DNA of 64,000 nt from Terramyces sp. JEL0728. Its lineage: Eukaryota > Chytridiomycota > Chytridiomycetes > Rhizophydiales > Terramycetaceae. The translations under genes and the position numbers were made by a program. Of this stretch, positions 1 to 64,000 are shown in pieces. Every line of letters starts with the position of its first letter. The first letter of the stretch is position 1. The notes beneath the pieces were generated by a model. It was given only the letters and a program-made list of their open reading frames with translations. It was not told the DNA's origin and made no database searches. The stretch spans positions 1 to 64,000 of the forward strand of contig JADIIU010000060.1 of the NCBI GenBank assembly GCA_027603945.1. The letters are read 5' to 3'.

Positions 1-48
1 TGCAATTCCACTGGATTTTGCAAATCTTCTCATGGACGATTTCTCGGT

Positions 49-837
49 TCACAAATTGGGAGTTGTACAAAATGCTGTCAAGAAGGAAGGAAGCTTTATA
101 TTCTGGCTCCTACCTCTCAAATTCAAGTTTTGGATGTAGGCGTTAATAAGCCCTTTAAAGATCGCACTGTGATTCATTCCCAAATCAGAGTTTCTGGCAT
201 CTTGGTCATTATGTCTAGTAGCTAAAAAGATTGTACTGGCTTGGTTGATAATATTACGACATTCTTGGTCCAAAACAACTTTTCCAGCATTCATCTGATC
301 GTGAACCACCTGTTCCTTTCGTTCAATTCTCTTCAATTGCCTAACAGTAATGTACTTTGGGCAATTGCCCATGTTTTCATTGGTTAGTAGCTGCATTCCA
401 ATCGAGCAATCTCGTACATTGAATTCATTAATCACTCCAGCAACTTTGTTTCTTCTTCTGTTTGTAAAATCAACGCCAACACCAGCAAATCTTTTAGTAT
501 CGGAATTGAAAGTTAAGCATTGCAAGAACGGATCACTTTTAGCTAAATCAACACCAACATTCAGTTGAAAAGGATTTACAGCATCTATCATTGTATTTGG
601 ATTTCCAACAATCAGAGTACACCACGGTCCTTGGTCAGCACCATAATCATACTCGAACTCGTCTTTATCAGCTTGCTCACAACTGCTCTTGACTATGGCT
701 TTTCTTATATTTGGTAATTCTGGGAATAACTGTAGATATTTCCAAAGGCACGTGTCTTTTTTGTTGCACAATATCACCGATTCGCATTGGACAAATTTCG
801 CATTCGACAACCCAAAATACGGTAGTATAATTGCCAT
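49..837 (-). CDS. PNPOx-like FMN-binding split-barrel protein (partial, boundaries uncertain)
   Basis: The reading frame contains blocks typical of the pyridoxamine-5'-phosphate-oxidase-related FMN-binding family: ADQGPWCTLIVGNP, then GVGVDFTNRRRNKVAGVI, then MGNCPKYITVR, then STIFLATRHNDQDARNSDLG followed by MNH, where the family usually continues HRGG. Members bind FMN and are poorly characterised oxidoreductases. The first 60 or so residues do not match the family, and a second frame reads through the same stretch, so an unrecognised short intron near the 5' end is likely. The frame stops at 49, but removing a possible 20-nt intron (gtaggagccagaatataaag on the minus strand) keeps it open to the window edge. 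The true C-terminus is probably outside the window. Family assignment is fair; the gene model is weak. Confidence 0.55.
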   Translation of the reverse strand: MAIILPYFGLSNAKFVQCESVILCNKKDTCLWKYLQLFPELPNIRKAIVKSSCEQADKDEFEYDYGADQGPWCTLIVGNPNTMIDAVNPFQLNVGVDLAKSDPFLQCLTFNSDTKRFAGVGVDFTNRRRNKVAGVINEFNVRDCSIGMQLLTNENMGNCPKYITVRQLKRIERKEQVVHDQMNAGKVVLDQECRNIINQASTIFLATRHNDQDARNSDLGMNHSAIFKGLINAYIQNLNLRGRSQNIKLPSFLTAFCTTPNL

Positions 838-966
838 TTGTCATTGACGAAAAAGCAGAAAATTTTCCCGAATTTATCTCAAAGAGCAAAGGGAATAACA
901 CCGAATTCCTTGATTGTAATTCGTAACGTTTTTCCAATTATAGAAATCCAACGCCGTAAATCCAGA

Positions 967-974
967 TATAAATA
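967..974 (+). promoter_or_regulatory. TATA-like box of the small secreted protein gene
   Basis: TATAAATA lies 32 bases before the ATG at 1007. No other promoter element is visible in the short gap after the divergent PNPOx-like gene. Confidence 0.4.
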
Positions 975-1006
975 CCACTGCAAAATGTCTTTTCATATCA
1001 TAGAAA

Positions 1007-1297
1007 ATGTTGTCTTTACTATTTGTTGCCTCAGCTCTCGCTTGCCAAACATGGGATGACTGTCCAGATAACCAAGTGTGCGTCCAACCAAGATTTAACT
1101 ATGGTCGTTGGGATTTAGCATTCTGTAGTGCTCCTACCCAATGGAAAACAGCTACTGGTAAAAACTTCCAAGGAAGTGCTCCTTGTTTCTTTATCAATAA
1201 CGACGAAAAAAGAGGTGTTATTTGTGGTGGTATTCTTCCAGATAAGCAATGCGGTGGATTCATTAACGGCATGGCCGATTATATTTTTTGCGAATAA
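1007..1297 (+). CDS. Small secreted cysteine-rich protein, 96 aa
   Basis: Unrecognised protein. The first 12 residues (MLSLLFVASALA) form a short signal peptide with an A-x-A-like end just before the first cysteine. The mature part of about 84 residues has eight cysteines (CQTWDDC, VCV, FCS, PCF, ICG, QCG and a final FCE), which fits four disulfides in an extracellular protein. It has no KR processing site and no transmembrane helix. A TATA-like box sits 32 bases upstream, and the gene is a single exon. It is oriented away from the PNPOx-like gene. The pattern resembles fungal secreted cysteine-rich proteins in general; no specific family or activity can be assigned. Confidence 0.65.
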   Translation: MLSLLFVASALACQTWDDCPDNQVCVQPRFNYGRWDLAFCSAPTQWKTATGKNFQGSAPCFFINNDEKRGVICGGILPDKQCGGFINGMADYIFCE

Positions 1298-1563
1298 AAG
1301 TAGTTTAGAATTGTAAATGATCAAAAACAAAGCAAAGGCATTTACCAGAGTTGCATTCCCCTTGATCCTATGTCCATCGGGTTATCATTTGCCTTACTCT
1401 ATTGAGCCAATATTGCACTTCTGTAAGCAATAGCAATCATCTTTATCAGCTAATTTACATCACGCTGCAATTGCAGTTAGTAAAGCTTGCGAGGAGTTTC
1501 AAAAAGTACCAAACAAATCATTTAATATAATTGAGTGTATACCACTGATTCAAAGGCAAAGAA

Positions 1564-2378
1564 TCAATCCTCCAGCTCAATTACCCCTCCTCCAATCTCA
1601 ACTACTCTTCCTTCAACATACACATTCGCTTTCTCGACAATAATATTCACTATGCACTTGCGTTCAAGTAGATGCCCTTGCTCCAACTGAAAAGTGCCAT
1701 ACATTCCTTTTTTCTGTAGCAATCTTCCTAGACATGCACACGCACTGCCAGTTCCTATATCAAATGTAAAATACCTGGGTCTTCAATAATTTGGTTTCCT
1801 CCATCGAAAAAGAATCGTGAAGTGACCTTGAATCCATCCAGTACATACAACAGAATCATATTGACTCTTAATCTTTTCATTTCAGTAATATTTGACACTG
1901 CTTTGAATAAAGAGTCAGTGTTGTCGACTTGGGACATTAATTCTCTGATTCCAGAATGAACCCAGGTGGATTCAATAATATCCACTCCAACACAAGTATT
2001 GACATTGCGAGTCTCTTGTTCAAATGTAGCTGGGTTAGCATGGAACTTGAAATAATCATTTCTGTGTGAAATTGGAATTATCCCTGCTTTTGTTTCTATT
2101 TGATTGCACTTTCCAAACATTTTGTTGATAACGAATGAGCTGCCCAAGGTTGGATGGCCAGCAAAAGGCAATTCAGTTGATGGTATGAATATTCGTATTT
2201 TTTTCGTTTCTGTCAGAGTGTCTTGGATGAATACAGTTTCCGAGAGATTGAATTGCAATGCTAATTTCAACATCCACTCTTCTGGTGTAGGAGAGGTAAA
2301 GACGCAGAGCGGATTTCCTTGCAGAATGTCTTTTTCTTCAGGACAAAACACATTTACCAATTTGTATTCCAGTTTCAT
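1564..2378 (-). CDS. PhzF-family isomerase-like protein, first copy (intact)
   Basis: Two exons (2378-1775 and 1754-1564) separated by a 20-nt intron at 1755-1774, giving 264 aa. The N-terminus has the PhzF pattern: VNVFCPEEKDILQGNPLCVF, LSETVFI with the catalytic glutamate, and ELPFAGHPTLGSSFV. Splicing restores the second-domain motif EDPGTGSACACLG, which is broken in the unspliced frame. PhzF-like proteins (S. cerevisiae Yhi9 type) are cofactor-independent isomerases; the substrate here is unknown. The last 20 residues end in IGGGVIELED and lie left of the duplication start at 1625, so only this copy has its native 3' end. Confidence 0.85.
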
Positions 2379-2553
2379 TCCGAGATTGCAAATTTAACTA
2401 CCAAGAATATTCTCACGGGACATCACAGTTGACAGCTCGATTACAAATACTACCATGTAGGAATGAGGAAAGTATTTCACGTGTTGGCCATTGACGAAAT
2501 TATTATCCCTGCTTAGTTTCATGCGAATGTGTTGGAGCTGTTAACACCTTTTA

Positions 2554-2910
2554 TTAAAAGAACTTTGCAATTATTGCGATTGCACATTGCACAATCGAAG
2601 CTACTATCGCCAACCAGCTTGAAACAGTAGCAACATCTTTTTGAGAGTGAAGAGTAATTGCTGGGGCTTGGATTGAAACAATAGCAACAATAACTATACC
2701 TATGAGCTTTAAAGCTTTTTCTCCTGGGCTTTCAACCAGCACAATTCCTGCTTTTGGGTCTGGATTGCTAGCATCTTCACCCTCGAATGGAAGGTCTGCA
2801 TTTTCACCTTCGAATGGAGGGATGGCTTCATTTTCAACCTTGATTGGATCAATTTGGACTTCCTCTAGTTCGTATTCGGTTTCCTCATTTTCTTCTTCTG
2901 GCTTTAGCAT
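2554..2910 (-). CDS. Acidic protein with two C-terminal membrane helices, 118 aa
   Basis: Unrecognised. Residues 1-60 are strongly acidic (EEENEETEYELEEVQ) and contain two short repeats, PPFEGENAD and LPFEGEDAS. The C-terminal half has two hydrophobic stretches, ALKLIGIVIVAIVSIQAPAI and WLAIVASIVQCAIAIIAKFF, so a hairpin membrane anchor with a cytosolic acidic tail is likely. It is a single exon, divergently oriented to PGM. The second copy at 18030-18386 keeps the frame despite several replacements, which supports it as a real gene. Confidence 0.6.
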   Translation of the reverse strand: MLKPEEENEETEYELEEVQIDPIKVENEAIPPFEGENADLPFEGEDASNPDPKAGIVLVESPGEKALKLIGIVIVAIVSIQAPAITLHSQKDVATVSSWLAIVASIVQCAIAIIAKFF

Positions 2911-3395
2911 TGTTTCAGACTATATTTTTTGATTGATAGCAATATTCCTGATTCATTTATACTCACAGTGTTAATATCTGTGCCTTATGTGACTCCGGAG
3001 GAAAAGTCCGACATGCAAATGTCTTTTTCAATTGATGTAATAAGGATACTTTGTTACAGCAGTATTCATGTGGAATATTGAGTGGTAGATATATTAACGG
3101 TAATCTTTTTTATGGTTTTGAAAAATACTGTCGTGATTACTCACATTCTACTGGTAATCTGAGCCTCTATGCCTACTCGTGCGTATAATACCAATCCTGG
3201 TATATCAAGAGAAATTGAGTTTATTCAAACTTTTGAAACCTGCTCAACAAATATCGTCCCAGATAAATTGGTTAACGAGCAGCAAAGTCAATGCAAGTCC
3301 ACGTACACATATATACCAATAGTCTGTCTAATAATTCAAAAGCCAAGGTTGAAATAAATGTTCCCACAAAAGTTTCACAAAATTGAAATCACAAA
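2911..3395. other. Intergenic region between divergent genes
   Basis: These 485 bases separate the acidic membrane protein (minus) from PGM (plus) and must hold both promoters. An open frame from a TTG at 3169 is not matched in the second copy, where indels shift the frames, so I do not call a gene. No clear TATA box or repeat is seen. Confidence 0.5.
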
Positions 3396-5173
3396 ATGAC
3401 AGACATTCACTCTCTGGTACAAGAATATCTATCGCTCGATCAAAACCCAACTACAAACAAGGAAATTAAAGACCTTTATGACAAAAAGGATCTTGCCACC
3501 CTCAATTCACTATTGACTGCCAGATTAGAGTTTGGAACTGCAGGATTGAGAGCGGAAATGGGTGCAGGATATTCTAGAATGAACGAGCTGACTGTCATTC
3601 AAGCTACGCAAGGATTATACAGCCATTTTAATTCTACTGTCCCAAATTTCGCTACTAAAGGAGTAGTCGTGGGGCATGATCACAGGTTCAACTCCGATTC
3701 ATTTGCGAAATTAACCGCGGCAGTGTTTCTATCGAAAGGAGTCAAGGTTTATTATTTAAAAGGATTGGTTCATACTCCGCTTGTCCCTTTTACAGTCACT
3801 GATACTGGTGCAGCTTGTGGTATTATGATCACTGCCAGTCACAATCCTAAACAAGATAACGGATACAAAGTCTATGCCGGTAATGGATGTCAAATTATTT
3901 CACCAACTGACAAGCAGATTGCACAACAGATTTTGGAAAACTTGAAGCCGTGGACTTGGGATTATGATTTGGTAAACAAAAGTGACTTTGTTGTTGAAAA
4001 AACAAAAGAGTTTAAAGAAAAGTATTTCAAGAGGCTGGCAGGAATCAGTCACTTTCCAACAAAGACAAAGAACGTAAAGTTTTTGTATACCGCCATGCAC
4101 GGTGTCGGATTGGAATTCGCCCAAAAATCATTTACAGCTTTTAATTTATCTGAATTTGAAGTGTGCCAAGAACAAGGTAGTTGTTTCTAACTCAGTCTTG
4201 CCTGACCCTACTTTCCCAACCGTCAAATTCCCTAATCCCGAAGAAAAGGGGGCTTTGGATTTGGCAGTAAAGGCTGCAGATAACGTGGATGCCAAGATCA
4301 TCCTCGCCAATGATCCTGATGCAGATAGACTTGCCCTCGCTGAGAAAGTCGGTGACAAATGGCACGTATTTACTGGCAACCAAATTGGTATTATCCTCGC
4401 TAGTTTTATCCTTGAATCCTACAAGGAAAAAGGACAAACTGCAAATTTGGGTGTATTGACCACTGCTGTTTCTAGTCACATGCTGGAAGAATTTGCAAAT
4501 GTCAATGGGCTAAGGTTTGAAGAAACTTTGACTGGATTTAAATGGCTAGGAAACAGAGCAATTGATATTGAAAAGGAGGGAACCAAAGCGATATTTGCAT
4601 ACGAAGAAGCTATTGGTAAGCTGCTTTAATGTAGGTTTCATGTGCCATGATGTTGTCAAGGATAAGGACGGTGTTTCTGCTTTAGGAGTCTTTGCAGAAT
4701 GGGCAAACCACTTGTACGGTAACGGCCAAACTGTTTACGGCCACTTGCAAAGTCTTTACAAATTGTATGGATACTGGGTATCTCAAAACTCTTACTTTAT
4801 CTGTCACGACAAGCAAACTATCGCTAAAATATTCGACAAGATTCGTTACGCTCTCAATACTACTACTTTGGATTATCCAAGAGAAATAGGAGGCTTTAAA
4901 GTGATTTACGTCAGAGATTTGACTGTCGGATATGACAGTTTAGCTCCCGACAACAAACCTACTTTGCCAGTATCCAGCTCTTCGCAGATGATTACCTTCA
5001 AACTTGAAAATAATTGTTTGATTACGCTTCGCACCAGCGGTACTGAACCTAAAATCAAGTACTACACAGAGTATAAAGGTAAAGATGCTGAATCTGGCAA
5101 AACTGAACTTGCTGCCATCGTTCAAAGCATGATTGACAACCTCCTTGAACCTCAATTAAACAATCTTCAATAG
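3396..5173 (+). CDS. PGM2-type phosphoglucomutase/phosphopentomutase, first copy
   Basis: Three exons (3396-4178, 4198-4615, 4635-5173) separated by two 19-nt introns, gtagttgtttctaactcag and gtaagctgctttaatgtag; 579 aa, the usual size. Splicing restores QEQVLPDPTFPTVKFPNPEE and YEEAIGFMCHD across the joins. The four alpha-phosphohexomutase signatures are present: phosphoserine loop TASHNPKQDNGYKVY, metal loop NDPDADRLALAEK, sugar loop GFKWLGNRAI/YEEAIG, and phosphate-binding RTSGTEPKIKYYTE. The sequence is closer to PGM2/PGM2L1 and yeast Pgm3 than to PGM1, so it probably interconverts ribose or hexose 1- and 6(5)-phosphates in the cytosol. Confidence 0.95.
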
Positions 5174-5222
5174 GCATCCAATAAATCATTGCTCGACTCT
5201 AGTGAATTTACATGCGAAAAAG

Positions 5223-6940
5223 TTATTTTTTATTCAAGATTTTGAATTCGTATCCTTTCTGTGGTCGGTAAAACACTTCTTTTGATCCCTGGCCACTATA
5301 TTGCATATCAATTAGATTTTCAAACGCACTTGCGCTGCCTGATCTCTTCATGCTGGAAGAATTCGAATCCACAGTAGGACTAGCTTGCAGCCTGTCACTT
5401 GATTCAACACGCTTCAAGTCTCTATTTTCAACTTTGATTTCGGCAGTACTGCGTTTTGAATCATCTGCATTGTTTGTCATTATGCTATCAGATTTTAAAT
5501 GAGTGGGTGTTCCTTTAGACGATGATCCAAAATTGTTTTTGCCAACTAGTTTTAGGGACTCGATGATTCGCAGAGTAAAGATAGAGTGCAGCAATAAACA
5601 AGTGGTTGTATACGCAACAATATTGATTTCAACGAGATCACTGCCAAATATCCCAGTGTACCAATCAAATATCTTTAAAACATAGTACAACCCAAACACC
5701 AATACTTGTCCGCTTAAAAGATACACTAGGGCAGGGTCGATTTCGTTTAAAAGGTACAATACCCGCACAATTGATGTTTCTTGAGATCCAAACTTAACCA
5801 TGGTGAATGCAAAGTACATTGGCCAAAAGCAATTCCAAATCAACATGAAAAAAGTCCTAATATTAATCAGATGTACCAATAAACCCCGAGCGAGTGCCAT
5901 ATAGTAAATGAAGAAATATATGCCTGAGTTGTTTGGAAATACCCACCCCCATTCAAATAGTAATTTGTATAACTGCCGCCATTCAGTCCAATATGGAGCA
6001 AGATAACTACCACATAAACAATAGATTTGGAAATGTTGGAAAACTCGTACAACACTGAAAATATCAATGTGTTTGTCAAGAATGTACTTGCCAATGTTCC
6101 AATCCCATATGAAATTGCAATAAATTCAGAGAAAATTGCCATTGATTCCGTTGATTTAAAGTAGTACACCCAGAATATATAAGATAAAATCCCCCAAAAC
6201 AAGTAGAATACCTGGCATGTGATTGTCATAATATGCACGTACACAAATCCAAGTTTTGACTGTACAATTTTGTAAATGCTTTGCAATAGTTTGGTAAACT
6301 GAAACATAATTCCCAGCGATATTGCTATAGCGGCCAGATAATCATCCGCCTTGTTGAATTGCGGAATCAACAAAGCGTTTGGGATGGCTGCGACCCAGCT
6401 ATACTGAAGATTACCAGCAATTGCACCAAAATGCCCTTTAATTGAACCCAAAAATTGCGAATTAAATGCTTGCGGAGTCAGTGATAATTGGAACTCGTCA
6501 AACTTTCCAGTACACTGTTTCTTTTCAAATAATCTAAATGTTCCATTTTGAAAGCATTGGAACAAGCCATCGATGCAGTCATTTTGCGGTGTTAACAGCA
6601 CCATTTGTTGTGTTTGGCTTGCTTGTATCGAACAGTACTGATGGGTAGAGGCACCTTGTGGGATATAGTTTGACAGGTCGCTCCCGAAACTATTGCTGCT
6701 AGCGAACGTAGATCCACTGCCAAAAGGAGCAGTCCACTGCGGAATAAGTGAAGAATAGCAGCAGTTACCACCGAGCATGTGGTTACCACAGCTCGTGAGT
6801 GGGACCAGCTCAGTAGTGAAATTGTAGAATACAGAATACTTGTTGTTGTTGAATACATAAATTACCGGCGGTGCTCCCGAGCAATCATTTGTATAGTATT
6901 GAGATTGGACGATTACTGCAGCTACTGTTGGAAATATCAT
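5223..6940 (-). CDS. 7TM protein with cysteine-rich ectodomain, first copy
   Basis: Two exons (6940-5947, 5923-5223) joined by removing a 23-nt intron with donor GTGGGT; 564 aa. The alternative GTATTT donor would give 19 nt but breaks the frame. Residues 1-15 look like a signal peptide. An extracellular part of about 190 residues follows with paired cysteines (NDCSG, LTSCG, GGNCCYS, NDCIDGLFQC, KKQCTGK). Then come about seven hydrophobic helices and a Ser/Thr-rich cytosolic tail of about 100 residues. The architecture is that of a surface receptor, but no family motif is recognised and the ligand is unknown. It is divergent from PPME1 with a shared 199-bp promoter region. Confidence 0.75.
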
Positions 6941-7139
6941 TAAAATTTAACGCCGTGGATTCGATGATTTAATATACAAACAAACCACTGACAGCTGTTT
7001 GGGATATTTTTTGCTTTTATCAAGTATCAAACCTGCCTGATGGATTCTGGAACTAGCCAACACTTGATTATCGCGCTGTGGTCCTTACGATAGCATTCAG
7101 CGTCTATTTTATTGCCACCAACAATTTCCCAAATCTGAA

Positions 7140-8045
7140 ATGCCAATCATAGAGGTTAATGGAAATCAATTCAATTACGAATTAAAAACAGTTTCGCCAG
7201 CTTCGCCATTGCTCGTGTTACATCACGGAGGTGGCCATTCGCTCCATTCATTTTCACTGCTTGTAAAGAACTTGAATTACAACACACTGACTTTTGATTG
7301 CAGACAACATGGATTAACAGACACTACGAATGACTCTGATTTATCTCTCGAAACGTTAACCAATGATCTTGTGTCCCTCGTCCAGAAATTTGAATACAAG
7401 GAGCTCGTGCTGGTTGGACACAGTACACCTATCTAATGTAGGTATGGGAGCACCAGTAGTAATATCGGCAATGCCGAGACTGAAAAAGGTGGTTGGGATA
7501 GTTGTGCTGGATGTAGTGGAAGGCACGGCGATAGAAAGCTTGGGGATGATGACAAGTATCTTGATGCGCAGACCAAAAAGTTTCAAGAGCAAAGAAGATG
7601 CTATCGAATGGAGTTTGAAAAGCGGCGGAAAGAATTTGGAAAGCCTAAAGGTATCTGTTCCTGGACAATTAAGAAATGTCAATGGCAAGTACTACTGGAG
7701 GACAGACTTGGAATCGTCTAAAATATACTGGCAAGGTAAGAAACTATAGACTATTTGCGATATGTCTATAATACTTGGGTACTAATACCAGGGTGGTTTG
7801 AAAATATGAGCGAAAAGTTCCTCTCCTGTAAATGTGCAAAGTTACTGGTTTTGGCAGGAGCAGATAGACTAGACAAACCGTTAATGATTGGCCAGATGCA
7901 GGGAAAGTTCCAGCTGATAATCATCCCTGAAAGTGGCCATTTAATCCAGGAGGATGTGCCAGAGAAATTGGCGGTTATAATTGACGAATTTTACAAGAGA
8001 AACCAACCACTAGATATTACCAAGATAAGAAAGCCATTGCAATAA
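7140..8045 (+). CDS. PPE1: Protein phosphatase methylesterase (PPME1/Ppe1-like), first copy
   Basis: Three exons (7140-7422, 7442-7735, 7792-8045) with introns of 19 nt (gtacacctatctaatgtag) and 56 nt; 276 aa. This alpha/beta hydrolase removes the C-terminal methyl ester from PP2A catalytic subunits. Removing the first intron restores the nucleophile elbow VGHSMGAPV; the second join gives YWQGWFENMSEKFLSC. Other family blocks are VVLDVVEGTAIESL, RPKSFKSKEDAIEWSLKSG, LAGADRLDKPLMIGQMQGKF and the catalytic histidine in ESGHLIQED. At 276 residues it is shorter than the human and yeast proteins (about 390-400), lacking most of the N-terminal extension. The 56-nt intron is exceptional here. Confidence 0.95.
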
Positions 8046-8185
8046 AGCGAATCGTCCTATTTCTATAGTTGCCTCTCCCTTAAAATGCACTGCCGCAAAT
8101 CCCTTGACTCTCCATGCAGAACTGGTAATAAATGAATTACTGGCAAACGTGCTCAGAAATGGGTTCAGAATTTTTTTGTTTCAGA

Positions 8186-9793
8186 ATGCTTGTTATTCTT
8201 GCAACTGGAAATTTCCCAATAGACAAGCAGTTGGAGAAACCAAAGCCATTACTCCAGTATGGTATACATATGCTAACTAGGCGGCAAATCTCTTGTATCT
8301 CGGCTATTTGGAATAGACAAAAATACTCTGTTGGTAACCGATCAACAGAATTATCACCACTATGAGCATTTTGAAAATGTTAGATGCACAGGACTAGTTA
8401 CAGAGTATCATGTCAGAGATAGTTTAAAGAGCGTGATGGAATTATTGTTTCGGTTATTGGAAATCAAAGGAGAGCAAACCAAGTATTCAATCAATCCGGT
8501 TGTTTTGGGGCCAGGTGAAAATGTAACTGTGGTAACTGCAGATATGATTCCAATTGCAGAGTTGAAAGAAATTTGGACCGACGATTTCTGCAACTTTGCT
8601 TACTTGAAGACAGCCAACCACTACCCGATATTTCAATTCAATTCAAAAGCAATACCTGCAATTAAAACATGGATCGAACATGGGAAAGGTTATTTTGATT
8701 TGCTAAAGACCATTAAAAACAAGAATGGTTTTGAAATCCAAGGAAAAGCAAACGACTGGCTTCAAGATCGGCTAGATTTGAATGGATTTGATTGGTTTCC
8801 TTTGCTGTATGCACCAATAGAGATTCACGAACGGGTTTATGCAAGAGTAGGATTGATCGGGAATCCTTCAGGTGATTTTTGCTAACCAAAGACGGGTTCA
8901 ATGGAAAATGTATATCAGCAACTATTAAAAACTACTACGCAACGGTGATTTTAAAATCAAGTCCGGATTCTACTGTTAAACTGTTATCTGGGGAATACTT
9001 GCCCTCAATCTCTGTTGCGAATCGCTCAATTTGTATTAATGGATATTATGGAACCAATAGGCTATTCCTGGCGACATTAAAACAATTCACTGACTATACC
9101 AAAGAAAATGAGGTCCGCCTTCATGAAAGAGGATTTACCTTGGCAATTAACACAAATATACCTAAACAAGTTGGGTTGGCTGGCAGTTCAGCCATCATCA
9201 TTGGAATATTCAAGTGTCTGATGAAGTACTACGACATAACTATTCCGCCAGCGGTTTTATCCGCAATTGCACTAAACGTAGAGCTTGTAGAGTTGGGAAT
9301 CCAAGCCGGATACCAAGACCGAGTTGTTCAAAGTTACGGAGGAACTGTATACATGGATTTTACCGATACCGCAAAAGGATTTGGCAAATATGAAAAATTA
9401 AGCGTTAAATTGCCCAAGATGTGGTTAGCTTACAATCCTAAGCCAAAGGAAAGCGGCCAAGTACACAACAATGTCAAGCAGAGGTACCTGGATGGAGATG
9501 CCCAAGTAATCCACGTAATGAACCAATTGTCAACCTTGACAGATCAATTCTACACTGCATTACATACTGGCACGGATTTATCAAAAATGATTAAAAAGAA
9601 CTTTGAATTGAGAAAGAGCATTTATAAAATCAGCGATGATATGCAAGAAATGATTTCGGTAGCGGAAAAGCATGGCAATAGTGCAAAATTCAGCGGTAGT
9701 GGTGGGTGTTGTATCGGAATATGTGTGGACAAAGAGTTACGAAAGGAATTGGAGCAGAGAGGATTTGTGTTTACAATTATTGAATTTGAATAG
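8186..9793 (+). CDS. Glucuronokinase-like GHMP kinase, first copy
   Basis: Three exons (8186-8261, 8281-8871, 8892-9793), introns 19 nt (gtatacatatgctaactag) and 20 nt (gtgatttttgctaaccaaag); 522 aa from the ATG at 8186 (an in-frame ATG lies at 8132). The C-terminal two thirds match plant glucuronokinase: ARVGLIGNPSDGFNGKCISA across the second join, NIPKQVGLAGSSAIIIG (ATP loop), ELGIQAGYQDRVVQSYGG and KFSGSGGCC. It would make glucuronate-1-phosphate for UDP-glucuronate salvage. The N-terminus (MLVILATGN, then KPKPLLQYGGKSLV) looks like a reduced nucleotidyltransferase lobe without the usual GxGTR loop, so pyrophosphorylase activity is doubtful. Confidence 0.88.
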
Positions 9794-9836
9794 TAACAAT
9801 TTATTTGGAAATAAATGTACTTTAGATTGAGCGGTT

Positions 9837-10946
9837 TCAAATCGCTTTAGCAAAGCCAATAGTTCCATGACTTTCATCATAGACGGTATAGTAAGTGCGT
9901 GAAACGATATTTCCAAAAATAACAAATGGAAATGAGCCATAGTTAAATCCAGTTACACACCACCCTTTGTGCTCAATCACGTAGTTGGACGCTGGAATAG
10001 ACAAGACAAAGGAAGTAAAGTTGAGGACGACGTTCTTTCCAGTTTTGGCGTGGCTGCATAATATTGGGTATGCGCCTAAAGTAGAATTGTAAGGTAATGC
10101 GCCAATTCCTTTGTTTATCTCTTCCGCGACAGCTTTCTCTAGATACATCTGTTCAGTACCCACGTCCATTACAGCTGTACCCAGTCCAATCCCAAGCTTT
10201 CCTTTATACGTGCTAGCAGTAAACGTAACTCTGGTAATATTAAACTCCCAGTGCTGGTACGGTATCAACGAAACAAAATGAATATTTCCGGTAAATTTTG
10301 TATTGTCAATTCCAAATAGCGATATTTCGCCAGAGTTATCGTTGGCAAGGTAGATTGAAAATATCGCTTTGCCGTACAAGAAGCCGAGGTCATTGAAGAA
10401 TGTAGCCATTTGATCGGTTATATCGGCTATTTGCGAGCTACCTGGCAATCCGAATCCAATTACTCCGTCGCAGCCTACATAGCCATCAGTCTCTCTGCTC
10501 ACACCAAAGGGATAAGTAGCAACAAGGCCGCCCATGGTAACTGGTCCAGTATACACATCACCCCGCACAAAAGTCTTGCTGTCAAACTTTTGGTAGAATT
10601 TGTTTACCAACTGCCGTGTACTAATCCTTTGGATACTGGAATCAGATACATTCAAGATATGTCCATGGCACGAATGATCAATGCTTTTACAATTTGGTCC
10701 TTTGACCCACGTATCAGAGTACAGTGTAGAAATAGCCAGTTTGAATGTTTGTTTGCCAATCTTTACTGAAGCTTGGTAAAAATGATTTTGATAGTTGAAT
10801 AGCGTTACATTGTCAATCGATGGGATTTTCGGAAGCAGGATTTGGAATGGGTTTGATTTCGTGATTGGGATTATCACCGGGATTCGATCTGAGCCTAGTG
10901 ACGGTATGCCTGCCAAGACACCAGATAGTAGGAATATAAGTTTCAT
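9837..10946 (-). CDS. Secreted pepsin-like protein with degenerate active site, first copy
   Basis: Single exon, 369 aa, signal peptide MKLIFLLSGVLAG. The A1 (pepsin) fold is recognisable by YSDTWVKGPNC, GVIGFGLPGSS, FSIYLANDNSGEISLFGID, TRVTFTASTYKG and the end FGNIVSRTYYTVYD. The first catalytic motif, normally DTGS, reads STLY (LAISTLYSDTWV), so the first aspartate is a serine. The second, normally DTGT, reads DVGT and keeps its Asp. Pepsin chemistry needs both aspartates, so it should be inactive as a peptidase. The second copy has the same changes. It sits next to an intact paralogue (11227-12359), suggesting a pseudoprotease role such as binding or regulation; that role is inference. 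Confidence 0.9.
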   Translation of the reverse strand: MKLIFLLSGVLAGIPSLGSDRIPVIIPITKSNPFQILLPKIPSIDNVTLFNYQNHFYQASVKIGKQTFKLAISTLYSDTWVKGPNCKSIDHSCHGHILNVSDSSIQRISTRQLVNKFYQKFDSKTFVRGDVYTGPVTMGGLVATYPFGVSRETDGYVGCDGVIGFGLPGSSQIADITDQMATFFNDLGFLYGKAIFSIYLANDNSGEISLFGIDNTKFTGNIHFVSLIPYQHWEFNITRVTFTASTYKGKLGIGLGTAVMDVGTEQMYLEKAVAEEINKGIGALPYNSTLGAYPILCSHAKTGKNVVLNFTSFVLSIPASNYVIEHKGWCVTGFNYGSFPFVIFGNIVSRTYYTVYDESHGTIGFAKAI

Positions 10947-11226
10947 TGAACAGCGGAATATATTTTGAAGCGTTTTAATATCAAGTCACTGCACATTTTT
11001 AATATATGGTAGAACACAAGAAATGCATAAAAAAACAAGCACAGAATTAAAAAAAGACAGACAGTCGAAAGAAATTTCATTTGGGTCGTTAATTATTATA
11101 CGGTATCCTTATTTTAAGCCTTCCAAGTTTTCGGGGTTGAAGTCGGAGTATGCCAGCAATTAATTCATCCCCTCCAACCGAATCTCTTTGCTTTGGAACA
11201 AGAACTATAATCATAAACACAGTATA

Positions 11227-12359
11227 TTAAGAATGGAGGGCTTTGGCAAACCCAATTTGGCTATGCTGCTTGTCATACACGGTATAGTAAGCCCTAGTCA
11301 AAACATCACCAAAGATGTTGAAACCGCCGGCTCCTCTATCGATGCCAGAAGCACAAATGCCACCGCCAAGATCAATAACATAGATACTACTTGGAATAGT
11401 TAGAGTAAAGGTGGGGAATTTAAAATCGATATTTGCACCAGTGCTAGCCTTTGCACAATCGATTGGATAGTACCCGCCACTAGCATCAAATGGCTGGGCA
11501 CCAATAGCCTGGTTAATCGCATCAGCAACCGGAGCATACAAGATAATCAGCGTAGTGCCAGTATCAGAGATTGCATTTTTTACGACACTCCCAATCGATC
11601 CGGTCTTGGATCCAACTTTAAAAGAGACCTTACTGACATCAAACTGCCAGTAAGTCTTTGAATTGACAGGAACCCATTGCAATGTTCCTTTGAAGCGAGT
11701 ATTGTCAATTCCGCCAATCGTAACTTCGCCATAATCGCCATCAGCATAATTGGACAAGTAAAAAGAGAATTTCTGGTATCCAGATGTAAACCCTAATCCG
11801 TCAAAGTAGTTTGCGTTCTTGCCCGTGACAGCCGCAATGGTAGACAGGGAATTGTATGCTAATCCCACCAATCCCGCGTTGCCAGAAAATCCATTTTCGT
11901 ATGTGGACACACCAATAGGAATATTTGCAATTGCCCCGCCGATATTGACTGTAGTGGTATAGATGTTTGCTGATAACTGCCCACTTCCATACGTTACTTG
12001 GAATGACTTGCCATATGGAACGATAGTGTTATCCGCCAGACTAAGTTTCGAACCAGTGCATGAGTCATCAGTACTAGTACATGCAGGACCGCGTACCCAT
12101 GTATCAGCAGAGCCAGTCTATAATTAACAAAAGGTACATCGAGATCCAGCAAGAATAACTGCCCGTTGCCAATAGAAACGTACACAGAATAGAAATAATT
12201 CCCAATATTCTTCAGATTAACATTCTTTGTAGTTGCATATCTGGCCAAAGTGCTTTTGGCAGAAGCAACAGGATCATTATTGAGCTTAGAAATCTTTAAC
12301 GTGAACGTATGGTTCTTCTTGGCGCATACGAGCACTAGCAACAATAAATACAAGATCAT
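11227..12359 (-). CDS. Secreted aspartyl protease (pepsin-like), active-site intact, first copy
   Basis: Two exons (12359-12138, 12117-11227) with a 20-nt intron gtaccttttgttaattatag; 370 aa. Without splicing the frame runs past the active site in the wrong register. Splicing gives LDLDTGSADTWVRGPAC, the first catalytic DTG. The second is NAISDTGTTLIILYAPVADA. The signal peptide is MILYLLLLVLVCA, followed by a short propeptide-like segment. Ending FGDVLTRAYYTVYDKQHSQI is typical of A1 proteases. It is most likely secreted or vacuolar and digests proteins at acid pH. It shares a short (94-bp) divergent promoter region with MESH1 and is the active counterpart of the degenerate paralogue downstream. 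Confidence 0.93.
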
Positions 12360-12453
12360 TGGCGATCATCAATCGCGGTTGCTTTTATACCGCCTTTTTA
12401 ATATCAATTTTTAATTTACCAAAAAATTAAATCTACCCCTCCAAAATAAGACG

Positions 12454-12994
12454 ATGGAATTGGAGAAATTGCTGGACTGTATTGTATTTGCAGCAGAGAA
12501 ACATAAAAATCAGCGACGCAAGGATAGCGGTGCGACTCCGTACATCAATCATCCCATTGGAGTGTAACAGATGTTAATATAGTGCGCACATTCTGATCAA
12601 GGAAAACATTAGCGATATTGATATCCTTTGTGGTGCGATTCTGCACGACACAGTCGAAGACACCGAAACTACATTTGATGAATTATCAAATACGTTTGGG
12701 CCAACAGTTACCGCTTACGTCCGCGAAGTTACTGATGACAAGTCCAAGCCAAAGCAAGTCAGGAAGCAATTGCAAATAGAAACAGCTGCGCACAAGTCGC
12801 ATGGAGCGAAATTGATCAAGATGGCAGACAAGCTTTATAATTTGAAGGATTTGGAACGGGCAACTCCACAAGGGTGGGATCAAGAGCGAGTCGATCAGTA
12901 CTTTATCTGGGCAAAGAAGGTTACAGATAACCTGCAGGTTCATGAGGGATTGCAAGGCCAATTAAGGGAAATCTATTCTCGCAACATCAAATAA
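12454..12994 (+). CDS. MESH1/HDDC3-type HD-domain (p)ppGpp/NADPH phosphohydrolase, first copy
   Basis: Two exons (12454-12563, 12583-12994) with a 19-nt intron gtaacagatgttaatatag; 173 aa, the usual MESH1 length. Family blocks in order: AAEKHKNQRRKDSGATPYIN, HPIGVAHIL across the splice join, GAILHDTVEDTETTFDEL (HD metal site), REVTDDKSKPKQVRK, AHKSHGAKLIKMADKLYNL and LERATPQGWDQERVDQYF. MESH1 is the eukaryotic SpoT-like hydrolase, reported to act on ppGpp and on NADPH in animals; the substrate here is not known. The stop codon lies inside the first unit of a 39-bp tandem repeat. Confidence 0.95.
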
Positions 12995-13063
12995 ACGGGT
13001 TTCAAGTTGATCTCTGTAGTCCAAATCAAATAAACGGGTTTCAAGTTGATCTCTGTAGTCCAA
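12986..13063 (+). repeat. Two perfect 39-bp tandem units over the MESH1 stop codon
   Basis: Units 12986-13024 and 13025-13063 are identical. The first begins within the last codons of MESH1 (ATC AAA TAA) and so contains the stop; the second repeats the stop region in the 3' flank. The same pair is present in the second segmental copy at 28456-28533. Confidence 0.97.
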
Positions 13064-13161
13064 AGGCAAAGTTTATTGAAGCTGCCAGGAGGATATCAAG
13101 CAGTTCTTGCAATGCCAGTTGGATCATAATATCCTTGAAACGTTTCTATCAGCAATACATT

Positions 13162-14059
13162 TTATTCCTTCTTTTCTTTTGGCAGCAGCATTGGATACGG
13201 CCCATAAAAGACGAATTTGACTGGAACTCCTCTTACCAAGAACCGCATGTATCTACAGTGAACCACTTGACCATAGCATCCCAATCCAGTCAATAAATGC
13301 CACCATCCGTGGAACTGACTGAACATACCGATATACCAAGGCACAGTCGTTCTCCATTCCTACATTAGCAATATTTACTCGGAGTGCATCACAGTGGTTA
13401 TTATCAATATTCCACAGTACGAATGCCAGCAAGTACATGCATACATTGAACGTATACATTCGTAGCAGCATCTTGACTTCATCTGGGTGCTTTGCACTCA
13501 GCTTGAAAGTTTGAATCAACGGAACTATTCCATAAACAACCGCAAGTATCCCATAGCTAGTTTGGAAGAATACAGGGATTCGAGTAATTTCATACACGGC
13601 AGTTACGATTATAGAGTATAAACTCAATAGTACAATGGAAGATTTGATGTTCCTGTCGTACAAGTTGAATACATTGTATAGACATAGACAAGTCCCGTAA
13701 ATCATTGGTAATTCATCAGACAACTGCGTTGAATACAGCAAGGACATGTGGAACAACCAACTGCCTTCCGTTAGATCCGCTTACCAGCTCCAATAACAAG
13801 CAAAGCTATGCTCCCATTATGCTCTCTTAAATCCGATTTAGTAATATAAGCAGAATAGGTTCCAAGCAACCCTGGATTAGTATAAAGAACCTAGGAAAAT
13901 GTAGTTGAGGTTTGTTACTGTGTTAAAGAATTCTGCAATGTATGGCGAGACGACGTAGTTTGGTTCGCACCAGTCCAATGTTGATGTTTGAGCCCCCCAG
14001 AATCCTTGTTGGTTTGCTGAATCGTTTGGGAATTCGCTCCTGTGGATATTGAAAGTCAT
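13162..14059 (-). CDS. Alkaline ceramidase 1, first copy
   Basis: Four exons (14059-13891, 13871-13785, 13764-13379, 13359-13162) with introns of 19, 20 and 19 nt; 279 aa. The product is a multi-pass ER/Golgi membrane hydrolase of the ACER/YPC1 family that splits ceramide into sphingoid base and fatty acid. Motifs: [17 protein letters not shown] and [40 protein letters not shown] with the metal-ligand region, and [16 protein letters not shown] near the C-terminus. All three splice joins fall within conserved segments ([27 protein letters not shown]). A paralogue lies immediately upstream in the same orientation. Confidence 0.95.
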
Positions 14060-14176
14060 GCAAAAAAAGAATTTCGGCCTAGAAAGTCATGATTACTTGT
14101 TTATATTACCAACTTCAACGCTCATTGAAATTCTCAAACCATTGCTATTTAACACGAATTTCTCTATGCAAATGAT

Positions 14177-15080
14177 TTATTGCAATGGTTTGACGTCCAT
14201 TGCTTTTGTGCTTTCCAATCCAAGCGTCAGTGAAGGGTACGGACCATAAAATACCAATTTGACAGGCTTGCCTTTGACCAAACAACGGAGGTACCTGCAA
14301 TGCACAATTTGGCCGTAACAGCCTAATCCAGTGAGCATATGCCACCACCCGTGCATTTGGCTGAACATTCCAAAGTACCACGGCACAGTATCTCTCCAAG
14401 CCTGTGTTAATAACAGTTACCCGCAAGTGATCGCATAGGCTATTGTCGACATTCCAGAGGATAAAGGCCAGCAAATACATTGACAGGTTGAAGCAAAACA
14501 TCTTCAACAAGACTCTGGCATCTCTTGGGTGCTTTCCACGTAACTGCAGTGTCTGTCTGACTGGTATGACTGCAAACACCAGTGACAAGAGAGCATAGCT
14601 GGCCTGGAACAACAGTGGAATGCGGAGTATTACGTAAATAACAGTGATGATGAGAGAATACGATATCAGACCAATGATTGATTTCTTGGAGTGTTTGTCG
14701 TATAGTGTGAGTACATTGTACATGCACAAACAAGTCCCGTAAATCATTGGCAGTTCATCGCACAACTGCGTAGAATACAATAGCGTCATATGGAACAGCC
14801 AACTACCAACACCAATAACCACCAAGGCTAACGTCCCACTATGCTCCCTTGTTTCTAAATTGACTTTTTTGGCAGAGTACAGCAAAAAGAAACCTAAATC
14901 AGATAAATACTTGCCAAGCAAAATATAGTTGAGGTTCGTTAGAGTATTAAAGAACTCGGCAATGTAGTAACTGACTGCATAGTCTGGTTCGCACCAATCT
15001 AGAGTCGAAGTTGCGTTACCCCAATACCCTCGTTGGTTTAACGGATCAAGAGGATATTCGCTTCGTTCAATGTTGAACAT
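14177..15080 (-). CDS. Alkaline ceramidase 2, first copy
   Basis: Three exons (15080-14915, 14893-14421, 14401-14177), 287 aa. Motifs [37 protein letters not shown] and MFSQMHGWWHMLTGLG mark it as an ACER family member, paralogous to the neighbouring gene. The first intron is 21 nt (14894-14914) and has a GC donor (GCAAGTAT). It is a multiple of three without stops, so the unspliced frame is also open. It is called because the paralogue has a GT-AG intron at exactly this place and phase, and removing it restores the alignment (NYILLG-FFLLYS). The second intron, gtaactgttattaacacag, matches the paralogue's last intron; the paralogue's middle intron is absent here. Confidence 0.92.
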
Positions 15081-15218
15081 ACGGATAGCTGCATCTTGCT
15101 ATCTTTATACAACTTGCACCGCTTTTTGTGCTACAACGCTTTCCATTTTAGCTCTGCTGTCTTGATTCTGTACTACTTTCTTTAGCCTATTTTTTCCTCC
15201 CGGCACCCGCGACTAAAC

Positions 15219-16816
15219 ATGGATACATCTCCAGTGACCGATAAAGAGATATTCGGATGGCAGTCGTATGGGTTTGCGTCCGAGGCTTTTGCTGCGTTAG
15301 GCAAGTATCGCTAACATAGGTCTTGCAGTGTTTTTCCCTATAATACTGCAACAAATGGCAGCACACTCGGCATACGATGTGAATCACCAGCCATGTAACA
15401 TTACTGGATCATACAAATGCACGATAGACATATTCTTTATCAGCGTCGACACTTCCTCAGCGGTTTTTTTTGCTTCTTCGATTTCAGTACTGTTTCAGTT
15501 TATTCTGTTTATATGTCTAGGATCTGTTGCTGATTATGGAGAGTATAGAAAGAAATTTATGATGGGGTTTGGATACCTTTCGGCTGTAGTCGGACTGGGA
15601 ATGTTGCTAATTGTTGATTCAAAACTATTTAAAACCGCAATTCTAATTTATATACTTGGAAGTGTATTTCATGGAGCCTCCTATGTTTTCTTTTACAGCT
15701 ATGTCCCGATACTAACGAGATTCCATCCAAAAGTAATTGAAAAAAAGAATACACAAGAGTATTATAAAGTGATGGATAAAATCGGTAACGATATCAGCAG
15801 CGCTGGATTCATGTACGCGTATTTCGCCTCGGTATTTGAATTGGTGGTAGCTTCAATTATCGTCTTTGTACTTGGAAACGGCGAGGACTACGGATTGCCA
15901 GATGTATATCCGCTACAGATAGGGATCGCATTTGCTTGCATATGGCAAGTAGTTGTAATGGTTAAATACACTGAGCCTAATCTAAAGTCCAGAGCTGGCC
16001 CGCCTTTACCTCCAGGAGAGAATTTCGTTGTGTACTCAATCAAGAACTGTAATTAATATTAACCTAGTACAAATCACATTATCAAAAGCAAGGCAACTAA
16101 AGGAATTATTCATGTTTCTCTTAGGCTGGTTTGTATTCAGTGATGGGATAAGTACAGTTTCAACTGTCGCGATTTTGTACTGCCAATCAGAATTAGGTGT
16201 ATCGCAGATTGGCTTGCTGGCTGCCGCTATACTAACTCCACTAGCTGCTGGGATTGGAAACTTTACCTGGATTAGGATTCAAGCAAAGTACAAGCTTACT
16301 ACACAACAGACACTAGTTATACAGTGTATAATGCACTGCTTGCTGCCTGTTTGGGGGTTAATTGGATTCTTTACACCTAAAGGTATTTGATACTAACAAG
16401 GCTCTTTTGGTTTACAAGCCAAATGGGAGATTTATGTCCTGGCCTGCTATTACGGGTTCTTACTTGGTGCTTCCCAATCTTCTTGCAGAGTAATGTTTTC
16501 AGACCTGCTACCATATGGCCAGGAGGCAGAGTTCTTTTCCTTGTATGAAATCACTGATCGGGGAAGTAGTTGGATCGGGCCATTGGTAGTTGGTGCAATT
16601 GGCGACGCCGGTGATAAACGCTATTCGTTTGTCTTTCTGCTGTTCATGCTGATGATACCTGTCTATATCTTTAGTAAGGTAGATACTGTAAAAGGCAAGC
16701 GAGACGCCATTCAGTTTGCGTCCAAAGAGGAAGAGATGATTGCATTACGGACAACAATTCAGTCCGAGCCGCAAGAAGAAGATTTGCAACGGTTGATTCA
16801 GGAACCCAATCCCTAG
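15219..16816 (+). CDS. ATG22: Atg22-like vacuolar amino-acid effluxer, first copy
   Basis: Four exons (15219-15300, 15320-16048, 16068-16382, 16401-16816), 513 aa. Intron 1 is a 19-nt GC-AG intron (gcaagtatcgctaacatag), intron 2 is gtaattaatattaacctag, and intron 3 is only 18 nt (gtatttgatactaacaag). The N-terminus EIFGWQSYGFASEAFAALG and later FMFLLGWFVFSDGISTVSTV, GASQSSCRVMFSDLLPYGQE and FFSLYEITDRGSSWIGPLVV are characteristic of Atg22, an MFS-type protein that exports amino acids from the vacuole after autophagy. About 11-12 transmembrane helices are visible. It is followed by the promoter and 5' end of the MTC1-like gene. Confidence 0.93.
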
Positions 16817-16942
16817 TTATTCATCCATAGATTTAATAAATAATACTCTTGCACATTAATCTTCCTTTGCTGCTGATGAAGATTCCAGCTCTGCTTATGG
16901 AGTGTCAAAATAACTTTTCCATCTCTTTGCCACGTATATAAA

Positions 16943-17084
16943 ATGGCTTCAAGAGATACAGACAAGGAAGTGCTAGAGTAAAACTATATTTAATTCTAGC
17001 TTTTTGGAATCCCTGGATTCACTTGATATTAAAGGATCTCAAGGACAGAAACCAGCAGCAAAACCGACATCTCAGAAACCATTT
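16943..17084 (+). pseudogene. 5' fragment of the MTC1-like gene, cut at the duplication junction
   Basis: The start codon, the 22-nt intron and the first part of exon 2 match the complete gene at 32413-33806 (offset 15,470). Homology stops after base 17084, where the antisense of the PhzF last exon begins. Only about 40 codons remain before foreign sequence. The promoter is present, so a short aberrant transcript running antisense into PhzF is possible. Confidence 0.93.
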
Positions 17085-17836
17085 CGCTTTCTCGACAATA
17101 ATATTCACTATGCACTTGCGTTCAAGTAGATGCCCTTGCTCCAACTGAAAAGTGCCATACATTCCTTTTTTCTGTAGCAATCTTCCTAGACATGCACACG
17201 CACTGCCAGTTCCTATATCAAATGTAAAATACCTGGGTCTTCAATAATTTGGTTTCCCCCATCGAAAAAGAATCGTGAAGTGACCTTGAATCCATCCAGT
17301 ACATACAACAGAATCATATTGACTCTTAATCTTTTCATTTCAGTAATATTTGACACTGCTTTGAATAAAGAGTCAGTGTTGTCGACTTGGGCCATTAATT
17401 CTCTGATTCCAGAATGAACCCAGGTGGATTCAACAATATCCACTCCAACACAAGTATTGACATTGCGGGTCTCTTGTTCAAATGTAGCTGGGTTAGCATG
17501 GAACTTGAAATAATCATTTCTGTGTGAAATTGGAATTATCCCTGCTTTTGTTTCTATTTGATTGCACTTTCCAAACATTTTGTTGATAACGAATGAGCTG
17601 CCCAAGGTTGGATGGCCAGCAAAAGGCAACTCAGTTGATGGTGTGAATATTCGTATTTTTTTCGTTTCTGTCAGAGTGTCTTGGATGAATACAGTTTCCG
17701 AGAGATTGAACTGCAATGCTAATTTCAACATCCACTCTTCTGGTGTAGGAGAGGTAAAGACGCAGAGCGGATTTCCTTGCAGAATGTCTTTTTCTTCAGG
17801 ACAAAACACATTTACCAATTTGTATTCCAGTTTCAT
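17019..17836 (-). CDS. PhzF-family protein, second copy, with chimeric C-terminus
   Basis: Exons 17836-17233 and 17212-17019 with the same 20-nt intron (17213-17232); 265 aa. The body matches the first copy apart from a few replacements (for example FIPS to FTPS and LMSQ to LMAQ). At the junction the native last 20 residues are replaced by 21 residues read from the antisense strand of MTC1 (beginning KWFLRCRFCCWFLS), ending at a TGA at 17019-17021. The catalytic Glu region and the GTGSAC motif are retained, so activity may survive if the altered C-terminal strand folds. Confidence 0.85.
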
Positions 17837-18029
17837 TCCGAGATTGCAAATTTAATTGGAAACATTGCCAAGAATATTCTTACGGGACATCAAGCAAACG
17901 CAGTTGACAGCTCGATTACAAATACTACCATGTAGGAATGAGGAAAGTATTTCACGGTGTTGGCCATTGACGAAATTATTATCCCTGCTTAGTTTCATGC
18001 GAATGTGTTGGAGCTGTTAACACCTTTTA

Positions 18030-18386
18030 TTAAAAGAACTTTGCAATTATTGCGATTGCACATTGCACAATCGAAGCTACTATCGCCAACCAGCTTGAAA
18101 CAGTAACAACATCTTTTTGAGAGTGGAGAGCAATTGCTGGAGCTTGGATTGAAACAATAGCAACAAGAACTATACCTATGAGCTTTAAAGCTTTTTTCCC
18201 TGGGCTTTCAACCAGCACAATTCCTGCTTTTGGGTCTGGATTGCTAGCATCTTCACCCTCGAATGGAAGGTCTGCCTTTTCACCTTTGAATGGAGGGATG
18301 GCTTCATTTTCAACCTTGATTGGATCAATTTGGACTTCCTCTAGTTCGTATTCGGTTTCCTCATTTTCTTCTTCTGGCTTTAGCAT
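18030..18386 (-). CDS. Acidic protein with two membrane helices, second copy
   Basis: 118 aa, same frame as the first copy. Differences include PFEGENAD to PFKGEKAD, PGEK to PGKK, and TLHSQKDVAT to ALHSQKDVVT. Length and both C-terminal hydrophobic stretches are kept, indicating selection on the frame. Function unknown. Confidence 0.6.
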   Translation of the reverse strand: MLKPEEENEETEYELEEVQIDPIKVENEAIPPFKGEKADLPFEGEDASNPDPKAGIVLVESPGKKALKLIGIVLVAIVSIQAPAIALHSQKDVVTVSSWLAIVASIVQCAIAIIAKFF

Positions 18387-18877
18387 TGTTTCAGACTATA
18401 TTTTTGCAATATTTCTGATTCATTTATACTCACAGTGTTAATATCTGTGCCTTATGTGACTCCGGAGGAAAAGTCCGACATCCGAATGTCTTTTTCAATT
18501 GATGTGATAAGGATACTTTGTTACAGCAGTATTCATGTGGAACATTGAGTGTAGATATATCAACGGTAATCTTTTTTATGGTTTTTGAAAAATACTGTCG
18601 TGATTACCCACATTCTACAATTAATCTGGTAATCTGAGCCTCTATGCCCATCTCGTGCGTATAATACCAATGGAAATTACCCTGGTATATCAAGAGAAAT
18701 TGAGTTTATTCAAACTTTTGAACCTGCTCAGCAAATATCGTCCCAGATAAATTGGCTAACGAGCAGCAAAGTCAATGCAAGTCCACGTACACATATACCA
18801 ATAGTCTGTCTAATAATTCAAAAGCCAAGGTTGAAATAAATGTTCCCACAAAAGTTTCACAAAAATTGAAATCACAA
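18387..18877. other. Intergenic region, second copy
   Basis: Equivalent of 2911-3395, with many small indels between the copies; it is among the more diverged parts of the duplication. A frame from a TTG at 18752 runs without a stop into the PGM start, but the first copy lacks this and there is no ATG, so I keep the PGM start at 18878. Confidence 0.5.
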
Positions 18878-20655
18878 ATGGCAGACATTCACTCTCTGGT
18901 ACAAGAATATCTATCGCTCGATCAAAACCCAACTACAAACAAGGAAATTAAAGACCTTTATGGCAAAAAGGAGCTTGCCACCCTCAATTCACTATTGACT
19001 GCCAGATTAGAGTTTGGAACTGCAGGATTGAGAGCGGAAATGGGTGCAGGATATTCTAGAATGAACGAGCTGACTGTCATTCAAGCTACGCAAGGATTAT
19101 ACAGCCATTTTAATTCTACTGTCCCAAATTTCGCTACTAAAGGAGTAGTCGTGGGGCATGATCACAGGTTCAACTCCGATTCATTTGCGAAATTAACCGC
19201 GGCAGTGTTTCTATCGAAAGGAGTCAAGGTTTATTATTTAAAAGGATTGGTTCATACTCCGCTTGTCCCTTTTACAGTCACTGATACTGGTGCAGCTTGT
19301 GGTGTTATGATCACTGCCAGTCACAATCCTAAACAAGATAACGGATACAAAGTCTATGCCGGTAATGGATGTCAAATTATTTCACCAACTGACAAGCAGA
19401 TTGCACAGCAGATTTTGCAAAACTTGAAGCCATGGACTTGGGATTATGATTTGGTAAACAAAAGTGACTGTGTTGTTGAAAAAACAGTAGAGTTTAAAGA
19501 AAAGTATTTCAAGAGGCTGGCAGGAATCAGTCACTTTCCAACAAAGACAAAGAACGTAAAGTTTTTGTATACCGCCATGCACGGTGTCGGACTGGAATTC
19601 GCCCAAAAATCATTTACAGCTTTTAATTTATCTGAATTTGAAGTGTGCCAAGAACAAGGTAGTTGTTTCTAACTCAGTCTTGCCTGACCCTACTTTCCCA
19701 ACCGTCAAATTCCCTAATCCCGAAGAAAAGGGGGCTTTGGATTTGGCAGTAAAGGCTGCAGATAGCGTGGATGCCAAGATCATCCTCGCCAATGATCCTG
19801 ATGCAGATAGACTTGCCCTCGCTGAGAAAGTCGGTGACAAGTGGCACGTATTTACTGGCAACCAAATTGGTATTATCCTCGCTAGTTTTATCCTTGAATC
19901 CTACAAGGAAAAAGGACAAACTGCAAATTTGGGTGTATTGACCACTGCTGTTTCCAGTCACATGCTGGAAGAATTTGCAAATGTCAATGGGCTAAGGTTT
20001 GAAGAAACTTTGACTGGATTTAAATGGCTGGGAAACAGAGCAATTGACATTGAAAGGGAGGGAACCAAAGCGATATTTGCATACGAAGAAGCTATTGGTA
20101 AGCTGCTTTAATGTAGGTTTCATGTGCCATGATGTTGTCAAGGATAAGGACGGTGTTTCTGCTTTAGGTGTCTTTGCAGAATGGGCAAACCACTTGTACG
20201 GTAACGGCCAAACTGTTTACGGTCACTTGCAAAGTCTTTACAAATTGTATGGATACTGGGTATCTCAAAACTCTTACTTTATCTGTCACGACAAGCAAAC
20301 TATCGCTAAAATATTCGACAAGATTCGTTACGCTCTCAATACTACTGCTTTGGATTATCCAAGAGAAATAGGAGGCTTTAAAGTGATTTACGTCAGAGAT
20401 TTGACTGTCGGATACGACAGTTTAGCTCCCGACAACAAACCCACTTTGCCAGTATCCAGCTCTTCGCAGATGATTACCTTCAAACTTGAAAATAATTGTT
20501 TGATTACGCTTCGCACCAGCGGCACCGAACCTAAAATCAAGTACTACACAGAGTACAAAGGTAAAGATGCTGAATCTGGCAAAACTGAACTTGCAGCCAT
20601 CGTTCAAAGCATGGTTGACAACCTCCTTGAACCTCAATTAAACAATCTTCAATAG
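18878..20655 (+). CDS. PGM2-type phosphomutase, second copy
   Basis: Exons 18878-19660, 19680-20097 and 20117-20655 with the same two 19-nt introns; 579 aa. All four phosphohexomutase loops are conserved. Replacements relative to copy 1 include T2A, YDKKD to YGKKE, GIMITAS to GVMITAS, ENLK to QNLK, DFVVEKTKEF to DCVVEKTVEF and IEKEG to IEREG. It is the most diverged gene of the pair, but nothing catalytic is lost, so both copies look functional. Confidence 0.93.
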
Positions 20656-20704
20656 GCATCCAATAAATCATTGCTCGACTCTAGTGAATTTACATGCGAA
20701 AAAG

Positions 20705-22422
20705 TTATTTTTTATTCAAGATTTTGAATTCGTATCCTTTCTGTGGTCGGTAAAACACTTCTTTAGATCCCTGGCCACTATATTGCATATCAATTAGATT
20801 TTCAAACGCACTTGCGCTGCCTGATCTCTTCATGCTGGAAGAATTCGAATCCGCAGTAGGACTAGCTTGCAGCCTGTCGCTTGATTCAACACGCTTCAAG
20901 TCTCTATTTTCAACTTTGATTTCGGCAGTACTGCGTTTTGAATCGTCTGCATTGTTTGTCATTATGCTATCAGATTTTAAATGAGTGGGTGTTCCTTTAG
21001 ACGATGATCCGAAATTGTTTTTGCCAACTAGTTTTAGGGACTCGATGATTCGCAGAGTAAAGATAGAGTGCAGCAATAAACAAGTGGTTGTATACGCAAC
21101 AATATTGATTTCAACGAGATCGCTGCCAAATATCCCAGTGTACCAATCAAATATCTTTAAAACATAGTACAGCCCAAACACCAATACTTGTCCGCTTAAA
21201 AGATACACTAGGGCAGGGTCGATTTCGTTTAAAAGGTACAATACCCGCACAATTGACGTTTCTTGAGATCCAAACTTGACCATGGTGAATGCAAAGTACA
21301 TTGGCCAAAAGCAATTCCAAATCAACATGAAAAAAGTCCTAATATTAATCAGATGTACCAATAAACCCCGAGCGAGTGCCATATAGTAAATGAAGAAATA
21401 TATGCCTGAGTTGTTTGGAAATACCCACCCCCATTCAAATAGTAATTTGTATAACTGCCGCCATTCAGTCCAATATGGAGCAGGATAACTACCACATAAA
21501 CAATGGATTTGGAAATGTTGGAAAACTCGTACAACACTGAAAATATCAATGTGTTTGTCAAGAATGTACTTGCCAATGTTCCAATCCCATATGAAATTGC
21601 AATAAATTCAGAGAAAATTGCCATTGATTCCGTTGATTTAAAGTAGTACACCCAGAATATATAAGATAAAATCCCCCAAAACAAGTAGAATACCTGGCAT
21701 GTGATTGTCATAATATGCACGTACACAAATCCAAGTTTTGACTGTACAATTTTGTAAATGCTTTGCAATAGTTTGGTAAACTGAAACATAATTCCCAGCG
21801 ATATTGCTATAGCGGCCAGATAATCATCCGCCTTGTTGAATTGCGGAATCAACAAAGCGTTTGGGATGGCTGCGACCCAGCTATACTGAAGATTACCAGC
21901 AATTGCACCAAAATGCCCTTTAATTGAACCCAAAAATTGCGAATTAAATGCTTGCGGAGTCAGTGATAATTGGAACTCGTCAAACTTTCCAGTACACTGT
22001 TTCTTTTCAAATAATCTAAATGTTCCATTTTGAAAGCATTGGAACAAGCCATCGATGCAGTCATTTTGCGGTGTTAACAGCACCATTTGTTGTGTTTGGC
22101 TTGCTTGTATCGAACAGTACTGATGGGTAGAGGCACCTTGTGGGATATAGTTTGACAGGTCGCTCCCGAAACTATTGCTGCTAGCGAACGTAGATCCACT
22201 GCCAAAAGGAGCAGTCCACTGCGGAATAAGTGAAGAATAGCAGCAGTTACCACCGAGCATGTGGTTACCACAGCTCGTGAGTGGGACCAGCTCAGTAGTG
22301 AAATTGTAGAATACAGAATACTTGTTGTTGTTGAATACATAAATTACCGGCGGTGCTCCCGAGCAATCATTTGTATAGTATTGAGATTGGACGATTACTG
22401 CAGCTACTGTTGGAAATATCAT
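20705..22422 (-). CDS. 7TM protein with cysteine-rich ectodomain, second copy
   Basis: Exons 22422-21429 and 21405-20705 with the same 23-nt intron (21406-21428); 564 aa. The protein differs from copy 1 at a single tail residue (PTVDS to PTADS), while several silent differences are present. Receptor-like architecture as described for copy 1. Confidence 0.75.
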
Positions 22423-22621
22423 TAAAATTTAACGCCGTGGATTCGATGATTTAATATACAAACAAACCACTGACAGCTGTTTGGGATATTTTTTGCTTTT
22501 ATCAAGTATCAAACCTGCCTGATGGATTCTGGAACTAGCCAACACTTGATTATCGCGCTGTGGTCCTTACGATAGCATTCAGCGTCTATTTTATTGCCAC
22601 CAACAATTTCCCAAATCTGAA

Positions 22622-23527
22622 ATGCCAATCATAGAGGTTAATGGAAATCAATTCAATTACGAATTAAAAACAGTTTCGCCAGCTTCGCCATTGCTCGTGT
22701 TACATCACGGAGGTGGCCATTCGCTCCATTCATTTTCACTGCTTGTAAAGAACTTGAATTACAACACACTGACTTTTGATTGCAGACAACATGGATTAAC
22801 AGACACTACGAATGACTCTGATTTATCTCTCGAAACGTTAACCAATGATCTTGTGTCCCTCGTCCAGAAATTTGAATACAAGGAGCTCGTGCTGGTTGGA
22901 CACAGTACACCTATCTAATGTAGGTATGGGAGCACCAGTAGTAATATCGGCAATGCCGAGACTGAAAAAGGTGGTTGGGATAGTTGTGCTGGATGTAGTG
23001 GAAGGCACGGCGATAGAAAGCTTGGGGATGATGACAAGTATCTTGATGCGCAGACCAAAAAGTTTCAAGAGCAAAGAAGATGCTATCGAATGGAGTTTGA
23101 AAAGCGGCGGAAAGAATTTGGAAAGCCTAAAGGTATCTGTTCCTGGACAATTAAGAAATGTCAATGGCAAGTACTACTGGAGGACAGACTTGGAATCGTC
23201 TAAAATATACTGGCAAGGTAAGAAACTATAGACTATTTGCGATATGTCTATAATACTTGGGTACTAATACCAGGGTGGTTTGAAAATATGAGCGAAAAGT
23301 TCCTCTCCTGTAAATGTGCAAAGTTACTGGTTTTGGCAGGAGCAGATAGACTAGACAAACCGTTAATGATTGGCCAGATGCAGGGAAAGTTCCAGCTGAT
23401 AATCATCCCTGAAAGTGGCCATTTAATCCAGGAGGATGTGCCAGAGAAATTGGCGGTTATAATTGACGAATTTTACAAGAGAAACCAACCACTAGATATT
23501 ACCAAGATAAGAAAGCCATTGCAATAA
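22622..23527 (+). CDS. PPE1: Protein phosphatase methylesterase, second copy
   Basis: Exons 22622-22904, 22924-23217 and 23274-23527; the encoded protein appears identical to the first copy. The 19-nt and 56-nt introns are both preserved. Ser (GHSMG) and His (ESGHL) of the catalytic machinery are present. Confidence 0.93.
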
Positions 23528-23667
23528 AGCGAATCGTCCTATTTCTATAGTTGCCTCTCCCTTAAAATGCACTGCCGCAAATCCCTTGACTCTCCATGCA
23601 GAACTGGTAATAAATGAATTACTGGCAAACGTGCTCAGAAATGGGTTCAGAATTTTTTTGTTTCAGA

Positions 23668-25275
23668 ATGCTTGTTATTCTTGCAACTGGAAATTTCCCA
23701 ATAGACAAGCAGTTGGAGAAACCAAAGCCATTACTCCAGTATGGTATACATATGCTAACTAGGCGGCAAATCTCTTGTATCTCGGCTATTTGGAATAGAC
23801 AAAAATACTCTGTTGGTAACCGATCAACAGAATTATCACCACTATGAGCATTTTGAAAATGTTAGATGCACAGGACTAGTTACAGAGTATCATGTCAGAG
23901 ATAGTTTAAAGAGCGTGATGGAATTATTGTTTCGGTTATTGGAAATCAAAGGAGAGCAAACCAAGTATTCAATCAATCCGGTTGTTTTGGGGCCAGGTGA
24001 AAATGTAACTGTGGTAACTGCAGATATGATTCCAATTGCAGAGTTGAAAGAAATTTGGACCGACGATTTCTGCAACTTTGCTTACTTGAAGACAGCCAAC
24101 CACTACCCGATATTTCAATTCAATTCAAAAGCAATACCTGCAATTAAAACATGGATCGAACATGGGAAAGGTTATTTTGATTTGCTAAAGACCATTAAAA
24201 ACAAGAATGGTTTTGAAATCCAAGGAAAAGCAAACGACTGGCTTCAAGATCGGCTAGATTTGAATGGATTTGACTGGTTTCCTTTGCTGTATGCACCAAT
24301 AGAGATTCACGAACGGGTTTATGCAAGAGTAGGATTGATCGGGAATCCTTCAGGTGATTTTTGCTAACCAAAGACGGGTTCAATGGAAAATGTATATCAG
24401 CAACTATTAAAAACTACTACGCAACGGTGATTTTAAAATCAAGTCCGGATTCTACTGTTAAGCTGTTATCTGGGGAATACTTGCCCTCAATCTCTGTTGC
24501 GAATCGCTCAATTTGTATTAATGGATATTATGGAACCAATAGGCTATTCCTGGCGACATTAAAACAATTCACTGACTATACCAAAGAAAATGAGGTCCGC
24601 CTTCATGAAAGAGGATTTACCTTGGCAATTAACACAAATATACCTAAACAAGTTGGGTTGGCTGGCAGTTCGGCCATCATCATTGGAATATTCAAGTGTC
24701 TGATGAAATACTACGACGTAACTATCCCGCCAGCGGTTTTATCCACAATTGCGCTGAACGTAGAGCTTGTAGAGTTGGGAATCCAAGCCGGATACCAAGA
24801 CCGAGTTGTTCAAAGTTACGGAGGAACTGTATACATGGATTTTACCGATACCGCAAAAGGATTTGGCAAATATGAAAAATTAAGCGTTAAATTGCCCAAG
24901 ATGTGGCTAGCTTACAATCCTAAGCCAAAGGAAAGCGGCCAAGTACACAACAATGTCAAGCAGAGGTACCTGGATGGAGATGCCCAAGTAATCCACGTAA
25001 TGAACCAACTGTCAACCTTGACAGATCAATTCTACACTGCATTACATACTGGCACGGATTTATCAAAAATGATCAAAAAGAACTTTGAATTGAGAAAGAG
25101 CATTTACAAAATCAGCGATGATATGCAAGAAATGATTTCGGTAGCGGAAAAGCATGGCAACAGTGCAAAATTCAGCGGTAGTGGTGGGTGTTGTATCGGA
25201 ATATGTGTGGACAAAGAGTTACGAAAGGAATTGGAGCAGAGAGGATTTGTGTTTACAATTATTGAATTTGAATAG
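23668..25275 (+). CDS. Glucuronokinase-like GHMP kinase, second copy
   Basis: Exons 23668-23743, 23763-24353 and 24374-25275; 522 aa. It differs from copy 1 by DITIPPAVLSAIA to DVTIPPAVLSTIA; otherwise changes are silent. ATP loop and substrate motifs are intact, and the reduced N-terminal nucleotidyltransferase-like region is identical. Confidence 0.87.
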
Positions 25276-25318
25276 TAGCAATTTATTTGGAAATAAATGT
25301 ACTTTAGAGTGAGCGGTT

Positions 25319-26428
25319 TCAAATCGCTTTAGCAAAGCCAATAGTTCCATGACTTTCATCATAGACGGTATAGTAAGTGCGTGAAATGATATTTCCAAAA
25401 ATAACAAATGGAAATGAGCCATAGTTAAATCCAGTTACACACCACCCTTTGTGCTCAATCACGTAGTTGGACGCTGGAATAGACAAGACAAAGGAAGTAA
25501 AGTTGAGGACGACGTTCTTTCCAGTTTTGGCGCGGCTGCATAATATTGGGTATGCGCCTAAAGTAGAATTGTAAGGTAGTGCGCCAATTCCTTTGTTTAT
25601 CTCTTCCGCGACAGCTTTCTCTAGATACATCTGTTCAGTGCCCACGTCCATTACAGCTGTACCCAGCCCAATCCCAAGCTTTCCTTTATACGTGCTAGCA
25701 GTAAACGTAACTCTGGTAATATTAAACTCCCAGTGCTGGTACGGTATCAACGAAACAAAATGAATATTTCCGGTAAATTTTGTATTGTCAATTCCAAATA
25801 GCGATATTTCGCCAGAGTTATCGTTGGCAAGGTAGATTGAAAATATCGCTTTGCCGTACAAGAAGCCGAGGTCATTGAAGAATGTAGCCATCTGATCGGT
25901 TATATCGGCTATTTGCGAGCTACCTGGCAATCCAAATCCAATTACTCCGTCGCAGCCTACATAGCCGTCAGTCTCTCTGCTCACACCAAAGGGATAAGTA
26001 GCAACAAGGCCGCCCATGGTAACTGGTCCAGTATACACATCACCCCGCACAAAAGTCTTGCTGTCAAACTTTTGGTAGAATTTGTTTACCAACTGCCGTG
26101 TACTAATCCTTTGGATACTGGAATCAGATACATTCAAGATATGTCCATGGCACGAATGATCAATGCTTTTACAATTTGGTCCTTTGACCCACGTATCAGA
26201 GTACAGTGTAGAAATAGCCAGTTTGAATGTTTGTTTGCCAATCTTTACTGAAGCTTGGTAAAAATGATTTTGATAGTTGAATAGCGTTACATTGTCAATC
26301 GATGGGATTTTCGGAAGCAGGATTTGGAATGGGTTTGATTTCGTGATTGGGATTATCACCGGGATTCGATCTGAGCCTAGTGACGGCATGCCTGCCAAGA
26401 CACCAGATAGTAGGAATATAAGTTTCAT
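25319..26428 (-). CDS. Degenerate pepsin-like protein, second copy
   Basis: 369 aa, single exon. It carries the same STL substitution at the first catalytic triad and DVGT at the second. Replacements relative to copy 1: AGIPS to AGMPS, SHAKT to SRAKT, NIVSR to NIISR. The open frame is maintained in both copies with few replacements, which fits a retained non-peptidase function better than decay. Confidence 0.9.
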   Translation of the reverse strand: MKLIFLLSGVLAGMPSLGSDRIPVIIPITKSNPFQILLPKIPSIDNVTLFNYQNHFYQASVKIGKQTFKLAISTLYSDTWVKGPNCKSIDHSCHGHILNVSDSSIQRISTRQLVNKFYQKFDSKTFVRGDVYTGPVTMGGLVATYPFGVSRETDGYVGCDGVIGFGLPGSSQIADITDQMATFFNDLGFLYGKAIFSIYLANDNSGEISLFGIDNTKFTGNIHFVSLIPYQHWEFNITRVTFTASTYKGKLGIGLGTAVMDVGTEQMYLEKAVAEEINKGIGALPYNSTLGAYPILCSRAKTGKNVVLNFTSFVLSIPASNYVIEHKGWCVTGFNYGSFPFVIFGNIISRTYYTVYDESHGTIGFAKAI

Positions 26429-26696
26429 TGAACAGCGGAATATATTTGGAGCGTTTTAATATCAAGTCATTGCACATTTTTAATATATGGTAGAACACAA
26501 GAAATGCATAAAAAACAAGCACAGAATTAAAAAAAGACAGACAGTCGAAAGAAATTTCATTTGGGTCGTTAATTATTATACGGTATCCTTATTTTAAGCC
26601 TTCCAGGTTTCGGGGTTGAAGTCGGAGTATGCCAGCAATTAATTCATCCCTCCAACCGAATCTTGGAACAAGAACTATAATCATAAACACAGTATA

Positions 26697-27829
26697 TTAA
26701 GAATGGAGGGCTTTGGCAAACCCAATTTGGCTATGCTGCTTGTCATACACGGTATAGTAAGCCCTAGTCAAGACATCACCAAAGATGTTGAAACCGCCGG
26801 CTCCTCTATCGATGCCAGAAGCACAAATGCCACCGCCAAGATCAATAACATAGATACTACTTGGAATAGTTAGAGTAAAGGTGGGGAATTTAAAATCGAT
26901 ATTTGCACCAGTGCTAGCCTTTGCACAATCGATTGGATAGTACCCGCCACTAGCATCAAATGGCTGGGCACCAATAGCCTGGTTGATCGCATCAGCAACC
27001 GGAGCATACAAGATAATCAGCGTAGTGCCAGTGTCAGAGATTGCATTTTTTACGACACTCCCAATCGATCCGGTCTTGGATCCAACTTTAAACGAGACCT
27101 TACTGACATCAAACTGCCAGTAAGTCTTTGAATTGACAGGAACCCATTGCAATGTTCCTTTGAAGCGAGTATTGTCAATTCCGCCAATCGTAACTTCGCC
27201 ATAATCGCCATCAGCATAATTGGACAAGTAAAAAGAGAATTTCTGGTATCCAGATGTAAACCCTAATCCGTCAAAGTAGTTTGCGTTCTTGCCCGTGACA
27301 GCCGCAATGGTAGACAGGGAATTGTATGCTAATCCCACCAATCCCGCGTTGCCAGAAAATCCATTTTCGTATGTGGACACACCAATAGGAATATTTGCAA
27401 TTGCCCCGCCGATATTGACTGTAGTGGTATAGATGTTTGCTGATAACTGCCCACTTCCATACGTTACTTGGAATGACTTGCCATATGGAACGATAGTGTT
27501 ATCCGCCAGACTAAGTTTCGAACCAGTGCATGAGCCATCAGTACTAGTACATGCAGGACCGCGTACCCATGTATCAGCAGAGCCAGTCTATAATTAACAA
27601 AAGGTACATCGAGATCCAGCAAGAATAACTGCCCGTTGCCAATAGAAACGTACACAGAATAGAAATAATTCCCAATATTCTTCAGATTAACATTCTTTGT
27701 AGTTGAATATCTGGCCAAAGTGCTTTTGGCAGAAGCGACAGGATCATTATTGAGCTTAGAAATCTTTAACGTGAACGTATGGTTCTTCTTGGCGCATACG
27801 AGCACTAGCAACAATAAATACAAGATCAT
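26697..27829 (-). CDS. Secreted aspartyl protease, second copy
   Basis: Exons 27829-27608 and 27587-26697 with the same 20-nt intron (27588-27607); 370 aa. Both DTG motifs are intact. Replacements include ARYATT to ARYSTT and STDDSC to STDGSC, the latter in the loop following the first active site. Confidence 0.92.
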
Positions 27830-27923
27830 TGGCGATCATCAATCGCGGTTGCTTTTATACCGCCTTTTTAATATCAATTTTTAATTTACCAAAAAATTAA
27901 ATCTACCCCTCCAAAATAAGACG

Positions 27924-28464
27924 ATGGAATTGGAGAAATTGCTGGACTGTATTGTATTTGCAGCAGAGAAACATAAAAATCAGCGACGCAAGGATAGCGG
28001 TGCGACTCCGTACATCAATCATCCCATTGGAGTGTAACAGATGTTAATATAGTGCGCACATTCTGATCAAGGAAAACATTAGCGATATTGATATCCTTTG
28101 TGGTGCGATTCTGCACGACACAGTCGAAGACACCGAAACTACATTTGATGAATTATCAAATACGTTTGGGCCAACAGTTACCGCTTACGTCCGCGAAGTT
28201 ACTGATGACAAGTCCAAGCCAAAGCAAGTCAGGAAGCAATTGCAAATAGAAACAGCTGCGCACAAGTCGCATGGAGCGAAATTGATCAAGATGGCAGACA
28301 AGCTTTATAATTTGAAGGATTTGGAACGGGCAACTCCACAAGGGTGGGATCAAGAGCGAGTCGATCAGTACTTTATCTGGGCAAAGAAGGTTACAGATAA
28401 CCTGCAGGTTCATGAGGGATTGCAAGGCCAATTAAGGGAAATCTATTCTCGCAACATCAAATAA
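27924..28464 (+). CDS. MESH1-type HD hydrolase, second copy
   Basis: Exons 27924-28033 and 28053-28464; 173 aa with the same 19-nt intron. Protein identical to the first copy as far as I can read. HD signature LHDTVEDTE present. Confidence 0.94.
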
Positions 28465-28533
28465 ACGGGTTTCAAGTTGATCTCTGTAGTCCAAATCAAA
28501 TAAACGGGTTTCAAGTTGATCTCTGTAGTCCAA
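28456..28533 (+). repeat. 39-bp tandem repeat, second copy
   Basis: The same two identical 39-bp units over the MESH1 stop codon as at 12986-13063, so the local repeat predates the segmental duplication or has been homogenised. Confidence 0.97.
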
Positions 28534-28631
28534 AGGCAAAGTTTATTGAAGCTGCCAGGAGGATATCAAGCAGTTCTTGCAATGCCAGTTGGATCATAAT
28601 ATCCTTGAAACGTTTCTATCAGCAATACATT

Positions 28632-29529
28632 TTATTCCTTCTTTTCTTTTGGCAGCAGCATTGGATACGGCCCATAAAAGACGAATTTGACTGGAACTCC
28701 TCTTACCAAGAACCGCATGTATCTACAGTGAACCACTTGACCATAGCATCCCAATCCAGTCAATAAATGCCACCATCCGTGGAACTGACTGAACATACCG
28801 ATATACCAAGGCACAGTCGTTCTCCATTCCTACATTAGCAATATTTACTCGGAGTGCATCACAGTGGTTATTATCAATATTCCACAGTACGAATGCCAGC
28901 AAGTACATGCATACATTGAACGTATACATTCGTAGCAGCATCTTGACTTCATCTGGGTGCTTTGCACTCAGCTTGAAAGTTTGAATCAACGGAACTATTC
29001 CATAAACAACCGCAAGTATCCCATAGCTAGTTTGGAAGAATACAGGGATTCGAGTAATTTCATACACGGCAGTTACGATTATAGAGTATAAACTCAATAG
29101 TACAATGGAAGATTTGATGTTCCTGTCGTACAGGTTGAATACATTGTATAGACATAGACAAGTCCCGTAAATCATTGGTAATTCATCAGACAACTGCGTT
29201 GAATACAGCAAGGACATGTGGAACAACCAACTGCCTTCCGTTAGATCCGCTTACCAGCTCCAATAACAAGCAAAGCTATGCTCCCATTATGCTCTCTTAA
29301 ATCCGATTTAGTAATATAAGCAGAATAGGTTCCAAGCAACCCTGGATTAGTATAAAGAACCTAGGAAAATGTAGTTGAGGTTTGTTACTGTGTTAAAGAA
29401 TTCTGCAATGTATGGCGAGACGACGTAGTTTGGTTCGCACCAGTCCAATGTTGATGTTTGAGCCCCCCAGAATCCTTGTTGGTTTGCTGAATCGTTTGGG
29501 AATTCGCTCCTGTGGATATTGAAAGTCAT
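28632..29529 (-). CDS. Alkaline ceramidase 1, second copy
   Basis: Exons 29529-29361, 29341-29255, 29234-28849 and 28829-28632; 279 aa. Protein appears identical to the first copy; only silent changes were noticed. All three mini-introns are preserved. Confidence 0.94.
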
Positions 29530-29646
29530 GCAAAAAAAGAATTTCGGCCTAGAAAGTCATGATTACTTGTTTATATTACCAACTTCAACGCTCATTGAAA
29601 TTCTCAAACCATTGCTATTTAACACGAATTTCTCTATGCAAATGAT

Positions 29647-30550
29647 TTATTGCAATGGTTTGACGTCCATTGCTTTTGTGCTTTCCAATCCAAGCGTCAG
29701 TGAAGGGTACGGACCATAAAATACCAATTTGACAGGCTTGCCTTTGACCAAACAACGGAGGTACCTGCAATGCACAATTTGGCCGTAACAGCCTAATCCA
29801 GTGAGCATATGCCACCACCCGTGCATTTGGCTGAACATTCCAAAGTACCACGGCACAGTGTCTCTCCAAGCCTGCGTTAATAATAGTTACCCGCAAGTGA
29901 TCGCACAGGTTATTGTCGACATTCCAGAGGATAAAGGCCAGCAAATACATTGACAGGTTGAAGCAAAACATCTTCAACAAGACTCTAGCATCTCTCGGGT
30001 GCTTTCCACGTAACTGCAGTGTCTGTCTGACTGGTATGACTGCAAACACCAGCGACAAGAGAGCATAGCTGGCCTGGAACAACAGTGGAATGCGGAGTAT
30101 TACGTAAATAACAGTGATGATGAGAGAATATGATATCAGACCAATGATTGATTTCTTGGAGTGTTTGTCGTATAGTGTGAGTACATTGTACATGCACAAA
30201 CAAGTCCCGTAGATCATTGGCAGTTCATCGCACAACTGCGTAGAATACAATAGCGTCATATGGAACAACCAACTACCAACACCGATAACCACCAAGGCTA
30301 ACGTCCCACTATGCTCCCTTGTTTCTAAATTGACTTTTTTGGCAGAGTACAGCAAAAAGAAACCTAAATCAGATAAATACTTGCCAAGCAAAATATAGTT
30401 GAGGTTCGTTAGAGTATTAACGAACTCGGCAATGTAGTAACTGACTGCATAGTCTGGTTCGCACCAATCTAGAGTCGAAGTTGCGTTACCCCAATACCCT
30501 CGTTGGTTTAACGGATCAAGAGGATACTCGCTCCGTTCAATGTTGAACAT
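29647..30550 (-). CDS. Alkaline ceramidase 2, second copy
   Basis: Exons 30550-30385, 30363-29891 and 29871-29647; 287 aa. Replacements EFFNTL to EFVNTL and NVDNSL to NVDNNL. The 21-nt GC-AG intron (30364-30384) is conserved. The last intron has two changed bases (gtaactattattaacgcag) but keeps donor, TTAAC and AG. Confidence 0.91.
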
Positions 30551-30688
30551 ACGGATAGCTGCATCTTGCTATCTTTATACAACTTGCACCGCTTTTTGTG
30601 CTACAACGCTTTCCATTTTAGCTCTGCTGTCTTGATTCTGTACTACTTTCTTTAGCCTATTTTTTCCTCCCGGCACCCGCGACTAAAC

Positions 30689-32286
30689 ATGGATACATCT
30701 CCAGTGACTGATAAAGAGATATTCGGATGGCAGTCGTATGGGTTTGCATCCGAGGCTTTTGCTGCGTTAGGCAAGTATCGCTAACATAGGTCTTGCAGTG
30801 TTTTTCCCTATAATACTGCAACAAATGGCAGCCCACTCGGCATACGATGTGAATCACCAGCCATGTAACATTACTGGATCATACAAATGCACGATAGACA
30901 TATTCTTTATCAGCGTCGACACTTCCTCAGCGGTTTTTTTTGCTTCTTCGATTTCAGTACTGTTTCAGTTTATTCTATTTATATGTCTAGGATCTGTTGC
31001 TGATTATGGAGAGTATAGAAAGAAATTTATGATGGGGTTTGGATACCTTTCGGCTGTAGTCGGACTGGGAATGTTGCTAATTGTTGATTCAAAATTATTT
31101 AAAACCGCAATTCTAATTTATATACTTGGAAGTGTATTTCATGGAGCCTCCTATGTTTTCTTTTACAGCTATGTCCCGATACTAACGAGATTCCATCCAA
31201 AAGTAATTGAAAAAAAGAATACACAAGAGTATTATAAAGTAATGGATAAAATCGGTAACGATATCAGCAGCGCTGGATTCATGTACGCGTATTTCGCCTC
31301 AGTATTTGAATTGGTGGTAGCTTCAATTATCGTCTTTGTACTTGGAAACGGCGAGGACTACGGATTGCCAGATGTATATCCGCTACAGATAGGAATCGCA
31401 TTTGCTTGCATATGGCAAGTAGTTGTAATGGTTAAATACACTGAGCCTAATCTAAAATCCAGAGCTGGCCCGCCTTTACCTCCAGGAGAGAATTTCGTTG
31501 TGTACTCAATCAAGAACTGTAATTAATATTAACCTAGTACAAATCACATTATCAAAAGCAAGGCAACTAAAGGAATTATTCATGTTTCTCTTGGGCTGGT
31601 TTGTATTCAGTGATGGGATAAGTACAGTTTCAACTGTCGCGATTTTGTACTGCCAATCAGAATTAGGTGTATCACAGATTGGCTTGCTGGCTGCCGCTAT
31701 ACTAACTCCACTAGCTGCTGGGATTGGAAACTTTACCTGGATTAGGATTCAAGCAAAGTACAAACTTACTACACAACAGACACTAGTTATACAGTGTATA
31801 ATGCACTGCTTGCTGCCTGTTTGGGGGTTAATTGGATTCTTTACACCTAAAGGTATTTGATACTAACAAGGCTCTTTTGGTTTACAAGCCAAATGGGAGA
31901 TTTATGTCCTGGCCTGCTATTACGGGTTCTTACTTGGTGCTTCCCAATCTTCTTGCAGAGTAATGTTTTCAGACCTGCTACCATATGGCCAGGAGGCAGA
32001 GTTCTTTTCCTTGTATGAAATCACTGATCGGGGAAGTAGTTGGATCGGGCCATTGGTAGTTGGTGCAATTGGCGACGCCGGTGATAAACGCTATTCGTTT
32101 GTCTTTCTGCTGTTCATGCTGATGATCCCTGTCTATATCTTTAGTAAGGTAGATACTGTAAAGGGCAAGCGAGACGCCATTCAGTTTGCGTCCAAAGAGG
32201 AAGAGATGATTGCATTACGGACAACAATTCAGTCCGAGCCGCAAGAAGAAGATTTGCAACGGTTGATTCAGGAACCCAATCCCTAG
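30689..32286 (+). CDS. ATG22: Atg22-like vacuolar amino-acid effluxer, second copy
   Basis: Exons 30689-30770, 30790-31518, 31538-31852 and 31871-32286; 513 aa. Only silent changes were noticed relative to copy 1. The GC-AG intron and the 18-nt intron are both retained. Confidence 0.92.
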
Positions 32287-32412
32287 TTATTCATCCATAG
32301 ATTTAATAAATAATACTCTTGCACATTAATCTTCCTTTGCTGCTGATGAAGATTCCAGCTCTGCTTATGGAGTGTCAAAATAACTTTTCCATCTCTTTGC
32401 CACGTATATAAA

Positions 32413-33806
32413 ATGGCTTCAAGAGATACAGACAAGGAAGTGCTAGAGTAAAACTATATTTAATTCTAGCTTTTTGGAATCCCTGGATTCACTTGATATT
32501 AAAGGATCTCAAGGACAGAAACCAGCAGCAAAACCGACATCTCAGAAACCATTTGTTCCTTTTCAACCTAGTACACCGCCATCACTATCTAGATCAGAGT
32601 CGCCAGTTAATCCTGGTTTAGCAAGACCACCTTCTGCTGGATTTGTTCCATTTAAACCTCCAACACCAACTGTTCCTACTGGCCAAAAACCACTCACCAC
32701 ATCTCAAATTACCCCTCCTCCAATTACTGGTTCTGCACAGAGACCTCAACACACTCCAATCCAGCCTCCAATTATTCAAAATCAACCACCGTTTAATCCC
32801 ATACAACCACCGCCAATGCCTGGACAAACACTCCCCCCACCATCAGTTACAGGACCTCCGCCCCAAGTCAGACCACCCGCCGAAGGATATCACCAGCATA
32901 AACCACATCCAAAAAGGACTGGGTATGTAGCTTCATTTCAGCAGCAAACGGGTCCATTACCACCACCGGTTGAGCATGTGCCAGTCCAAGAGCAACCACA
33001 GCAACAGGATGGTGGATGGTCTTGGAACAATGTGTGGTCTACTGCATCTAAAGGGCTGGAGAGCGCTAAAGCAATGGCGGGAACAGTCACAAAAGATCTG
33101 GCGAGCAGCGAAACTGTCAAAGGAATATATCAGACAGTTACTCCAGAACTTCAAAACCTTGGTATTTTTGAATTAATTCAGCTTCGATTGCGACTAAAGG
33201 AGTTACAACATTAGCAGATACACTAGCACCACCAATTACTCCTACCGGTCAATCATCCAAACTCCCAGGTGCAATTAACATCTGGATGTGTGTATCTGTT
33301 CAAGACCAGGAATTGAAAAACAAATTACACATGATAGCAAGTCAAGCAAGCCATGAAATATGGTTATCTAAGCGACATCCATACCTTGGACTTCAGCCAG
33401 TATGTGATCAAATTAAAGTCAACTTGGTTGATGATCATGAACCCATTGTACCGAATAATCTACAAAATGCAACATCAATGGCAGAAGTAAATTAAAGTAA
33501 CCATAGAATACAATGGAACGACTACAGAAACTCGCTGATACAGAAAATGATGGGTCTAGACAAACGCTTTTAGTTATCCAGCCATTCCAAACTACAGTAG
33601 AATCAATGATATCTGATGCCAAAACACATTTATCCTACTATTGTGTATTGGTCTGTGATGTTCAGCAACGATTGGTTACTGCCAATACAATTTCTCAATC
33701 CGTATACGAAAATCATGCCAAGCCAGACTGGTTTAATGAACAGTGTTTCCGCGTCCTTGAAACCGCAATTGTTGACCTTGTTGAAGAATTTATGCTCAAT
33801 GTTTAA
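32413..33806 (+). CDS. Mtc1-like fungal protein (DUF5427-type), complete
   Basis: Four exons (32413-32447, 32470-33161, 33182-33486, 33507-33806) with introns of 22, 20 and 20 nt (gtatttttgaattaattcag, gtaaattaaagtaaccatag); 443 aa. After splicing the N-terminus reads KEVLDFLESLDSL, the short conserved start of fungal Mtc1/Yjl123c proteins. A proline-rich linker of about 130 residues follows, then GGWSWNNVWSTASKGLESAK, the Trp-rich amphipathic block of the family, and a C-terminal globular domain. Yeast Mtc1 associates with COPI vesicles and was named for a telomere-capping genetic interaction. A TATA-like sequence directly precedes the ATG. Its first 100 or so bases are duplicated at 16943. 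Confidence 0.8.
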
Positions 33807-33909
33807 TACCTGTGTCTAATAAATGAATAATTTCCATTACTCTTCCATTCGCTAATTGCTAGTTGAAACTACCTTACCAAAAGGCACGTTCAAAAAAGTT
33901 CGCGTAAAA

Positions 33910-34913
33910 ATGATAGGGTACGACCAGGGAAGCTTAGTATACGGGATAGGACTACCATTGGTTACAGTCAGCACACTTTGCGCATTCCTGACGATATTTT
34001 CTATCTGTAAAAAGTGGAGAAAGAACAAGCAATTCCCAATGACACTAAGGTTTCCCTTTTACATTGCTTTCACCGACTTGTTATTGTACATCAACATTTA
34101 TATTAATCAGCTGAAGAACGTATTCACTGGGTCTGATTGGGATGGGTCAATGTGTACTGCAATTTCATTATCATTGGGATTCGCGGCTTATCTGAATATG
34201 ACGCTTGTCGCTGGGGTTATATTTCAATTGTATGCGAATATAGTTTTGAATATTACTATCGACTTTGGACGCGGTGATTGGAAGTTGTTGCTTGCTGTCT
34301 TTTTGACATCTCTTACCATTGCGCTAGTCTCGATTGATTCAACAGGACAAGATCCGTATTGGTGCTTCAACCAGTAATCAAACTTGACTTAGAATGTATA
34401 CGGGAGAAAAAGTGATTGAAGTTGTTTCGCTTGTGATTGACTCTGCAATGTTTGTTTTGATTCTATTCTGTGCTGGGATGGTTCTTTTGGCACTGAAGAG
34501 AAAAGAGCTGACAAAAGCAAAGAAAACTGCAAAGCAGAATCAAATTACGGAAATCACCGTTAGAAAAATTTTGACATTTGTTGTCGTTTACATACTAGAA
34601 TGGACACCGCAAATGCCTGTGTTACTCTTTGCCGCCTTGAGCTTGTATCCGAACTGGGTATATATATTGTCCAATGTTGGGCTTGGCGTTGGAGGTGCTG
34701 TTGACTAACCAAGGGCTCTTCAACTACATTGGATTTAGATTGAACGAGAGACTAAAAGAAAAGATTGTTACAAAAGAAAAGATTGCTACAAAAGAAAAGA
34801 TTGTTACAAAAGAAAAGATTGCTACAAAAGAAAAGATTGCTACAAAAGAAAAGATTGCTACAAAATCAAGTATCAAAAGAAGCCCTGCAGGTGGAACGGA
34901 ATCAACTATGTAA
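33910..34913 (+). CDS. 7TM receptor-like protein, tandem paralogue 1
   Basis: Three exons (33910-34373, 34393-34694, 34714-34913), both introns 19 nt (gtaatcaaacttgacttag, gtgctgttgactaaccaag); 321 aa. Seven helices are visible, starting VYGIGLPLVTVSTLCAFLTI. Conserved features are RFPFYIAFTDLLLYI (helix 2), a cysteine before helix 3 (MCTAI), QDPYWCF before helix 5, RKILTFVVVYILEWTPQ (helix 6) and YILSNVGLGVGGLFNYIGF (helix 7). The layout resembles GPCR-like proteins of early-diverging fungi; ligand unknown. I chose the ATG at 33910 because the upstream extension has no ATG. The cytosolic tail carries six KEKI(V/A)T repeats. Confidence 0.82.
34755..34862 (+). repeat. 18-bp tandem repeat encoding KEKI(V/A)T x6
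   Basis: Six consecutive 18-bp units of the form aaagaaaagattgctaca, with GTT or GCT at the fifth codon, lie in the C-terminal tail of 7TM paralogue 1. The two neighbouring paralogues lack it, so it is a recent lineage-specific expansion giving a lysine-rich intracellular tail. Confidence 0.95.
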
Positions 34914-35019
34914 ATTTTTAATATATACCCGCTAATTACCCACAAGTATTTCATGATTAAGGTTCCCTAGCAAATTTCGTCATCAACTTTGCAGATTGAA
35001 TATTTGCACACATCACTTT

Positions 35020-35963
35020 ATGTCAACGAAGCCTGGCGAATATCTGGTGTATGGAATAGGGCTACCACTGGCTGCGATTAGTACAGTGTGCTCAGTAATA
35101 ACAATATTCACAATTCTTCGAAAATGGAAAACGTTTGGCACATTTCCAATGTCATTGAGATTTCCATTTTACATTGCAATAACAGATTTACTAATGTACA
35201 TTACGCTATTTATTAATCAATATAAAAATGTACTTACCGGGACGGATTGGGACGGTGTGATGTGCATCACAATCGCAACGTGTTTTGGATTTACCGTGTA
35301 CTTAAATATGGCACTGGTATCTTTGGTATTGTTCCAGCTTTACGCTAATATTGTTTTGAATGTTGTACTGGATTTTGGCAGGGGGGATTGGAAATTGTTT
35401 GTCATGGTCGTCATGGCAGCTGGCGGAATTGCACTCGGGTCGATTCCTAGCGCTGGGCAAGAGCGATACTGGTGTTTTGATCAGTAAACAGAACTAACCT
35501 AGAATGAATTCTGCCGACAAGTCAATTGAAATACTGTCAATATGCATCTCTTCAATATTCTTCAATATAATTTGCTTCAGCGGCATAAAAGTATATCAAG
35601 CAATCAACAGCCCAGATTTCAATAAGAATAACAAGGCTAAACTAAATCAGATTACGGAAATGACAATTCGCAAGATTTTGACATTTGTTATCGCGTATGC
35701 CCTTGAATGGACTCCTCAACTTCCAATCATGCTAGGTGGGATCTTTAATTATTACCCAGATTGGATCTATGTACTTTCAAATATTGGTCTGGGTTCGGGA
35801 GGTAGCATAATCCTAATTAGGAACTCTGAATTTTGTTGGCTTCATGCTGAATGAACGGCTAAAGGAAAAAATCACAAACAGGTCTGTGAAAATAGTCTGT
35901 GCTCCAAATATTCCATCAGCTATTACTTTTCCGCCAACAGAAAAAACACAGAGAGCATCCTAA
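35020..35963 (+). CDS. 7TM receptor-like protein, tandem paralogue 2
   Basis: Exons 35020-35483, 35503-35801 and 35821-35963 with 19-nt introns (gtaaacagaactaacctag, gtagcataatcctaattag); 301 aa. It shares with paralogue 1 both intron positions and phases, MSLRFPFYIAITDLLMYI, the cysteine pair (MCIT and ERYWCF), and RKILTFVIAYALEWTPQ. Splicing at the second intron restores GLGSGGTLNFVGFMLNERL at helix 7. The tail is short and ends TEKTQRAS. Confidence 0.82.
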
Positions 35964-36060
35964 TTTCCAGCCGTTTCATTTTATCCCAGCAAAACAAGAG
36001 CTGAATTCAATAAAATTAGCAGCAGGGATTTTTGAAGAGTTTTAAAAACAAACGTCACAC

Positions 36061-36985
36061 ATGTCAAATCGCGATGATAGAAATCTAGTTTACGGAATAG
36101 GGATACCGCTGATAACAGTCAGCACCATATGCTCAATACTGACTATCCTCTCTATTTTCCGGTTATGGAAACGGAACGGAGTCTTTCCAATGACTTTGCG
36201 GTTTCCCCTTTACATTGCAATTACAGATTTAATTTTATACATATCATTATATTTTGACCAATTAAAGAATGTAATAACTCTTTCGAATTGGGATGGTACA
36301 ATGTGTACCGCCGTTGCAACCGCAGTTGCATTTGCTGCTGCATTAAACATGAGTCTGGTTGGGTCAGTGGTTTTTCAGCTGTACGCGAATATAGTTTTGA
36401 ACATAGTAATAGGATTTGGATATGGGGACTGGAAACTATTTGCTGGAATAATTATAGTTGCAAGTGCAATTGCAATAATGTCGCTTTCTAGTTTTGGGCA
36501 GGATCCATATTGGTGCTTTGATCAGTAATCATTTCTAACAAAGAATGTACAGTACCAACAAAACCATAGAGATATTAGCTTTAATGATTGACGTGTTAAT
36601 GTTTGCGTCGATATGTTACTTTTCGTTAATGATAATCTTGGAAATGTACAAAAACCGAGCACTAGAGTCCAAAAAGAAAAAAAAGATTAATGAAATCACG
36701 ACAAGGAAAATATTAATGTTTGTGATTGTATACCTTTGCGAGTGGACACCTCAGGTTCCAATGTTGTTGGCAGGCATTTTTGATTACTATCCCGGCTGGA
36801 TTTACATATTGTCCAATGTTGGCTTAGGTATAGGAGGTACAAGTTTAACTGACTGAGGAATATTAAACTTTGTTGGATTCCTGCTCAATCAAAAGCTAAA
36901 AGAACAGCTATCTACGACAGATACCACAATTAATATTAATGTCACTTTAGCAGCCTCGACCGTCAAACGAGCTGAGCTGCAATAA
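36061..36985 (+). CDS. 7TM receptor-like protein, tandem paralogue 3
   Basis: Exons 36061-36524, 36544-36836 and 36858-36985, introns 19 nt (gtaatcatttctaacaaag) and 21 nt; 294 aa. The second intron sits at the same phase-1 glycine as in the other two paralogues but is two bases longer. Motifs LRFPLYIAITDLILYI, QDPYWCFDQ, RKILMFVIVYLCEWTPQ and ILSNVGLGIGGILNFVGF are preserved. Convergent with RPB1; the gap between the two stop codons is about 140 bases. Confidence 0.82.
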
Positions 36986-37121
36986 TATAAAAGAAAACAT
37001 TCGGACTGCGAATTTCCAACACGAGCAAAGATTGCCAACTTGTAAAATATTGTTATAAAATTGCAATTTATTCTTAAAAAGCATTCTTGGCAACTATTCT
37101 TCACTAAGATTAGGGATAATA

Positions 37122-40100
37122 TTACTCCTCTTCCTCTGGCGAGTGTGTGTTTCCATTTGCAGCAGCATAATTTGGGGTTGCAGGGGAATAGTTTGGAGTT
37201 TGTGCATATGGGGATGCCGCACTTGGAGAATATGGCGAATACACTGGAGACGTTGGGGAGTACGATGGTGATTTTGGAGAGAATGCATTTGGTGCCGGGC
37301 TAACTGGTGAATAATTCGGACTAGTTGGCGAATATGCTGGACTAGTTGGTGAATAAGTTGGGCTAGTTGGTGAGTATGCTGGGCTGGTTGGTGAATAAGT
37401 TGGTGATGTAGGGGAATAAGCAGGGGAAGTTGGGGAATACGATGGACTAGTTGGGGAATAACTTGGTGAGGTAGGTGAGTACGATGGACTGGTTGGGGAA
37501 TAGGACGGACTCGTAGGCGAATAGGATGGACTGGTTGGTGAATAGGATGGACTGGTTGGGGAGTATGAAGGTGAAGTTGGCGAGTACGAAGGACTGGTTG
37601 GTGAATATGACGGACTCGTAGGAGAGTATGAAGGTGAAGTTGGGGAATAGGACGGACTAGTTGGGGAATATGACGGACTCGTAGGAGAGTAGGACGGACT
37701 GGTTGGGGAATAGGATGGTGATGTAGGCGAATAGGATGGGCTAGTTGGCGAGTACGATGGACTGGTTGGGGAATAGGACGGACTCGTAGGGGAATAACTA
37801 GGTGAGGTTGGCGAGTAGGACGGACTGGTTGGGGAATAGGACGGACTCGTAGGAGAGTATGAAGGTGAAGTTGGAGAGTATGACGGTGAAGTCGGTGAAA
37901 ACATTGGTGTCAATGGGTTATAAGAAGGACTTTGAGCACCAAATATTGGATTGGATGGCGCATAGCTTGGAGTAGTTGGAGGGAATGCACCACCACGAAC
38001 TGGAGAGAACATGACATTTCGGATAGGAGATGAATTTTGAGGCGACATTGGCCCTGGGGAACTATGATCGAACCACGGAGTAGCAACAGGAGACATTGGA
38101 TTAAGTCCAAAGTTTTGTTCATGTGAAAATACAGGCTGTGCTGGAGCTTTAAGCAATTCGTCTTCATCCAAGACGATCCCAAATCCACCAGTACCAATTG
38201 GTGCTAATTGTCCAAGCATAATGTTTTCTGACACACCTTTACAATCGTCCAATTCGGCAGCACCGGCTGCATCCATCAAAAGCTCCACAGTTTCTTCGAA
38301 AGATGCTCGAGCCAAAGCACCGGCTTCTGTTCTATTGATACCATGTCTTGTAATCGCCATCAAATTACCACTTTGCGTCATTGTATCAACCAACATAGCC
38401 AAATGTCTGTAATTTACATAAGAACCGTCAAATTCGATAACCTTTCTGGTTTCTTTCAAAAGGGCAGCTCTTGCAGCCTCAATCCCCAACACTGCTCTGA
38501 TTTCTGGGGTAAAGTTGGAGTAAGTTCTCGTTGAATCAACACCGTCGTGAGCAAGTACTTCAAGGAGATTGTTTCCGTCGGTTTCCAAGAAATACTCTTT
38601 GTTGTCGGCTTTGATGGACCCATTTTCATCTTCTGCTACATACTTGGTGTCGTTGATAAACACTTTTTGGATACCTTTGATGCCACACAAGGTAATTTCA
38701 TTCAAAACAGTGTGTTCAATCTTTTTCAGGAATATATCTTCTGGCTCTTCGTCGTCGTCATCTTTTCCTGTAGTCAATCTAACCAGCAGGGACAGCTCTT
38801 CGGCGTTATCATCGGAATGCCAGCACTTTACTTCTCCATTGAACAGCTCCATAACCTTTGCTGCAATCATATCCATATCCAAACCTTTAGCAATCTTCTT
38901 TCGGGTATTCAGGATAATACGCAGAACCCAAGGTGAATATTTAGACATGTCGTCGTCTTCCATTTCATTATACATTCTCAAAATTTCTCCATCCTGTTCA
39001 TAAATTGATTCAAGCGGATCTGGATCATAGCAGATTTCTGTATAGTCGGCAAGCTTTTTCAAAGTAGTATGTTCAAGTGTGTTGTGAATTCTGTTTGCCA
39101 TTTCCATAGATCTGCGGTAAGGATCCAATAAGTAAACTTCCAGCTGGGGTGTCTTGATATTGGTTGCAACATTGATCACTTCCTTTAATCTAGGCACACC
39201 AAGAGTCACGTTCTTTGCAGAAACACCAGCATAGTGGAAAGTGTTCAATGTCATCTGAGTAGCAGGTTCACCGATAGATTGAGCAGCAACAGTGCCCACC
39301 ATTTCTCCAGGATGTACAATAGCTTGATTAAACCGAGCATCGATTTCTCCCAGTACCCAGTCGAATGCTTGTGTGGATAATCTGAATTCTTCAATCAATC
39401 TCTTTGAAGCCAGAGTACTTCTTAGCAGGATAGAAAACAAAAGAGTGGCATTCTTTTGGGCTTCAATAGACAACTGGTCCGAACCTCGCACTACCAGCAA
39501 ATTGTCCATTAGCTCATTGACATTCTTGATCACATGTAGTGGATTTAAATCAGTAGGCTTTGATCTATCGATACCAAAAGTATGTCTGGCATTCCATATT
39601 AATCTTTCCAAATTGACGGGTAATGTCCACTTGTCAATCGAAGAGTTTTTAAAAATCACATTGCGCAGTGTGGTTCTGTCCTGTAGTAATTGATTGTATT
39701 CTTTGTCGAGAATATCCTGAGATGACGGATTATTGATCAATTCATTGTATGTGGATTGTTCGCAAGATCCTGGTTTGAATACTTGAGGCTGTGAAATATC
39801 GATTTTATACTTTTTTTTGAAGACTGCATCACTCATTGTCATTGAAGGTAGCTTTTGCTTTTCCAAACGAGCACCATCCATACCGTCTTCACCGTAGGAG
39901 AACTGGATAATATCACCCAAAGAGTTACGAACAGTGCCATCGTATTTAACAGTCGCATCTTCCAACGCTTTAACTAAACGACGTTGAATATAACCTGTTT
40001 CAGCAGTTTTGACAGCAGTATCAATCAAACCTTCTCTGCCTCCCATAGCGTGGAAAAAGAATTCTTGAGGGGTTAATCCTCTCAAATAAGAATTTTCCAC

Positions 40101-42602
40101 AAACCCCCGGGATTCTGGAGAGTGATCATCTTTGGTAAAGTGAGGTAAAGTGCGATCTTTGAAGCCAAAAGGAATACGTTTACCCTCGACATTTTGTTGT
40201 CCTACACACGCTGTCATCTGGGAAATATTCAGGAAAGAGCCTTTGGACCCAGCGACTACCATCTGCTTGACATTGTTAAATTCTTTGAGCGATTTTTGGG
40301 CACTCTTACCAGCATTATCTCTCGCTCTGTTCAGTTCCATGTTAACCAAGGATTCGAACGATTGTCTAATTGTCATACCAGGCAAGCATTCCAATTCATT
40401 ATTTTGAGCCTTGAGAATAATTCTATTTACTTCTTTTTTAGCATGAGCAATAGTATCATTAATCGCTTTCATTGTGCTCTTATCAGCAATAGTATCTCCG
40501 ATACCAATCGAGAATCCGTTTTGCAATAGCCAGTAATTGACAACGGCTTGTGTTCCGTTAAAGAAATCCTTGGTAATTTCTGGTCCGTGTTCATTCATAG
40601 AAGTGTGGATAACACCACTGGCGCTGGAGCCAACAGTTTTTTTACACAAAATTCCAGCAAGCAGCTCGCCGTTTTCAATGATTACTCTGGTGTCGCCGGG
40701 ACTGATATCGGTTGTTTCATCATCCGGATGAGTGCTGTGGAAACCAATCATGTTGATTTGTGGGATGATGATAGACATTACTTGTTTGGCGGTCCATAAA
40801 GGAATAGGCTTCAAGATTGCAGGTTGTGGTATAATACCATCCCAGTTTGGCACCCACATTAGCAAGTTCATCAGCAAATCCCTATGCAAAAAGGTATCCC
40901 TTTTGGTGAATTTACGAATTCCACACAATGTGTCTTGTACAATACCCATAACAGGTGCGTTCTTTTGCGGCGAAACTATTTGCTTTGGCACCATGCACAA
41001 TTGCTGGATTTCTGCTCTGGTTTCGTGAGATTGAGGAACATGCAAGTTCATTTCGTCACCATCAAAGTCAGCATTATATGGTGAAGTTACAGACAAGTTG
41101 AGCCTGAATGTGCTGTAAGGCATAATTTTAACCCTGTGGCCCATCATACTCATCTTGTGAAGAGATGGCTGACGGTTAAAAATGATATAGTCATCATCCA
41201 GCAAGTGGCGTTCCACCTTGTATCCGTACTGCAAGTGAATATCTCCACCTCTTTTGCTATAACGAAGATCGATACGCTCACCAGTATCTCTGATCACATA
41301 CTTTGCTCCAGGGTGGAGATTAGGTCCATTTCGAACCATTTGAGAAAGGGTTTCAAGATTGTACGGAGTAACAGTTTCTGGAAAAGTCAAGTTTCTAGCA
41401 ATTGATCTTGGCACCCCAACTTGATCAATTGAAAGATTAGGGTCACCGGTAATGACAGTACGTGCACTAAAATCGACACGTTTGCCCATCAAGTTTCCAC
41501 GCAAACGACCCTCTTTACCCTTCAATCTAGCACGAATAGATTTGATCTAGTTTAGAATTAAAATACAGGTCTTCCGGACTTTTGCGACGCTTGTGGAATG
41601 CCAGCAGTTTCATTATTCATATAGGTACATACATGCCACTGCAGCAAATTTTCCAATTCTGCAATGATGTGACTTGGAGCACCATCAACATCATGTTTTT
41701 TCAAATTTGTATTGGCTTTGATAATATCACTCAATTTGTGCGTCAAATCGTCTTCACCACGACCCATACCATCCATACTAATTGATGGGCGAACAGGCAT
41801 CGGAGGAACAGGAAGCACAGTTAAAATCATCCATTCAGGTCTGGCCCAGATTGGTGAGAGACCCATTTTCAAACACTCCTCGTCAGTAATCTTGATCAAG
41901 ACTTCAAGAGCTTTAGAAGCAGATACTTCCATCGTTCTAGCTTCAATTTTTTCTCCATCCTTTTGTTAAAAAAAAATACTTCATCGCTGGATGCTTTGAA
42001 ACTAGCAGTTAAAGTTAGCCCTTTTAATCGAAAAGTAGGTTGTCTTTGGCCACATCCACCATGATTATGTTTGACTTTCCCTTGATCTCCTTCCAAATTC
42101 TCTTCAACAGCACAAATAGTTTTTCCTTTTGACAAACTCCATATTTCTTGAAATTTTCTCGCATTGTTTTTAACGGTTTGAGCTCTCTTGAACCTGAAAT
42201 CAGATTCATCGCTCTTGATCTTACTACAGAAAAAGCAAACAGTTTCTAATGTTTTTTTGATTTTTTTCAAATAACCTGAATAAGAAAGAGTTACCAGCAT
42301 GATATACAGGTTTAGCAAATTCAATATGGCCAAAATGCCCAGGACAGTCGGTCATACTTTCTCCACAAGTTTGGCACTTGAAATTGCGATCTATTGTGCC
42401 CATTCGCGGATCTAGCAATCCTCCATGTTTTGGTTTGTCATTCTCCATCGTTTCTGGAAACTCAATTAACGCAACAGACATTGCTTTCTTATGTTAGATT
42501 ATAAATTACAGTTTCTTCTGGAGCCAAAATCCCAAATTGGACGTGATTGACCACTTTTAATGGAGCAGAAGAATGAGGAAATCCATGAACATTTGCAGAC
42601 AT
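37122..42602 (-). CDS. RPB1: RNA polymerase II largest subunit
   Basis: Five exons (42602-42510, 42487-42295, 42275-41980, 41959-41567, 41546-37122) with introns of 22, 19, 20 and 20 nt; 1799 aa. It is the catalytic subunit of nuclear RNA polymerase II. Exon 1 gives [20 protein letters not shown], the clamp-core start. The zinc motif [32 protein letters not shown], the active-site [14 protein letters not shown] and the trigger-loop region [20 protein letters not shown] are all present. The C-terminal domain has roughly 22 exact YSPTSPS heptads plus several variant ones and an acidic end. All four introns sit in the first 1.1 kb, and each join restores family sequence (PVYHAGYLKK, SSDEDGEK, SGRPIKSIRAR). 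Confidence 0.98.
37300..37905 (-). repeat. CTD heptad minisatellite (21-bp units)
   Basis: About 28 head-to-tail 21-bp units encode the RPB1 CTD heptads. Third-position changes are frequent and occur in blocks, as expected of a repeat that expands and contracts by slippage or unequal exchange. Confidence 0.95.
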
Positions 42603-43044
42603 GTTGCTGTTGTGTTGTTCTGATGGTTTTTCGTTGAAAAGAAAACTTTTTCAGAAATTTTGTGCCTTTTTATAGACCCTGTGAGTCACTGTTGGTCGAT
42701 TTTTTGAGTTTTTTACTGTAGATTGGGATTCCTGTAGTCGCAGAGCTTATATTCTGTGTTTGTTTTGTCCTGCTGCGCATTCCTGGTTGTTTGGAGCAGT
42801 CAGCTCCTGGTCGTTTTCATTTTGAGAAAGTTCAAAAAGTGGCTTGATGACGCACTTTTGTCAACTGGCGATTATAATCAAGAGGTTGTGCTGGAGTGCT
42901 TTAATTCGCTTGCTTTATCTGCTCTAGAATTCTGGCAAGCTGGTTGTGATTACTCGGAAACTATGCGAGATCAAAATATCCGATTGGTGCTATGGATGTC
43001 GGACATAATGCATTAATTACAGTGGATCTCAGTCGCAGTAAATT
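42603..43044. other. RPB1 upstream region with an unassigned open frame
   Basis: Upstream of RPB1 (minus) a TATAAAAAGG lies about 65-75 bases before its start codon. On the plus strand a frame from 42756 to 43016 is open (it contains KKWLDDALLSTGDYNQEVV and ALSALEFWQAGCDYSETM), preceded by a hydrophobic segment. It has no ATG until very late and I recognise no family. It could be the last exon of an unresolved gene or chance. Confidence 0.3.
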
Positions 43045-43132
43045 AATCAGTGAAACTCAAATCTATACGGATGGGATGACGCAAATCAGTGAAACTCAAA
43101 TCTATACGGATGGGATGACGCAAATCAGTGAA
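43045..43132. repeat. 39-bp tandem repeat (2.25 units) downstream of SOD1
   Basis: Units begin at 43045, 43084 and 43123 (aatcagtgaaactcaaatct and onward), the third diverging after ten bases as it enters the SOD1 stop region. The period of 39 bp equals that of the MESH1-end repeat, though the two sequences are unrelated. Confidence 0.95.
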
Positions 43133-43133
43133 T

Positions 43134-43635
43134 TTATTTAGCAATACCAATGACTCCACATGCAACTCTGCCACCAGCATTGCCAGTAGTCTTGGAGAAT
43201 TCATGAGTAGTCTAAATTAGCAACAAGTTACCAAACCCAAATCATCTTGATCAGCATGCAAGACAACAGTTCTTCCAACAACGCTGTGAGGACCGTACAG
43301 TTTGATTTGCGAATCAGTAATGGTAGTTTCAACTTTACCATTTGCATCTGCCTTTACATTTCCTAAATCACCGACATGGCGAACGGAAGCGTCTGGAGCA
43401 CCGTGAGTATGGCCGTTTGGGTTAAAGTGGCCACCAGCGCTAACACATCCGTTAGTGTTATCACCGAATTCATGGACATGGAATCCATGTAATCCTGAAA
43501 TTAGTAATTTTTACCTGGGGTAAGACCAGAAAGGGAAATTTGGATGCTAGTTGGTTGAGATTCAGCTTCTTGAGTGAATGTTACAGTTCCGGTTGATGGA
43601 GAGTCGCCCTTCAATACGCAAACAGCCTTGACCAT
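43134..43635 (-). CDS. SOD1: Cu/Zn superoxide dismutase
   Basis: Three exons (43635-43515, 43494-43232, 43211-43134) with 20-nt introns gtaaaaattactaatttcag and gtaacttgttgctaatttag; 153 aa, the standard length. It disproportionates superoxide in the cytosol. Copper and zinc ligands lie in [24 protein letters not shown] and [28 protein letters not shown] and [13 protein letters not shown] are also present. Splicing of the second intron joins DDLGL to [14 protein letters not shown] possible weakness is that the family's DDLGKGG loop reads DDLGLTT, slightly shortened. Confidence 0.98.
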
Positions 43636-44198
43636 TTTGTTAGATTACAAAAGAATTTCATCTGCATTTTAAGGGGCTCACAACCAGTAACAAAATTCCC
43701 TCATTAAATACCTTGCATAAAATGATCTAATAATAAACAAGTGACGAATTTGTTGTGGTAGCACTATCATGCGTGAGGTGAATTAAAGTAACAATTTTAC
43801 AACTTGTCCAAATTGAATGGTGATCCAAATTGGAATCAATCCTGTCTGCTGTTTCATCTGGAGACAATAAAAAATATACTGTCAGTGGCAGGAGACTTTG
43901 TTGGTCCGGATGCACTTTCATCGAACCCATTGCAATAGATCAGTTTGAACGTTTAATAACACATCCCCAGTTCCCAGGCAAACGGCACCACCAAACAATC
44001 CTCATTTGGAATATTTTTTTTCGAGAGAAAAAAGAAAGTGAAAATTACCATAACGATAATCAGTGTGTTTTTTCATTGTTTCTGAGTAGTACTGAGTTGG
44101 AAAATGTAGGGTAAAGCCATGTCAGATGAAACCATACATTTGCCTAGCCCTAGAGGTTCTTAACCCTAGAGCTATTCTAAATTTTTCCTTTTTTTTCA
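43636..44198. other. Gene-poor spacer between SOD1 and the zinc-finger gene
   Basis: 563 bases containing the promoters of two divergent genes. A plus-strand frame (43830-44114) and an overlapping minus-strand frame are open, but neither has a convincing start or family match. No repeat or RNA gene was recognised. Confidence 0.4.
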
Positions 44199-44847
44199 AT
44201 GGAGAACGCAACAGCTTCACTTATTCCAAACCACTTGTATGGCACTTATGAACAGCACGCAATGTAATCCCTTTTAATATTAGGATCGCTTTCCAGCATC
44301 TAACACAGAAACAGCAACAAATTCAAATCGCAGCCAAAGTAGCGCTGGATACAGTAAACCAAGAAATGTATGAACAAGAGTTTATGGAAACCTCTCAAGA
44401 TTTTGAAAAACCGCAAGAAGATGATGACGAGGAAGAAGATTTTGAAGAATCGAGCTCTAATTTCAAGCAGCGATATACCTGCCCTCGACCAAATTGTTCC
44501 AAGATATATAAAAATAGAAACGGATTGAAATATCACTTACAAAAAGGTTTGTTTTGTTAATAGTAGGAAGTTGCAGGATATCGCAAGAGCCTACTTTAGT
44601 GCTAGGGGCTGACGGCCAACTGGTGCAAATGCAAACACCTGTTCCTTCCACTCCAAACTCACCTTTACCTAGAGAACGTGTATTTAAACCAATGATGGAG
44701 TTTGGAACTGATCCAGATGCTTATAACAGAGTTAAGCCATTCTGGTGCAGACTCTGCACAAAGAGATACAAGAATCCAAATGGACTGAAATATCACGCTA
44801 AAGTTGAACATCCGGAATGGGACTTTGAAGAAATTAAAGGAATGTAA
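44199..44847 (+). CDS. Two-finger C2H2 protein of the Sfp1/JAZF1 type
   Basis: Three exons (44199-44263, 44284-44546, 44567-44847), introns gtaatcccttttaatattag and gtttgttttgttaatagtag (20 nt each); 202 aa. A glutamine-rich helix and an acidic stretch (EDDDEEEDFEESSS) precede finger 1 (YTCPRPNCSKIYKNRNGLKY) and, about 80 residues later, finger 2 (FWCRLCTKRYKNPNGLKYHA). The KNxNGLKYH signature is diagnostic of the Sfp1/JAZF1 group. Yeast Sfp1 controls ribosomal-protein and growth genes; by homology this is a nuclear transcription regulator. In finger 1 the second zinc histidine is not obvious (YHLQKGSCR), so it may use a cysteine. Confidence 0.85.
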
Positions 44848-44995
44848 TGGCAATAAAGTTATTAATCAATTTCTAGTTCATGATCAGTGTTTGCGATCAC
44901 TCCAGGCAGTCACAATAAGCTCTAGTGCAGACATTTCTGTCCTCAATCTTGGCAAGTGCCAGTAACTGATGACTCACTAATAATACGACAGACCC

Positions 44996-45013
44996 ATCAG
45001 TGAATTTATTTAG
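44996..45013 (-). other. 18-bp element shared with the SOD1 3' end
   Basis: ATCAGTGAATTTATTTAG (plus strand) occurs here over the aldo-keto reductase stop codon and at 43124-43141 over the SOD1 stop codon. On the coding strand both read stop codon, AATAAA-like signal, then TTCACTGAT. Confidence 0.7.
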
Positions 45014-46191
45014 AAACGAGCAGGCGGCAATTCGGGTTTGTTTTCAAGAATATCATCGATTTTCTTCATAATTTCATCAGACAATTTTCCAACTACTGTC
45101 AACGAAGCTAGATTTTCTTTGACTTGAGAAGGCCGTGAAGCTCCAGTAATGACTGACGAGACATTCTTGTTCTTCAAGCACCATGCTAAAGCTAATTGAG
45201 CCAACGTGCAATCAAGTTCTTTAGCAATTGCTAATAGTGATCGGACTTTTCCTTGCTTGAGTTTCCCTTCATCGCTTTCAACCAAGTTCTTTCGCATTCT
45301 AGCCATCTATGTAAAATCAATATTACCATTGCATCGTTTTTGATTCCTAATCGCGAATCTGGAGGAATCCCGTCCAGGTATTTCCCAGTCAAAACTCCAG
45401 ATGCTAGTGGAGACCAAATAGTTGTTCCAAGACCAAACTTTTTGTACAATGGCGCATACTCTAATTCAAATCTCTCGCGGTGGAACATATTGTATTGTGG
45501 TTGTTCCATCAAAGGACCAACTAGCCCCAATCTCTCTGCAACTCTGTGAGCATCCATTAATTGCTCCGCACTTTTTAGAGATGATGTACCTCCATTCGCT
45601 TGTCCCCCAGTAGAATGCAAGTCCTTGATCTATGCACCAATTGAATGCGCGCACCGTTTCTTGATTAATCAACAAATACCCTCCATTGGAGTACTGCGTC
45701 AATTAAATATTACCTAATTGTTACAAACAAAAAACCAATCATCTAGAAATTAACGGATTATACCTGGTCGATGAGCAAATACCAAGTCGACATAGTCCAG
45801 CTGCAACCTCTTCAAACTAGCTCGCAATCCTTCTGCAATATGCTTGCGAGACAATCCACGATCGTTAGGGCCGCTCCCTGCCCAGTAAAGTTTAGTTGAA
45901 ATAACTAATGAGCTCCTCGGCCATTTATACTTTTTGATTGCCTCTCCGATAACCCTTTCGGATTCACCAGCAGCGTATACTTCGGCTGTATCAAAAAAGT
46001 TAATTCCAGCATCGTATGCTACCTTCAAGCATTCAAATGTCGTATCTGGTTAATTGCGATTTACCATCTGTTACTTGCTTACCGAATGTTACCCACCCTC
46101 CAAGAGATAATGCGGACACTTTGAGGCCATCCGTTAATGAATTCGTACCTGAATTGCCCAAGAAGCGATATTCCATTTCAGCTGTACTCAT
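45010..46191 (-). CDS. Kv-beta-like aldo-keto reductase (AKR6 type)
   Basis: Seven exons: 46191-46065, 46045-45764, a 7-nt exon 45742-45736, a 14-nt exon 45693-45680, 45659-45590, 45570-45327 and 45306-45010. Introns are 19, 21, 42, 20, 19 and 20 nt; total 1041 nt, 346 aa. NADPH-dependent reductase related to voltage-gated potassium channel beta subunits. Motifs: [20 protein letters not shown] across the first join, [15 protein letters not shown] (catalytic Asp/Tyr), [14 protein letters not shown] (Lys), [20 protein letters not shown] across three joins, [12 protein letters not shown] and [15 protein letters not shown]. The 7-nt exon is required to keep both frame and consensus spacing. Residues TNSLTDG near the N-terminus look like a retained 21-nt former intron. 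Confidence 0.93.
45736..45742 (-). other. 7-nt micro-exon of the aldo-keto reductase
   Basis: ATGATTG (coding strand) lies between a 21-nt intron (45743-45763) and a 42-nt intron (45694-45735). It supplies the last two bases of Asp, a whole Asp codon and two bases of Cys, giving RPDDCTPMEE, where animal Kv-beta proteins have RPDPNTPMEE. Skipping it breaks the frame. Confidence 0.8.
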
Positions 46192-46286
46192 TTCGAGATT
46201 GGGGAAATGAAAGCACTTGATCGGCCGCGCACGGAATCATGCAAAAGTTTAATAGGATACATTTATTACCCAATAGAATACACTTG

Positions 46287-48839
46287 TCACCAAGCCATCT
46301 TTGCGATGAATGATTTTGGAAAGGAGCGCACCAATGCCTTTCTGATCTCATCCATCAAAATGATGCCAATAGCCAGCAAGAACGGAATGCCCCAGTACTT
46401 GGCTGGGATAGAGGCGGTGTAGAAGGTGGTTTGAATGAATGGGAGGTACAAGGAGAGGATACAGATCAAGACAGATCCAGCCATAGAAATAGGAATAACC
46501 AAGTTTTGTCTAGGTCCCCAGAGTGGATTTGATTCGAGGATGGAACTAGTTCGGTTTCTGACTGCGAATAACGTACCAAATTGACAGATTGCGAGCGTTA
46601 CGTAGTAGACACCCTCACCAATATAAACGAAATTGTTCAAGTCGTCCAAACTTTTGCCAGCCCATCCATCCTGCCATTTATCATAAACAAACATCAAATC
46701 GTAAAATGAGAGTCCATTTTCAGACATGAACAGGAACCACATACCCATCGCAGAAACCCATACCATTGCCCCAATGAAAAAGTATATCTGCAAAAAAAAC
46801 TTCCAATCGGCCAAATGATCCGTTCTGGCATTTCTTGGTGGTTTGTTCATCAAGTTACTTTCAGCGGTTTCGTACATTAGAGAAATTGACATGAACACAT
46901 CGTTAGTTACACAGAACAAAACCTGTTGGAACGCTGTCATTGGTGCTTGCATTCCGAAAAAGACGGTTGAAATTGTAGCCATCAGTTCACCATAACTTCC
47001 TGCAGGCATCAAGTACATGATTACTTTTTTCAGGTTTTCGAATACTAGTCTTCCATTTTCAATCCCAACCAACAGCGACGAGAAATCACTGTCCAATAAG
47101 ATCATTGCTGCTGCTTCTTTGGCGACATCGGTTCCGTTCCCCATAGCTACACCAATGTCTGCAGCTTTCAACGCTGGAGCATCGTTGGTTCCATCGCCAG
47201 TAACTGCTACAATGTTATCACCACGGCACTTTAAATGCTCCACAATCAACAGTTTCTGTTCAGGAGTAGTCCGAGCAAACACCATTTCTGAAAAGAATCT
47301 GGCAATAAAATCCCAGTCTTCTTCTGAAATGCTTGCCAAGTCTTTACCATTGAATACAATAGCATGAACCGGATCGCCAGGTTGAGGACGATAATCGAAA
47401 TTCTTCAAGTTTGGAGAGAGTGGGTGGTCTTTCTTTAATTTTGGTAAATCTTCAACACTGTAGGCAGTTTCAGTAGTAATAATCCCAACCTGCTTGGCAA
47501 TTGAGAATGCTGTAAGTTCAAAATCACCAGTAACCATAAATACCCTGATTCCAGCTTTTTTCATAGCAGAGACAGTAGGCAGTGTTTCTTTTCTAGGGGG
47601 ATCTCTAATAGTAAGCATTCCAACAAGTGCAAGTCCTTTAATTTCATTGATGATCAACTTTTCAAATTCATCCGGATCGCCTAGCGGAAGAGAGACACCC
47701 TTCAATGATTTTTTGCATAACGCCAACACTCTGAATCCATTTGAAGAAGCTTTTCGTTGATGGTCATTTACAATTGAAGCTACTTTGGATGTGTCCTGCG
47801 ATTCTCCATCAGAGGAGTTTGCACTGGTACAAGAAGGCATCAAAATATCAGGAGCGCCTTTGATTAGCATTTCAACTTCTCCATCTTCATAAGCAACTAC
47901 CTTGGCCATGAATTTGTTTTTGGAATTGAAAGCCAAAGAAAACAGAACTTTGGGTTTGACATCAAATATATGCTGTTGATAAGCTTCTGAAAATCTTAAA
48001 ATAGCCGAGTCGGTCAAGTCCCCGTTAACTGGTCTGTCTTTTATGGGAAGATTTTCATTTCCAGGTAAAAACGTTGCATCACAGCAAATGGATGAAAAGT
48101 TTGCCACCATTTTAAATCCTGGGAATTTTTCAAGTCGGGCAGCCCTTTCCGCTCCAGAATCGCTGTCATCTTCAGGGATGCTTTGATCCACAAACATGAC
48201 ACCACAAACTTGCATTTTCCCCATCGTTAAAGTGCCAGTCTTGTCGGAACACAGGACCGACATGCATCCCAAGGTCTCAATTGTACTAAGGTTCTTGACG
48301 AGCACATTTCTATCAGACATTCTCTTTGCAATAATAGTCAGGGCAAGAGCAAAGCAAACTGGTAGCCCTTGCGGAACGAAAGCCGTCAAGCAGCCCAATG
48401 CGTTCACCATAGCAGTGGCAGCAGTTTCATATAGTGGATAAGAAGTTCTAATCCAGCAGACCCAGGCGAGGATAGAAACGATAAAGAAAGTAAAGGCCAG
48501 GGTGGAAATAATAATGGTGAAAGTGTTCAGTTCCTTTTGGATCGGTGTAGCCGCATTCTTTTGCTTACCAGACATTTGCACAATTTGGCCAATGATAGTT
48601 TTGTCACCTGTTTGAAAGACAACTCCTTTTGCTTTTCCTCTGACGACAAATGTTGATGACAATGCCAAGTTTTTACTTTCAAGCGCGTTTTCATCTGTTG
48701 GGGAAGTTGTGCCGTTGATCAACTTGCTCTCTCCGGTTAATAAGGATCGATCAAACAATAAATCAGAAGAAACCTCGACTAGTCTGATGTCAGCAGGAAC
48801 TCTTTGTCCCATAGACAAAAGAACAACATCGCCGTCCAT
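46287..48839 (-). pseudogene. P-type ATPase, 5'-truncated copy (B)
   Basis: 850 codons from a chance ATG at the junction. It begins at GDVVLLSMGQRVPADIRLVE, inside the actuator domain, and so lacks the N-terminus and the first two transmembrane helices. The rest is complete: CSDKTGTLT phosphorylation site, nucleotide domain with KGAPDIL, VTGDGTNDAPALKAADIGVA hinge and the full C-terminal helices ending SFIAKMAW. It resembles Na+/K+-type (IIC/ACU-like) ATPases. With no promoter or N-terminus of its own it is probably non-functional, unless a missing segment (real or assembly) separates it from copy A. Confidence 0.8.
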
Positions 48840-51552
48840 TTTCAGACATGAACAGGAACCACATTGTCATTGCAGTTATCCAGTCCATTGCACCAATATA
48901 ACAATATACTTGGAAAAAAAACTTCCAATCGGCCAAATGATCCGTTCTGGCATTTCTAGGTGGTCTATTCATTAAATTACTTTCAGCGGTTTCGTACATT
49001 AGAGAAATTGACATGAGGACGTCATTGAAAACACAAAACACCACTTGCTGAAAAGCGGTCATGGGGATTTGCATTCCAAAAAATACCGTCGATATAATTG
49101 CCATCAGCTCACCATAACTTCCACCAGGCATCAAGTACATGATTACTTTTTTCAGGTTTTCGAATACTAGTCTTCCATTTTCAATCCCAACCAACAGCGA
49201 CGAGAAGTCACTGTCCAATAAGATCATTGCTGCTGCTTCTTTGGCGACATCGGTTCCGTTCCCCATGGCTACACCAATGTCTGCAGCTTTCAACGCAGGT
49301 GCATCGTTGGTTCCATCGCCAGTAACTGCTACAATGTTATCACCACGGCACTTTAAATGCTCCACAATCAACAGTTTCTGTTCAGGAGTAGTCCGAGCAA
49401 ACACCATTTCTGAAAAGAATCTGGCAATAAAATCCCAGTCTTCTTGCGTTAAATTTGGCACATCTTTTCCATTAAGTACAATTGATCGAATTGGATCTTG
49501 AGGCTGTGGTCGAAAGTCAAATAACTTTAAATCTGGCGATAAAGGAAACTCTTTCTTTAATTTTGGTAAATCATCAACACTGTAGGCAGTTTCAGTAGTA
49601 ATAATCCCAACCTGCTTGGCAATTGAGAATGCTGTAAGTTCGAAATCACCAGTCACCATAAATACCCTGATTCCAGCTTTTTTCATAGCAGAGACAGTAG
49701 GCAGTGTTTCTTTTCTAGGGGGATCTCTAATAGTAAGCATTCCAACAAGTGCAAGTCCTTTAATTTCATTGATGATCAGCTTTTCAAATTCATCCGGATC
49801 GCCTAGCGGAAGAGAGACACCCTTCAATGATTTTTTGCATAACGCCAACACTCTGAATCCATTTGAAGAAGCTTTTCGTTGATGGTCATTTACAATTGAA
49901 GCTACTTTGGATGTGTCCTGCGATTCTCCATCAGAAGAGTTTGCACTGGTACAAGAAGGAATCAAAATATCAGGAGCGCCTTTAATCAACAATTCAACTT
50001 CTCCATTTTCATAAGAAACCACTTTTGCCATAAACTTGTTTTTGGAATTGAAAGCCAAAGAAAACAGAACTTTAGGTTTGACATCAAATATATGCTGTTG
50101 ATAAGCTTCTGAAAATCTTAAAATAGCCGAGTCGGTCAAGTCCCCGTTAACTGGTCTGTCTTTTATGGGAAGATTTTCATTTCCAGGTAAAAATGTTGCA
50201 TCACAGCAAATGGATGAAAAGTTTGCCACCATTTTAAATCCTGGGAATTTTTCAAGTCGGGCAGCCCTTTCCGCTCCAGAATCGCTGTCATCTTCAGGGA
50301 TGCTTTGATCCACAAACATGACACCACAAACTTGCATTTTCCCCATCGTTAAAGTGCCAGTCTTGTCCGAGCACAGTACAGACATGCAACCTAACGTTTC
50401 AATTGTACTAAGGTTCTTGACGAGCACATTTCTATCAGACATTCTCTTTGCAATAATAGTCAGGGCAAGAGCAAAGCAAACTGGTAGCCCTTGCGGAACG
50501 AAAGCCGTCAAGCAACCCAATGCGTTTACCATAGCAGTGGCAGCAGTTTCATATAGTGGATAAGAAGTTCTAATCCAGCAGACCCAGGCGAGGATAGAAA
50601 CGATAAAGAAAGTAAAGGCCAGGGTGGAAATAATAATGGTGAAAGTGTTCAGTTCCTTTTGGATCGGTGTAGCCGCATTCTTTTGCTTACCAGACATTTG
50701 CACAATTTGCCCAATGATAGTTTTGTCACCTGTTTGAAAGACAACTCCTTTTGCTTTTCCTCTGACGACAAATGTTGATGACAATGCCAAGTTTTTACTT
50801 TCAAGCGCGTTTTCATCTGTTGGGGAAGTTGTGCCGTTGATCAACTTGCTCTCTCCGGTTAATAAGGATCGATCAAACAATAAATCAGAAGAAACCTCGA
50901 CTAGTCTGATGTCAGCAGGAACTCTTTGTCCCATAGACAGCAAGACCACATCGCCTGGAACAAGGTCAAGTGCATCAATTTCCAGTTGAATCCCACATCT
51001 AATAACCAATGCTTTTTGCGCAACCATATTTTGGATAGATTGCATTATTTTGGAGGCGTGATAGTCAACTGAAGCATAAAACATAGTAGATACGAATATT
51101 ACCAGAATTAGCAGCAACCCGACACCAAGTGCAAAAACTGGCGGATCATCACCTCCTAACGGTTTGTATGATATAAACGAAATAATTGCAGCCAACCACA
51201 TCATTGCATTAAAGCCTCCAAAGGTATATCCCAAAAACTTTAACAGATAATTTGTTTTAGGCGGGGATAACTTGTTTTGTCCGTGAAAGTGCACTTTGCG
51301 ATCCAAGACACTCTTTTCTAACCCATTCGATATGTCAGTTGAGTATGCAATACATAGATCTGAATCTCGAAGTAAATGAGCTTTGATTGGTTCCGGCTTG
51401 TGCGAATCGTTTGAATCTCGGATTAGATCGCGATCGTTGTAAGTAGTCAGTGTTCGGAAGCCTACTAGTGTAGCCGCATCTGGAGGATCCTGGTGTTAGT
51501 ATGTATTGACCAAACGCAAGATTCTTATTTCGTTTTCGTCTTGATTCTCCAT
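48790..51552 (-). CDS. P-type cation ATPase, 3'-truncated copy (A)
   Basis: Two exons (51552-51511, 51489-48790) with a 21-nt intron; 913 aa. The N-terminus through the sixth or so helix is intact: helices 1-2 (LLILVIFVSTMFYASVDYHA), PGDVVLLSMGQRVPAD, VPQGLPVCFALALTIIAKRM (helix 4), CSDKTGTLTMGKMQVCG and TGDGTNDAPALKAAD. After MWFLFMSENG the frame meets copy B out of register and ends 14 residues later (RRCCSF and onward). The last helices present in B, roughly 140 residues, are therefore missing. It resembles Na+/K+-type P-type pumps with a long acidic N-terminal tail. It shares a 255-bp bidirectional upstream region with the RIIa gene. Confidence 0.85.
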
Positions 51553-51807
51553 TTTTTGTTTGTATGAAAAAAAAGTAAGAATTTTGCTCAGATAAACAAA
51601 AGGAAATAACTCGAATTGTAGCTGGAAGCTAGGGATGTGATACTGGCTGTGACTGCCATTATCAGAACTTGAAAGTAACTTTCAGACAGCAACATGGCTG
51701 TCCAGCAAAACTCTTTTTTGAACTCGCTATACAGTTATCATCTTGATTGATATTGCTGCAGCTTTGCGGTATCCCTAATATTTGATTAATTTTTTCGCGT
51801 ATTCGAA

Positions 51808-52601
51808 ATGGCAACTGGAGGAATCTATAGTGCAGAGCAAATCAAAATACCGCCAGAACTACCGGAAATACTAAAAAATTATGCAAAATTCGTTATAAAA
51901 TCCAATCCTCCGAATATTATCGCTTCGTCGCAAGAGTACTTTTCTCGTTTGTCGAACCAGACCAAAGCAATGGTTGGCGGGAAATTATCAAATGAGCAGT
52001 TGACGACTTTTTATAAAAAAGTAGGTTTTGTTTGATTTAGTTTACTTTACAAAAGACAATTGTTCCTAGGAAAGATATTGAGGAAGCTTGCCAGTGGGCA
52101 GATGTTCCTGCAGTCCAAATTGCAGATACTTTAGTTTTGGGAGGATGGAGTAGTGACCAAGTGCCATGGATATCGTTCTGGGCATTCCTAGTCGCATCCG
52201 TCGCAGGAGTAATCGTTTTTAATGTAGAATTTTGAAAGTACTTTGACATTATTGATTCAACTCTCTTCGGAAAACGGATCTAGCAATCTTACCTTGGTCA
52301 GACAAGCATTTGATTTCCTGTCTTCCAAGGACACTTTGATTGACGCATATGTGTTGGAAGCTATTGGTGTAACGGTATCTTCTATCAACGGGTAATTAGC
52401 TTGTAATCTAGGAATGTTGTTTCTACTGAAGGGCTATTAGCTTCCATAAGTGCAGCATTTGTAGGCAAGCCAATAGAAGATGCACCTAAAGACGAACCAA
52501 TGGAAGAAGCACCACTGGAACCTGAGCCTGAAACTGTTGAAGCTGGCGAAGCAGGTGAAGCAGGTGAAGCGGTTGAAGCGGAACTAGTAGCTGAAGAATA
52601 A
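51808..52601 (+). CDS. RIIa-domain protein (ropporin/radial-spoke RSP11-like)
   Basis: Four exons (51808-52020, 52041-52208, 52228-52391, 52412-52601) with introns gtaggttttgtttgatttag, gtaatcgtttttaatgtag and gtaattagcttgtaatctag; 244 aa. Residues 10-45 (KIPPELPEILKNYAKFVIKS, then NPPNIIASSQEYFSRL) form the RIIa dimerisation/docking domain that binds amphipathic AKAP helices. A helical middle part follows, with WISFWAFLVASVAG aligning to the ROPN1L core, then a low-complexity acidic tail with GEAGEAGEA. ROPN1L/RSP11 proteins are axonemal or sperm-tail proteins, so this gene suggests a motile flagellum. Confidence 0.8.
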
Positions 52602-52663
52602 ATCTTGTGTATGGTTACAATATGCAATTATACTATGAAAGCATTGTGAGGGAAATTATATTA

Positions 52664-54043
52664 TTAAAAGGAAAAAGAAAACGTCTTTTCCATAGTCAGC
52701 TTGCTCCATACTTCTTTAGCACCAGCTTCATCGAGGTGCTTGACTTTATCCCATACCTCAGGCATGTCCCGTTCCAGCCCTCTTTTGAATTCTTCATACA
52801 AGTCGCCATGACAGAACCCACTGACTTGTTCGGGCTTCTTTTTACAGAAATTTAATACGTTTTCCAAGTTTTCTCGTCCTACAAAGTTTTGTGTGAGCGC
52901 TATGCCAGGCTCGAGGTTCATTACACAATGCCACCACTTGTTTGGCACAAATAGTATCTCTCCTTCTTTACAAACCGCTTCTATAGGGCGGTGTTCAACA
53001 GGATCTTTTTGGATATCTTGGTAGTAATTGAGGAACCATTCTGTCAACGATACTGGGGAAGTAACTTCTGAGCCATCTTTTGAAGGATAAACTCCTGGCG
53101 GAATGTGGTTTGGGGGGTACAAGATCCATTTCTTACTACCCTTAATTACCGCATTCCAGGCATTGGTAGAATTTGGATCAATGTGGAAGGTGGATCCGCT
53201 TCTTTCTGGCCCGACAATCAGCCATCGATAGTCTGGCCGTTTTTCTTTCAAAACACTGAATAGATCTTGATCGAAATAGCCAGGTATAGAGAAATCACCC
53301 TTCATCTTTTCATCAAACGTACATTTCTTGTCAAACAAGTACAGCGGAGCCTCTTCTTTGCATTGGGTCATGTACTTGTAGTAATTTGAAAAGGTAATGT
53401 CTACTGCTTCAGCTCTATATTTGAAATTAGTTGAAAGAAAGTATTCGAAATCCCATTTCTTGTATGCAGCCCAGTTTTGTACCACATCGGTTAATATCAC
53501 TGGTTTGTTTGGGATAAGGTATTCCTCGACGAACGCCTGGAGTGTCATATTACTTTTTCGTTCAATATTGTCCTTTTCAATTCCGCACAAATCGTCTAAT
53601 GGAACTGAAACACACCTCCAAGAGGTATACAGCAAATCAGAATAAAACCCCAGAACTTTGATTGGAATATCTTTGACATAGTTCTGGTATTTTGATTTAA
53701 AAGTGTTTCTCCAATTGGTTCTGAATTCGAAATCTCCGTTAAACCTCTTGATTGTGAACTGTCTCCATAAATCGTCATGATAACCATAAACATAGAATGC
53801 CTTTGATGTTTGGGCAAGTTTTGCAACCGCCTCTGGACCTAGATATACCAGAAAATCTAGCAGCTGCTGTTCCGGAAGCATGTTGAATATGGACAGCCCA
53901 AGAGTTTTACACTCCTTGATTCCATTCGATGAATCAAAATATGAATTGCCCATCGGCTTGATACCAAATGGGTGATCAAAAGTAGATTGTTTGAGAACTG
54001 AGGCTCCCTTCTTTCGTTTCTGTGGAATGCTTGGAGCTGTCAT
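52664..54043 (-). CDS. JmjC-domain hydroxylase with N-terminal F-box-like region
   Basis: Single exon, 459 aa. Residues about 50-100 (FNMLPEQQLLDFLVYLGPEA and onward to DDLWRQF) look like an F-box. The JmjC domain occupies about 165-390: substrate-facing KPVILTDVVQNWAAYKKWDF, the Fe(II) ligands HxD in STFHIDPNSTNAWN, KKWILYPPNHIPPGVYPS, and the distal His in FVPNKWWHCVMN. The order and spacing match the JMJD6/fission-yeast Jmj1 group, 2-oxoglutarate-dependent protein hydroxylases or demethylases. The substrate cannot be read from sequence. Convergent with the RIIa gene, 60 bases between stops. Confidence 0.92.
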   Translation of the reverse strand: MTAPSIPQKRKKGASVLKQSTFDHPFGIKPMGNSYFDSSNGIKECKTLGLSIFNMLPEQQLLDFLVYLGPEAVAKLAQTSKAFYVYGYHDDLWRQFTIKRFNGDFEFRTNWRNTFKSKYQNYVKDIPIKVLGFYSDLLYTSWRCVSVPLDDLCGIEKDNIERKSNMTLQAFVEEYLIPNKPVILTDVVQNWAAYKKWDFEYFLSTNFKYRAEAVDITFSNYYKYMTQCKEEAPLYLFDKKCTFDEKMKGDFSIPGYFDQDLFSVLKEKRPDYRWLIVGPERSGSTFHIDPNSTNAWNAVIKGSKKWILYPPNHIPPGVYPSKDGSEVTSPVSLTEWFLNYYQDIQKDPVEHRPIEAVCKEGEILFVPNKWWHCVMNLEPGIALTQNFVGRENLENVLNFCKKKPEQVSGFCHGDLYEEFKRGLERDMPEVWDKVKHLDEAGAKEVWSKLTMEKTFSFSF

Positions 54044-54454
54044 AATTTTTTTTTGAAAAAATATTTGTCAACCAGTGGTGTTGACAATATTGCTAGTTGC
54101 AAAGCAAGAATATGATGCTGGTAAAGAGCTATGGTTTATCACCTATTGGTGCAGGGCACTTAAAAATACGATGTATGATGCAAATTCGTCAATATCCTGC
54201 TCTGATTTAACCAATAGGTGGATTCCGAAATACACAGATGGCGGGATTCAAAGTCATTTAGCACTGCGATCACAAGATAAGATGCCAGTGTCTGCAGATA
54301 TTTCGAGCAGATAGTCACTTGAATTCGTGGACAGTGCATTGAGCCAATACGTTTTAATCTTGTATAGGTGACAATTTGGAATACGTGTCTGAAAGGAATA
54401 AAAAGTCGCGGAATGACATCAGCCAAGATAGCCTTGTTGTTTTAATTTTTTAAA
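54044..54454. other. Intergenic region without a supported gene
   Basis: 411 bases between divergent genes. A frame from 54075 lacks an ATG start and any family resemblance. It presumably holds the promoters of the JmjC gene and the membrane-protein gene at 54455. Confidence 0.4.
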
Positions 54455-55394
54455 ATGGGCTGGAGAATGGACGGATATCACTTGCTCTCGCCGGATCTCA
54501 AGAAACCCCTTACGTGGATAATGACGATCGTGATGGTAATTTATTTCATATGCACTGCAGTGTTATTTGTATTGGAGTTTTACAAGTTATTTACCAGGCC
54601 ATTCAGATGGGTGATGGGATACCTCGTATTAATATTATTTTCAGCAATGATGTTTTATGTTTTCCAAGCAATCCATATCTACATTGCCGATGTGCCGGTA
54701 TTTTTCCATTGGTTTTTTCTATGGCTGGGAACGATGTTAACACTAATGGCGGTCTGTGGACAAGTAAATCCTATTAATCTAGCTGGAAATGGCAAAGCTA
54801 TTCTCAATATTGATTCCAACGCTGGATGAAAAATTAATGACACGGCTGCAAATTATTGCGATCGTCGCTTACCCGGTATTCTACGTCTGTTTTTACTGTC
54901 TGTTGATTAATTTGGGTAGCGAACAGCCGACTTGGGCTGCTTTGGGATATAGTGTAGGAACTTCAGTTTCAGAACTAGCCTCGATCAGTCTGGATAACTA
55001 CATTTCGATCACAGTGGTACGAAGCCTCATAAAAAATGTAAATAATCTCAAGGATGTCAGCGAGGTCAAATCGTTGCCCTTTTCTGAATCTGCAATGAAA
55101 ACATCAGTTGGAAACGCGGCACCATCAAAAACCAGAACCACAAAAAAATCTTCAACGAGCAACGAAGGAATTAGTGTAACTGCAAAAAAACATAAAACAC
55201 TCGGCAGACTGAAACTTATATCTGACCAATCCAGATTCATTTATATATTCACAGTAACCATGGTTTTGGACTGGGTCGGAATAATAATCTGGCTAGCTTC
55301 TTGGCTAGTTTCCGATTATGTAGATTCCATCTATGTGAGCGCAATAGGCTGCACAATCATAGTTGGGCACGTATTATATAGTAACAATTGCTAA
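54455..55394 (+). CDS. Multi-pass (about 7TM) membrane protein, paralogue 1 of a pair
   Basis: Two exons (54455-54763, 54783-55394) with a 19-nt intron gtaaatcctattaatctag; 306 aa. It starts MGWRMDGYHLLSPD. Three hydrophobic helices precede the intron and about four follow, with a long Ser/Lys-rich loop (about residues 205-255) between helices 5 and 6. Splicing gives VCGQLEMAKLFSILIPTLD. No known family is recognised; it could be a fungal receptor-like or channel-like protein. The paralogue 110 bases downstream shares the intron position and the MGWRMDG start. Confidence 0.75.
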
Positions 55395-55507
55395 TTTAGT
55401 CGTAATCATATTTAGAAACTATAAATTAATCAACAAGAGAGAAGTTACTCAATAAAAAAGGTGCCATTATAGAATTTGATAACAATGAGTTGACAAAACT
55501 TTTTCTA

Positions 55508-56372
55508 ATGGGATGGCGAATGGATGGCATACAGTTATTAGCACCCAATTTTGATAGTCCACTAACATGGATCATGACATTAGTAATGGCAATCTACCTC
55601 TCGGCAACTACCATCCTCTTCTTTTCAGAATTATGCAAGTTGATAAAATCGTTCAAATGGGTAACGGGATATTTGGTAACACTATTATTCACCACCATAC
55701 TGTTTTATATTACCCAAGGGATCCATTTGTACGTTTCAGACGCGTCGGTTTACTATCACTGGATATTTCTATGGATAGGGACGCTGTTGACTCTGCTAGC
55801 AATATGCGGTCAAGTAAATACACTTAACATAGCTGGAAATTGCAAAAATGTTTGTAGTGATAATACCGCATGTTAAAAAAAAGTCCATTACTCAAATGCA
55901 GATTGCTTCAATTGTCATATATCCAATAGTGTATTTCTGTTTTTATGCCTTGCTGGCCAACATTGGCAGAGAACAGCCAACTTGGGTTACACTTGGGTAT
56001 GGTTTAGGAACATGCTTAGCCGGGTTAGGATCAATACTACTGGACAATTTCATTAGTATATTGATTATAAGATACTTGTATAAAACAATGAATGAATTAA
56101 AGGACGCCAGAGGCAGCGCACTTATGACTACATCGCTCACTGGTGGGGAAATCAGTGTTGCCCGTAAGGAAAAACAGGAAATCAAACAGAAGCAGGGGCA
56201 GACAAACTCCAAGTTTATTTACATGTTTGCTTTTACACTTATTTTGGACTGGATTGCGTTGGCACTTTGGTTGGGATCGTGGCTAGTGCAAGATTATGTA
56301 GCGTCGATATACGTGAGTGCAATAGGATGCACAATGATTGCTGGTCATATACTCGCAAGTAATCATTCTTGA
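55508..56372 (+). CDS. Multi-pass (about 7TM) membrane protein, paralogue 2 of a pair
   Basis: Exons 55508-55813 and 55833-56372 with a 19-nt intron gtaaatacacttaacatag; 281 aa. I start at the ATG at 55508 because it aligns with MGWRMDG of the upstream paralogue. Conserved blocks are PLTWIMTLVMAIYL, QGIHLYVSDASVYYHWIFLW, AICGQLEIAKMF across the splice, REQPTWVTLGYGLGT, LILDWIALALWLGSWLV and IYVSAIGCTMIAGHILASN. The cytosolic loop between helices 5 and 6 is shorter than in paralogue 1. Function unknown. Confidence 0.75.
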
Positions 56373-56729
56373 TATTAGTTGCTCTTACATTTAGAAATTA
56401 CAAGCATATGGGGAATGCCAAGCAAGTTCAGTAAATCTAATAGTATACTTGCAAACAGAGCTATGGAATTTCACTTGACTTAATAAACATGCAAATGAAA
56501 CCACTTTAATTTGGATCACGTTTCAAGTCATTTGATTACGAAATATTCACACCACATAGGTAACAACAGCCGTGTGCCATAACCTACGTGATTTCGTTTA
56601 GCGGATCGACAAACACAGTCCTGCGGTTTACCTCTACTGCTTCCATCACAAACTCAATTGTTTCACTTGCCCGTTTGTGGCTGGTGTATGAGTTTTTTTA
56701 TCGGACCCGTAATAACTTGCAAAAGTAGG
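56373..56729. other. Intergenic region before the mitochondrial carrier
   Basis: 357 bases. A short minus-strand frame near 56590-56680 (containing KRASETIEFVMEAVEVNRRT) is open but lacks an upstream start and cannot be joined to anything. No repeat or RNA gene seen. Confidence 0.35.
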
Positions 56730-57726
56730 ATGAAGGAAGAACCTGGACAAGCAAAGTAAAGCCTGTATTAATCAGCAGCTTGGCAAAGAAACTGCTCAGC
56801 GGGGCTATAGCCGGGGTAATCGGAACCTGCATGTACATTAAAACTTACTTAGAATATTTCCTCTCGATATAATAAAGACCAGACTGCAAAACTCATCAAC
56901 GCAGTACAGGGGAATGTAATATTTATTAATGGCAGGTTGCATGCAGCCACAACAATGTTTAAAGCTGAAGGAATTGCAGGATTTTACCAAGGACTTGTAC
57001 CAAATCTTGCTGGTATTCAATTATTTATAAGGGATCATTCCAGAAAAAGCAATCAAATTAGCTGTAAATGATTATGCAAGGGAATATTGGGGAAGAGAGT
57101 TGAATATGCATGCAGACGAGATACCGTTGAAATACGGGATGCTGTCTGGAGCTACTGCAGGGCTTTGTCAAGTTATTGCTACAAACCCAATGGAAATTGT
57201 TAAAATCCAACTTCAGTTAGCAGGACTACAAGGGAAAACCCTCTCTGCGTCTCAGGTAGTTAAAGAAATGGGGATAAGAGGGCTATATCGTGGCACAACT
57301 GCTACGCTTGCCAGAGATGTGCCCTTTTCTATTGTATTTTTTTCGTCAGTATCATTATTTAAACAACTTGGAACGCCAAAGAACGAACCAACGCCATTCT
57401 CTACTATTTTTGCAAGTGGAATTGGGGCTGGTGCTATCGCATCTGCATTAGTTACTCCTATGGACGTTGTCAAGACTAGATTACAAGTTAAGCACAGGGA
57501 AGGCGCTATTGTTTACAAAGGACAACTGGATTGCTACAAGTACTATTCCTTAATATAGATCAATCATTGCAAAAGAAGGTCCGCAAGCACTATTTAAAGG
57601 ATGTGTACCAAGAGTATTGATTGTATCTGTAACCTGTTTCTAATTTAGCCATTGTTTGCCATCACTGTTGTGGTTTACGAAATTCAGCAAAGGTTTTTTA
57701 CATTCGAACAGCGACTTTTCGCTTGA
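56730..57726 (+). CDS. Mitochondrial carrier, glutamate-carrier (SLC25A22/A18) type
   Basis: Seven exons with six introns of 19-20 nt at 56756-56775, 56833-56852, 56916-56935, 57013-57031, 57540-57558 and 57629-57648; 879 nt, 292 aa. The three carrier repeats are restored only after splicing: FPLDIIKTRLQNSSTQYRG, NPMEIVKIQLQLAG and TPMDVVKTRLQVKHREGA. The segment IIPEKAIKLAVNDYAREYWG and the end FAITVVVYEIQQRFF are typical of the glutamate/aspartate-glutamate carrier branch. It is an inner-membrane antiporter or proton-coupled glutamate carrier; the calcium-binding EF-hand domain of AGC proteins is absent. It starts at the short 9-residue leader MKEEPGQAN. Confidence 0.92.
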
Positions 57727-57858
57727 TTTTATTTAATAAAAAGGATCTTTCAAGTGTAGCGTGGTTTTGATGCTAGATCTGTCTAGAATCGCGTGCAGAT
57801 AATCCAAAGATTGCCTTAATGAAATTATTTATTGAAGCTATGTACAACCAGCAAAGAA

Positions 57859-58002
57859 TTATTTCTTTGGTTGATTGCTAAACAATAGCAGTGTCTCGGC
57901 AGCAACCAGTTCGTCGGTTAGCAAAAGGTTACCTTTATCAGTCTTTAGATTAAACATCACGTATCGCAGTTTTAGTCCCAATTGGATTGCCAAAAGATTC
58001 AT
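57859..58002 (-). CDS. Tiny helical protein, paralogue 1 (47 aa, or 40 aa if spliced)
   Basis: Unrecognised. It reads MNLLAIQLGLKLRYVMFNLK, TDK, then GNLLLTD, then ELVAAETLLLFSNQPKK. Apart from GNLLLTD it aligns with the 43-aa protein at 58839-58989 (KLAVEMAVKLRYILFQLKTE and ELLAAESLILLSQRK). The GNLLLTD codons coincide with the position of the 19-nt intron in that paralogue. The segment (57912-57932) begins GTAAC, contains GCTAACC, but ends ACG rather than AG. Either it is a non-canonical intron or it has become coding. Function unknown; both proteins would form one or two amphipathic helices. Confidence 0.5.
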   Translation of the reverse strand: MNLLAIQLGLKLRYVMFNLKTDKGNLLLTDELVAAETLLLFSNQPKK

Positions 58003-58838
58003 CTTCACTATGGTGTTTTATTTCCATTATTTATGGAAAGCATCCAAGGATTCGCCACATGGTTTTAAATACCATCACATGCCGATTGCAATATTCTAGG
58101 TGATTGGCGGTTTATCACCAACAACTCAGGGACTGATAAGGATAAAAGGGGAGGATTGTCAAATTTTTCAGCACACGACATACTTGCACAATTGTCCAAA
58201 TTGATCTCAAATAGTAGCAACAGCATGCCAAGCAGGTGCGTGCAGTATCGTGGAAAGGGTCGCCAATATTTCTTTATCATGGCTGTAATTTATCAAGAAA
58301 TGCGAATTGTGGGATGGCGGGATAATGTCCCCAAGTGGTACAAACCCATTCAATGGACTGCAAAAGATAAACGTTTATCTGTTGAAGATACCAGAAATGG
58401 CACTTATGCGGCTTATCTGTCAAGCGGATGATATTCTCTCAATGTCATATCCTACTCCAAAATGCAACAGTTTCGCAAATAGTATACCTAGAGCTCCGAA
58501 ACTAGATGATAGTTTGTTAAATTGACACAATAAAGTGTCAATTCATCACAAATAAGCGTCTGGGTCTAGCTGCTCTAACAGCAACCAAACCAGCTCTAAT
58601 TCCGTTAACCGCGTATTAGAATTCAAATCAAATTACACAAAGCCTTTGGACATTCTTTGTCAAATCACATTGCAATTGATGGAAACCCCTGTTGCGGGAA
58701 TTATAGCGTGTTGGGGCGTCAATACAGGAACGAAATCAACTGACTAAACGGCCAGCTCAATCCAACCAGCAAACCACAGATAGTTCATTCAGTAAATACA
58801 GCACACCTAAAAATACATTTATTCCAACATACGTACAA
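58003..58838. other. Unresolved stretch with overlapping open frames and a 3' hairpin
   Basis: Plus-strand frames at 58225-58431 (containing YQEMRIVGWRDNVPKWYKPI) and 58307-58525 (ending ANSIPRAPKLDDSLLN) overlap in different registers. They could be two exons of one small gene, but I cannot place an intron that joins them. The second frame stops at the edge of a hairpin containing AATAAA (58520-58543), which supports a transcript ending there. From 58544 to 58838 I see nothing identifiable. Confidence 0.3.
58520..58543 (+). terminator. Perfect 9-bp hairpin with AATAAA as its loop
   Basis: AATTGACAC (58520-58528) and GTGTCAATT (58535-58543) are exact inverted repeats flanking AATAAA (58529-58534). 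It probably acts as a cleavage/polyadenylation signal for an upstream plus-strand transcript; the hairpin itself is unusual here. Confidence 0.45.
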
Positions 58839-58989
58839 TTATTTTCTTTGGCTCAGCAAAATTAGCGATTCAGCAGCTAAAAGTTCTACATTAACAATGA
58901 ATACCTTTCTCTGTTTTTAGCTGGAATAGGATGTATCGTAGTTTTACTGCCATTTCAACTGCAAGTTTGTTTATGGATTGCTCGTACAT
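58839..58989 (-). CDS. Tiny helical protein, paralogue 2 (43 aa)
   Basis: Two exons (58989-58905, 58885-58839) with a normal 19-nt intron gtattcattgttaatgtag; 43 aa starting MYEQSINKLAVEMAVKLRY. Without splicing the frame closes quickly, whereas splicing yields a clean match to the neighbouring paralogue, which is the main evidence that both are genes. Similar bases (TAAAACAC) also precede both start codons. No family recognised. Confidence 0.55.
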
Positions 58990-59159
58990 ACTGTGCACCG
59001 TGTTTTACGGGTATTTAACAAGGATAACCAAACAGCGTCCCATGAACAGTCATGATATTTGACGCCACTTTCTGTGCGAAAGGTTTTTGTTCTATTTTGG
59101 TTAAAAACATTATGCAGAGATGATATTTCCATGTATAACAATTCTGCGGAACAGCTAAT

Positions 59160-61559
59160 TTATTTTGCCAATTCAATAGCTTCATCAATATCCATAAACT
59201 CAAACTCTCCACCTTTCTTTACCTGACAGTACAAAACGTCGTCATCAATATACGCCAAAAGTTTGCCCATTCTGTACAAATCTCTACCGTTCTTTTGTTT
59301 GTTTGTAGGCACAAACTCGATATTCGCGTCTGCACACATACTTTCAATCAAATCTTGGAACGAGTATTCAAGTTCGGTACTAGCAGTAGGTTCCTGCTTC
59401 TTACTGACATTTGTCGGCACGAATTCAGTGTTGGTCGTTAAACCTTGGTTGATCATATCTAAACCGGTACGGAACCCATCTTTGAAACACTGTAATTGAT
59501 CAAGATTGTTGTCTATAAAAAATGTTTTCCATGTGGTATACCATTGACTGATTTCTGAAAAATTCGATTCAGGCAGTTTAATCCATTCCCAGAGAACTTT
59601 TTGCCACTTGTTGAAGAACTCAGTTTGTAATAAATTAGAAAATAGATGTGGTGGGATTACTTGTGACCAGTTTAGTACCGTCATCAGCGGCTCGATCTGC
59701 TGGTTAGACGGATCGACTTCAAATTCATTTCGCAAGTACAAAATAAGTTGCGGTAAGATTGAATTTACTAGCAGCTGCTGCAATTCATCGTTCGTAAACA
59801 CCTTTAATAAGATAAAGCTTACCTCTGACCACGCAGTGACAATTCGTAAAGCAGTATCGTCTGTAGGATGCCATTTCTTGAAAAATACTTGAAACTTTCT
59901 TCTAATAACAGGAAACAAGGGGTATATGCTTTCTTGAAGAATAGGCAACCACGGAAAGATCCATCCATGAATCTGATACCCATCCTGCCTAATTCTATGT
60001 AATTCCAATGTCCTCTCCAGTTTAGGCAATATCAACTGATCAATAATATTTGAATACAGCCATATTGGTATTAAAGTGGTATATTTCGACCAATTCTCAA
60101 CCAACTCTACAATCGGTTCGGGTTTATATGGATCCCAGTCATTATTGATCGCTTGTCTGACTCTGGGTAACCAGTGCGAATAAACCATGTATTCAAACTG
60201 CGACATTGTATCCTTGTCATTTGACGGCACAGCTAATCGACTCCATTGGTACAAATCATCCAACAAGAAAATTGGATTTTCTAATGGATCCCATCTCTTC
60301 ATATTGTTTTTAAATCCAGGAGTTAGAATGGATACTACCAGTGAATCCAGCTGATATTCTTGATATTCCTGTAAATATTCATTTACAATTGTATTGAAAT
60401 GGCTACCAAACAATTCGTTAATAATTTTTGGGTTGACATCAGGTGCTGATAATTTCCAACTGTTTGCAGCATTGATTTGCAGGATCTCCTTTACGATTTC
60501 CAACACCTTTTCTAATTTTGACAGTTTTATTTGGTGTTTAGAAATAATGTCTTTTGTAGCTTTGATATCCTGAATATGCCGCTCCTGCATTGCAATTTCA
60601 ATTCTATTCTGTCTTGCAATATGTAACAATTCGTTTTGGCACAAATCAGTGATTAGTTTCATATTATGTCGCAATTCCGGTAATCTGACAGTGCTTTCTT
60701 CCTTTTCCATTACCAATTCAGACATATCTGTGACTATTTTTTCCTCTTTTCCAGTCATATCTCTGATCTTGGTTGTAGTGGGTTGCGCAGTAACAGGGAC
60801 AGTCCCAGATTCAACTTGTTCTTGGATAAGTTGTTGAGCAGTTTTATATTTCGGTTTCCTTCTTTTAACTGATTTCTTCCAGGATGGCAGGTTGACTTGC
60901 TTTACTTGCTTTGCTTCTTGTTTCTTTGTTGATTTTGTCTTTTCTTCAACCATACCTAAACCAGCACCTTGGGGTCGTAAATTGACTTCAATTGGAGTTG
61001 CAATACCGGCTCCGTCTTTACCAAGACCCTGTCCAGGTACATAACCTTGCTTCAACAGCATTTTCAGCCCGAATCCTTTCCCGTGTTTATTAAAAGCCCC
61101 AAAAGCTTGATCTAGGACTACAGGTTTGATAGGTTTTGCTTGAGCGTATTTGGTTTCATTTAGTGATTTTGGTGTTGATTTTTTCTCTGCTTCTGTTTTA
61201 CCAACACTTGGTTTGTTTACATTAACATTTTCCATCCCTGCGAATTTAGGTTTGCCAAAGGAAGGTCTCTCGTCCTCATCCATGAAATTGGTTTGTGGTT
61301 TACCAAAAGAAGGACGTTCTTCCTCCTCCTCTTCATCTCTATTCCTCTGTACAGGCACATACCCCTCAGAATCAGAGTCCGAAACTGAACTTTCCATATC
61401 TGCATCAACTTGCTGTTTCTTTTGAAATTTGATTCCCCCTTTTTGAAGACTAATTCGAGATTTAGCTTCGTCTTCCATGAAATCCCCGTATATTTCTTTT
61501 TCTTTTTTGGAATAGAATGCTTGTTCCTCGTCACTACTCGAATTCTCTTGCTCAAACAT
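59160..61559 (-). CDS. TFIP11/Ntr1-type G-patch splicing factor
   Basis: Single exon, 799 aa. Order: acidic Ser-rich N-terminus with FGKPQTNF/FGKPKFAG repeats, a G-patch at about 160-205 (HGKGFGLKMLLKQGYVPGQG, then LGKDGAGIATPIEVNLRPQG), a basic segment (SWKKSVKRRKPKYKTAQQLI), then the long helical GCFC domain with YSHWLPRVRQAINNDWDPYK. TFIP11 in animals and Ntr1/Spp382 in yeast recruit the helicase Prp43/DHX15 through the G-patch to dismantle intron-lariat spliceosomes. It lacks introns, unlike most genes here. It is directly relevant to how such small introns are handled. Confidence 0.93.
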   Translation of the reverse strand: MFEQENSSSDEEQAFYSKKEKEIYGDFMEDEAKSRISLQKGGIKFQKKQQVDADMESSVSDSDSEGYVPVQRNRDEEEEEERPSFGKPQTNFMDEDERPSFGKPKFAGMENVNVNKPSVGKTEAEKKSTPKSLNETKYAQAKPIKPVVLDQAFGAFNKHGKGFGLKMLLKQGYVPGQGLGKDGAGIATPIEVNLRPQGAGLGMVEEKTKSTKKQEAKQVKQVNLPSWKKSVKRRKPKYKTAQQLIQEQVESGTVPVTAQPTTTKIRDMTGKEEKIVTDMSELVMEKEESTVRLPELRHNMKLITDLCQNELLHIARQNRIEIAMQERHIQDIKATKDIISKHQIKLSKLEKVLEIVKEILQINAANSWKLSAPDVNPKIINELFGSHFNTIVNEYLQEYQEYQLDSLVVSILTPGFKNNMKRWDPLENPIFLLDDLYQWSRLAVPSNDKDTMSQFEYMVYSHWLPRVRQAINNDWDPYKPEPIVELVENWSKYTTLIPIWLYSNIIDQLILPKLERTLELHRIRQDGYQIHGWIFPWLPILQESIYPLFPVIRRKFQVFFKKWHPTDDTALRIVTAWSEVSFILLKVFTNDELQQLLVNSILPQLILYLRNEFEVDPSNQQIEPLMTVLNWSQVIPPHLFSNLLQTEFFNKWQKVLWEWIKLPESNFSEISQWYTTWKTFFIDNNLDQLQCFKDGFRTGLDMINQGLTTNTEFVPTNVSKKQEPTASTELEYSFQDLIESMCADANIEFVPTNKQKNGRDLYRMGKLLAYIDDDVLYCQVKKGGEFEFMDIDEAIELAK

Positions 61560-61626
61560 AAAAAAATTTAGATCAGTTGGTAAAATTATTAAAATGGCAT
61601 GGAATTAAAACAAGCCTACTGGCGGT

Positions 61627-62500
61627 TTATTTAGGACCGGGGTAATCAAATAAAACCCGTAACCGACTAACCAGCTCCAAAAACCCTTCTTCATCGTTCA
61701 AATACCCTTTCCTAACAAGAAAATCAATCATCACAAGTGCTGCTTCGGGTTTAAACTTTTCTTGCACCAGCAACTCTTTAATGCTATCAATAGAAAGCAG
61801 CTGAAATGAATCCACTTCGTCGTCGTGCTGTTTAGGTACAAAATCGTGCGGCAATTGTAAATCAAATGTATAATTTGTCGCTGGTTCGCTTTCATATTCA
61901 TCCAACCTCCAAAATGAAATACACCCAGTTTGAATTAAATCCTGGCACATTTCCCTGGTTATTCCTGCTTCTATTTTCAGTTGAATTTACCTTCCCATGC
62001 CTCTTTAATCATGCATTCTAATGGAGTGAATCCAACTGTAAGACTAGGTTAATGTAAACGAACCCTCCAGCAGCAATGTTATCCAAGTACCCAGGATAAG
62101 TTTGTTTGGTCAATGATCGTTTGCCAATCCATACTTTAATTTCATTTCCTTGTACAACGAATCCATTCATATGGCACCCGTATCCTCTAATTCCCAACAA
62201 GGTATTTGCAGACCGCTCAATTTCAAACAAAATCCCGTTCGATCCGTAGACATTGTACCGCTCGCTCCTCCATCCATTTAAACAAGTAAACACCTTTTTC
62301 TGTTTCCATTCTAGTAACATTTGTTCTATTAGTTCAGTGGAATTTGTTGTCAGTACAATTTCATTTGGTTTTATTTCAAAGAATGAGGGTAGGAATGGGA
62401 CGATTGACGGCTGGATGTGTCCGATTGTATCCGAATTGTATTTTAATGGGATTGGATTGAATTGTTGGAAATTACTGTATTTCTTTACCAATTTCAACAT
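61627..62500 (-). CDS. Nudix hydrolase of the Yjr142w / DUF4743 type
   Basis: Three exons (62500-62064, 62043-61991, 61970-61627), introns gttcgtttacattaacctag and gtaaattcaactgaaaatag (20 nt each); 277 aa. The N-terminal domain precedes GIRGYGCHMNGFVVQG and KVWIGKRSLTKQTYPGYLDN, hallmarks of this group. The Nudix box assembled across both joins reads GFTPLECMIKEAWEEAGI, with the KExxEExG metal-binding core. Yeast Yjr142w and thiamine-pyrophosphokinase-fused homologues hydrolyse damaged thiamine diphosphate; the same role is likely but not proven. The middle exon is only 53 nt. Confidence 0.9.
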
Positions 62501-62539
62501 TAGTTATTAGATCTGGACAGTTTGCTAATCTAAAAAGTA

Positions 62540-63205
62540 ATGATTGGACAGATTATCACCGTCCAGCAGTTTCAAAAGTACAGTAAACTAAAGATACGGA
62601 CAGATAAAATACAAGAATTTACATTGTTTAATTCAGTTGATGAAACGATGATTGGCAGATTTTGTTTTTTCAAATCCAAAAAGAATGTTCTGGATCAATT
62701 AACTTGGGTATATAAAGAGCCAACTAAAGATACTGATGTTGGCTATGTTGGAGTCCTAGAAACGATGCTGCAAGAGATTGTGGATTTCCTCGAATTAGAT
62801 AAACTTGCTGTTTCTATGGACAAAGATACCCTGGCTAGCGATCCTGTGGATAGAGATATGCTGGTAAAGGGTGGTGCGGTTACGGATACACTGGCTATGG
62901 ACAAGACGGTTTCCAAGACAAACAGCAAAAAGGATATTACAGAGATAGAAAATGAGCAACAGCCAAATGTAGAATTTAATGAAATGACAGTGATAGAATA
63001 TATGGCAGAGCTGGAAGATTCAGATGATCTGTTGATGGATGATCTAGAATCCTTCCTCAAGGACCTAGACTTGCAACAACTGGAAGACAAAGCTAATGAA
63101 GACCTTGGCGAATCAATAATTGACGAAACCATACTTGAGAGTATAAACGAGTCGGAAACAATGACATTTACACAGACCAACGACCTCCTCCTTCAATTAC
63201 TATAA
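62540..63205 (+). CDS. Acidic protein of unknown function, 221 aa
   Basis: Single exon from an ATG at 62540, divergent from the Nudix gene with only 39 bases between start codons. Residues 1-90 look globular (TVQQFQKYSKLKIRTDKIQE and FNSVDETMIGRFCFFKSKKN). The remainder is acidic and helical, with LEDSDDLLMDDLESFLKDLD. No recognised domain, signal peptide or membrane helix. It could be a nuclear or cytosolic adaptor; that is a guess. Confidence 0.6.
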   Translation: MIGQIITVQQFQKYSKLKIRTDKIQEFTLFNSVDETMIGRFCFFKSKKNVLDQLTWVYKEPTKDTDVGYVGVLETMLQEIVDFLELDKLAVSMDKDTLASDPVDRDMLVKGGAVTDTLAMDKTVSKTNSKKDITEIENEQQPNVEFNEMTVIEYMAELEDSDDLLMDDLESFLKDLDLQQLEDKANEDLGESIIDETILESINESETMTFTQTNDLLLQLL

Positions 63206-63257
63206 TGCAGGACAAACAAAATGCAAAGATGCGAATGTAATTTATTCAACATGCAAT

Positions 63258-63365
63258 CTAACTAGTTCCCTTTGGTTTACCTGGGTTGCATCCAAAGAAA
63301 CACATGATGTTTCTCTTTTCAGCAGGAAGAGCCAATACTACAGCCAACAAGACAAAAACCCTCAT
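63258..63365 (-). CDS. Short secreted-peptide precursor 1 (35 aa, KR site, CxxxC)
   Basis: Too short for ordinary gene calling. Signal peptide MRVFVLLAVVLALPA is followed by EKR, a Kex2-type dibasic site ending at residue 18. The predicted mature peptide is NIMCFFGCNPGKPKGTS. A TATAAAA lies about 25 bases upstream of the ATG, and an AATAAA follows the stop. An alternative ending exists: gtaaaccaaagggaactag is 19 nt with GT and AG, and splicing it would change the tail to VRLHVE with a stop at 63242; the CFFGC core is unaffected. The matching architecture of 63753-63869 is the main support. Confidence 0.55.
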   Translation of the reverse strand: MRVFVLLAVVLALPAEKRNIMCFFGCNPGKPKGTS

Positions 63366-63390
63366 TTTGGATTACATATGTTTTTAACGT

Positions 63391-63397
63391 TTTTATA
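63391..63397 (-). promoter_or_regulatory. TATA box of peptide precursor 1
   Basis: TATAAAA on the minus strand within GGGTATAAAAACG, about 25 bases before the start codon at 63365. Confidence 0.5.
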
Positions 63398-63484
63398 CCC
63401 GAAAAGCGTTTCAATCTAAGGTGGAGTTTCTGTTTTTATTGTTCCAAAAATACATTAAAACTATCATTCTTTTGGAATTTGGAT

Positions 63485-63707
63485 TTATTTGGTAGAGAAA
63501 GATCTTGCTTCCGGTTTACTAGCTGTTGCTTTATAGTGTACTTTTCGAGTAAAAGAAAGCTCTTTTAAATCTATAGCCTAAAAATACCCTATTGTCCCCA
63601 ATTATCCACGGTTTTATGATTGCATGTAGTCAGAAAGGATTACCTTTATAAGTAAAATCTACAGATTCTTGGTTATCAGCCCATTGGATCACACCTAAAT
63701 CACCCAT
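63485..63707 (-). CDS. Possible two-exon 49-aa protein
   Basis: Exons 63707-63644 and 63570-63485 joined across a 73-nt gap (63571-63643) bounded by GTAATC and CTATAG. The product begins MGDLGVIQWADNQESVDFTY and ends KPEARSFSTK, with no signal peptide. The intron is much longer than the norm here and may hide a further micro-exon, so the model is tentative. No family recognised. Confidence 0.35.
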
Positions 63708-63752
63708 AATATATCCAAAAGTATTAAATAGAACAAAGAGAATAAACTTTAT

Positions 63753-63869
63753 TCAACTGTTTGTTGGCGCAGGTCGACCTGGTCTGTACGGATCACATCT
63801 CCATTTACATACATCACGCTTGCCAAGTGGTGCAGCAAGTACAACTGAAATCAATGCCCAAATATTCAT
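63753..63869 (-). CDS. Short secreted-peptide precursor 2 (38 aa, KR site, CxxxC)
   Basis: Signal peptide MNIWALISVVLAAP, then LGKR with the dibasic site ending at residue 18, exactly as in precursor 1. The predicted mature peptide is DVCKWRCDPYRPGRPAPTNS. Both share two cysteines three residues apart, then N/D-P, a basic residue plus proline, and an S end. Stop TGA overlaps an AATAAA (GTTGAATAAAG). The precursor layout (signal, KR, one short peptide) resembles fungal peptide-pheromone or secreted-signal precursors with a single copy; the bioactivity is unknown. Confidence 0.55.
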   Translation of the reverse strand: MNIWALISVVLAAPLGKRDVCKWRCDPYRPGRPAPTNS

Positions 63870-64000
63870 GACTTATTGCAGGAAAATTCGCAATCTCCAT
63901 GGATGAAAATCCACTGTTTATTTACAAAACAAACAAAATAACATCTTTTTTATTTTAAGAGACGTTGTTTTCGCCTGTAATTGGTTTTACGATTGAACAT

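Follow-up and report, generated by a model that had tools for sequence, protein, structure and literature searches.

Introns of about 20 nucleotides, set by two near-fixed spacings, seem to prevail in the chytrid fungus Terramyces sp. JEL0728

Nearly all introns in the 64,000-nucleotide (nt) stretch of DNA analysed here, hereafter the window, which comes from the soil chytrid Terramyces sp. JEL0728 (Rhizophydiales), are 18–23 nt long, as the initial annotation had claimed. A self-trained gene finder called 67 introns of 17–24 nt in the window, namely 27 of 19 nt, 26 of 20 nt, 8 of 21 nt, 5 of 22 nt and one of 18 nt; this count covers only the first copy of a 15.5-kb duplication, includes two introns from the duplicate's edges twice and contains at least one wrong call (45764–45782, according to the aldo-keto reductase alignment below). 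The same set contained 19 predicted "introns" longer than 24 nt, of which one was verified (7736–7791) and several bridge adjacent genes. Predicted introns longer than 60 nt were collectively discarded, as they were evenly spread under a flat prior, resembled decoys and in several cases fused unrelated genes.

The peak persists when lengths are tabulated beyond the window. Here, the finder was given a flat start over 9–300 nt with no length preference and was trained for six rounds on 264 kb. It converged on a set in which 404 of 516 introns measured 17–24 nt (395 of 481 when only GT donors were allowed); the 404 are the output of a trained model and include some wrong calls, and the remaining 112 appear to be mostly noise or gene joins. 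Among 402 distinct introns of 18–24 nt, a sample that leaves aside the 112 predictions outside 17–24 nt, 400 were of 18–23 nt, with a mean of 20.12 and a standard deviation of 0.99, and intron density was approximately 2 per kb of coding sequence. With four sets of decoy dinucleotides, the same finder placed only 20–33 of 406–539 introns at 17–24 nt. When neither a branch nor a length model was used and coding signal alone guided the calls, GT-AG gave 106 of 180 introns at 18–24 nt, while five decoy pairs gave 10–20 of 144–163 and no peak. Furthermore, counting on both strands of the entire window, duplicate included, 27 occurrences of the string YTRAY plus two nucleotides plus AG had GTA, GTG or GTT upstream at precisely 19 nt from the end of the string, compared with an average of 6.1 for each length. 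Judging from these predictions, the length peak reaches beyond the window and the introns of Terramyces seem to be nearly all of 19–21 nt, near the lower end of known intron sizes; the fungal host and the length distribution given in the initial annotation are both supported. As a side observation, an in-frame stop was found in 66 of 89 introns of 21 nt, against a mean of 46 in the other two frames; we make no claim of selection for stops, because the finder poorly sees stop-free introns of this length.

The donors among the 404 introns were 388 GT and 16 GC, the AG end being imposed by the model. A strict donor (GTNNG) combined with the branch pentamer gave no length peak and was discarded, since the actual donor is GTA followed by AT-rich sequence; G occupies position +5 in just 79 of the 404. 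A perfect YTRAY was present in 292 introns, compared with 77.7 after shuffling, and was lacking in 112; it also occurred in 79 of the 106 introns called with no branch model. The distance from the 5′ G to the branch A was mostly 14 or 15 nt (317 of 404, against approximately 82 after shuffling of the interior), and that from the branch A to the 3′ end was in most cases 5 or 6 nt. The four combinations of 14 or 15 with 5 or 6 nt were found 77, 73, 75 and 58 times (Fisher p 0.41), so the two distances vary independently, and both recurred in the introns called with no branch model (88 and 83 of 106, respectively). Intron length is thus the sum of two near-fixed, independently varying distances, a point that is new here, and lengths accumulate at 19, 20 and 21 nt as a result. 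The GT/GC-AG ends, the branch motif and the missing decoy peak together suggest that the introns are spliceosomal, in line with the initial annotation.

Individual genes point the same way. Spliced alignment with proteins from other species removed introns of 19–23 nt from the genes for RPB1 and an acyl-CoA synthetase (ACSL); the public Terramyces ACSL protein is 100% identical and fits the same seven introns. In ATG22, removal of one 18-nt and two 19-nt segments yields a product whose residues 7–478 correspond to profile positions 2–481 of 482. This unbroken Pfam match spans the 18-nt intron, the smallest found in the window, as in the initial annotation. The introns of RPB1, ATG22 and other protein-coding genes of the window are as follows.

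42488–42509, minus strand: RPB1 intron 1, 22 nt; spliced alignment of 23 of 33 references, public protein P0001 concordant
42276–42294, minus strand: RPB1 intron 2, 19 nt; 26 of 33 references (1 of 33 favours a 94-nt intron), P0001 concordant
41960–41979, minus strand: RPB1 intron 3, 20 nt; 26 of 33 references, P0001 concordant
41547–41566, minus strand: RPB1 intron 4, 20 nt; 29 of 33 references, P0001 concordant
15301–15319, plus strand: ATG22 intron 1, 19 nt, GC-AG; within one continuous Pfam ATG22 match once spliced
16049–16067, plus strand: ATG22 intron 2, 19 nt; within the same match once spliced
16383–16400, plus strand: ATG22 intron 3, 18 nt, the shortest found in the window, reading GTATTTGATACTAACAAG; within the same match
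4177–4195, plus strand: phosphoglucomutase intron, 19 nt; residue 260, within PGM_PMM_II (209–312)
4616–4634, plus strand: phosphoglucomutase intron, 19 nt; residue 400, within PGM_PMM_III (321–443)
12118–12137, minus strand: aspartyl protease intron, 20 nt; residue 74, within Pfam Asp (57–367)
12564–12582, plus strand: HD-domain protein intron, 19 nt; residue 37, within HD_4 (11–138)
43495–43514, minus strand: Cu/Zn superoxide dismutase intron, 20 nt; residue 40, within Sod_Cu (15–149)
43212–43231, minus strand: Cu/Zn superoxide dismutase intron, 20 nt; residue 128, within Sod_Cu (15–149)

By eye, the Kappamyces RPB1 protein has an insert of approximately 20 residues at the site of Terramyces intron 2, which may point to a longer intron at that site.

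The aldo-keto reductase (AKR) locus was aligned with 30 references at several intron costs, and part of its structure depends on that cost.

46046–46064, minus strand: AKR intron, 19 nt; 30 of 30 references at all intron costs tried
45743–45763, minus strand: AKR intron, 21 nt; 29 of 30 references at cost 8 and 12, 13 of 30 at 16, none of 30 at 22
45736–45742, minus strand: AKR 7-nt micro-exon ATGATTG, implied by the two introns that flank it, with the same cost dependence
45694–45735, minus strand: AKR intron, 42 nt; 29 of 30 references at cost 8 and 12, 13 of 30 at 16, none of 30 at 22
45660–45679, minus strand: AKR intron, 20 nt; 30 of 30 references at cost 8 and 12, 14 of 30 at 16, 1 of 30 at 22
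45571–45589, minus strand: AKR intron, 19 nt; 29 of 30 references
45307–45326, minus strand: AKR intron, 20 nt; 24 of 30 references (3 of 30 favour a 26-nt variant)

At an intron cost of 22, 29 of 30 references favour a single 83-nt intron (45681–45763).

We consider it likely, with a probability of about 0.8, that the segments are spliceosomal introns of the U2 type whose shrinkage has reached a floor imposed by the geometry of the spliceosome, their excision being deduced from the proteins that it restores. U6 would pair with the 5′ splice site and U2 with the branch site, leaving almost no linker between the two sites, so that hardly any shorter intron could be cut, and a deletion bias would have removed nearly all longer sequence. 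Pairing with U1 and U6 is an assumption, because neither RNA was found: the search for U1 snRNA gave no match, which with the tool used is no proof of absence, and that for U6 snRNA gave two matches, both under the cut-off, with no credible match to two U6 core patterns. One of the two U6 matches, obtained with Rfam, was rejected because it falls in coding sequence that contains an intron. On the other hand, the components that the initial annotation had singled out for inspection (among them U2AF, SF1 and U2) include a U2 snRNA (140.2 bits, C70:14443–14635) that keeps the canonical branch-binding GUAGUA, and SF1 and U2AF1, which matched exon by exon. U2AF2, Slu7 and Prp18 gave full-length predicted proteins after removal of introns of 19–21 nt; unspliced, U2AF2 scored 251.7 bits, below the family cut-off of 310.3, and of the RNA-binding domains expected in it, Pfam detects two. 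Cwc25 starts MGGGDLNLKKSWHP and has the glycine plug. Given these conventional factors, a standard spliceosome appears able to work at a limit of approximately 20 nt.

Uniform introns of very small size are on record from heterotrich ciliates, from a relic nucleus and from parasitic mikrocytids. Introns of the heterotrich ciliate Stentor coeruleus measure 15–16 nt, with the branch A at position 10 of 15, and U2AF2, U2AF1 and SF1 are listed as present, Slu7 and Prp18 as N/A and Cwc25 as lacking the glycine plug (PMC9505925). Stentor resembles Terramyces in having uniform tiny GT-AG introns in a free-living host, with the branch A 5 nt from the end, but its 5′ G lies 10 nt from the branch A rather than 14–15 nt; Slu7, Prp18 and the Cwc25 plug, reported missing in Stentor, are all found in Terramyces, which shows no such loss among the second-step factors checked. 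The intron-rich nucleomorphs of chlorarachniophytes cover nearly the same length range (18–21 nt; PMC10245619), whereas the nucleomorph is the relic nucleus of an endosymbiont and the Terramyces introns lie in a fungal main nucleus. Mikrocytos mackini is likewise very uniform (16–17 nt, 217 of 224 at 16 nt; PMC10245619), but this is a parasite whose spliceosome is reduced and whose introns number 224, in contrast to approximately 2 introns per kb of coding sequence in Terramyces. Paramecium and Nyctotherus have exclusively ultra-short introns of approximately 25 nt, a few nucleotides longer than here (PMC5014332). Among yeasts with a fixed short branch-to-AG distance, the branch is anchored near the AG as in Terramyces and the constraint is on the 3′ part; the distance is 3 and 4–5 nt in two Candida species, and Yarrowia intron lengths run in the hundreds in the table of the same paper (PMC2483917). 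The closeness of branch and AG stressed in the initial annotation is therefore real (5–6 nt) but not exceptional, being similar in the two Candida yeasts and Stentor; the exceptional part is the 14–15 nt from the 5′ splice site to the branch A in a fungus, beside the 10 nt of Stentor. No other fungal genome with such a length distribution was found in the portions of the open-access literature searched. Short introns have reportedly been seen in the beta-tubulin gene of Neolecta (Ascomycota), a lineage unrelated to Terramyces. The word "intron" is absent from the main text of the Neolecta genome paper (PMC5309816).

Stentor and the mikrocytids are reported to miss splicing factors, and Terramyces is a chytrid fungus in a similar state that yet keeps Slu7, Prp18, the Cwc25 plug, SF1 and both U2AF subunits. 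If confirmed by RNA, splicing of 20-nt introns would not require the loss of those factors, and how close together the 5′ splice site and the branch point can workably lie would become testable in a fungus with near relatives. A practical consequence is that gene prediction can go wrong on such genomes, to judge from two Boothiomyces records.

The upper length limit is soft, because one 56-nt intron, which carries strong signals, is real.

7736–7791, plus strand: PME-1-like methylesterase intron, 56 nt, within YWQ|GWF; the only verified intron above 24 nt that is not divisible into units

The spliced product aligns with the PME-1 chains 3c5w and 3c5v with no gap at the intron site, and a third chain, 7soy, matches it in two stretches. 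A hairpin in this intron was dismissed, as 9.4% of 500 shuffles fold as well or better. Longer introns also bear on an alternative in which the spliceosome is limited at both ends of the length range, longer introns persisting chiefly as arrays of 20-nt units that are cut successively. Three longer introns do divide at AG|GT into units of 20–22 nt, including the 42-nt AKR intron (22 nt at 45714–45735 and 20 nt at 45694–45713) and C1:92337–92376, and at position 15 each of the six units has an A that might serve as branch (the 22-nt unit was read by eye). However, the 56-nt intron is indivisible, each tandem could equally be removed as a single intron of 40–42 nt, and only 3 of 28 model introns of 36–48 nt divide, two of these splits being in conflict with the AKR and ATG22 proteins. 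We thus regard as rather unlikely both this alternative and the combined picture of two independent rulers (14–15 and 5–6 nt), a soft upper limit and many would-be longer introns that are concatenated 20-nt units removed successively by a spliceosome that keeps the conventional step-1 and step-2 factors checked.

Shrinkage to a geometric floor also has to be weighed against the idea that a short mobile intron (introner) spread recently, which could produce uniform length as well. Pairs of introns within 4 mismatches exceed the column-shuffled expectation at 19 nt (140 vs 68.6), 20 nt (89 vs 60.3) and 21 nt (6 vs 3.9), as do pairs within 2 mismatches at 19 nt (6 vs 2.9) and 20 nt (6 vs 1.3). 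Nevertheless, this excess is mild, none of the 402 distinct introns are identical and no near-identical family emerged. Furthermore, a Boothiomyces protein seemingly reads through a 19-nt intron at the site of a Terramyces intron (back-translated by eye), in which case at least that one intron would be older than the divergence of the two genera. Such a spread is accordingly improbable. Removal by non-spliceosomal means, such as translational bypassing or DNA elimination, is more improbable still: the uniform length does recall other excised elements, and the evidence for excision comes here from DNA and protein, but the segments have GT/GC-AG ends, their branch motif occupies a fixed position, and U2 snRNA, SF1 and U2AF are present. 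Finally, sequencing or assembly errors are not a credible source of the frame breaks, because GT, branch motif and AG are found in one segment after another and it is exactly these segments that proteins from other phyla need removed; two copies of one locus (C199 and C111) do differ by two 1-nt length differences that are possibly errors, one in a T run, but errors would not add 19–21 nt bearing those signals, the decoys gave no peak, and the deposited RPB1 and ACSL proteins of Terramyces match the DNA only once the segments are removed.

A gene finder that reads both strands and models introns explicitly was trained on the window without the second copy of its duplication together with C1:1-200000, taken from another contig of the same assembly. 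It started from a length prior flat over 9-300 nt, with GT/GC and AG as the sole requirement. At convergence it predicted 516 introns, 404 of which were 17-24 nt long, with 4, 109, 167, 90, 27, 5, and 2 introns at 18 to 24 nt, respectively. Identical training on four decoy sets, in which other dinucleotide pairs were required in place of GT/GC-AG, gave 20-33 introns at 17-24 nt among 406-539. The claim of the initial annotation that nearly all introns measure 18-23 nt was borne out from a flat start; 402 of the 404 at 17-24 nt have that length. The 404 include 402 distinct introns, which average 20.12 nt (sd 0.99), and each kb of coding sequence holds approximately 2. The peak persisted when donor and acceptor models were combined with a flat prior of 9-120 nt (79, 140, 51, 18, and 5 introns at 19 to 23 nt), and every length outside 19-23 nt had at most four. 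GT-AG introns called with neither a signal model nor a length prior fell at 18-24 nt in 106 of 180 cases (10-20 in five decoys) and, at a higher intron cost, in 84 of 138 (6-18 in decoys), the coding model here having been trained on spliced genes and so not being wholly independent. The earliest pass, trained on long open frames alone, placed 41 of 154 at 18-23 nt, compared with 4-7 in six decoys. A motif count over both strands of the window, taking in both copies of the duplication, found GTA, GTG, or GTT exactly 19 nt from a YTRAY-NN-AG end in 27 cases, against a mean of 6.1 per length. The duplication itself is in tandem (approximately 15.47 kb; window 1-15300 and 15470-30600), with 96-100% identity in the four 300-nt stretches listed; the first copy has 16 predicted introns, and 15 of these recur at equal length in the second, one with two substitutions.

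Of the 404 introns, 343 have A at +3 and 219 have A at +4; just 79 carry G at +5, 196 have a G ahead of the donor, and 16 start with GC. According to the best branch matches, the branch A lies 14 nt from the 5' G in 157 introns and 15 nt in 160 (approximately 41 each with the interior shuffled); its distance to the intron end is 5 nt in 165 introns and 6 nt in 147. The four combinations (14/15 x 5/6 nt) occur in 77, 73, 75, and 58 introns (Fisher p 0.41), consistent with two spacings that vary independently. Because these two near-fixed spacings combine, the lengths are 19 (14+5), 20 (14+6 or 15+5), and 21 nt (15+6). For the 106 introns obtained with no branch model, the spacings hold in 88 (14/15 nt) and 83 (5/6 nt). 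The donor-to-branch stretch is T-rich, and branch and AG, initially annotated as a few bases apart, are indeed separated by only 3-4 nt.

Known proteins gave a further view of these introns. A spliced aligner with a flat intron cost, allowing 10-400 nt, was run with 33 references for RPB1, 30 for an aldo-keto reductase (AKR) in the window, and 22 for an acyl-CoA synthetase (ACSL) on C1, among 120 listed homologues; frameshifts summed over all references were 3, 3, and 1, respectively. Among the 33 RPB1 references, not all of which include the N-terminus, 23, 26, 26, and 29 backed four introns of 22, 19, 20, and 20 nt, respectively, and all four were recovered with the Arabidopsis reference alone and likewise with Spizellomyces. 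In ACSL, seven introns were found with the 22 references: five (20, 20, 23, 19, and 20 nt) were backed by 21-22 references and another of 20 nt by 15, while for the disputed one the references divided as 20, 23, 32, and 35 nt (7, 3, 8, and 1 of 22). The public Terramyces ACSL protein aligned to the DNA with no indel or frameshift; its introns are those seven, with 20 nt for the disputed one, plus a further one of 21 nt. The alignment also has a 288-nt and a 174-nt gap, at which the protein seems to be joined to another gene. Unbroken Pfam matches span introns of phosphoglucomutase, an aspartyl protease, an HD protein, ATG22, and superoxide dismutase, and the 18-nt ATG22 intron called initially is upheld by the uninterrupted match across its site.

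Longer introns were also present, three of which look like paired units joined AG/GT:

Window 7736-7791, PME-1-like enzyme, 56 nt, within YWQ/GWF; the spliced product is gap-free there against two PME-1 chains
Window, AKR, paired intron of 22+20 nt adjoining a 7-nt exon; 29 of 30 references at intron costs 8 and 12
C1:92337-92376, ARL2-like gene, paired intron of 20+20 nt; gap-free at the site against ARL2, with a one-residue length difference elsewhere
C1:126215-126256, third paired intron, 21+21 nt; divisible at AG/GT by sequence

At cost 16 the AKR pair was retained with 13 of 30 references, and at cost 22 one 83-nt intron took over. All six units have A at position 15, the 22-nt unit being read by eye. 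By chance, approximately 0.12 intron-like units would be expected directly after the 404 introns; in a perfect-motif scan beside them, no such unit followed an intron and one, that of the ARL2-like pair, preceded it. Among 28 model introns of 36-48 nt from a targeted run, 3 could be divided, two of these wrongly. In AKR, a 21-nt segment (46128-46148, minus strand; GTACGAATTCATTAACGGATG) adds seven residues not in the Boothiomyces protein; with its GT start, branch-like TTAAC at position 15, and TG end, it could be an intron with GT-TG ends or a former intron that has become coding sequence.

Several genes for the splicing machinery are present. The initial annotation had suggested inspecting U2AF, SF1, U2, and U6; the first three were found and U6 was not. 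U2 snRNA scored 140.2 bits with a canonical branch-binding segment. Removal of 19-21 nt introns gave predicted full-length U2AF2 (approximately 440 residues), Slu7 (477), and Prp18 (330); the unspliced U2AF2 match (251.7 bits) is below the family cut-off of 310.3, and the product has two RNA-binding domains by Pfam. SF1 and U2AF1 matches were seen exon by exon, and the Cwc25 N-terminus starts MGGGDLNLKKSWHP. Terramyces differs from Stentor in keeping factors reported missing there. No U1 match was obtained in the assembly, and the sub-threshold match there to the Rfam U6 model is coding sequence. Half one of the U6 core had six matches at a 3-mismatch limit, against three for a reversed control, none convincing, and half two had none in the assembly. 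The U6 gene could be absent from the assembly or split by introns. Window 59160-61559 encodes a protein with G-patch and GCFC domains, presumably TFIP11/NTR1-like; TFIP11/NTR1 is a spliceosome disassembly factor.

The analysis demonstrates sequence features and the presence of genes; excision, pairing, and deletion bias in Terramyces we infer. The two spacings probably reflect how tightly the U6 helix at the 5' site and the U2 helix at the branch can be packed together, followed by a very short step from the branch to AG, and deletion bias down to this packing floor would produce the narrow length range. Such bias has been argued for other tiny-intron genomes (PMC10245619, section 7). In the paper listings and text passages surveyed from the open-access literature, which omits most subscription journals, no report described introns of 20 nt for any fungus, chytrids included.

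The assembly comprises 15.0 Mb in 231 contigs, the window being bases 1-64000 of C60. Across 1467 residues, the RPB1 reading frame (37122-41525, minus strand) matches a Terramyces sp. JEL0728 record with 100% identity, and the ACSL protein on C1 is likewise 100% identical to a record from this organism. For RPB1, the next named relatives within the order (Kappamyces, Gorgonomyces, and Batrachochytrium) show 71-78% identity over 81-88% of the frame. Terramyces, a free-living soil fungus, belongs to Rhizophydiales, Chytridiomycota.

Across one ACSL intron, Terramyces has EYVAPEK-IEILYQQ, and the record from Boothiomyces macroporosus gives EYVAPEK-YTVINQNRIGVSTA at this place. Back-translated from the protein letters, the latter would fit a retained 19-nt intron with the frame lost downstream. 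Two public Boothiomyces proteins (P0121 and P0243) are garbled at places of Terramyces tiny introns, some of which the gene finder behind these records apparently overlooked. In Terramyces, one locus exists in two almost identical copies on separate contigs, perhaps haplotypes (C199:4823 and C111:34941 regions), with two introns that differ by 1 nt (21 vs 20 nt). A base run contains at least one of these changes, which may therefore be an error; the other indels within the alignment are intergenic.

Clusters of tandem proteins with a multi-pass look by eye occupy window 33000-37000 and 54455-56400, the two members searched having no Pfam match at E 0.01. A product of C1:178328-190600 (g59) resembles, by eye only, a retrotransposon-protein fragment. 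Two adjacent P-type cation ATPase genes lie at window 46287-51306, with 82% identity over a 300-nt stretch.
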